Below, one piece after another: positions 1-35,164 of a stretch of DNA of 35,164 nt. Under the pieces are notes generated by a model. That model made no database searches, was not told where the DNA came from, and saw only the letters and a program-made list of their open reading frames with translations. A program made the translations under genes and the position numbers. The stretch lies in NCBI GenBank assembly GCA_947487165.1, contig CANKWX010000042.1:1-35164 (forward strand), in the 5' to 3' direction. This DNA is from Burkholderiales bacterium. Its GTDB lineage: Bacteria > Pseudomonadota > Gammaproteobacteria > Burkholderiales > Burkholderiaceae_E. How positions within the stretch are numbered: position 1 is the stretch's first letter; each line of letters starts with the position of its first letter.

Positions 1-17
1 CATTAACCGCGAAGCAC

Positions 18-887
18 TCAGTTGACGAAAAGGATGCTCCGCGACATGTTGTCTGGTGCTCGCTGTGCAGGACTGGCCGCCGGTGACACAGCCGCGGGCG
101 GTGCCAGAAGGTCAACCTGACGCGCCATGCCAGAGGCGTCAATGTCGACCGTCAGGACCGATCCCGGGGTCGCCATCGGCTGCGCGGCAACCAGGCGCCT
201 TGCACCATTGAACCGGCTTTGCCAGTACGACAGGTTCATGTTTTCTACCCGTACCGACGAGCCGCTCGATGGCGAATGCACGAACTGGCCATTGCCGATG
301 AAAATGCCCACATGCGAAAAGGGCATGCGCAGTGTGTTGAAAAAGACGAGATCTCCCGGCTGGAGTTCGGATCTGTCAACCGAGCCACCGACCCGGCTCA
401 TATCGTCGCTGCGACGCGGCAGATTCAGTCCGGTGACTTCGCTGTACACAAGTCTCACCAGGCCACTGCAATCAAGCCCCGCCGTCGGACTGTTGCCACC
501 GAAGCGGTAATTCACACCAAGCAGTGACAGCGCTCGAAACACCACTTCTGCAGCAATATCCGTTGAAGCGGAGATTGCCGATGGCGCTTTGGCAGTCGGC
601 ATCGCCACCGGGCTGCCGAGCTTTGCGTCATCGGATATCTGTGTGCCAGCAGCCGTCGCAGCCGTCGCAGTCGCAACTCGAGCGGCTGTTGACGTCGGGC
701 GCTTCGGCGGCTTTGCGGGCAGGGCTTTCGATGCGCGGTTTTTCGCCGCAGGCGCCTTGACCGTATGCTGGTTGGGCGGCGACTTCCTGACCGCCCGGTC
801 CTGGGGCGGTCCTGCCTGGGCGATCCCGGTGATGCCGGTTCCGAGCGCGCAGATCATGAGTGCCGTTATTCGGGCGGCAAAGGTCAT
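18..887 (-). CDS. NlpC/P60 family (C40) cell-wall peptidase, secreted
   Basis: This 289-residue protein is a probable gamma-D-glutamyl-diaminopimelate type endopeptidase that trims peptidoglycan stem peptides in the periplasm. Residues 1-25 form a signal peptide (Arg near the start, hydrophobic core, AQA cleavage site). Residues 26-110 are a low-complexity Ala/Pro/Lys linker. The catalytic domain covers about 112-235 and contains the NlpC/P60 motif LDCSGLVRLVY with Cys140 as nucleophile, SHVGIFIG with His192 as the base, and His204 as the likely third polar residue. The tail after 235 is Pro/Ala-rich. The gene is complete, ending in TGA at 18-20, and is transcribed away from the response regulator on the other strand. 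The family assignment is firm; the exact bond cleaved is inferred from the family. Confidence 0.9.
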   Translation of the reverse strand: MTFAARITALMICALGTGITGIAQAGPPQDRAVRKSPPNQHTVKAPAAKNRASKALPAKPPKRPTSTAARVATATAATAAGTQISDDAKLGSPVAMPTAKAPSAISASTDIAAEVVFRALSLLGVNYRFGGNSPTAGLDCSGLVRLVYSEVTGLNLPRRSDDMSRVGGSVDRSELQPGDLVFFNTLRMPFSHVGIFIGNGQFVHSPSSGSSVRVENMNLSYWQSRFNGARRLVAAQPMATPGSVLTVDIDASGMARQVDLLAPPAAVSPAASPAQRAPDNMSRSILFVN

Positions 888-977
888 CCGTCTATGCTCT
901 GGCGTTAATTCAGCGCAGCGTAGGAGAATGCTGGATTGCTGTCAAAGTGAGACGCCGCGCCGACGGCCCCGACGACC

Positions 978-2030
978 TTGAGTTTGCTGCCTGCCGCGCC
1001 CGATGCCTCAGGGCAACCACTCCCTCAGCCCGGGCCATCCGCGCTCGAGGCTCAGTCGGCGCGCTCTGCGGTTCTGCTGGTCGATGACTCCCGGTTTGTT
1101 CGCGCTTCCGTGATGCGCACTCTGGGCGAGGGCTTTCAGATCATTCAGGCTGACTCCGGGCAGCAGGCCTGGGAAATTCTCCTGCTGGATCCTTCAATCG
1201 GCGTTGTGCTGAGCGATCTGTCGATGCCTGGCATAGACGGTTTCGAGTTGCTCAAGCGCGTGAGGGGCTCGATTCTCGCCAGGCTGCAAGGGCTGCCCTT
1301 CGTCGTGTTGTCAGGCGCCGTCGATCAGGTGCATCGCGACCGGGCTATATCGCTCGGTGCCAATCGTTTCGTCGTCAAGGGCGATGGTTTCGATGAACTA
1401 AAGGTCTGGCTGCGTGGGCAACTCGATGATCGCGCCGTCTCGGCCGACGATGCTGCCAGCGGACCGATGCCGGGGCCTGCGCCTGTCGAGGCGCGACCCG
1501 CAGCGCTTGTGTCGTCAAGCCCCTTGTTCCCGATTCCCCAGCATGCCTCCGCGCCACGGCTCGTTCCCGGGGATCCCCTGCAAGTCTGGTTTCAGGCGGC
1601 ACTTGCGCGTATCAGCCCCACACCTGCCGCGCCCGCCGTGCTGTATCGGGTGAGTGCCCCCAAGATGCCCGATCTGACCGCACGGCTTCGAGCCGGAATT
1701 CGCTCCGCCGACGCGCTGTATCTCGATGGGCTCCACGCAGGCTGGCTTTGCGCCTGCGGCCCTTACTCGCAAACGGTCCGTCTGGGTCTGCGCTTTGCGT
1801 TGCTTGCCGCCGGACGACAGGCAGGCGCGCAGCATGACAGCCCGCTGATCGATCTTTGCATGCAGCCGGTCGATCCCGCCCAGTCACTTGGTGCGCTCAC
1901 TAATCTGGCAAAAGCCGCACCATCGATGGCGAGCTCGAAGGGGCCAGGCATTCGCGCCTTGCCCGGGCTCTGGGGCCCCGGCTGGCAGTGCGAACTGCCC
2001 TGGGATGCCGTGCGATTGCTGGCGACCTGA
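978..2030 (+). CDS. Response regulator with N-terminal receiver domain and unassigned C-terminal region
   Basis: The 350-residue product has a CheY-like receiver domain at about 30-150. Visible features are the acidic pair Asp36/Asp37 in LLVDDSRF, the phosphoacceptor Asp80 in LSDLSMPGIDGFE, the conserved Ser112, and Lys134 in FVVKGDGF. Residues 150-195 are a Pro/Ala-rich linker. The remaining 150 residues match no output domain I recognise: no helix-turn-helix, GGDEF, EAL or HD signature is visible. The only in-frame start before the receiver domain is a TTG at 978; an in-frame TGA lies at 948-950 and no ATG or GTG is available, so the start is tentative. No histidine kinase gene is in the window. 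It ends 22 bases before prpE and may be cotranscribed with it. Confidence 0.8.
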   Translation: MSLLPAAPDASGQPLPQPGPSALEAQSARSAVLLVDDSRFVRASVMRTLGEGFQIIQADSGQQAWEILLLDPSIGVVLSDLSMPGIDGFELLKRVRGSILARLQGLPFVVLSGAVDQVHRDRAISLGANRFVVKGDGFDELKVWLRGQLDDRAVSADDAASGPMPGPAPVEARPAALVSSSPLFPIPQHASAPRLVPGDPLQVWFQAALARISPTPAAPAVLYRVSAPKMPDLTARLRAGIRSADALYLDGLHAGWLCACGPYSQTVRLGLRFALLAAGRQAGAQHDSPLIDLCMQPVDPAQSLGALTNLAKAAPSMASSKGPGIRALPGLWGPGWQCELPWDAVRLLAT

Positions 2031-2052
2031 CCATTTCCGAAAGGCATACGCA

Positions 2053-3942
2053 ATGACCTACTCCGAGTTCTATCGCCATTCGATCGACGATCCCGCGTCT
2101 TTTTGGGCCGAAGAGGCAAAGCGCATCGACTGGCAGACACCCTTCACGCAGGTGCTCGACGATTCCCGGCCGCCGTTTGCGCGCTGGTTTGTCGGCGGAA
2201 CGACCAATCTTTGCCACAACGCGGTCGATCGATGGTTACCGACCCAGGCTGACAAGCCGGCGCTGATCTTCGTTTCCACCGAGACCGACGAAGAACGGAT
2301 CCTGACGTTTGGCGAACTCCACGGCGAAATCCAGCGCATGGCGGCAGTGATGCAGTCGCTCGGTGTCGTTCGCGGCGACCGGGTGCTGATCTATATGCCG
2401 ATGGTGCCCGAGGCGGTCATTGCGATGCTGGCCTGCGCCCGGATCGGCGCGATCCACTCGGTCGTCTTTGGCGGATTCGCCTCGATGAGTCTGGGCTCGC
2501 GCATCGAAGATGCCACGCCGCGCCTGGTCATCAGCGCCGATGGCGGCTCGCGGGCCGGCAAGGTCGTGCCTTACAAGCCGCTGCTCGATGAAGCGATTCG
2601 CCTGTCGGCACATAAGCCGTCGGCCGTGCTGATGATCAATCGGGGTCTGACCCCATTTTCCAGCGAGCCCGGGCGCGATCACGATTACGCGGCCTTGCGG
2701 GCTGCCCACCTCGATGCACTGGTTCCGGTGGTCTGGCTCGAATCGACCGATACCAGCTACATCCTTTACACCTCCGGGACGACCGGTCGTCCGAAGGGTG
2801 TGCAGCGCGATGTCGGCGGCTATGCCGTCGCGCTGGCCTCGTCGATGAAGCACATCTATTGCGGCAATCCCGGCGAGACTTATTTCTCGACCAGCGACAT
2901 CGGCTGGGTCGTCGGACATTCCTACATCGTTTACGGTCCGCTGATCGGTGGCATGGCCACGCTGATGTACGAGGGCACACCCATCAGGCCGGATGCCGGC
3001 ATCCTGTGGCAGCTGGTCGAACGCTTCAAGGTCACCGTGATGTTCTCGGCCCCGACCGCCATCCGGGTGCTCAAGAAGCACGATGCCCATTGGCTCAGTC
3101 GCTATGACCTGTCGAGCCTGCGCAGCCTGTTTCTGGCCGGGGAGCCGCTTGATGAGCCGACCTCGAGCTGGATCTCCGATGGCCTGGGAAAGCCGATTAT
3201 TGATAACTACTGGCAGACCGAGACCGGTTGGCCGATTCTGACCGTGGCGCACGGCATCGACAACACGCCGACCCGCCTGGGCAGCCCGGGCCTGCCGATG
3301 TACGGGTTCGATGTGCGACTGCTTGACGAAAACACCGGTGAAACACTCGGCCCAAATCAGAAGGGCGTGATCGCCATCGCGCAGCCGCTGCCCCCAGGTT
3401 GCATGCAGACCGTCTGGGGAGACGATGAACGATTCGTCAAAACCTACTTTTCGAGCATCCCTGGTCATCAGGTCTATTCCACCTTCGACTGGGGCGTGCG
3501 CGATGCGCAGGGCTACTACTTCATTCTTGGTCGGACCGACGACGTCATCAATGTGGCCGGGCACCGACTTGGCACCCGCGAGATCGAGGAGTCGATCAAC
3601 AGCCATCCGGCAGTCGCCGAGTGCGCGGTCGTGGGCGTGGCCGACCCGCTCAAAGGGCAGGTTGCGATCGGATTCGCGGTCCTGCGGGACCCTGCTGCTG
3701 CCGCATCGAGTGCTGATCGTCTGGCGCTGGAGGGCGCGGTCCTGGCGGTGGTCAACCAGCAGCTCGGTGCGATCGCCCGGCCGGCCCGTGTTTACTTCGT
3801 CAACCTCCTGCCCAAAACCCGCTCGGGCAAGGTGCTGCGCCGGTCGATTCAGGCGGTCTGCGAAGGTCGTGATCCGGGTGATCTGACAACCATCGAAGAC
3901 GCCTCGGCGCTCAACGCGCTGCGTGAGGCGCTGGCCGGCTGA
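2053..3942 (+). CDS. prpE: Propionate--CoA ligase (AMP-forming)
   Basis: PrpE activates propionate with ATP and CoA to propionyl-CoA, the entry step of the 2-methylcitrate cycle. The 629-residue protein has the normal family length. Evidence: the PrpE-type N-terminus (MTYSEFYRHSIDDPASFWAE) and the NLCHNAVDRWL block, the adenylate-forming P-loop YTSGTTGRPKG, the NYWQTETGWP motif, and the C-terminal PKTRSGK block. Lys593 there is the adenylation lysine that Pat-type acetylation controls in homologues. The ATG at 2053 is chosen because it gives the canonical N-terminus and has AAAGG eight bases upstream; the reading frame is open further upstream into the response regulator. prpB and prpC are not in the window, while acnD and prpF lie about 8 kb away. 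An acetyl-CoA synthetase is the main alternative, but a separate gene at 8828 fits that better. Confidence 0.9.
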   Translation: MTYSEFYRHSIDDPASFWAEEAKRIDWQTPFTQVLDDSRPPFARWFVGGTTNLCHNAVDRWLPTQADKPALIFVSTETDEERILTFGELHGEIQRMAAVMQSLGVVRGDRVLIYMPMVPEAVIAMLACARIGAIHSVVFGGFASMSLGSRIEDATPRLVISADGGSRAGKVVPYKPLLDEAIRLSAHKPSAVLMINRGLTPFSSEPGRDHDYAALRAAHLDALVPVVWLESTDTSYILYTSGTTGRPKGVQRDVGGYAVALASSMKHIYCGNPGETYFSTSDIGWVVGHSYIVYGPLIGGMATLMYEGTPIRPDAGILWQLVERFKVTVMFSAPTAIRVLKKHDAHWLSRYDLSSLRSLFLAGEPLDEPTSSWISDGLGKPIIDNYWQTETGWPILTVAHGIDNTPTRLGSPGLPMYGFDVRLLDENTGETLGPNQKGVIAIAQPLPPGCMQTVWGDDERFVKTYFSSIPGHQVYSTFDWGVRDAQGYYFILGRTDDVINVAGHRLGTREIEESINSHPAVAECAVVGVADPLKGQVAIGFAVLRDPAAAASSADRLALEGAVLAVVNQQLGAIARPARVYFVNLLPKTRSGKVLRRSIQAVCEGRDPGDLTTIEDASALNALREALAG

Positions 3943-3956
3943 GGCCTAAGGAAGGG

Positions 3957-5000
3957 CTAGGGAATCTCGATTGCAGGCTCCGACATCGCCGCAAGCTGCT
4001 CGCGCAATTCGAGGATGCGGTCCTGCCAGTAGCGCGCCGTGCCAAACCATGGAAACGCCGCCGGAAACGCCGGATCGCTCCAGCGCCGTGCAATCCAGGC
4101 GCTGTAGTGGATCAGGCGCAGCGTTCGCAGGGGCTCGATGAGCTGCAACTCGCGCCGATCGAAGTCGCAGAAATCGCGATACCCCTCGAGCAGGTCATTG
4201 ACCTGTCGCGTGGCGTCGCGGGTCGTGCCGGAGAGCATCATCCAGAGGTCCTGAATGGCGGGACCGCTGCGGGCATCGTCGAAGTCGACGAAGTGCGGGC
4301 CGTCGTCGGTCCACAGCACATTGCCTGCATGACAGTCGCCATGCAGGCGGATCGTTCTGATCGTTCCGGTGCGCTCGAACGCCGCCTCGACTGCGCTCAG
4401 GCACTGATCGACCGCTGCCCGCCAGGCCGGCAGCAGATCGGCGGGAATGTCGGCATGGGCGAGCAGCCAGTCGCGTGGCTCGGTGCCGAAGGCAGCAATG
4501 TCAAGCTTCGGACGACTGGTAAACGCTGAGCGCGCACCGACCGCATGGATGCGGCCGATGAAGCGGCCGATCCGCTCGAGCGTGTCGGGATCCTCGAGTT
4601 CGGGAGCTCGACCGCCGCGGCGCGGATAGACCGCAAAACGATAGCCTTCGAAGTGGTGCAGGCTGGTGCCGTCGGCAAGCAGCGGGGTCACCACCGGAAT
4701 TTCGCTGTCGGCAAGCTCGTCGGTGAAGGCATGCTCTTCGAGGATCTGCTCATCGCTCCAGCGCTGCGGTCGATAAAACTTCGCGACGACAACGCTGCCG
4801 TCTTCCAGCCAGGCCTGGTAGACGCGATTTTCATAGCTGTTCAGCGCAAGCAGCCGACCATCTCCTCGCCATCCGACCGATTCAAGGGCATCAAGGATCC
4901 GGTTCGGCTGCAGCGCCGAGAACGGATGCATCGCCTGCGTGGCATCGGGCTTGTCGGGCGCTTCGGGCGAGTCAGGCAGAAGGGGCACAGGGGAGTCCAT
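3957..5000 (-). CDS. srkA: Stress response kinase A (SrkA/YihE/RdoA-like Ser/Thr protein kinase)
   Basis: This is a cytoplasmic kinase of the aminoglycoside phosphotransferase fold, known in enterobacteria to protect against stress-induced death. The 347-residue protein carries the family signature LNSYENRVYQ, the ATP-site lysine block VVAKFYRPQRW, the catalytic loop LHGDCHAGNVLW, and the metal-binding segment HFVDFDDARSGP. It is slightly longer than E. coli SrkA (328 residues). A shorter start at the ATG at 4931 (MHPFSALQP) aligns better with the enterobacterial N-terminus, and neither start has a strong ribosome binding site. The gene is convergent with prpE, only 14 bases apart, with no obvious terminator hairpin between them. 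Confidence 0.88.
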   Translation of the reverse strand: MDSPVPLLPDSPEAPDKPDATQAMHPFSALQPNRILDALESVGWRGDGRLLALNSYENRVYQAWLEDGSVVVAKFYRPQRWSDEQILEEHAFTDELADSEIPVVTPLLADGTSLHHFEGYRFAVYPRRGGRAPELEDPDTLERIGRFIGRIHAVGARSAFTSRPKLDIAAFGTEPRDWLLAHADIPADLLPAWRAAVDQCLSAVEAAFERTGTIRTIRLHGDCHAGNVLWTDDGPHFVDFDDARSGPAIQDLWMMLSGTTRDATRQVNDLLEGYRDFCDFDRRELQLIEPLRTLRLIHYSAWIARRWSDPAFPAAFPWFGTARYWQDRILELREQLAAMSEPAIEIP

Positions 5001-5081
5001 CGGTCGATTCTATGCCGCCTGCGCGGCCTGGCTCCTTGTGTCTGCCCTTACACTCGGGCACCTTGCCGATTCAGGCCTTTG

Positions 5082-5894
5082 ATGGCCGCCCCTTCGTCGA
5101 TGCCCGATCTCTTCGAATTGAAGTTGCTGTTGCGAACCTTGCTGCTGCCCCCGACCGCGCCTTTGCTGCTGATGCTGGCTGGGTTGTTGATGTTGCGACG
5201 CAGGCCGGCGATCGGGCGAGGTCTGACCGTGGCAGGGCTGCTGCTGGCGTGGGGGCTCGCCACCGGCCTGGCAGCAGATCTGATTTGCGGCCGCCTCGAG
5301 GCTGGTCAGCGTCCGCTGTCGCTCACCGCCCTGCAGGCGGCACGCAATGCACCGAATCCGCCGCGGGCAATCGTGATTCTGGGAAGCGGTGCGGTTCGCG
5401 ATGGCAATTTCACGCCCATGCGCGAGCGTGTGAGTTCGCGCACCCTCGAGCGCGTGATGGCCGGCGCGCGGCAGGCCCGAGCAAGCGGACTGCCGATCCT
5501 GGTGTCGGGTGGAACGCCCGAATGGCTCACACATTCTGAAGCCGAGCTGATGCGCCGGGTGCTGGTTGACGATTTGGGTCTGGCAGTCAGCTGGGTCGAA
5601 GATCGCTCGCGTGATACCGCAGAAAACGCGAGTTTTTCGGCAGCAATGCTTCGCGCCCAGGGGATCGACTCGATCGTGCTGGTGACCCACGCCTATCACA
5701 TGCCACGCGCTCAGGCGGTCTTCGAGTCAGCCGGATTGAAGGTGCTCGCCTCGCCCCACGACTGGAAGGGCGGTAAGCCCGGTTTCACGGATGCGCGCGA
5801 CTGGCTGCCGACCGCATCGTCGACCGAGACAGTCTGGATCGCGCTGCACGAAAGCCTCGGGCTGCTCTGGTATCGCCTTCGCGGGCATGTCTGA
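5082..5894 (+). CDS. YdcF/ElyC-like DUF218 membrane-anchored protein
   Basis: The product is about 270 residues long. Two hydrophobic segments near residues 15-65 form an N-terminal membrane anchor, followed by a DUF218 domain. The domain shows AIVILGSG at its first strand, the ILVSGGTPEW loop, the acidic DRSRDTAENASFS motif, and VTHAYHMPRAQAVFESAGL. ElyC and SanA relatives act in envelope and peptidoglycan precursor homeostasis, but the biochemical reaction is not settled. The frame is open well upstream across the divergent srkA. The ATG at 5082 or the one at 5100 (MPDLFELK) is the likely start because the membrane anchor begins there. The stop is at 5892-5894. Confidence 0.78.
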   Translation: MAAPSSMPDLFELKLLLRTLLLPPTAPLLLMLAGLLMLRRRPAIGRGLTVAGLLLAWGLATGLAADLICGRLEAGQRPLSLTALQAARNAPNPPRAIVILGSGAVRDGNFTPMRERVSSRTLERVMAGARQARASGLPILVSGGTPEWLTHSEAELMRRVLVDDLGLAVSWVEDRSRDTAENASFSAAMLRAQGIDSIVLVTHAYHMPRAQAVFESAGLKVLASPHDWKGGKPGFTDARDWLPTASSTETVWIALHESLGLLWYRLRGHV

Positions 5895-5979
5895 TGCCTC
5901 GAGGCGGCCCGGCTTCAGCGAAGTGGGGCATTGGTGGTATCGTCGCGGCCGCCCCGAATCCCTGTGAGATTGAATCACC

Positions 5980-6384
5980 ATGATCAGCAAGATGATGCTT
6001 GAAGCCGCCGATGTGGCGCAAATCCTGGCCGCCGCGCAAGCCGAGGCGGTGAAAAACGCCTGGCCGGTGACGATTGCGGTCTGCGACGAGGGCGGGCATC
6101 TGCTGGGCCTGACCCGGCTCGATGGTGTCGCCCCGATTGCTGCCTACATTGCCCCCGAAAAAGCGCGCTGCGCGGCACTCGGCCGTCGCGACAGCGGCGT
6201 CTACGAGAAGATGATCAACGAGGGTCGCGTCTCCTTCCTGTCGGCACCGGTCCTGCAAGGCATGCTCGAAGGCGGGGTGCCGATCACGATCGACGGCCAT
6301 GTGGTCGGCGCGGTGGGCGTCTCGGGTGTGAAGTCGACCGAAGACGCCCAGATCGCGCGGGCCGGCATCGCCGCGCTCGGCTGA
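5980..6384 (+). CDS. GlcG/HbpS family protein (DUF336)
   Basis: This 134-residue protein covers essentially one GlcG/HbpS domain. Seen are the N-terminal helix with LAAAQAEAVKN, the central VCDEGGHLLGLTRLDG strand-turn, the Lys-Ala pair in PEKARCAALGRR, and the C-terminal glycine-rich GGVPITIDGHVVGAVGVSG segment. Homologues include the heme-binding HbpS of Streptomyces and GlcG of glycolate loci, but most members are uncharacterised. No secretion signal is present. The ATG at 5980 is preceded by GTGAG about 10 bases upstream. It is convergent with fumarase, separated by a hexanucleotide tandem repeat. Confidence 0.82.
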   Translation: MISKMMLEAADVAQILAAAQAEAVKNAWPVTIAVCDEGGHLLGLTRLDGVAPIAAYIAPEKARCAALGRRDSGVYEKMINEGRVSFLSAPVLQGMLEGGVPITIDGHVVGAVGVSGVKSTEDAQIARAGIAALG

Positions 6385-6386
6385 TC

Positions 6387-6422
6387 CCTGAGCCTTAGCC
6401 TTAGTCTCAGTCTTAGTCTCAG
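6387..6422. repeat. Six tandem copies of the hexamer YCTYAG
   Basis: Read on the plus strand the units are CCTGAG, CCTTAG, CCTTAG, TCTCAG, TCTTAG and TCTCAG. They begin two bases after the stop codon of the GlcG-like gene, and the last copy overlaps the fumarase stop codon (TGA on the minus strand, 6419-6421). The array fills the whole space between the two convergent genes. Confidence 0.85.
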
Positions 6423-7945
6423 ACGGCCTTGACCGGGATCAGCCCGATCTTGGCCTGCCACTCGCGCGGCCCGGTGTCATGGACCGAGGTGCCCTTGGAG
6501 TCGACTGCCACCGTCACCGGCATGTCGCGCACCTCGAATTCATAGATTGCCTCCATGCCCAGATCGGCAAAGCCTACGACCTTCGCGCTGCTGATTGCTT
6601 TGGACACCAGATAGGCTGCGCCACCAACCGCCATCAGATAGGCGCGCTTGTGCTTGCGGATCGATTCGATCGCCACCGGCCCGCGCTCGGCCTTGCCGAT
6701 CATCGCGATCAGACCGGTCTGGGCCAGCATGATCTCGGTGAACTTGTCCATGCGGGTGGCGGTAGTCGGCCCAGCGGGCCCGACCGCCTCATCCCGAACC
6801 GGATCGACCGGACCGACGTAGTAGATCACCCGATTGCGCAGATCGACCGGCAGCGGTTCGCCTGCCGCCAGCATCTCGGTGATGCGTTTATGTGCCGCAT
6901 CGCGCCCGGTCAGCATCTTGCCCGACAGCAGCAGGGTCTGGCCCGGCGTCCAGGCGGCGACCTGCTCGGGTGTCAGGGTATCGAGATTGATGCGCTGCGA
7001 CTTTTCGGTATCGGGCATCCAGCGCACATCGGGCCACTCCGAGAGTGCGGGTGGCTCGCAAAAGGCCGGGCCGCTGCCATCGAGCACGAAATGCGCATGA
7101 CGGGTGGCCGCACAGTTGGGGATCATCGCCACCGGCAGCGAGGCTGCATGGGTCGGTGCCATCGCGATCTTGATATCGAGCACCGTGGTCAGGCCACCGA
7201 GGCCTTGTGCCCCGATGCCCAGGGCATTGACCTTCTCGTAGAGTTCGATGCGCAGCGCTTCGGTCTTGTTGGCCGGGCCGCGGGCCAGCAGGTCCGACAT
7301 GTCGAGCGGTTCCATCAGCGACTCTTTGGCCATCAGCATCGCTTTTTCGGCGGTGCCGCCGATGCCGATGCCGAGCATGCCCGGCGGGCACCAGCCGGCG
7401 CCCATGGTCGGCACGGTCTTCATGACCCAGTCGATCACCGAATCGGAGGGGTTGAGCATCACGAATTTGCTCTTGTTCTCGGAGCCGCCGCCCTTGGCCG
7501 CGACAGTGATATCAACCGCATTGCCCGGCACCACCGTCATGTGAACCACCGCCGGCGTGTTGTCCTTGGTGTTCTTGCGCTCAAAGAGCGGGTCAGCAAC
7601 CAGCGAGGCGCGCAGCCGGTTGTCGGCGTTGTTGTAGCCACGGCGAACGCCTTCGTTGATGGCGTCTTCGATCGATCCTGAAAAGCCCTCCCAGCGCACA
7701 TCCATGCCGATCTTCATGAAGACATTGACGATGCCGGTGTCCTGGCAGATCGGCCGCTTGCCCTCGGCACACATGCGCGAGTTGGTCAGGATCTGGGCGA
7801 TTGCGTCTCGGGCGGCAGGGCCCTGCTCGCGCTCAAAGGCGCGCGCCAGATGCTGGATGTAATCAACCGGATGGTAGTAACTGATGAACTGAAGCGCGGC
7901 GGCAACCGAGTCGATCAGATCGTTCTGCTTGATGGTCGTGGGCAT
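6419..7945 (-). CDS. fumA: Class I fumarate hydratase ([4Fe-4S])
   Basis: This enzyme reversibly hydrates fumarate to malate in the TCA cycle, and in cells using the 2-methylcitrate cycle it also handles the succinate produced. The 508-residue protein has the N-terminal iron-sulfur domain with Cys67 (ICQDTG), Cys186 (GWCPPGMLGIGIGG) and Cys278 (IPNCAATRHAH). The spacing of 119 and 92 residues closely matches the three cluster ligands of E. coli FumA. The C-terminal beta domain includes YYVGPVDP and GPTTATRMDKF. The length is slightly below E. coli FumA (548) but normal for this class. It lies upstream of, and in the same direction as nothing closer than, the UPF0114 gene, which ends 75 bases before its start; the two could be cotranscribed. 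Confidence 0.93.
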   Translation of the reverse strand: MPTTIKQNDLIDSVAAALQFISYYHPVDYIQHLARAFEREQGPAARDAIAQILTNSRMCAEGKRPICQDTGIVNVFMKIGMDVRWEGFSGSIEDAINEGVRRGYNNADNRLRASLVADPLFERKNTKDNTPAVVHMTVVPGNAVDITVAAKGGGSENKSKFVMLNPSDSVIDWVMKTVPTMGAGWCPPGMLGIGIGGTAEKAMLMAKESLMEPLDMSDLLARGPANKTEALRIELYEKVNALGIGAQGLGGLTTVLDIKIAMAPTHAASLPVAMIPNCAATRHAHFVLDGSGPAFCEPPALSEWPDVRWMPDTEKSQRINLDTLTPEQVAAWTPGQTLLLSGKMLTGRDAAHKRITEMLAAGEPLPVDLRNRVIYYVGPVDPVRDEAVGPAGPTTATRMDKFTEIMLAQTGLIAMIGKAERGPVAIESIRKHKRAYLMAVGGAAYLVSKAISSAKVVGFADLGMEAIYEFEVRDMPVTVAVDSKGTSVHDTGPREWQAKIGLIPVKAV

Positions 7946-8020
7946 GAAATGAGTCCGGCAAGGGCTTTCGGGAGGGAATGAACTTGAGATTTCAGGCGCG
8001 CTGGGCGGTCAGCTTGCGAA

Positions 8021-8608
8021 TCAGTGCGGCCGGTCGGCAGGGTCGGCAGACTTCGGGCCGCCGAGCATGATCCGATCGATGAAGGCAATCGCGACCGCCG
8101 AGACCAGAAACACAACATGAATGACCGTCTGCCACAGCATGGTCTGTTCGGGCAGCGATCCGGCCGAGATGAAGACCTTCAGCAGATGGATCGATGAGAT
8201 GCCGATGATCGCCGTGCCAAGTTTCACCTTCAGCACGTTGGCATTGACATGCGAGAGCCATTCCGGCTGATCCGGATGCTCTTCCAGGCGCAGCCGCGAC
8301 ACGAAGGTCTCGTAGCCGCCGACAATCACCATGATCAGCAGGTTAGAGATCATGACCACATCAATCAGCGAGAGGACGACGATCATGATGACCGTCTCCT
8401 TGTTGCGCTCGGCGATCCCGAGTCGCGTGACCGTGTCATTGAGCACTTGCGGGTCCCAGAGGATGCCGATCAGATGCCAGAGTTCTTCCAGGAACAGGAC
8501 GACATAGACGCCCTGCGCCACGATCAGGCCAAGATAAAGCGGCACCTGCAGCCATCGGCTGGCGAAGATCAGTTTGCCCAGCAGGCTGGTTTTATAAATG
8601 GAGGTCAT
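8021..8608 (-). CDS. UPF0114 (YqhA/TIGR00645-like) inner-membrane protein
   Basis: This 195-residue protein has about four hydrophobic segments: near residues 18-40 ([18 protein letters not shown]), 65-95, 120-140 and 150-172. The short charged N-terminus containing [15 protein letters not shown] matches the UPF0114 family. The loop [35 protein letters not shown] is split here by its hydrophobic core and is the most conserved part of the family. The function is unknown; members are often called TIGR00645 family proteins. The gene is divergent from acetyl-CoA synthetase across a 219-base intergenic region, and fumarase follows 75 bases downstream on the same strand. Confidence 0.85.
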
Positions 8609-8698
8609 GGTTGGGAAAACTCTTTCAGATCATCAGGGACGGTATCGGTCCGACAGGCGCGATTCTAGCGACATGCGCCGCGTCAGTCGGCCCGAAGG

Positions 8699-8721
8699 TC
8701 GATTGAAACGCGATTGAAGTG
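8699..8721. promoter_or_regulatory. Phased direct repeat GATTGAA in the acs/UPF0114 intergenic region
   Basis: Two copies of GATTGAA occur with an 11-bp period (8700-8706 and 8711-8717) in the 219-base divergent region between the UPF0114 gene and acetyl-CoA synthetase. The helical phasing is compatible with a regulator binding one face of DNA. This is only a possibility; nothing else in the region identifies the regulator. Confidence 0.2.
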
Positions 8722-8827
8722 CAATTGCCAGCCAGTTCGCGCTCATCAACGGGCCGGTGATGACGCCCTCGAAACGCCCGGATCGTGGTCAAATTGAGGC
8801 ATAAAACGTCATTACAGGAGGCCCCTC

Positions 8828-10810
8828 ATGTCTGCAAGGATCGAATCGGTACTCATTGAAAATCGCGTATTCCCGCCGCCAGAGTCGTTTGTCAGGCAGG
8901 CGACGATCTCTGGCATGGATCAATACCGAGCTCTGTGCGACGAAGCCGAGCGTGACCATGTAGGCTTCTGGGCGCGTCTGGCCCGCGAGCAGATTCAGTG
9001 GCACAAGCCTTTCACCCGCACGCTCGACGACAGCAATGCCCCGTTTTTCAAGTGGTTCGACGACGGCGAACTCAATGTCTCCTACAACTGCCTTGACCGG
9101 CACCTGGGTACGCCGGTCGAGAACAAGACCGCGATCATCTTCGAGGCCGACGACGGCACGGTCTCCACGATCACCTACAAGGCGCTGCACAAGCGGGTCT
9201 GCCAGTTCGCCAATGGCCTGAAGTCGCTTGGCCACCAGAAAGGTGAGCGGGCGATCATCTACATGCCGATGTCGATCGAGGCGGTGGTCGCGATGCAGGC
9301 CTGTGCACGCCTGGGTCTCACGCACTCGGTGGTCTTTGGCGGCTTTTCGGCCAAATCGCTGCAGGAGCGCATCGTTGATGCCGGCGCCACGCTGGTGATT
9401 GCCGCTGACGGTCAATACCGTGGTGGCAAGGCGCTGCCACTGATGCCGGCGGTTGTCGATGCCTTTGCGCTCGGCGGCTGCGAGGGTGTGCGCCATGTGG
9501 TGGTCTATCGGCGCACCGGCGGTGACGTCGCCTGGGCACCGAATTTCCGGTGGATGCACGAACTCGAATCCGGCCAGTCCGACACCTGCGAGCCCGAGTG
9601 GGTGGGCGCGGAGCATCCGCTCTTCATCCTCTACACATCAGGCTCCACCGGCAAGCCCAAGGGCGTTCAGCACTCCTCGGGCGGTTATCTGCTGCATGCC
9701 ATGCTGACCATGCGCTGGACCTTCGACATCAAGCCTGCCGATGTGTTCTGGTGCACCGCCGACGTGGGCTGGGTGACTGGCCACACCTATGTCACCTACG
9801 GGCCGCTTGCGGTCGGCGCGACCGAGGTGGTCTTCGAGGGGGTGCCAACCTATCCCGATGCCGGCCGATTCTGGAACATGATTGCCCGGCACAAGGTCAA
9901 CATTTTCTATACCGCACCCACCGCGATCCGATCGCTGATCAAGGCCTGCGGCGCCGATCCCAAGGCGCATCCCTCGCAGTTCGATCTCACCAGCCTGCGG
10001 CTGCTCGGGTCGGTTGGTGAGCCGATCAACCCCGAGGCCTGGATGTGGTACCACACGAACATCGGCGGCGGGCGCTGCCCGATCGTCGATACCTTCTGGC
10101 AGACCGAGACAGGCGGGCATGTGATCACGCCGCTGCCGGGCGCTACGCCGCTGGTGCCCGGATCCTGCACCCTGCCGCTGCCCGGTCTCACCACCGCCAT
10201 TGTCGATGAAGTGGGTGCCGATCTGCCCAATGGCACAGGCGGCATCCTGGTGATCAAGAAGCCCTGGCCCTCGATGATTCGCACCATCTGGGGCGACCCC
10301 GAGCGATTCAAGAAAAGTTATTTTCCGCCCGAGCTCAAGGGCTACTACCTCGCCGGTGACGGCGCGGTACGCAACAAGGACACCGGCTATTTCACGATCA
10401 CCGGTCGCATCGACGATGTGCTCAATGTGTCGGGGCATCGCATGGGCACGATGGAGATCGAATCCGCGCTGGTGTCCAATCCGCTGGTTGCCGAAGCGGC
10501 GGTGGTGGGCCGGCCGGATGATCTGAGCGGCGAGGCGATTGTGGCTTTTGTTGTGCTGAAGGGTGCGCGTCCGACCGATTCGGCGGGAGCCGCTGCACTG
10601 GCGCGCGAATTGCGTGACTGGGTCGGCAAGGAGATCGGGCCGATTGCCAAGCCCAAAGAGCTGCGCTTTGGCGACAACCTGCCCAAGACCCGTTCGGGCA
10701 AGATCATGCGTCGATTGCTGCGTTCGCTGGCCAAGGGCGAAGCGATCACGCAAGACACTTCGACGCTTGAGAATCCGGCGATTCTGGAGCAACTCAAGCA
10801 GGTGCTCTGA
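8828..10810 (+). CDS. acsA: Acetate--CoA ligase (AMP-forming acetyl-CoA synthetase)
   Basis: Acs converts acetate, ATP and CoA to acetyl-CoA in the cytoplasm. The 660-residue protein has the family length and shows the Acs-type N-terminus ([18 protein letters not shown]), [12 protein letters not shown], the P-loop [20 protein letters not shown], and the C-terminal [12 protein letters not shown] block. Lys625 in that block is the regulatory acetylation site in homologues. A strong Shine-Dalgarno sequence (AGGAGG, about seven bases upstream) supports the ATG at 8828 rather than the internal ATG at 8915. It is a paralogue of prpE at 2053. The stop codon is followed immediately by a 12-bp tandem repeat and then a tRNA gene. 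Confidence 0.93.
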
Positions 10811-10858
10811 GCGCTCGTCTGGGCGCTCGTCTTGGCGCTCGTCTTGGCGCTCGTCTGG
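10811..10858. repeat. Four tandem copies of a 12-bp unit
   Basis: Four head-to-tail copies of GCGCTCGTCTGG occur directly after the acs stop codon. Copies 2 and 3 differ at position 11 (T for G). The array lies between acs and the tRNA-Ser promoter region. If the stop codon were read through, the array would add repeated ALVW/ALVL tetrapeptides. Confidence 0.9.
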
Positions 10859-10876
10859 GCAGACAGAGGGCTGCGG

Positions 10877-10882
10877 TACAAT
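10877..10882 (+). promoter_or_regulatory. Probable -10 element of the tRNA-Ser promoter
   Basis: TACAAT lies 10 bases before the 5' end of tRNA-Ser, followed by a GC-rich stretch as expected for stable-RNA promoters. No good -35 hexamer is seen at the right spacing; that region coincides with the end of the 12-bp repeat array. Confidence 0.45.
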
Positions 10883-10892
10883 CGCGGCCTTC

Positions 10893-10983
10893 GGAGGGAT
10901 GGATGAGCGGTTGAAGTCGCACGCCTGGAAAGCGTGTAAGGGTTAATAGCCCTTCCGGGGTTCGAATCCCCGTCCCTCCGCCA
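10893..10983 (+). tRNA. tRNA-Ser (anticodon GGA), CCA encoded
   Basis: The 91-base gene folds as a class II tRNA. The acceptor stem is GGAGGGA (10893-10899) paired with TCCCTCC (10973-10979), then discriminator G and encoded CCA (10981-10983). The anticodon stem CACGC/GCGTG (10920-10924, 10932-10936) encloses the loop CTGGAAA, giving anticodon GGA (10927-10929) for UCC and UCU. The long variable arm contains AAGGG paired with CCCTT. The T arm is CGGGG-TTCGAAT-CCCCG (10956-10972). The long variable arm and the anticodon make serine identity secure. Confidence 0.97.
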
Positions 10984-10995
10984 GTAGCAAGCATT

Positions 10996-11017
10996 CAAGC
11001 GCCTTTCGGGGCGCTTG
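10996..11017. terminator. Stem-loop between tRNA-Ser and prpF
   Basis: CAAGCGCC (10996-11003) pairs perfectly with GGCGCTTG (11010-11017) around the 6-base loop TTTCGG. It begins 13 bases after the tRNA CCA end and stops 6 bases before the prpF stop codon on the other strand. It could therefore terminate both converging transcripts. No T-run follows on either strand, so intrinsic termination may be weak. Confidence 0.5.
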
Positions 11018-11022
11018 GTGTA

Positions 11023-12213
11023 TCAGAAGCAATCCCCGGGCGCCCGCACCCAGCCTTCCATCAGGATGCGCGCACTGCGGCTCATGCTGGCCTTCTTGAC
11101 CACCCACTCGCTGCCTTCCTGCGTGGCCTCGGCGCCCACGCGCAGGGTGCCGGAAGGGTGGCCGAAGCGCACCGCATTGCGCGCCCCGCCACCCGCAGCG
11201 AGGTTCACTAGCGTGCCTGGGATGGCGGCCGCAGTGCCGATGGCTACTGCTGCCGTGCCCATCATCGCGTGATGCAGCTTGCCCATCGACAGCGCACGCA
11301 CCAGCAAATCGACATCGCCCGCGCCAACCTGCTTTCCGCTCGATGACACATAGCTCGAGGGCTTGGCCACGAAGGCGACCTTGGGTGTGTGCTGGCGCTT
11401 GGCGGCCTCATCGATATGTTTGATCAGGCCCATGCGAACCGCGCCGTAAGCCCGAATGGTTTCGAACTTGGCCAGAATTTTCGGGTCGCTGTTGATCGCG
11501 TCCTGCAGTTCGGTGCCGGTGTGACCGATCTGCTCGGCATTGAGAAAAATCGTCGGAATGCCGGCATTGATCATGGTGGCCTTGAGCACCCCGATGCCCG
11601 GCACCTCCAGCTCATCAACCACATTGCCGGTCGGGAACATCGAGCCACCGGCACCTTCTTCTTCGGCCGCCGGATCCATGAACTCGAGCTGCACTTCAGC
11701 AGCGGGGAAGGTCACGCCATCGAGTTCAAAGTCGCCGGTCTCCTGGACCGCACCATCGGTGATCGGCACATGCGCGATGATGGTCTTCGAGATATTGGCC
11801 TGCCAGATGCGGATGACCGCGACGCCGTTCTGCGGCACGCGGGCCGGGTCGATCAGCCCTGCGGCAATCGAAAACGGGCCGACCGCCGCCGACAGATTGC
11901 CGCAGTTGCCGCTCCAGTCGACAAAGGCCGAATCGATCGACACCTGGCCGAAGAGATAGTCCACATCATGGTCGGGTCGACTGCTCTTCGAAATGATCAC
12001 CGTCTTGCTGGTGCTGGAGGTTGCACCGCCCATGCCGTCGGTCTGCTTGCCATAAGGGTCAGGGCTGCCGATCACTCGAAGCAGTAGCGCATCGCGCGCC
12101 TTGCCCGGCACCTGGGCGGCGGCCGGGAGGTCCTGCAGTCGAAAGAACACGCCCTTGCTGGTGCCACCGCGCAGATAGGTGGCTGGGATGCGGATTTGTG
12201 CGACATGGGCCAT
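11023..12213 (-). CDS. prpF: 2-methylaconitate cis-trans isomerase PrpF
   Basis: PrpF isomerises 2-methyl-trans-aconitate produced by AcnD to the cis isomer, so the AcnD/PrpF pair replaces PrpD in the 2-methylcitrate cycle. The 396-residue protein has the usual length and diaminopimelate-epimerase-like fold signature. Visible are IPATYLRGGTSKGVFFRLQDLP at its start (within the first 28 residues), the GSPDPYGKQTDGMGGATSSTSK block, and WSGNCGNLSAAVGPFSI, whose Cys is the conserved active-site region. The gene starts 8 bases after the acnD stop codon, so the two are almost certainly cotranscribed. prpB and prpC are absent from the window. Confidence 0.93.
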   Translation of the reverse strand: MAHVAQIRIPATYLRGGTSKGVFFRLQDLPAAAQVPGKARDALLLRVIGSPDPYGKQTDGMGGATSSTSKTVIISKSSRPDHDVDYLFGQVSIDSAFVDWSGNCGNLSAAVGPFSIAAGLIDPARVPQNGVAVIRIWQANISKTIIAHVPITDGAVQETGDFELDGVTFPAAEVQLEFMDPAAEEEGAGGSMFPTGNVVDELEVPGIGVLKATMINAGIPTIFLNAEQIGHTGTELQDAINSDPKILAKFETIRAYGAVRMGLIKHIDEAAKRQHTPKVAFVAKPSSYVSSSGKQVGAGDVDLLVRALSMGKLHHAMMGTAAVAIGTAAAIPGTLVNLAAGGGARNAVRFGHPSGTLRVGAEATQEGSEWVVKKASMSRSARILMEGWVRAPGDCF

Positions 12214-12221
12214 GGTGATCC

Positions 12222-14816
12222 TCAGGAAGCCTGCCTGGATGACTCGAGAAAGTCCTGCGCAAAGCGCTGCAGAACGCCACCTGCGTCATAGATCGACACC
12301 TCTTCGGCAGTGTCCAGGCGACAGGTCACCGGCACCTCAAGCTTCTCGCCATTCTTGCGATGAATCACCAGCGTGAGCGTGGCGCGAGGCGTACGGGCGC
12401 CAACGACATCGAAGGTCTCGGTGCCATCGATGCCAAGCGTGGTGCGGGTCGTGCCCGGCTTGAATTCGAGCGGCATCACGCCCATGCCGATCAGGTTGGT
12501 GCGATGGATGCGCTCGAAGCCTTCGGCTGCGATCGCCTCGACACCTGCCAGACGCACGCCCTTGGCTGCCCAGTCACGCGAGGAACCCTGGCCATAGTCA
12601 GCGCCGGCGATGATGATCAGCGGCTGGCTGCGGTTCATATAGGTCTCGATGGCCTCCCACATGCGCATCACCGTGCCCTCGGGCTCGACCCGCGCAAGCG
12701 ATCCGGCCTTGAGCTTGCCGTCGACCACCGCCATCTCGTTTTTGAGCGTCGGGTTGGCAAAGGTGGCGCGCAGCGCGGTGAGGTGGTCGCCGCGGTGCGT
12801 GGCATAGGAATTGAAGTCTTCTTCCGGCAGGCCCATTTTGGCGAGGTATTCTCCCGCGGCGCTGTCGGCAAGAATCGCATTCGATGGCGACAGGTGGTCG
12901 GTGGTGATGTTGTCGCCGATCACTGCCAAAGGCCGCATGCCTTTGAGCGTGCGCTCGCCGGCGAGCGCGCCTTCCCAGTAGGGCGGGCGACGAATGTAGG
13001 TCGATTGCGCACGCCAGTCGTAGAGCGGGCTGACCGCGGCGACCGCCTCGCGGGCGATGTCGAACATCGGACCATAGACCCGTCGGAACTGTTCCGGCTT
13101 GACCGAGGCGCGCACGACCGCATCGATTTCGGCATCGCTTGGCCAGAGGTCTTTCAGGCGGATCTCCTTGCCATCGACCGTGCCAAGCGCGTCCTTTTCG
13201 ATATCGACGCGAACCGTGCCGGCAATCGCATAGGCAACCACCAGCGGCGGCGACGCAAGAAAGGCCTGCTTCGCATAGGGATGGATGCGGCCATCGAAGT
13301 TACGGTTGCCCGAGAGCACGGCGGTCGTGTAGAGATCGCGCGCGATGATTTCGCGTTGGATGTCGGGGTCGAGCGCGCCCGACATGCCGTTGCACGTGGT
13401 GCAGGCAAAGGCGACCACGCCGAACCCGAGTTGCTCGAGTTCTTTCGTGAGACCGGCTTCGTCGAGGTATAGGGCCACGGTCTTGGAGCCAGGTGCCAGC
13501 GAGGTCTTGACCCAGGGCTTGCGGGTGAGCCCGGCCCGATTGGCATTGCGCGCCAGCAGGCCGGCTGCGATCACATTGCGCGGGTTGCTGGTGTTGGTGC
13601 AACTGGTGATCGCGGCAATGATCACCGCGCCGTCGGGCATCTGTCCTGCGACATCGTCCCACTTGCCGGCGATGCCCTTGGCAGCCAGGTCAGTGGTCGC
13701 GACCCGGGCATGCGGATTGGACGGGCCGGCCATGTTGCGCACGACGCTGGAGAGGTCGAAGTGCAGGGTGCGCTCGTATTGCGCGGTCTTGAGGCTGTCG
13801 GCCCACAGCCCGGTGTGACGGGCAAAGTGCTCGACCAGCTTCACCTGCGCATCATCGCGCCCGGTGAGTGTGAGGTAGTCGATGGTTTGCTGGTCGATGA
13901 AGAACATCGCTGCGGTGGCGCCATATTCAGGCGCCATGTTGGAGATGGTGGCGCGATCGCCCAGCGTCAGTGCCGAGGCGCCTTCACCCCGAAATTCGAG
14001 CCAGGCGCCAACGACTTTTTCCTTGCGCAAAAACTCGGTCATCGCCAGCACCACATCGGTGGCGGTGATGCCGGCACCAGGCTTGCCGCTGAGCTCGACG
14101 CCCACGATATCGGGCAGCCGCATCCAGGAGGCGCGCCCGAGCATGACGTTCTCGGCTTCAAGGCCGCCCACACCAATCGCGATCACGCCGAGTGCATCGA
14201 CATGAGGCGTGTGGCTGTCGGTACCGACGCAGGTATCCGGAAACGCGACGCCATCACGCACCTGGATCACCGGAGACATTTTCTCCAGATTGATCTGATG
14301 CATGATGCCGTTGCCCGGCGGGATCACATCGACGTTCTTGAAGGCCGCCTTGGTCCAGTCGATGAAATGAAAGCGATCCTCGTTGCGACGATCCTCGATC
14401 GCGCGGTTTTTCGCAAAGGCGTCGGGGTCAAAGCCGCCGCACTCCACTGCCAGCGAATGGTCGACGATCAGCTGAACCGGCACGACCGGATTGACCTTGG
14501 CCGGATCACCACCCTGGTCGGCAATCGCGTCGCGAAGGCCGGCGAGGTCGACCAGCGCGGTCTGCCCGAGAATGTCGTGGCAGACCACTCGTGCCGGAAA
14601 CCACGGGAAATCGAGGTCGCGTTTGCGATCGATCAGCTGCGTGAGCGAGTCGGCGAGTGAGCCCTGATCGCAGCGGCGAACCAGATTCTCGGCCAGCACG
14701 CGCGAGGTGTAGGGGAGGGTGTCATAGGCGCCAGCCCTGATCGAATCGACCGCCGCACGGGCGTCGAAATAGTCGAGGGAGGTGCCGGGCAGGGGGGTGC
14801 GGTAGGAGGTCTTCAT
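12222..14816 (-). CDS. acnD: Fe/S-dependent 2-methylisocitrate dehydratase AcnD
   Basis: AcnD dehydrates 2-methylcitrate to 2-methyl-trans-aconitate in propionate catabolism. The 864-residue protein belongs to the aconitase superfamily. The [4Fe-4S] ligands are Cys406 in AAITSCTNTSNPRNV and Cys472 and Cys475 in ACTTCNGMSG. Also visible are CVGTDSHTPHVDALG early in the chain and the swivel domain with YGQGSSRDWAAKG. The N-terminal RTPLPGTSLDYFDARAA is typical of AcnD rather than AcnA. Adjacent prpF supports AcnD over a general aconitase. The gene begins 46 bases after the end of the dimethylformamidase-like gene on the same strand, with no convincing terminator between them. Confidence 0.94.
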   Translation of the reverse strand: MKTSYRTPLPGTSLDYFDARAAVDSIRAGAYDTLPYTSRVLAENLVRRCDQGSLADSLTQLIDRKRDLDFPWFPARVVCHDILGQTALVDLAGLRDAIADQGGDPAKVNPVVPVQLIVDHSLAVECGGFDPDAFAKNRAIEDRRNEDRFHFIDWTKAAFKNVDVIPPGNGIMHQINLEKMSPVIQVRDGVAFPDTCVGTDSHTPHVDALGVIAIGVGGLEAENVMLGRASWMRLPDIVGVELSGKPGAGITATDVVLAMTEFLRKEKVVGAWLEFRGEGASALTLGDRATISNMAPEYGATAAMFFIDQQTIDYLTLTGRDDAQVKLVEHFARHTGLWADSLKTAQYERTLHFDLSSVVRNMAGPSNPHARVATTDLAAKGIAGKWDDVAGQMPDGAVIIAAITSCTNTSNPRNVIAAGLLARNANRAGLTRKPWVKTSLAPGSKTVALYLDEAGLTKELEQLGFGVVAFACTTCNGMSGALDPDIQREIIARDLYTTAVLSGNRNFDGRIHPYAKQAFLASPPLVVAYAIAGTVRVDIEKDALGTVDGKEIRLKDLWPSDAEIDAVVRASVKPEQFRRVYGPMFDIAREAVAAVSPLYDWRAQSTYIRRPPYWEGALAGERTLKGMRPLAVIGDNITTDHLSPSNAILADSAAGEYLAKMGLPEEDFNSYATHRGDHLTALRATFANPTLKNEMAVVDGKLKAGSLARVEPEGTVMRMWEAIETYMNRSQPLIIIAGADYGQGSSRDWAAKGVRLAGVEAIAAEGFERIHRTNLIGMGVMPLEFKPGTTRTTLGIDGTETFDVVGARTPRATLTLVIHRKNGEKLEVPVTCRLDTAEEVSIYDAGGVLQRFAQDFLESSRQAS

Positions 14817-14862
14817 AGTGGCCGAAGTTTATCCGATCGGCCGACGCACCCCGGGTGCCGGC

Positions 14863-17097
14863 TTACTGGCTGAAGCGTTTGATGACGTTGTCGAGGATGC
14901 GCGAGATGTCGTTGTCGAAGTGATTGACCGGCAGCGATCCGCAGAAGGTGATCGAGCCGACAGAAAAAACTTCACCGCCACCTGGGCAATCAAACCAGGT
15001 CATATCGGCGCGAATCAGGGCCTTGTGGGTCTCGCCAGGGATGGTTGTGATGTGGGTGAGCTGTTCTTCCGGCACGAGCATCCAGGGCGCCTCGGGCGGG
15101 TGATTTTCGGAGGCTGCGATCACGATGGCGTTTTCGGGCGAGCCCAGGCGCTTGTCGACACGGTCAAGCTCAAAGCCTGCCGCGCCATGCCCCGAAAAGC
15201 CCTCGCCACCGACGGTGTCGGCGGTGACGCCCTCAAGGATCCAGCTGACCTTCGGGTTGCTGCGGGCAGATTGATTGATGCGGTAGTACGAGCCCACGAA
15301 ATTGCCCTGCGCGGTAAAGCCTACCCCGACCAGCTTTTGCGGTGGCCTGGCATTGCGCCGCCACAGGCCGCCGTATTGCGCATCGAACTGGTTGTAGTAC
15401 TCGCCGGGCTCGGCAGCCCAGGCCCGGATACCACCTTCGCCCCGGCGAATCTCGACGATGCCCTCGCGCGCCGGATCGAGCGCGATCTTCCAGTAAAAGC
15501 CGTTGCCGCCCAGATAGACCAGCTTGCCACCGCTGTCGCGATAGCGCTGCAGGGCATCGAGCATATGAGGTGTGTGGTACTCGGGATGCGAGCCGGTCAC
15601 GACCACCTTATAGGGTTCGAGCAGCGCCTGACCTTCGCTGTTCAGTTCGACATCGGTGATCAGGTCGACCTCATGGCCCTGATGCGCCAGCCACATCAGC
15701 AGGTGACTGTCTGCCGGATAGTGGCGCAGACCCGAGCCGCGGATCTCCGGGTAGGGGTAGGTGAGGTAGCCCACGCGAAGATTGAGCATCGGACGGCGCC
15801 AACTGACCAGCCCGATACCCGAGCCGTCGGTGTGATAGTTGTAGGTCGACAGGCCGTAGTCGCGATGCTCGCCCGGGTTGTAGGGGTAGGCCTTCCAGGC
15901 TTTGACCTGATCAACATAAGCCGCGCGCCAGGCTGGGTCGATCATCCATTCGGGGCGCGCGTGATTGCCGTAAACGGTATAGGTGAAGGTCGATACCAGC
16001 ACCGCAATTTTCGCGCTCGCCTGGCCCTTGGGCGGTACGACAAAAAAAGGAATATTTTCCTCGATGTCGCCGGCCTTCAGAATCAGCGCATAAGCGTCCG
16101 ACTTGAGGCCGTCGGGCAGTGTGACCGCATGCGTCGCCGGCCAGCAGCAGTCATCCAGATCGTCATCATGGAAATGGATGGCGCCATATTGCTCGGGCGC
16201 GTGCCGAAAGCAGTGTTCCTCGCCGGTCCAGTTCGAGCCGACGACCGCGCGGGTCGGGGTATTGACCAGCTTGCCATGGTTGCCTGCCGGCCCGCCGTCG
16301 ATGATGCGGCTGGTGTGCATCTCGCGCGCAAAATCCCAGTTGCCGATGCAGGCGTCGCCTGCAGCCATGGCCAGGGCGTCGATCCCATCTGGATCAGTCT
16401 GCGTCACATCAGCCAGGGAGCGGGCCAGAAGCACCGGATGTTCGAGGCGGCCATTGAAGGTGTCCACCGGCGCCGTGCCGCTCGCACTGGCAAAGCTCAG
16501 CGGACAAGGCCCTGCGTCGAGCGTCGGTGTCCCCGGCAAGCCGACGCTCAGGGCCTGGTTTGCTGACCGATCGGCAATTGGTGTGGCCGACAGGCTCACG
16601 ATGGCCCCGACATAATCGACGGTCAGCGTCACGATGGTCCAGGTGTTCAGCGCAACAGGCTGCGCGGATTCAATCATGCACAGGCCTGCGGCGGTGCCGA
16701 TCGTGCCACGCAGGGTGAGCGCGGGGGTGAGCTCGAGTGAGATGCCGCGACCTTGGTCGTCAAGACACGACATGATCACCTGTCGCCTGAGCAGGGCGAG
16801 TGTCGGGCGGATACGAATCGAAAACCTGCAGTCGCTGGTGTGGCTCAGAAGCCCTTCTCGCATCACGACCGCATAGGACCCACTCGGCACCGTTTGCGGA
16901 CCCGGCTCGATCAGGGTCGTGACCTCGATCGCAACCGGCTCGGTGCTGACGCCGCCGATTTCTGGATTAGGGTCGGCACACCGCACACGCACCACGCTGG
17001 CAGTGACCCTTGCACCGGTGGCGTTGGCGACATGAAACCGCAGGGTGTCTCCGGGTCGGGCGGACAGGCGTTCGGCGTAACCAGCAAGGGGCAGCAT
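14863..17097 (-). CDS. N,N-dimethylformamidase large-subunit-like protein
   Basis: The 744-residue product resembles the beta subunit of N,N-dimethylformamidase (DmfA2), an iron-dependent amidohydrolase. The N-terminal third (to about 330) is beta-rich; residues 85-225 look like a LamG/concanavalin-type sandwich. The C-terminal half carries the family's glutamine-amidotransferase-like core with TVYGNHARPEW, YNYHTDGSGIG, VVTGSHPEYHT and LVYLGGNGFYWK. The Paracoccus enzyme binds a mononuclear iron through two Tyr and one Glu. Tyr376, Tyr421 (or Tyr419) and Glu506 are the likely equivalents here by motif position, which is inference. No gene for the small alpha subunit (about 130 residues) is adjacent, so the substrate may differ from dimethylformamide. 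It has no signal peptide. It starts 30 bases after the pseudoprotease-like gene and precedes acnD. Confidence 0.8.
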   Translation of the reverse strand: MLPLAGYAERLSARPGDTLRFHVANATGARVTASVVRVRCADPNPEIGGVSTEPVAIEVTTLIEPGPQTVPSGSYAVVMREGLLSHTSDCRFSIRIRPTLALLRRQVIMSCLDDQGRGISLELTPALTLRGTIGTAAGLCMIESAQPVALNTWTIVTLTVDYVGAIVSLSATPIADRSANQALSVGLPGTPTLDAGPCPLSFASASGTAPVDTFNGRLEHPVLLARSLADVTQTDPDGIDALAMAAGDACIGNWDFAREMHTSRIIDGGPAGNHGKLVNTPTRAVVGSNWTGEEHCFRHAPEQYGAIHFHDDDLDDCCWPATHAVTLPDGLKSDAYALILKAGDIEENIPFFVVPPKGQASAKIAVLVSTFTYTVYGNHARPEWMIDPAWRAAYVDQVKAWKAYPYNPGEHRDYGLSTYNYHTDGSGIGLVSWRRPMLNLRVGYLTYPYPEIRGSGLRHYPADSHLLMWLAHQGHEVDLITDVELNSEGQALLEPYKVVVTGSHPEYHTPHMLDALQRYRDSGGKLVYLGGNGFYWKIALDPAREGIVEIRRGEGGIRAWAAEPGEYYNQFDAQYGGLWRRNARPPQKLVGVGFTAQGNFVGSYYRINQSARSNPKVSWILEGVTADTVGGEGFSGHGAAGFELDRVDKRLGSPENAIVIAASENHPPEAPWMLVPEEQLTHITTIPGETHKALIRADMTWFDCPGGGEVFSVGSITFCGSLPVNHFDNDISRILDNVIKRFSQ

Positions 17098-17127
17098 GTC
17101 AGATTCCAGAACAGTTAAACCGGCCGC

Positions 17128-18114
17128 TCAGTGCGCAGTGGGCCGGTACATCATTGAATTGCGATCGGCCGAGCGGATGCGCAGTTTGAGCAACTCGCCT
17201 TCGCGACCCAGCGTCAGCGGCACCTCGACACCGGCCGGCCCCAGCGCCCAGACCGTGCGCAGAAAGGTCGCCAGCGAATGCACCCGCGTGCCGGCAACAT
17301 CCAGAATCAGATCGCCCTGCTGCAGACCCGCCTGCATGGCCGGGCCCTTGTCGGCAATGCCACCGACGATCACGCGGTTGTCATCTTCTGCGGCGTAAAG
17401 ACCGAGCCAAGGTCGTGTCGGCTGGCCGCTCTGACCGGTGGTCATCAGGCTTTCCAGGATCGGCTCGAGGATGTCGATCGGCACAAACATATTCCCCTGC
17501 CCGGACTGGTCGTCCGGGTCGCCGTCGATCGCCTGCTGCAAGAGCAGCGAGCCGATGCCGATCAGTTCGCCGCTTGAATTGAACAGTCCGGCACCGCTCC
17601 ATTCGGGATGCGGGGGCGTTGTAAAGAGGGCAGCCTCAAGCAGGTATTCCCAATAGCCGGCAAAGGGGCGCTTGTCGGCCAGGCGGGCTTTGAGCGCATG
17701 CGTTTGCCCGCCATGGCTGAGCAAATACACGGTATCGCCGACTTGCGACAGGCGGCTTTCAGCCCGTTGCACCGACCTTGCCTTGAGCGGACCCAATGCC
17801 TTGAGCAGACCGAAGCCGGTGGCCTGATCGTAAGCAAGCGGCACTGCCTGAACGACCTGACCCGAGCGGGTGGTGAGAAAGACAGCCTGAGCTTCAGTGA
17901 TCAGATAGCCGATGGTCAGGACCGTACCCCGATCATCCAGCACGACCCCGCTGCCGCTGCGCGAGGTGCCGAGGGTATTGGCGGTGAAAGCCTGCTCGGG
18001 CACATCGGCTCGAAGTTCGACAATCGCATCGAGCCGTGCGTCGAGATCGAAGCTCAGGTCTTTGGCCTTTGGTACCAGAACATCGGGAAAGGACCAGTCT
18101 TTGTAATGACTCAT
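17128..18114 (-). CDS. HtrA-like S1C-fold protein with PDZ domain, probable pseudoprotease
   Basis: This 328-residue protein has a trypsin-like double barrel at about 28-215 and a PDZ domain at about 232-318 (PWLGLYAAEDDN, GPAMQAGLQQGDLILDVAGTRV). Aligning its motifs to HtrA: the TNNHVV catalytic His position is Tyr70 (LTIGYLIT), the Asp of the SDIAL motif is Gly100 (ATGFGLLK), while Ser173 survives in WSGAGLFN in place of GNSGGPLVN. Two of three triad residues are therefore missing, and proteolysis is doubtful. It lacks a signal peptide or membrane anchor, unlike typical HtrA proteins, so it is probably cytosolic. A ribosome binding site (AGGAA) precedes the ATG. It is the first gene of the minus-strand run and is divergent from the dehydrogenase operon. 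A scaffold or sensor role is only a guess. Confidence 0.78.
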   Translation of the reverse strand: MSHYKDWSFPDVLVPKAKDLSFDLDARLDAIVELRADVPEQAFTANTLGTSRSGSGVVLDDRGTVLTIGYLITEAQAVFLTTRSGQVVQAVPLAYDQATGFGLLKALGPLKARSVQRAESRLSQVGDTVYLLSHGGQTHALKARLADKRPFAGYWEYLLEAALFTTPPHPEWSGAGLFNSSGELIGIGSLLLQQAIDGDPDDQSGQGNMFVPIDILEPILESLMTTGQSGQPTRPWLGLYAAEDDNRVIVGGIADKGPAMQAGLQQGDLILDVAGTRVHSLATFLRTVWALGPAGVEVPLTLGREGELLKLRIRSADRNSMMYRPTAH

Positions 18115-18181
18115 TGCATTGATTCCTCGCCAAGCGCTTGCTGCCTGGCAATTGTCTGATCGAAACCGAACAGGCGCATTT

Positions 18182-18191
18182 GAGCATGCTC
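18182..18191. promoter_or_regulatory. 10-bp palindrome in divergent intergenic region
   Basis: GAGCATGCTC is a perfect palindrome located midway between the pseudoprotease and dehydrogenase starts. It may be chance at this length; it is recorded because it shares the intergenic region with the stronger inverted repeat at 18227. Confidence 0.2.
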
Positions 18192-18226
18192 GCCTGGCTT
18201 ACCTTGACTTGCCCAAGGGTTAAGTA

Positions 18227-18246
18227 ATAACGTTATATATCGTTAT
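18227..18246. promoter_or_regulatory. Candidate operator: ATAACG-N8-CGTTAT inverted repeat
   Basis: Perfect 6-bp arms flank an AT-only 8-base centre (TTATATAT) in otherwise GC-rich DNA. The left arm is also part of the 10-bp palindrome ATAACGTTAT (18227-18236). A -35-like TTGACT lies at 18204-18209, which would place the site over the -10 and start region of the plus-strand operon. The HutC-type GntR regulator is the second gene of that operon, so autoregulation through this site is a natural inference. Confidence 0.5.
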
Positions 18247-18281
18247 ATGTTTGCTTCAACCAATTGGAAGGCAGGGCGTCG

Positions 18282-19226
18282 ATGAGTACGACAAACCGGG
18301 CATCGGCGGCTTCGCCGACAGGGAAAGGCGCAGGGAGCGCATCGGACAGCCGGATCGGGTTCATCGGACTGGGTCTGATGGGCAGTGGCATGGCCATGAA
18401 TATCCTGAGAAAGCATGGCCAGCTCACTGTCAGCGATGTGGATGCCCGGGCGCTTGAACCACTCGTGTCTGCAGGGGCTGCAGAAATGGCCTCGCCGCGT
18501 GCATTGGGCGAGGTCTGCGATGTGGTGCTTTTGTCGTTGCCCGATCCGTCAATCTCCAGGCAGGTGATCCTGGGCCCCGAGGGGCTGATCCATGGTCTGG
18601 CAGCCGGTGCAACCGTGGTCGGAATGTCGACCGACGGTATCGAAGCGGTCAGGGAGATTCACGCGGCACTCGCCGCCCGCCAGATCCGCTTTGTCGATTG
18701 CCCGGTCGGCAAGGGGCCGACTGCCGCCGCGGCGGGCGAGCTAGCGCTTTTCGTATCAGGCGATCGCGATACCTGCGAATCGCTGCGCTGGCTGCTGTCG
18801 ATGATCGGCAGCAAGATCGATTACTGCGGGCCGATCGGTGCCGGGCAAGCGATCAAGCTGGCCAATAACCTTCTGTCATGCGGCTATGGCGCACTGATTT
18901 CGGAGGCCTACGCGATGGCCAAGAAGGCCGGCGCTGATCTCGACATTTTTTGCGAAGCCTTGCCGCAGACGGCGGCCAACAGCTGGCCGCTGCAGAATGT
19001 CTTTGTGGCGAAAGCTTTCAAGGGCGATTTCACGCCTTACTTTCGCCTGTCGGCGGCGCATAAGGATTACAAGCTGGTCGTTGCGATGGCCGACGCCCTG
19101 GGTACGCCGAGCAGTGCGGCCCGCGCGGTGCTGGCTTATTACACGGCGGCAGCGGCTGCAGGTCACGGCGAACGAGACTTCGGTGCACTGGCACTCGTGA
19201 ACAATCCGGAGCTGCTCGACGAATGA
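18282..19226 (+). CDS. NAD(P)-dependent beta-hydroxyacid dehydrogenase (3-hydroxyisobutyrate dehydrogenase family)
   Basis: The 314-residue protein oxidises a beta-hydroxyacid or reduces a semialdehyde such as tartronate semialdehyde; the substrate is not identifiable. The Rossmann motif FIGLGLMGSGMAMNIL lies at about 27-42. The substrate-binding segment VDCPVGKGPTAAAAGELAL corresponds to the family DAPVSGG block, and Lys192 in GAGQAIKLANNLL is the catalytic lysine. The ATG at 18282 is preferred, with GGAAGG and CAGGG upstream; a TTG at 18264 would add six residues. It is the first gene of the plus-strand run, directly downstream of the AT-rich inverted repeat, and is 25 bases before the GntR regulator. 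Confidence 0.85.
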   Translation: MSTTNRASAASPTGKGAGSASDSRIGFIGLGLMGSGMAMNILRKHGQLTVSDVDARALEPLVSAGAAEMASPRALGEVCDVVLLSLPDPSISRQVILGPEGLIHGLAAGATVVGMSTDGIEAVREIHAALAARQIRFVDCPVGKGPTAAAAGELALFVSGDRDTCESLRWLLSMIGSKIDYCGPIGAGQAIKLANNLLSCGYGALISEAYAMAKKAGADLDIFCEALPQTAANSWPLQNVFVAKAFKGDFTPYFRLSAAHKDYKLVVAMADALGTPSSAARAVLAYYTAAAAAGHGERDFGALALVNNPELLDE

Positions 19227-19251
19227 CGGTGTTACCCGTTCTTTTTGTGTC

Positions 19252-20079
19252 GTGGATTCGCTGATGAGCCCGGCGGTCAAGGCGAGCATCAGACGCGATG
19301 CGCAGCCGATGCTAAACCGTGACAGTCCGATCGCATTGCATCGTCAGCTCGCACAGCGGCTGCGCGATGCGATTTACGGCGGCACCTACAAGCAGGGCGA
19401 CAGCATCCCCACCGAGCAGGCGCTGATGGCGCAATACCAGGTCTCGCGCATTACCGCGCGTCAGGCGGTCATGCAGTTGGTGACCGAAGGTCTGCTGGTG
19501 CGCCGCCAGGGCAAGGGCAGCTTTGTGAGCGCGCAGCCGGTACAACACCCTCTGGTTGACCTGCGCGGCTTTTACGATGAACTGGTTGCCGGTGGCGTGA
19601 ACCCGGAAATCGAGCTTCTGGAATTCGACAGGCGAGTGCCGCAACCGAGGGTCGCCGAACGCCTGCGATCGGGTGCGCAGTCGCTCGTGAGCTGGAAGCG
19701 GCTCTATCGTCGCGGCGGTGAACCCTTCGCGGTGGCATGGGTCTACCTGGCGCCGATCGTTGGCAAGGTGACGAGCGAGATGGCCTCGATGCACACCTCG
19801 TACCACATCATCGAAAACCTCAAAATGCTCAAGATCGAACGCGCCGATATCTCGATACGCGCCCAGCCATCGACCGCTGAAACCCGCAAGCTGCTGCGCA
19901 TGCCGCCTTCGACGCCGATCCTCGCGCTCGAGCGGGTGACTTATCTGGCGGACGGCACACCGGTCGAATACGACCTTTATTGCGCCCATGCGGATTTGTA
20001 TGAATACGCATTCAAGGTTGGCAGCAAGGTCAATGTGGCCGATGCACTGGCGCGCCGCGCCGAGGCGATCAGCCCCTGA
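19252..20079 (+). CDS. GntR family transcriptional regulator, HutC subfamily (UTRA domain)
   Basis: This 275-residue DNA-binding regulator has a winged helix-turn-helix at about 20-90, containing ALHRQLAQRLRDAIYGG, GDSIPTEQALMAQYQVSRITARQAV and the wing LVRRQGKGSFV. A UTRA ligand-binding domain follows (about 110-265), with SWKRLYRRGGEPFAVAW and PILALERVTYLADGTPVEYD. Such proteins usually repress a catabolic operon until a pathway metabolite binds. The start is GTG at 19252 or ATG at 19264; neither has a strong ribosome binding site, and the gene could be translationally coupled. It lies 25 bases after the dehydrogenase and 33 before the DUF3604 gene, so it likely controls this locus. Confidence 0.9.
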   Translation: MDSLMSPAVKASIRRDAQPMLNRDSPIALHRQLAQRLRDAIYGGTYKQGDSIPTEQALMAQYQVSRITARQAVMQLVTEGLLVRRQGKGSFVSAQPVQHPLVDLRGFYDELVAGGVNPEIELLEFDRRVPQPRVAERLRSGAQSLVSWKRLYRRGGEPFAVAWVYLAPIVGKVTSEMASMHTSYHIIENLKMLKIERADISIRAQPSTAETRKLLRMPPSTPILALERVTYLADGTPVEYDLYCAHADLYEYAFKVGSKVNVADALARRAEAISP

Positions 20080-20112
20080 CGCGAGCAACCGGCCCCATCA
20101 AGGAGAAGGCTC

Positions 20113-22356
20113 ATGCAACACTCGAATTATTTCCCCGAACGGATGGGGCACGCCCGGATCTCGCCCGAAGGACGGTTTGAAGCCGGGTCCTTCCAGTCGT
20201 TCGAGCTGGTCTACACCGCGGGTTACTTCGGCATCGATGACACCGGCTCTCTCAAGATCGTGCACCGTTTTGCGAGCGATATGGGTCGCCCGCAGTGGAG
20301 CGATCCGGCGGCAGCCAACTACACGACAGTCCAAGCCTCCAATGGCGCCGTGCTCGAAGTGCAGTACGACGGAAAACGCAATATTCGCCCCTGGGACAAG
20401 ACCCTCTTTATCCGCGTTATCCGCGGCTTCCTTCGCGAAGGCGACACCATCACGGTGCGTTTCGGCGATCGTTCGAAGGGTTCGCCGGGCATGCGCGTGC
20501 AGACCTTCAGCGAGCCGACCTTCGAGTTTCGGGTACTGGTTGACCCGTTTGCGACCTATCACTACACCGCGCTGCCGATTCAGCCGGTGATTTCAGTGGT
20601 GGCCGGGCCGCCGGTGCTCTGGAAGGCAGTCGTCCCCACCTTGCGCCAGTGCGGTCAGCGGTTTCGGCTGGGCTTCAAGGGCGAAGACAAGTGGGGCAAT
20701 CCCAGCGATCAGGTGCAGGGCACCTTCACCCTTCGCTCAAGCCATCCGATCAATGGCCTGCCTGCCGAATTTTCGATGAAGCCTGGCGAGCATGCGCGGG
20801 TCTTTGACAATCTGTCGGTGACCGAGCCCGGGGAGGTGCGGATCGAGGTGTTTGATGCTGCCGGAGCGCGCCTTTGCGAAAGCAATCCGATGCGCATTGC
20901 GTCCGAGGCGCCGCTCCTGCACTACTGGGCCGATCTGCATGGTCAATCGGAGGAGACGATCGGTACCAACTCGGCGCGTGAGCTGATCGAGTTTGCGCGC
21001 GACCGGGCCTTTCTCGATGCGATGAGCCATCAGGGAAACGACTTCCAGATCACCACGCCGTTTTGGGAGGAGCTCAATCGACTGACCGCGCAGTTCAATG
21101 AAGACGGCCGCTTCGTCATCTATCCGGGCTATGAGTGGTCAGGCAATACCGGTCTCGGTGGCGATCGCAACGTCATGTTCATGCAGGAGGGCAGGCCGAT
21201 TCATCGCTCATCGCATGCGCTGCTCGATGATCTGTCGGACCTCGAGACGGATGCCAACAGTGCGACCGATCTCTTCAAAGCCCTGAAGGACGAGGATTGC
21301 GTGGTGTTCGCGCATATCGGCGGACGTTATGCCGATATCAAGATGGCGCACGATCTGCGCATCGAGCGGTCGGTCGAAGTGCATTCCGACTGGGGCACCT
21401 TTGAATGGCTGGTCCACGACGCGATGGAGCAGGGCTATCGCATTGGCATTCTGGCCAATTCAGACGGTCACAAGGGGCGACATGGTGCGAGCCACCCGGG
21501 AGCATCGCTCTTTGGCGCTTATGGCGGGCTGTCGTGCCTGATCGCGCCCGAGCTGACCCGCCAAGCGCTCTTCGATGCCCTGCGAAAGCGCCACCACTAC
21601 GCGACAACCGGCTGCCGCATGATGCTTGATGTCAAGGCGCGCTTCGACAGCGGTGCGCAGCGCTATGCTGACGATCCGAATCTGGGGGTCAGCACGGCCG
21701 AGCTGGTGCGCGAGGCGATGATGGGCGACATCCTGCATGCCGTCGATGAACAGCTCGAGTTCAGTGTGCATGCGGTGGCATCGGCGCCAATCGAGCGCAT
21801 CGAGATCCGCAACCGACTCGAGGTGCTCGAGACCTGGCGCCCGTATGCTGACCACGAACTGGGCCGACGGATCCGGGTCATCTGGGAAGGCTCGGAGTAT
21901 CGCGGACGGGGGCGTCAGACGGTCTGGGATGGCGGCTGTACGCTCAGCGGCAATCGCTTTGAACGCGTCGCGCCGATCAACCTCTGGAACCTCGACAAGC
22001 AGATCGTTCAGACCAGCCCCGAGTCGCTTGAGTGGGCCGCGCTGACAACCGGTGGCTTCGGTGGCTTCGATGCCTGGCTGGGCGACGCGCGTTCGGGCGT
22101 GCTGAGCATTGACACCCCGCTGGTCAAATGCAGCATCAGTATTGCCGAGATCGGTCGTGATGACAGGGTCTTTGAGGCCGGCGGTATCGGTCGACGCATC
22201 AGGGTTTTTCGTCTGCCCGATGAGAATCGGCATAAGGAGCTTGTGCTCTCTCGTCGCATCCGGCTCAATACTGGCGTCGATAATGCGCTGTATGTCTGCA
22301 TCACCCAGGAAGACGGGCATCTGATCTGGTCGAGTCCGATCTATGTGACTCGCTGA
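20113..22356 (+). CDS. DUF3604 / PHP-like metal-dependent hydrolase family protein
   Basis: The 747-residue protein has a beta-rich N-terminal part (1-260) and a DUF3604 region from about 265. The likely metal ligands are in YWADLHGQS (Asp274, His276), YPGYEWSG (about 337-344), FAHIGGRYAD (His401), EVHSDWG (His424) and NSDGHKGRHG (Asp451, His453). The pattern of Asp/His clusters resembles PHP-type phosphoesterases, but the reaction of DUF3604 proteins is not established. No signal peptide is visible. AAGGAGAAGG about eight bases before the ATG supports the start at 20113. It sits between the GntR gene and the Bug binding protein in the catabolic operon. Hydrolysis of an ester or amide intermediate would fit, but that is inference. 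Confidence 0.82.
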   Translation: MQHSNYFPERMGHARISPEGRFEAGSFQSFELVYTAGYFGIDDTGSLKIVHRFASDMGRPQWSDPAAANYTTVQASNGAVLEVQYDGKRNIRPWDKTLFIRVIRGFLREGDTITVRFGDRSKGSPGMRVQTFSEPTFEFRVLVDPFATYHYTALPIQPVISVVAGPPVLWKAVVPTLRQCGQRFRLGFKGEDKWGNPSDQVQGTFTLRSSHPINGLPAEFSMKPGEHARVFDNLSVTEPGEVRIEVFDAAGARLCESNPMRIASEAPLLHYWADLHGQSEETIGTNSARELIEFARDRAFLDAMSHQGNDFQITTPFWEELNRLTAQFNEDGRFVIYPGYEWSGNTGLGGDRNVMFMQEGRPIHRSSHALLDDLSDLETDANSATDLFKALKDEDCVVFAHIGGRYADIKMAHDLRIERSVEVHSDWGTFEWLVHDAMEQGYRIGILANSDGHKGRHGASHPGASLFGAYGGLSCLIAPELTRQALFDALRKRHHYATTGCRMMLDVKARFDSGAQRYADDPNLGVSTAELVREAMMGDILHAVDEQLEFSVHAVASAPIERIEIRNRLEVLETWRPYADHELGRRIRVIWEGSEYRGRGRQTVWDGGCTLSGNRFERVAPINLWNLDKQIVQTSPESLEWAALTTGGFGGFDAWLGDARSGVLSIDTPLVKCSISIAEIGRDDRVFEAGGIGRRIRVFRLPDENRHKELVLSRRIRLNTGVDNALYVCITQEDGHLIWSSPIYVTR

Positions 22357-22425
22357 GTCAGTCGAGCAACTGGCCAGCCGTCGAGTTTGCGCGGCACACC
22401 ACCAATCATTCAAGGAATGGTCTCA

Positions 22426-23403
22426 ATGAAACAATCCCGCAGATCTTCGGTCCTGGCCCTTGCAGGGCTGACAGCCGCTGTCACGCTGCCTGCCGGCGCC
22501 AGTGAGTATCCCGACAAGCCGGTACGACTGGTGGTGCCCTGGCCGGCGGGCGGACTGGTTGATATTGCTGCCCGCACATCCGGTACGGCGCTGGGGGCCG
22601 CGCTGGGCCAGCCGTTTGTGGTCGAAAACAAGCCTGGTGCCGGCGGCAGCATCGGTGCCGATGGCGTTGCCAAGGCCGCGCCTGACGGCTACACCCTGCT
22701 GCTGACCACGTCGGCGCTGAACATGAATGCTGCAATCAAGCGCACGCCTTCGTACAGTGTCGCAAATGAATTCATCCCGATCGCTGCGGTGGCTTATGCA
22801 CCGTCGGTGCTGGTGGTGCGCAGCGCGCTCGGTGTCAGTTCGCTGCAGGAACTGATTGCGCTTGCCAAGTCCAAGCCGGACAAGCTCAGCTATGCGTCGG
22901 CCGGACAGGGAAGTCCTGCTCATCTCTACGGCGAGCTGCTCAAGTCGATGGCGGGCGTGGAGATGCTTCATGTGCCCTATAAGGGCGCACCCCAGGCGAT
23001 CAACGATCTGATCGCGGGTGAGGTCGATGTGCTCTTTGCCAACGCGGCGGTTGCCTTGCCGCAAATCAGGGGCGGACGGGTCCGCGCGCTGGCAGTCACC
23101 AGTGCCCAGCGTTTTGCTGCCTTGCCCGACTTGCCGACCATGGCTGAAGCAGGTCTGCCCAAGTTCAACGCCGATCAGTGGCTGGCCATTCTTGCGCCGC
23201 GCGGCACGCCACCTGCGATCGTGCAGCGCCTTCGCGCCGAGATCGACAAGATGATCACCAGGGAGGATGTTCGGGCCGCCTTGTCGCAAAGCGGCATGAC
23301 CGCCGCTGCAGTGACAACGCCCGCCGAATTTACCTCGGCGCTCAATCGTGAGTACGACATCTGGCTGTCGGTGGTGAAGTCGGCCAACATCAAGCCCGAA
23401 TAG
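22426..23403 (+). CDS. Bug-family tripartite tricarboxylate transporter substrate-binding protein
   Basis: This 325-residue periplasmic binding protein captures carboxylate-type solutes. Residues 1-25 are a signal peptide (KQSRR, hydrophobic core, PAGASEYP cleavage region). The mature start YPDKPVRLVVPWPAGGLVD and VVENKPGAGGSIGADGVAKAAPDGYTLL are Bug hallmarks, as are HVPYKGAPQAINDLIAGEVD and the near-C-terminal block. The ATG at 22426 is chosen because AAGGA lies about nine bases upstream; the ATG at 22417 directly abuts that sequence. No TctA or TctB membrane partner is in the window, so it must use a distant permease or act as a sensor. It is cotranscribed with sulfatase 1, 15 bases downstream. 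Confidence 0.92.
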   Translation: MKQSRRSSVLALAGLTAAVTLPAGASEYPDKPVRLVVPWPAGGLVDIAARTSGTALGAALGQPFVVENKPGAGGSIGADGVAKAAPDGYTLLLTTSALNMNAAIKRTPSYSVANEFIPIAAVAYAPSVLVVRSALGVSSLQELIALAKSKPDKLSYASAGQGSPAHLYGELLKSMAGVEMLHVPYKGAPQAINDLIAGEVDVLFANAAVALPQIRGGRVRALAVTSAQRFAALPDLPTMAEAGLPKFNADQWLAILAPRGTPPAIVQRLRAEIDKMITREDVRAALSQSGMTAAAVTTPAEFTSALNREYDIWLSVVKSANIKPE

Positions 23404-23418
23404 GCAAGGAGCATCGTG

Positions 23419-25746
23419 ATGTCCGGGAACAAACAGGCCAGCCCTGAGCAACAGCCCTCGATCGGCCATATCGGCAAGACGTTTGCCGATTCGATGCCGC
23501 ACTGGATCGCTCCGGTACGGGCCGCGCCAGGCAGCCCCAATGTCATCGTGATCCTGATGGATGATATGGGTTTTTCGGACCTTGGCTGTTTCGGCGGCGA
23601 GATCGACACGCCCAACATCGATGCGCTGGCCGGCAACGGTTTGCGCTTCACGAACTACACCACGGTGCCGATGTGCACGCCGGCGCGCGCGGCATTGCTG
23701 ACCGGCAAAAATCCCCATAGCGTCGGTTGTGGCTGGCTCGCGCACAACGATCCCGGCTATCCGGGTTACAAAGGCGAGATCTCGCCCGACGCGCCAACGA
23801 GCGCTGAGATCCTGCGCCTGCACGGCTATGCCACGATGGCCGCCGGCAAGTGGCATAACACCTACGATCGAAACAATTTTCAGGGGGGCGACACCAGTTC
23901 CTGGCCGGTGCAGCGCGGCTTCGACCAGTTCTATGGGTTCATGTCGGCCGAGACCAGCTATTTTCAGCCCGACAACATGATGGAGGGCAATCAGCCCGCC
24001 CAGGTACTGCGTTATCCGGAGGGCTATTTCGCGCCCGATGACTACACCAGCCGATCCATCGACTGGATCTCGCAGCACACCACCTCCTCGCCCGACAAGC
24101 CCTTCTTTCTGTATCTGGCCTTTCAGACGCCCCATGGCCCCTTGCATGCCAAGCCTCAGGATCTCGCGCGCTACAAGGGTCGCTACGATGCCGGCTGGGA
24201 TGTGATGAGACGGCAGCGCTTCGAGCGTCAGCACGCTGCCGGTCTGACCGAGCCTAATGCCGGCTTTGCCCCGCGAAATCCGGGTGTACCGGTCTGGGAC
24301 GATCTGAGTGCCGATGAGCAGGCACTGTTTGCGCGCTACATGGAGGTCTATGCCGCGCTTATCGACAATGCCGATCAGAACATCGGCCGGCTGGTGAGTT
24401 TTTTGCGCCAGACCGGTCAGCTCGACAACACCCTCATCATGCTCACCTCCGACAACGGCGCCAATGCCGTGGCCGGGCCAAGCGGTGTGATGAATCTGGT
24501 GGGGCGCCGGGTCGGTGCAGTCGAAGACATGGCGCTCAATCAGCGCTTGCTCAAAGAGGGCAAGGTTGGCGGCGAAGACACCTATATCTGCTATCCGACC
24601 GGCTGGACCCAGGTCAGCAATACCCCTTATCGTTTTTTCAAGCGCACACCGATGGCAGGCGGCATCCGCGTGCCATTGGTGGTCCATTGGCCGGCCGGCA
24701 TTGCCGACAAAGGTGCCCTGCGCAAGCAGTGGGTTCATGTCACCGACGTCCTGCCGACGCTGATGTCTTTGGCGAGCGCGACATTGCCCGAGGATTTCAA
24801 GGGCTATCGCACCCGAGCGCTCGACGGCCGCAGTTTTGCCAGTCTTTTCAACGATGCGCAGGCGCCGTCATTGCGCAATCGTCAGTATTACGAACTGCAG
24901 GGCAATCGCGCCTATATCGCAGGAGGCTGGAAGATCGTCTCGCTGCAGTCGCCTGACAAGGCGATGGACATGCACAACTGGATGCTGTTCGATCTGGCCA
25001 ATGACCCGGCCGAAATCACCGATCTGGCCGCAAAGCATCCGGAGATCGTTGCCCGACTGGTGGATGAGTTCGATCAGGAGGCCGGGGCGAACTATGTCTA
25101 TCCGATCGACCTGCGAGATGAGCGACGCGGGCTTCAATTGCCGCCCTATGAGCTTGACCGCGTGCTGCTGCCGCGCGAATTCTTTCGCGCCGGTCAGTCG
25201 ATTCCATCGGTTGTCATCACGCCGCTGATTGCCGATCGCAGTTATGTGCTCACCGCACGCTTTGACTGGCAACCAGGCAACGATGGCATCATCTTCGCGC
25301 TGGGCGACCGCTTTTTCGGTCTGGTGCTCTTTGTCGAGGATTCGGCCTTGCACTGCATCTATCAGCAGTGGCATAACCCCAAGACGCTCAGGCCGATCGC
25401 GCTGACTGCCGGAGCCCAGCATTTCGAATTCGATTACCGAGCAACCGGCGGGCGCAAAGGTCATGCGACGGTGTCGCTCAACGGCACTCGCCATCTCGAA
25501 GGCGTCGACCTGTCGCCCACGCTGATGCGGATTCCGAGTTGCGGCATGAGCATCGGTGTGTCACGGCGTCTGGCGGTCAGCGAGCGTTATGAACACCGCG
25601 GTGCGTTTGAATACCGCGGCCTGATCGATCGGATTCGTATCGAGCCTGGCGAGATGGCACCCGGCAGCCTGGTGGAACCCAGCGAAGAGGCGTTTCAGGC
25701 CAAATTGCGCGCCGCTGCTGCCGCGCAGGCGCTTGCGCCGGACTGA
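23419..25746 (+). CDS. Cys-type sulfatase (arylsulfatase family), large form with C-terminal beta domain
   Basis: This 775-residue sulfatase hydrolyses a sulfate ester; the substrate is unknown. Metal ligands Asp48/Asp49 lie in ILMDDMGFSD. The maturation motif CTPARAALLTG has Cys86, converted to formylglycine, and Arg90. AAGKWH and TSDNGANA supply further active-site residues. Residues from about 590 to the end form an added beta-sandwich typical of large bacterial arylsulfatases. The N-terminus (MSGNKQASPEQQ) has no signal peptide, so the enzyme appears cytoplasmic. The ATG at 23419 has AAGGA eight bases upstream; the preceding GTG at 23416 is an alternative. Maturation is likely carried out by the FGE encoded at 28360. 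Confidence 0.92.
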   Translation: MSGNKQASPEQQPSIGHIGKTFADSMPHWIAPVRAAPGSPNVIVILMDDMGFSDLGCFGGEIDTPNIDALAGNGLRFTNYTTVPMCTPARAALLTGKNPHSVGCGWLAHNDPGYPGYKGEISPDAPTSAEILRLHGYATMAAGKWHNTYDRNNFQGGDTSSWPVQRGFDQFYGFMSAETSYFQPDNMMEGNQPAQVLRYPEGYFAPDDYTSRSIDWISQHTTSSPDKPFFLYLAFQTPHGPLHAKPQDLARYKGRYDAGWDVMRRQRFERQHAAGLTEPNAGFAPRNPGVPVWDDLSADEQALFARYMEVYAALIDNADQNIGRLVSFLRQTGQLDNTLIMLTSDNGANAVAGPSGVMNLVGRRVGAVEDMALNQRLLKEGKVGGEDTYICYPTGWTQVSNTPYRFFKRTPMAGGIRVPLVVHWPAGIADKGALRKQWVHVTDVLPTLMSLASATLPEDFKGYRTRALDGRSFASLFNDAQAPSLRNRQYYELQGNRAYIAGGWKIVSLQSPDKAMDMHNWMLFDLANDPAEITDLAAKHPEIVARLVDEFDQEAGANYVYPIDLRDERRGLQLPPYELDRVLLPREFFRAGQSIPSVVITPLIADRSYVLTARFDWQPGNDGIIFALGDRFFGLVLFVEDSALHCIYQQWHNPKTLRPIALTAGAQHFEFDYRATGGRKGHATVSLNGTRHLEGVDLSPTLMRIPSCGMSIGVSRRLAVSERYEHRGAFEYRGLIDRIRIEPGEMAPGSLVEPSEEAFQAKLRAAAAAQALAPD

Positions 25747-25808
25747 GACGATGATTCATACAGGTCGACAGGCCGGTTGAATAACCAGTGACACGACGGG
25801 AGACTGAA

Positions 25809-26675
25809 ATGACATATCAGAAAATCAAGGTGCGGCAATTGGGTGGCGCGGGCGGTGCCGAAATCACCGGTGTCGATCTGGCCTGCGCCGATGACGAGAC
25901 AATTGCCGAAATTCACCGGGCGATGCACGAGTTTCTGGTGGTGACCCTGCCCGATCAGCCGATCGACGATGCGCAGTTGGCGCGATTCACCTCCCGACTG
26001 GGACCTTTCGGGCTGGAGCCCTTCGTTGAGGGTGACACCACGCATCCTAATGTGATCGCGGTGGTCAAGGAGGCCGACGAAGTCCGGCGACTGAATTTCG
26101 GCGGCAACTGGCACAGTGACTGGAGCTTTCTCGAAACCCCGCCGAGCTACACCTTGCTGCATGCCCGCGAACTGCCGCCTTTTGGAGGCGATACCCTGTT
26201 CGCCAATCAATACCTCGCTTTCGAGTCACTGTCCCCCGGCATGCAGGCGCTTTTGAAGGGCATGCAGGCGGTCCACAGCGCACGCCGCCCCTATGGTCCG
26301 AACAGCCACAATGCCAATGGCGGGCATCTGCGGTCGATGAAGATCAAGACCGGTCCCGAGGCAATGGCCGAGTTCGTTCACCCGGTGGTGCGTACTCATC
26401 CGGCTACCGGGCGTGAAGCGCTCTTTGTCAATCGGGTCTATGCGATTCGTCTCGCAGAGATGACCGAGCCCGAGAGCGCGCCGTTACTGAATTACCTGAC
26501 CGAGCACTCGGTCCGCCCTGAATTCATCGTCAGAGTGAGCTGGCGCCCGAACATGCTGACCATCTGGGACAACCGGGTGGTGCAGCACCTCGCGGTCAAT
26601 GACTACGACGGTTATCGCCGGGAGCTTCACCGGACATCGGTCCTGGGTGAAGTGCCGGTCCTTGTCACTCAATAA
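25809..26675 (+). CDS. TauD/TfdA family Fe(II)/2-oxoglutarate dioxygenase
   Basis: This 288-residue non-haem iron oxygenase uses 2-oxoglutarate and oxygen. The facial triad is His102 and Asp104 (HSDWSF) plus His260 (NRVVQHLAVNDY). Arg271 and Arg275 in YRRELHRTSVLGE match the spacing of the two 2-oxoglutarate-site arginines of TauD (11 and 15 residues after the distal His). Family members attack taurine (TauD), alkyl sulfates (AtsK) or 2,4-D (TfdA); the substrate cannot be told from sequence. A position between two sulfatases makes an organosulfur substrate plausible. The ATG at 25809 has GGGAG six bases upstream; a GTG at 25788 would add seven residues. Confidence 0.9.
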   Translation: MTYQKIKVRQLGGAGGAEITGVDLACADDETIAEIHRAMHEFLVVTLPDQPIDDAQLARFTSRLGPFGLEPFVEGDTTHPNVIAVVKEADEVRRLNFGGNWHSDWSFLETPPSYTLLHARELPPFGGDTLFANQYLAFESLSPGMQALLKGMQAVHSARRPYGPNSHNANGGHLRSMKIKTGPEAMAEFVHPVVRTHPATGREALFVNRVYAIRLAEMTEPESAPLLNYLTEHSVRPEFIVRVSWRPNMLTIWDNRVVQHLAVNDYDGYRRELHRTSVLGEVPVLVTQ

Positions 26676-26702
26676 TTTGCCCAGCTTTCACCGGATACCG
26701 AT

Positions 26703-28337
26703 ATGACAACAGTCAAGCCCAATGTGGTGCTGATCCTGAACGACGATATGGGCTTTTCCGATATCGGTTGTTATGGCGGCGAGGTCGACACCCCGCACCT
26801 TGATCGCCTCGCTGCGAACGGGCTGCGCTTCAGTCAGTTCTACAACACAGCACGCTGCAGCCCGTCGCGTGCGTCGATGCTCACCGGTCTTCATCCCCAC
26901 CAGACCGGTGTTGGCATCCTCACCTATGACTCCGGGCCCGAGGGTTATGCCGGCAATCTGAATCAGCGCTGCGTGACCATTGCGCAGGCGCTCAAGACCA
27001 GCGGCTACCGGACCTACATGAGCGGAAAGTGGCATGTGGCTTCAAGCCTGACCAAGCCGACCGATACCTGGCCGCTGCAGCGCGGTTTCGACGAGTTTTT
27101 CGGCACCATCATCGGTGCCGGCAGCTTTTACGATCCGAACACCCTGACTCGCGGCAATGCCAATGCCGAGCATGAGGCGCGCGCCGAGGGGTTTTTCTAC
27201 ACCGATGCCATCAGTGATCAGGCGGTCGCCTATATCGACCAGCATGCGTCAACGCATGGCGATCAGCCGTTTTTTGAGTATGTGGCCTATACCGCACCCC
27301 ACTGGCCTTTGCATGCGCACGAGGCCGACATTGCCAAGTACAAGGGCCGCTTCGATGCGGGTTGGGATGCGCTGCGCGAAGCACGCCTCGAAAAGCTGGT
27401 CGCTTCCGGGATTCTGAAGGACGCCTGGAAGCTGACCGAGCGCGACCCGAGTCAGCCGCCCTGGAGCGAGGCGCAGGCCGACGAGCAGTTTCGGGCCTGG
27501 ACTCTGCGCTGCATGGAGGTCTATGCGGCCCAGATCGATCGGATGGATCAGGGCATCGGTCGCATCATCGCGGCGCTTGAGCGCACCGGGCAACTCGACA
27601 ACACCGTCGTGATCTTTCTGGCCGACAACGGAGCCTGCGCCGAAGACATTCCTGAGGGCGTGACCATCGATGAACTGGTCAATAAGCTGATGATCGCGCG
27701 CGACACCACGCGCACTGGCGAGCCGGTGCACTTCGGCAATGACACCGGCCGCATGCCGGGACCTGAGAACACCTACCAGAGCTATGGCACGGCCTGGGCC
27801 AATCTATCGAACACGCCATTTCGCCTCTACAAGCACTGGATCCACGAGGGCGGCATTGCCACACCGCTGATCGTGCACTGGCCTGCCGGAATTACCGACA
27901 AGGGCGGAATCCGGCATGCCCCGGGCTATCTGCCCGACATCATGGCCACCGTCCTCGAGATCACCGGTACGCCATACCCTGCGAGCTTCGAGGGGCGTGC
28001 GATTGATCCGCTTGAAGGCCGCAGCCTGATGCCGGTCTTCAGCCAGGATGGCGGCGCACGGCCGCCGATGTTCTGGGAGCATGAGGGCAATGCCGCCGTG
28101 CGGATCGGTCAGTGGAAACTTGTCAAGCGCTATCCCCTCGACTGGGAGCTTTACGACCTCGAGGCAGACCGTACTGAGCTCAATGACCTTTCTGCCCAGC
28201 ATCCCGCGCGGGTGGCCGACATGGCTGCCCAGTACGATGCCTGGGCCGCGCGTTGTGGGGTGATTCCCCGCGAGAAGATCGTCGCGCTGATGAGCAGCCA
28301 GGGCGTGACCCGCGCCTTCTGGGAGAAAGACGAATAG
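26703..28337 (+). CDS. Cys-type sulfatase (arylsulfatase family), compact form
   Basis: The 544-residue protein is a second sulfatase of the locus. It shows metal ligands Asp14/Asp15 in [11 protein letters not shown], the maturation motif [11 protein letters not shown] with Cys52 and Arg56, MSGKWH, APHWPLH, and [10 protein letters not shown]. It lacks the C-terminal beta domain of sulfatase 1 and has no signal peptide. The two share a domain order but differ widely in sequence, so they probably act on different esters or different steps. The ATG at 26703 begins 27 bases after the dioxygenase; its ribosome binding site is weak. It is followed after 22 bases by the FGE gene, which supports a matched enzyme-maturase pair. 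Confidence 0.92.
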
Positions 28338-28359
28338 CCTGAGCGGGCAGGGGGCAGGC

Positions 28360-29277
28360 GTGGCAGCAAGCGGCGCATCCTGCTGCGGTCCGAGGGCGGC
28401 AGGCACTGCGGCGCCTGAGCCGGGGTCGATCACGCCCAAGGACCGGTCCGCGACCGACCAGGGCAATGCGCGCGTCCGCGGTCGCTGGTGCGAGATCCCA
28501 GGCGGGACCTTCATAATGGGCAATGAGGGGCCCGATGCGGTGCCGGGCGATGGCGAGGGGCCGATACGGTCAGTGGCGCTTGATGGCTTTCGCATTGCAT
28601 CGACCACGGTGACCAATGCCGAGTTCGCCGATTTCGTGCGCGCCACGCGCTACATCACCGATGCCGAGACGCAGGGGACGTCCTTCGTGTTCTACCTGCA
28701 GGTCAACGAATCGGTGCGCAAGGCGGCCCGTCAGGTGGTAAGCGGCTTGCCGTGGTGGCTGCCGATCGAGCATGCCTCGTGGCAGCGCCCGGAAGGCCCC
28801 GGATCACATCTGCACGATCGGCCATCACACCCGGTGGTCCATGTCTCCTGGAACGATGCGATGGCCTATTGCGAGTGGGCCGGTGTGCGCCTGCCGAATG
28901 AAGCCCAATGGGAATGCGCCGCCCGCGGCGGACTTGAAGGACTGCGCTTTGCCTGGGGCGACGAACTGTATGACGCGGCAGGGCTGCCGCGCTGCAATGT
29001 CTTCAGGGGCCGGTTTCCGGATGCGCCTGCTCAGGGATGGCTGCCTCAGCCGGTTGATGCTCGAGCGGGTGATCCGAATGGGTTTGGCCTGCACAACGTC
29101 TGCGGCAATGTCTGGGAGTGGTGTGCAGAAACGCTGGCAGGCGGTCAACGCCCACTGCGCGGCGGGTCCTTCCTGTGCCACGACTCCTACTGCAACCGCT
29201 ATCGTGTTTCGGCCCGCAGCTCGAATACCCCGGACACCGCCAGCAGCAATATTGGTTTTCGGGTGATCAGCGCCTGA
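28360..29277 (+). CDS. Formylglycine-generating enzyme (SUMF1/FGE family)
   Basis: FGE oxidises the motif cysteine of Cys-type sulfatases to formylglycine, using copper and oxygen. The 305-residue protein has the SUMF1 core from about residue 42 ([16 protein letters not shown]), [43 protein letters not shown], and the terminal block [15 protein letters not shown]. Cys273 and Cys278 there correspond to the copper-binding pair of aerobic FGEs, and [16 protein letters not shown] completes the signature. The N-terminal 40 residues are a low-complexity extension containing Cys8-Cys9-Gly-Pro-Arg. The start is a GTG at 28360 with a G-rich Shine-Dalgarno-like tract; no ATG precedes the core. It is the last gene of the run and converges on a cupin gene with a 3-base gap. 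Confidence 0.92.
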
Positions 29278-29280
29278 TTG

Positions 29281-29778
29281 TCAAACCCCGCCCTGCGGAT
29301 GCGTCGGATCGATCCAGAGCACGGTTTCGGGCTTTTCGACCGGCTCGATGTCGATATTGACCGCGACCGCCTGACCGTCGCTGCGGCACAGGACGCACTC
29401 GAGCATCTCGCTGGCACTGGCGTTGATTTCCTGATGCGGCACATAAGGCGGCACGTAGATGAAGTCGCCCGGGCCGGCTTCTGCGGTGAATTCAAGCTGA
29501 TTGCCCCAGCGCATGCGGGCGCGCCCCTTGATCACATAGATCACGCTTTCAAGTGGGCCATGGTGATGGGCGCCGGTCTTGGCATCGGGATGAATATGCA
29601 CCGTGCCGGCCCACAGTTTCTGGGCGCCGACCCGTGCGAAATTGATCGCTGCTTTGCGGTCCATACCGGGCGTTGAGGGCACATTGCCGTCAAGCTGGTC
29701 ACCCGGGACGACGCGAACGCCGTCGTGCTTCCAGTCGGTTGGCGCTTTGTGATCGTGATGTTCGTGCGTGTCTGACAT
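29281..29778 (-). CDS. Cupin domain protein
   Basis: This small protein of about 165 residues has one cupin barrel. Motif 1 is GAHHHGPLESVIYVIKG and motif 2 is PGDFIYVPPYVPHQEIN, together giving a typical three-His metal site with a nearby Glu. The N-terminus (SDTHEHHDHKAP) is rich in His. The enzymatic activity is unknown. The ATG at 29778 is preferred because AAGG lies about nine bases upstream; an ATG at 29796 would add six residues. It follows the thiol-dioxygenase-like gene on the same strand after 48 bases, and is convergent with FGE. Confidence 0.82.
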   Translation of the reverse strand: MSDTHEHHDHKAPTDWKHDGVRVVPGDQLDGNVPSTPGMDRKAAINFARVGAQKLWAGTVHIHPDAKTGAHHHGPLESVIYVIKGRARMRWGNQLEFTAEAGPGDFIYVPPYVPHQEINASASEMLECVLCRSDGQAVAVNIDIEPVEKPETVLWIDPTHPQGGV

Positions 29779-29826
29779 GCGTGTCGCCTTCATCAAAATT
29801 GAAATCGTTCGGCACTTTAGCGCGTT

Positions 29827-30402
29827 TCAGCGCGCCTCCCGGATATCGGAGTGAGGCGGAAAGACCGACCAGACATTCTCCCGCGCCTTGTAATAACGCC
29901 GTTTGTCGAGCTGCTCCAGGCCCAATCCATACATATGGAAATTGATCAGCGGTGCATCGATGTGAATCGAGTGCAGATCCTCGGGCATGAAGCTCACTCC
30001 GGTGCCGGCCTTGACCATGAACTGACCAGACTCTCGAACGCCGCCCTCAGGGGTCGGCTCGTAAAAGCGATTGAGCTCCTCGCCTGTCACGCCGACGATG
30101 ACCGCCCAGGTGGTGTGATTGTGGGCGGGTGTGCCATAGCCGCCGAGCGAGGCATTGGCATAGAGCGCAAAGCGGTGATCCTCATCTTCGGACAGACGAT
30201 AGAGCGCCGAACGCATGCCGCTGTCCGCCGGCGGGGGCGCGAAATCATCGGTACTGAACAGGTCTGTTCGACTGGCCAGGCCAATCAGTTGCTGCCGGAT
30301 GAGTGCCAGCGCATGAGGGTTCACACCATCGCGGGCTTCGATGGCACGGATCTGCGCGACAGTCTGAGCCACGGCCTGGCGGCGCTGGTCGATTCTATTC
30401 AT
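29827..30402 (-). CDS. Cysteine/3-mercaptopropionate dioxygenase-like cupin
   Basis: The 191-residue protein resembles type I thiol dioxygenases, which oxidise a thiol to a sulfinate with Fe(II) and oxygen. The iron ligands are predicted as His94 and His96 (PAHNHTTWAVIVGV) and His144 (MPEDLHSIHI). The ELNRFY segment follows as in the family. The protein contains no cysteine at all, so it cannot form the Cys-Tyr cofactor of mammalian cysteine dioxygenase; bacterial 3-mercaptopropionate dioxygenases share this absence. AGGAG precedes the ATG. It is divergent from the serine hydrolase across 65 bases containing a perfect inverted repeat, and probably cotranscribed with the downstream cupin. The thiol substrate is not known. 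Confidence 0.8.
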   Translation of the reverse strand: MNRIDQRRQAVAQTVAQIRAIEARDGVNPHALALIRQQLIGLASRTDLFSTDDFAPPPADSGMRSALYRLSEDEDHRFALYANASLGGYGTPAHNHTTWAVIVGVTGEELNRFYEPTPEGGVRESGQFMVKAGTGVSFMPEDLHSIHIDAPLINFHMYGLGLEQLDKRRYYKARENVWSVFPPHSDIREAR

Positions 30403-30417
30403 GGTCGTCTCCTGAAA

Positions 30418-30441
30418 GACGCATGCTAGATTCGATGCGTC
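30418..30441. promoter_or_regulatory. Candidate operator: GACGCAT-N10-ATGCGTC inverted repeat
   Basis: Perfect 7-bp arms at 30418-30424 and 30435-30441 flank a 10-base spacer. The element occupies the middle of the 65-base region between two divergent starts (30402 and 30468), so it could control both. It could also form a hairpin in the leader RNA. No cognate regulator gene is adjacent. Confidence 0.4.
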
Positions 30442-30467
30442 GATTTAGCCAGTCATAGGCCCGCCGC

Positions 30468-31673
30468 ATGAATACCTTTCCTTTGCCTACCGCAGAACCC
30501 GAATCGCTCGGTTTTTCGACCGACGGCCTGGCAGTCATCGACGCATTTTTCGATCGCGAGATCTCGGCATCACGGCTGCCCGGCGCCGTGCTGGTGATTG
30601 CGCGCGAGGGGCGTCTGCTGCATCACAAGGCCTATGGTCTGAGTGATCCTGCGGCAGGCACGCCGATGAAGCTGGATACCGTGTTTGCCCTGGCCTCGAT
30701 GACCAAGATCATGGTGAGCGTGGCCGCGCTGCGACTGATGCAGGAGGGCAGACTGCCTCTGAAAAGCCGCCTGGACACCTACTTCCCGGGCTTCGGTCGC
30801 ATGAAGGTGGGCCGCGATGATGGCCACGGTGGCATGGCCCTTTTTGCGCAGGAGCGGCCAATCTTCATTCACGACCTGCTTCGCCACACCGCCGGCATCA
30901 CCTATGGCGGACGCGGCATCGGGCCGGCCGCTGCGCTGTGGCCGGCGACCAGTGCGGTGATGTTCTCGGACACTGCCGAGTCGTTCATCGAGCGGATCAC
31001 TGCTTTGCCGCTGACGCATCAGCCCGGCACCGCTTTCGAATATGGCTATTCCACCGACATTCTCGGGCTGGTCATCGAGAAGGTCACCGGAATGCGGCTG
31101 CGCGACTATCTGTCCGAGATCCTCTGGAAGCCTCTGGGTATGAACCAGACCGGCTTCGAGTTGACCGCCGAGCGCAAGGCGCGCGCAGCGCGGCCTTTTT
31201 CGGTCAGCCCTTTCGATGGCAAGCCCCAGTCGGTGACCGTGGTCGAGCAGCAGACCTCTCATGACTGGGGCGGCGCGGCTGCGCTCGGCACGGTGTCCGA
31301 TTACCTGCGTTTCGGACAGATGCTCCATGACGGTGGGATCTTTGAAGGTCAGCGTATCCTCAGTCCGCAGGTCGTGGCGCTGATGACTTCGGACCATCTG
31401 ACCGGCAGCATGATCAACACGATCACGCTGACCGAGCCGCATCGGGACGGCTATGGCTTTGGTCTGGGAGTCGCGGTGAGAACCCGTCCAGGCATTGCCG
31501 CAGTGCCGGGGCGCATCGGTGAATTCAGCTGGAATGGCGCCTACGGGACGATCTTCTTTGCCGACCCTGCCGAGAAACTGGTGGTGGTGGCCGGCACGGT
31601 GGCGCCCGGCGAGATCCGCAAGGTGTATCGCGAGCAATTGCAGAATCTGGTGTATGGCGCGATGACCCGCTGA
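30468..31673 (+). CDS. Serine hydrolase of the class C beta-lactamase fold (family VIII esterase-like)
   Basis: The 401-residue protein has the catalytic SMTK tetrad at Ser77-Lys80 and the second motif at Tyr194 in EYGYSTDILGLVIEKVTG. In that motif the usual YxN is YST, as in EstB-type family VIII esterases. There is no signal peptide, so it is probably a cytoplasmic esterase or amidase rather than a periplasmic beta-lactamase or penicillin-binding protein. The length and the C-terminal block SWNGAYGTIFFADP fit the esterase group. The ATG at 30468 follows the divergent inverted repeat. Its neighbours suggest a role in ester hydrolysis in the same catabolic locus, which is inference. Confidence 0.87.
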   Translation: MNTFPLPTAEPESLGFSTDGLAVIDAFFDREISASRLPGAVLVIAREGRLLHHKAYGLSDPAAGTPMKLDTVFALASMTKIMVSVAALRLMQEGRLPLKSRLDTYFPGFGRMKVGRDDGHGGMALFAQERPIFIHDLLRHTAGITYGGRGIGPAAALWPATSAVMFSDTAESFIERITALPLTHQPGTAFEYGYSTDILGLVIEKVTGMRLRDYLSEILWKPLGMNQTGFELTAERKARAARPFSVSPFDGKPQSVTVVEQQTSHDWGGAAALGTVSDYLRFGQMLHDGGIFEGQRILSPQVVALMTSDHLTGSMINTITLTEPHRDGYGFGLGVAVRTRPGIAAVPGRIGEFSWNGAYGTIFFADPAEKLVVVAGTVAPGEIRKVYREQLQNLVYGAMTR

Positions 31674-31723
31674 TTTGCCTGTGGCGCGCCGATGAAATGT
31701 CGTTTACCGAGTCGCGGTCGGAC

Positions 31724-31735
31724 GGAGTACACTCC
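31724..31735. promoter_or_regulatory. Possible kup promoter with small dyad
   Basis: TACACT (31728-31733) could be a -10 element, with a weak -35-like TTTACC/TTACCG at 31703-31709. It lies within the dyad GGAGT-AC-ACTCC (31724-31735). The spacing of 18 to 19 bases is long, so this is a weak call. The 147-base region before kup shows no other strong structure. Confidence 0.25.
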
Positions 31736-31820
31736 CGCCACTTTTCCGTTTCCCGGCAAAAAGCCCACTCGGCAGCGCGCTTGACGAAACTCCGTTGAGC
31801 GCATCGCACTGAGCGAACCC

Positions 31821-33692
31821 ATGAGCGAAACCCACTCGCAACGCCTTCCGACCCTGATGCTTGGTGCACTGGGCGTGGTTTTCGGCGACATTGGCACCAG
31901 CCCGCTCTACGCCTTCAAGGAAGCTTTTGCTCAGCCGCACGGGCTGGCGCTGACACCGGACAAGGTCTTTCCGGTGCTGTCGATGATGTTCTGGGCGATC
32001 ACGCTGATCGTCTCGATCAAATACGTGCTGGTGATCCTTCGCTTTGACAATCGGGGCGAGGGCGGTGTGCTGGCGCTGTTGACCAACGTGTTGTCACTGG
32101 TGCGAGACCGCCCGCGGCTGACCTGGTTTGTCAGTGTGCTGGGCATCTTTGCTGCTGCGCTCTTTTATGGCGATGCGGTGATTACGCCGGCGATCTCGGT
32201 GCTCTCGGCGGTCGAGGGCATTACGGTGGCCGCCCCCTCGCTCGCAAGCTATATCGTCCCAATCGCACTGGTGATTCTCGTTGGACTTTTTATGCTGCAG
32301 CGAAGCGGCACGGCCAGCGTCGGTGCGCTGTTCGGACCGGTGATGGTGGTCTGGTTCTTGACGCTGGCAATTCTTGGGATTGCCAGCATCATCCAGACGC
32401 CAGAGATCGTTGCAGCGATCAATCCGCGTCATGCGCTGACATTCGCCTTTGAGCATCCGGGCTGGACCTTCATCGCCCTCAGTGCGGTCTTTCTGACATT
32501 GACTGGCGCAGAAGCGCTTTACGCCGATCTGGGGCACTTCGGCGTGCGACCGATTCAGATCGGCTGGTTTGCGCTGGTGTTTCCTTGCCTGATGCTCAAT
32601 TATCTCGGGCAGGGTGCGCTGGTCCTTCGTGATCCCTCGGCGGCGCGAAATCCTTTTTTTCTGCTGGCCCCTGACTTCCTGCTGGTGCCGCTGGTGATTC
32701 TGGCTACGCTGGCGACTGTCATCGCGTCTCAGGCGACCATCTCGGGTGCGTTTTCGGTGACACAGCAGGCCTCACGTCTCAATTATCTCCCGCGTCTGAA
32801 AGTGCTTTACACCTCAGATGTGTCACAGGGTCAGATCTACATCCCGATCGTCAACTGGATGCTGCTGGTCGCAGTGCTGGCGCTGGTCATCTCTTTCGGG
32901 AGTTCGACCAAGCTTGCCGCAGCGTATGGCGTGGCAGTGTCGGGCGATCTGCTGATCGGCAGCTTGCTTCTGACGGTTGCCGTTCTGATGACACCGTCCC
33001 GACGGATCAAGTTTCTCCTGCCTTTGATGGCGGTATTCCTGGTGCTCGAGATTTGCTTTTTCGCGGCCAATATCAGCAAGGTCTTCGAAGGCGGATGGTT
33101 CCCGCTGATGGTTGCATCGATCATGTTCACGGTGCTGACCACCTGGCGGCGGGGCATGGAGATCATGCGGGCACGCAAGGAGGCCTCGCCGCGCGTGGCC
33201 AGCGACGACCTCGACCTCGATCTGTCGGACATCACACGGGTGCCGGGCGTGGCAGTGTTTTTCAGCTCGACGCGTACCGGCTATCCGGCGAGTTTTCTGC
33301 ACAACCTCAAGCACAACAAGGTGGTGCATGAACAGACGGTGTTCATGTCGATCGAGTTTGATGACGTGCCCCGTGTGCTCGATGACGAACGCATCGAATT
33401 GCAGCGGCGAGAGGGTGGCATCTACCGGCTGGTCGGTCACTTCGGCTATCGCGAAGACCCCGATATCCGCCGTCTGCTCAAGCTGGCGCGCCGCAAGGGT
33501 CTGGAGATCGACCTCGAAGACACCTCCTATTTCACCAGTAAGCCGGTGATCGTATCGGTGTCGCGTCGTGGGGTGTTCGGATGGCGTCGTTCGCTCTTTG
33601 GCTGGATGATGCAAAACAGTCCGACCGCAGCCAGTTATTTCAGGCTGCCGCCGAACCGCGTGATTGAGCTCGGCTCGCAGGTGGCGGTCTAG
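31821..33692 (+). CDS. kup: Kup-type low-affinity potassium uptake protein
   Basis: Kup imports potassium with protons across the inner membrane. The 623-residue protein has the family length and about 12 transmembrane segments in the first 460 residues, followed by a cytoplasmic C-terminal domain. The signature GVVFGDIGTSPLYAFKEAF is at about 14-32. Other conserved blocks are FDNRGEGGVLAL, FYGDAVITPAISVLSAVEG, LTGAEALYADLGHFG and SQATISGAFSVTQQA. Its stop codon overlaps the stop of the convergent dehydratase gene (shared CTAG at 33689-33692). The preceding esterase gene ends 147 bases upstream, so kup probably has its own promoter. Confidence 0.95.
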   Translation: MSETHSQRLPTLMLGALGVVFGDIGTSPLYAFKEAFAQPHGLALTPDKVFPVLSMMFWAITLIVSIKYVLVILRFDNRGEGGVLALLTNVLSLVRDRPRLTWFVSVLGIFAAALFYGDAVITPAISVLSAVEGITVAAPSLASYIVPIALVILVGLFMLQRSGTASVGALFGPVMVVWFLTLAILGIASIIQTPEIVAAINPRHALTFAFEHPGWTFIALSAVFLTLTGAEALYADLGHFGVRPIQIGWFALVFPCLMLNYLGQGALVLRDPSAARNPFFLLAPDFLLVPLVILATLATVIASQATISGAFSVTQQASRLNYLPRLKVLYTSDVSQGQIYIPIVNWMLLVAVLALVISFGSSTKLAAAYGVAVSGDLLIGSLLLTVAVLMTPSRRIKFLLPLMAVFLVLEICFFAANISKVFEGGWFPLMVASIMFTVLTTWRRGMEIMRARKEASPRVASDDLDLDLSDITRVPGVAVFFSSTRTGYPASFLHNLKHNKVVHEQTVFMSIEFDDVPRVLDDERIELQRREGGIYRLVGHFGYREDPDIRRLLKLARRKGLEIDLEDTSYFTSKPVIVSVSRRGVFGWRRSLFGWMMQNSPTAASYFRLPPNRVIELGSQVAV

Positions 33693-34663
33693 CCGTTCAA
33701 AACCCGGGCAAACATGTCGTGATCGACATTGCCGCCGCACAGGGTCAGTCCTATCTGTTTGCCGTTGATGAATTCGGGCCTGTCGGTGGCCAGTTTGATG
33801 GCGGCGGCAAGCGACGCCGCTCCCGCACCTTCGGCCACATTGTGGGTGTCGAGGTAGAGCGCCTTCATCGCGCCGGCAACCTCAAGGTCGGTTACCTGAA
33901 CCACCTCATCGACCTCGCTGAATAGAATCTCAAGTGCTTTCGGGTCGGGCGTGCGGCAGGCCATGCCATCGGCCAGCGTGGTGCTCACCGGTGCCTCGAT
34001 CGCGCGGCGTGCCGCAATCGACAGGGCATAGGCCGGCGCATGCGTTGAGACCACGCCGATCAGCGTCATCTTTCGGCTCAGGGCGGCGCGGGCTGCGGCT
34101 GCCGCGCAGATTCCGGAGCCCAGTCCGATTGGCACGAAGACCGCATCGAGATCGGGCGCCGCGCGAAACATCTCGAGCCAGCCGGTGGCCACACCGCTCA
34201 CCAGATCGAGGTGAAACGAGGGTACGCGATGCAGGCCGCGCTGTTCGGCCAACGCTGCCGCATGTTCGCTGGCTTCCTGAAAGTCGGCGCCGTATTCGAC
34301 GAGTTCTGCACCGAAGGCCCGCATCGCGGCATTCTTTTCGAGGCTGTTGCCGTGCGGCACGACGATGGTGGTCGGGATGCGATAGCGGCGCGCGGCAAAG
34401 GCAAGCGACTGGCCATGATTGCCGCGTGTGGCCGAGACGATGCCGGGGCAGTCGGGCTGGCGGCGGGCCAGGCCTTCGAGATAGACCAGACCGCCTCTGA
34501 CCTTGAAGGCGCCGGTGGGGGTATGGTTTTCGTGCTTGAGCCAGACCTGCGTGCCCAGGCGCTTTGCCAGCAGCGGCCAGGTGTATTGCGGCGTGGCCGG
34601 CATTGACTGATAAACGATCGCGGCAGCCGATTCTATTTGGGTCAGTGTTGGCAGTGGGCTCAT
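33689..34663 (-). CDS. Threonine/serine dehydratase-like PLP enzyme
   Basis: This fold-type II PLP enzyme of 324 residues probably deaminates threonine or serine to the 2-oxoacid. The PLP lysine lies in [12 protein letters not shown], followed by the [16 protein letters not shown] asparagine loop and the glycine-rich phosphate loop [13 protein letters not shown]. The C-terminal LTLCGGNVD is also typical. No ACT regulatory domain is present, so it is a catabolic type or a relative such as a hydroxyaspartate dehydratase. The ATG at 34663 (MSPLPTLTQ) gives the normal N-terminus and leaves 53 bases to the divergent parE start; a longer frame from 34726 would overlap parE. Confidence 0.88.
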
Positions 34664-34701
34664 GGGTAATGGACCTTGTTGGCGAGGTGCTTGCCGATTC
34701 A

Positions 34702-34714
34702 CGCGATAATCGCG
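34702..34714. promoter_or_regulatory. CGCGAT-A-ATCGCG dyad just upstream of parE
   Basis: A 13-bp inverted repeat with 6-bp arms ends two bases before the parE ATG. It overlaps GATAAT (34705-34710), which resembles a -10 hexamer but is very close to the start codon. It could affect initiation of parE; it may also be chance. Confidence 0.25.
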
Positions 34715-34716
34715 GG

Positions 34717-35164
34717 ATGGCAACACGCAAGCAAGACTACACCGAGGCCTCGATCCGGGTTCTCAAGGGCCTGGAGCCGGTTCGCCAGCGCCCGGGCATG
34801 TATACCCGCACCGATAACCCGCTGCATATCGTGCAGGAGGTGATCGACAACGCGGCCGATGAAGCATTGGCCGGGCATGCCCGCGTCATTGGCGTGAGCT
34901 TGCGCGCCGATGGCAGCGTCGTGGTCGATGACGATGGTCGCGGGATTCCGGTCGGCATCCATCCCGAGGAGGGTGTCTCGACGGTCGAGATTGTTTTCAC
35001 CCGGCTTCATGCCGGCGGCAAGTTCGACAAGCAGGCGGGTGGCGCCTACAGCTTTTCGGGCGGCCTGCATGGAGTCGGCGTGTCGGTGACCAATGCGCTG
35101 TCAGTGCGGCTTGAGGTGACGGTCTGGCGACCCGACGATCAGGGCAATGGCGTGCATACGCTGG
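34717..35164 (+). CDS. parE: DNA topoisomerase IV subunit B, 5' part (runs off the window)
   Basis: About 149 codons of ParE are present and the reading frame is open to the window edge. ParE is the ATPase subunit of topoisomerase IV, which decatenates daughter chromosomes. The GHKL ATP-binding site is visible: [32 protein letters not shown] with the Mg-binding Asn, [16 protein letters not shown], and [15 protein letters not shown]. The sequence LHAGGKFD together with the short N-terminus and [10 protein letters not shown] favours ParE over GyrB. The ATG at 34717 is the first start before the conserved region. The 3' end is missing because of the window border, not because of a broken gene. 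Confidence 0.93.

Follow-up and report, generated by a model that had tools for sequence, protein, structure and literature searches.

A conserved sulfatase and DUF3604 gene unit under one putative operator in Burkholderiales, and its possible role in sulfate-ester catabolism

Contig CANKWX010000042.1 (assembly GCA_947487165.1), from a Burkholderiales bacterium assigned to Burkholderiaceae_E, was analysed as a single window of 35,164 nt. A first-pass annotation, made from the sequence alone, had described a catabolic locus of 17 kb at 14863-31673, and the gene families that it named are all present there, with the exception of one of two proteins read as cupins. The spacing of 15-69 bases that it gave was not reproduced, the gaps in the plus-strand run being 12-41 bases. 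Judged from gene order, the conserved unit is HIBDH-GntR-DUF3604-Bug-sulfatase 1-TauD-sulfatase 2-FGE (18282-29277, plus strand), and the rest of the 17 kb consists of neighbours. All 13 genes compared with those of a congener (G005), from DMFA2 to the esterase, have dN/dS ratios of 0.06-0.15 (that of FGE from 243 codons only), and the active-site motifs are intact, namely CTPAR and CSPSR in the sulfatases, CHDSYC in FGE, HSD in TauD and Tyr-Tyr-Glu in DMFA2. The earlier remark that no described pathway has this gene set also holds, as no published account of it was found in the literature searched.

Upstream of the unit lies the palindrome ATAACGTTATATATCGTTAT (18227-18246), which matches once in the window and in 0/100 shuffles, so that the shared intergenic operator proposed earlier is present as a sequence. 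The palindrome occurs as one copy per genome in six of the 12 genomes of the genus (the window's own included), exactly those with the locus, and the reversed pattern, used as a control, gave 0 matches in the genus genomes. It is located 5' of HIBDH or, in loci L041 and L088, 5' of an aldehyde dehydrogenase gene that precedes and adjoins HIBDH. The GntR/UTRA regulator (19252-20079, plus; PF00392, PF07702) follows HIBDH and precedes DUF3604 in the sulfatase-bearing group wherever the contig extends that far, and the palindrome is likely to be the site of this GntR-family regulator. HIBDH itself (18282-19226, plus; PF03446, PF14833) belongs to the beta-hydroxyacid dehydrogenase family; its ORF opens at TTG 18264, the likely start being ATG 18282. 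The best NCBIfam model for this protein is 2-hydroxy-3-oxopropionate reductase, a C3 enzyme, at 179.5 bits. It falls below the equivalog cutoffs for sulfolactaldehyde reductase (176.7 versus 348) and tartronate semialdehyde reductase (179.5 versus 397), and no NCBIfam cutoff is reached by HIBDH, TauD or DUF3604.

The DUF3604 protein (20113-22356, plus; PF12228) belongs to a family for which no published function was found in the literature searched. A CehA/McbA domain is weakly matched in 30 of the 32 DUF3604 members scanned, whilst the window's protein scores 33.1 bits against the cutoff of 80 for the CehA/McbA metallohydrolase model NF038032. When the catalytic domain was modelled (pLDDT only 60), the best solved match was 3e38, titled PHP-like (E 2.8e-5), followed at E of about 0.002 by 3e0f, 3o0f and 7rty, which we take to be PHP proteins. 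Foldseek searches of the PDB and of viral structures with the whole model were set aside, as they returned mainly Ig-like or other beta-rich partners, none of the 50 listed exceeding a query-normalised TM score of 0.23; one viral match carries the name of a PHP-domain protein. When its profile was compared with that of E. coli RNase AM, a PHP enzyme, DUF3604 gave no match (probability 0.1%). The modelled domain suggests that DUF3604 is probably a PHP-fold metallohydrolase.

In a quick tree without bootstrap, the window's DUF3604 sits in a group of 16 rows with an SH-aLRT value of 99. The same sulfatase 1 is carried by 14 of these 16 loci, and the contigs of the remaining two end inside Bug. 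In the co-occurrence check suggested by the first-pass annotation, DMFA2 and TauD are each absent from 8 of the 11 other genomes of the group. In one member (L095), DUF3604 is divided between two overlapping ORFs. The wider DUF3604 family also has representatives in culture, among them Reyranella aquatilis KCTC 52223, Limnohabitans sp. 2KL-51 and Caenimonas sedimenti HX-9-20. Relatives of DUF3604 outside this group adjoin SuyB in 6/63 loci (one a fragment), with 79-84% identity to the gene of the Cupriavidus pinatubonensis hps operon; ComA-like genes are near them in 12/63 loci and TauE in 3/63. The loci of the window's group yielded no match to any of the three. Two candidates were rejected here: UxaA-like genes in L072 and L074, first read as SuyB, were ruled out at 32% identity, and a 732-aa protein of L044 and L053, suspected from its length to be a DMFA2 homologue, is a catalase-peroxidase in the L044 copy. 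These neighbourhoods raise the doubtful possibility that this DUF3604 subfamily represents a novel PHP-type enzyme central to organosulfur catabolism, its target being a fragment that sulfate esters and sulfonates share. Its partners would then come in two alternative sets: in the window's group the sulfatases, FGE and TauD, and in other clades SuyAB, TauE, ComA-like and succinate-dehydrogenase/fumarase-like proteins.

The TauD/TfdA-family dioxygenase (25788-26675, plus) carries PF02668 and the HxD motif of this superfamily, the latter kept in 8/8 sequences. The solved chain nearest to it is the RdpA-type 6d1o (234 bits), with TauD at 184 and AtsK at 108, and it does not reach the taurine dioxygenase equivalog cutoff (218.7 versus 313 bits). 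Were the sulfonate-linked relatives of DUF3604 taken as the guide, the unit could be read as an organosulfonate pathway in which TauD would release sulfite, DUF3604 would act as it does in those relatives and the sulfatases would deal with a second group. We consider this very unlikely, since none of the SuyB, ComA-like and TauE neighbours on which it draws turned up at the loci of the window's group, a TauD orthologue occurs in only 3/11 other group genomes, and the window's copy is closer in score to RdpA-type chains than to taurine dioxygenase.

Both sulfatases are of the formylglycine type, combining PF00884 with the C-x-P-x-R motif of S1 enzymes. Sulfatase 1 (23416-25746, plus) has C87 in CTPAR, which is kept in all 13 sequences of at least 50% identity that cover the motif, and no signal peptide was seen by eye. 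Its best solved relatives are the arylsulfatases 7all and 1hdh. Among 300 Burkholderiales genomes, it is found at 80% identity or more only in the window's own genome and in G028, both DUF3604 carriers; in three further loci (L160-L162), similar sulfatases of at most 54% identity adjoin Bug genes, with no DUF3604 match in the stretch read. Sulfatase 2 (26703-28337, plus) has C52 in CSPSR, kept in 14/14 sequences covering the motif. The formylglycine-generating enzyme, FGE (28360-29277, plus; PF03781, 222 bits; bacterial FGE 5nxl, 286 bits), has the domain and both cysteines (C273 and C278) expected of an aerobic FGE, and CHxSYC is kept in 13/13.

Orthologues of sulfatase 2 (75-83% identity) are present in 10 of the 11 group genomes outside the genus, on another contig in six; in G337 none was found at E 1e-150. 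Within the genus the gene occurs in five of six locus carriers and in none of six non-carriers; G003, a carrier, has no close copy, the best among the matches listed being 40% identical. In the six genomes where it is unlinked, sulfatase 2 is preceded by a sugar-type ABC transporter and followed by FGE; four of these also have glycerol kinase and GlpD-like genes after the sulfatase 2-FGE pair. The GlpK protein passes its NCBIfam cutoff (701 versus 590), and the GlpD-like protein is under its own (299 versus 360 bits). Neither gene adjoins sulfatase 2 in G327 (L205) or in the window. The ABC binding protein was found in 7/7 group genomes outside the genus that were searched (one being the query's own), and this CUT1-type protein was found in 0/12 genomes of the window's genus at E 1e-60.

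These enzymes could conceivably serve sulfur scavenging, with broad, arylsulfatase-like activities supplying sulfate for growth where the water is poor in it, whatever the carbon skeleton. A role in sulfur supply is also known for TauD-type oxygenases, which counts in favour of this account, as does the presence of the P. aeruginosa arylsulfatase 1hdh, which PMC5066984 assigns to family S1_4, among the nearest solved relatives of both sulfatases. We nevertheless regard scavenging as unlikely, given that a dedicated GntR/UTRA regulator, with one site in the genome, belongs to the unit, which is also accompanied by carbon-side enzymes, namely HIBDH, the aldehyde dehydrogenase of L041 and L088 and the GlpK/GlpD-like proteins beside sulfatase 2 in four genomes.

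On the opposite strand, the operator is flanked by DMFA2 (14863-17097, minus; PF20254, DMFA2_C), an amide-hydrolase relative whose membership of the unit is doubtful, and by a trypsin-like/PDZ protein (17128-18114, minus; PF13365, PF13180). The latter is a probable pseudoprotease, its protease motifs appearing lost on inspection by eye. Solved relatives of DMFA2 are 8huy (N-acetyl-(R)-beta-phenylalanine acylase, 554 bits) and 6lvb (the dimethylformamidase large subunit, 385 bits). Its residues Y376, Y419 and E506 align with the Fe ligands of parDMFase, given as Y399, Y440 and E521 in PMC7686228, and this 2-Tyr-1-Glu site is kept in 5/5 copies. No ORF for the dimethylformamidase small subunit was seen by eye adjoining DMFA2 in the window. 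The first-pass annotation had placed DMFA2 in a single pathway; in this version it would cleave the amide of a sulfated N-acyl compound. In favour of this are the intact Fe ligands, the N-acyl amino acid acylase as best solved relative, the occurrence of DMFA2 (79-81% identity) in the same 3/11 group genomes as the TauD orthologue, and its presence in 6/6 carriers against 1/6 non-carriers within the genus (p 0.015, uncorrected; the co-occurrence counts throughout take no account of shared ancestry). Its distribution makes the proposal distinctly unlikely. Besides the 8/11 genomes that lack it, DMFA2 lies on a separate contig in G327, G334, G336 and the congener G007, is found in two fragments in G009, a genome without DUF3604, and forms with PDZ a second pair away from the locus in G003 (C290); no operator palindrome was found at the unlinked copies. 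The PDZ gene also adjoins unlinked DMFA2 in L207 and L208, and the pair flanks the operator in five genus genomes (G000, the window's own, G001, G002, G003 and G005). From this arrangement, DMFA2-PDZ is a separate unit that adjoins the locus only in this genus, yet co-occurs with TauD.

Beyond FGE lie three syntenic neighbours whose order is retained in G001, G002 and G005: a cupin (29281-29796, minus; PF07883, 40.9 bits versus a cutoff of 27.2), a small ORF, cupB (29827-30402, minus), and a beta-lactamase-fold esterase (30468-31673, plus; PF00144, 187.5 bits). The small ORF, taken earlier for a second cupin, matches no Pfam or NCBIfam model; its orthologues occur in five other genus genomes (73-92%). 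In G007 a copy lies outside the locus, and G009 has one although it lacks the locus altogether.

The idea of one regulated catabolic unit thus stands for Bug, the two sulfatases and their maturase, which recur in rearranged form in several lineages, and does not extend to DMFA2. In L088 and L095, sulfatase 2-FGE lies upstream and Bug follows TauD, the gene content being retained, whereas in L045 and L090 an ABC-sulfatase 2-FGE unit comes directly after sulfatase 1. Comparison of these loci indicates that the gene set is kept together under one operator in several Burkholderiales lineages. Some of the records of carrier lineages name lakes.

The explanation that we favour, to which we assign a probability of roughly 0.45 and thus a little under even odds, is a locally regulated operon that imports a sulfate-ester compound, putatively with sulfated C3 units, and degrades it inside the cell. 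It would have arisen by the joining of two older modules, one of HIBDH, GntR, DUF3604, Bug and sulfatase 1, the other of sulfatase 2 and its maturase FGE. The Bug/TctC protein (22387-23403, plus; PF03401, 226 bits) would bind a sulfated carboxylate in the periplasm and pass it to a tripartite permease, for which no gene was found in the window. The conversion of cysteine to formylglycine by FGE is the established chemistry of these families, and here would act on Cys87 and Cys52 of the sulfatases, which would remove sulfate in the cytoplasm. DUF3604, as a PHP-type metallohydrolase, may cut a further bond, be it an ester, amide or phosphoester, and HIBDH would turn a beta-hydroxyacid into a semialdehyde by oxidizing its freed hydroxyl, after which an aldehyde dehydrogenase would take the oxidation further. 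TauD, whose gene is present in only part of the group, may act on a variant of the substrate by opening a C-O or C-S bond in it. Until an inducer comes, GntR would keep the unit repressed by way of the palindrome at 18227. The most likely substrate would be a sulfated C3 polyol or hydroxyacid, such as glycerol or glycerate sulfate, free or conjugated. To our knowledge, low-molecular-weight organic sulfate has been little charted as a component of sulfur and carbon cycling in lakes, and a conserved single-operator operon with defined genes and a regulator site offers a handle for finding the substrate. Its context also provides a first testable role for the unstudied DUF3604 family.

The system resembles several known ones in part. 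With S1_4-like pairs of family S1 sulfatase and FGE, such as P. aeruginosa AtsA, it shares the Pfam family, the C-x-P-x-R motif and a maturase adjoining the sulfatase; it differs in that two sulfatases share a unit under GntR control with HIBDH, DUF3604 and Bug, and its S1_4 likeness derives from nearest solved relatives. DUF3604 is akin to the CehA/McbA metallohydrolases and PHP phosphoesterases through its weak domain match and the PHP-like best match of its modelled domain, but adds an N-terminal half of beta domains, and its 33 bits fall short of the cutoff of 80. The window's TauD shares the fold family and HxD iron motif of the RdpA/TauD alpha-ketoglutarate dioxygenases, whilst it is below the cutoff for taurine dioxygenase and its score with the AtsK alkylsulfatase is far lower. 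DMFA2 matches the 8huy acylase and 6lvb dimethylformamidase over its full length with Fe ligands kept, but no adjoining small-subunit gene was seen, and it lies outside the conserved unit. Finally, the DHPS/sulfolactate operon of C. pinatubonensis comprises hpsN, hpsO, a Bug gene and a pair annotated UxaA, which we take to be SuyAB. The likeness is that sister clades of the window's DUF3604 adjoin close SuyAB relatives and a Bug gene, whereas the window's own group carries sulfatases where SuyAB would be.

The locus brings together known enzyme families in a combination that is real and conserved, and for which the literature searched held no description. Within the window (35,164 bases), derived from contig C42 of a 3.78-Mb assembly of 140 contigs, the genes named by the first-pass annotation are present, and their reading frames and active-site motifs are intact; only its second 'cupin' (29827-30402, minus strand), here termed the small ORF, has no family-model match. 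The plus-strand run (18282-29277) encodes a beta-hydroxyacid dehydrogenase family protein (HIBDH), a GntR regulator, the DUF3604 protein, a TctC-type periplasmic binding protein (Bug), sulfatase 1, a TauD-type dioxygenase, sulfatase 2 and the sulfatase maturase FGE, with 12-41 bases between genes, and FGE ends 3 bases from a convergent cupin gene (29281-29796, minus strand). Values of dN/dS against the congener G005 are 0.06-0.15 for all 13 genes compared, indicating that all of them, passengers included, are maintained. The most useful outcomes are the true borders of the unit, its single operator and its division into two sulfatase modules.

The shared intergenic operator proposed earlier is borne out at the sequence level by a palindrome, AACGTTATATAWCGTT (18227-18246), upstream of the HIBDH-FGE unit. 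With 0 mismatches it occurs at one site per genome in six of the 12 genomes of the genus (G000, the window's own, G001, G002, G003, G005 and G007), which are those with a full or contig-split DUF3604 gene; the remaining six have neither palindrome nor DUF3604, save that G004 and G010 show distant, partial matches to the DUF3604 family. A reversed-pattern control gave 0 matches. Locus L095 and the L042-L045, L053, L090 group carry diverged versions upstream of HIBDH, and L041 and L088 carry them upstream of an aldehyde dehydrogenase gene, which there precedes HIBDH. From its position and co-distribution, the palindrome is predicted to be the GntR binding site.

A scan with the DUF3604 protein, using one genome per species, recovered 63 loci, of which 58, together with the window, formed a tree of 59 rows; five partial or short loci were left out. 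In this quick search without bootstrap, the sulfatase-linked DUF3604 proteins form one group of 16 rows (SH-aLRT 99). Comparison of neighbourhoods, the check put forward with the first-pass annotation, ties sulfatase 1 to DUF3604, since it is at least partly visible behind DUF3604 in 14/16 group loci, the contigs of the other two (L039 and L040) stopping inside Bug. No row outside the group has a sulfatase-cluster member in its locus, across flanks of varying length; L082, from outside, has a single distant match (29%) about 9 kb off, and one further cluster member, L083 from the congener G002, was kept out of the tree. Wherever the contig extends far enough HIBDH-GntR-DUF3604 is constant, and gene order otherwise varies while the gene set stays: in L088 and L095 sulfatase 2 and FGE lie upstream and Bug follows TauD, and an ABC unit separates the two sulfatases in L045 and L090. 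In L095, DUF3604 is broken into two overlapping ORFs. In a survey that covered 300 Burkholderiales genomes and scored no more than three candidates per genome, sulfatase 1 matched at E 1e-50 in 35, reaching at least 80% identity only in G000 and G028, both of which carry DUF3604, and at most 54% elsewhere; several of these weaker matches adjoin Bug genes, and the sequence inspected around them shows no DUF3604 match. Four public records carry the title Bordetella parapertussis (L042, L045, L083 and L096). All are metagenome bins, and their DUF3604 sequences either cluster with those of the window and other Burkholderiales bins or share 95-98% identity with them; these titles are probably mislabels. 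Lakes or fresh water appear in three record titles of the group (Lac Pavin, Baikal and SFB_Fresh).

Sulfatase 2 and FGE constitute a second module. A sulfatase 2 orthologue (75-83% identity) is found in 10 of the 11 group genomes outside the genus, G337 having no match at E 1e-150. It lies inside the DUF3604 locus in G331, G334, G335 and G336. In G327-G330, G332 and G333 it is on a different contig, and the surroundings of all six read: ABC binding protein with permeases, wherever the contig extends that far, then ATPase, sulfatase 2 and FGE. In G328, G329, G330 and G332, glycerol kinase and GlpD-like genes follow, then a choline-dehydrogenase-like GMC protein; the contig of G333 stops after FGE, and G327 has no glycerol kinase or GlpD-like genes next to the pair. 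The four loci L200-L203 are operons of a sugar-type ABC transporter, sulfatase 2, FGE, glycerol kinase, GlpD-like protein and GMC oxidoreductase, joined in three (L200-L202) by an AroE-like gene. Family models, run on the G329 copies (L202) only, gave 701 bits for the glycerol kinase (cutoff 590) and 299 bits for the GlpD-like protein, under its cutoff of 360. The ABC binding protein was found in 7/7 non-genus group genomes searched, including the query's own, and in 0/12 genomes of the window's genus at E 1e-60. The modules co-occur even though they are often unlinked, and the window, L045 and L090 have them linked, which suggests that they serve a common substrate class; their co-occurrence may instead reflect shared ancestry.

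The dimethylformamidase-like hydrolase (DMFA2; 14863-17097, minus strand) had been placed in the same single pathway, a membership that the comparison does not support: it occurs in only 3/11 group genomes outside the genus, each time on a separate contig, and its pairing with the trypsin-like/PDZ protein (17128-18114, minus strand) also stands free in L207 and L208. The same three genomes hold a TauD orthologue (83-85%), the best match in the other eight being at most 46%, and within the genus DMFA2 is present in 6/6 DUF3604 carriers versus 1/6 non-carriers (G009, as two fragments; Fisher p 0.015, kinship ignored). DMFA2 is therefore outside the core of the unit and may be an accessory of it. 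Its nearest solved relative is 8huy, N-acetyl-(R)-beta-phenylalanine acylase (554 bits), followed by the dimethylformamidase 6lvb (385 bits), and its Y376, Y419 and E506 correspond to the iron ligands Y399, Y440 and E521 described for dimethylformamidase in PMC7686228. Contig C290 of G003 (L138) carries an extra pair (79-80% identity) besides the locus-linked one, which may be a duplication or contamination (5%). To the left of the locus lie class I fumarase and prpF-acnD (methylcitrate-type) genes (6419-7945 and 11023-14816), acnD adjoining DMFA2 also in G001, G002, G003 and G005. Behind FGE, the cupin, small ORF and esterase (30468-31673, plus strand) recur in G001, G002 and G005; the small ORF is located away from the locus in G007 and G009.

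The DUF3604 protein itself is likely to have a PHP fold, as judged from alignment and modelling. Among 32 of 64 members aligned, from Alpha- and Betaproteobacteria and Geotalea, mean column identity is 76%, and H276, E280, E281, H306, D310, E341, H401, E422, H424, D451 and H453 are invariant, a His/Asp/Glu pattern that we take to resemble PHP enzymes. The CehA/McbA metallohydrolase model matches 30/32 members weakly. Among solved structures, a low-confidence catalytic-domain model (pLDDT 60) best matches 3e38, whose title calls it PHP-like (E 2.8e-5), followed by the PHP proteins 3e0f, 3o0f and 7rty (E about 0.002). Counting against a PHP fold, comparison with RNase AM was null, and whole-protein fold searches were uninformative, although the first 50 matches included one viral protein with PHP in its name.

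In other clades, some DUF3604 loci include sulfonate-associated genes, for which reason a sulfonate reading is kept both as a rival and as a novel case. ComA-like genes lie nearby in 12/63 loci (138.6 bits against a cutoff of 280 for the single copy tested), TauE in three and SdhB/D/C-like genes in seven, three of these with fumarase genes too; a Sulfitobacter S190 plasmid combines DUF3604, TctABC, fumarase and an Sdh-like set. Achromobacter loci (L073, L076, L077, L079, L084 and L097) have LysR and Bug on one side of DUF3604 and, some kb off, an IlvD-type dehydratase and MFS transporter (by eye) and a HIBDH-family gene. Loci L055, L080, L098, L058, L052, L056, L071, L075 and L078, and also L177, hold varying subsets of SuyAB, SdhB/D/C-like, TauE, ComA-like, DUF3604, a Bug or SsuABC-like transporter, fumarase and an SdhA-like flavoprotein. 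This set is likely to be an undescribed sulfonate cluster, in which, as a guess, the ComA-like lyase releases sulfite from a sulfo-dicarboxylate. SuyB, near DUF3604 in 6/63 loci (a fragment in L058), is 79-84% identical to a gene of the C. pinatubonensis HN-2 hpsN-hpsO operon that is annotated UxaA and that we take to be SuyB.
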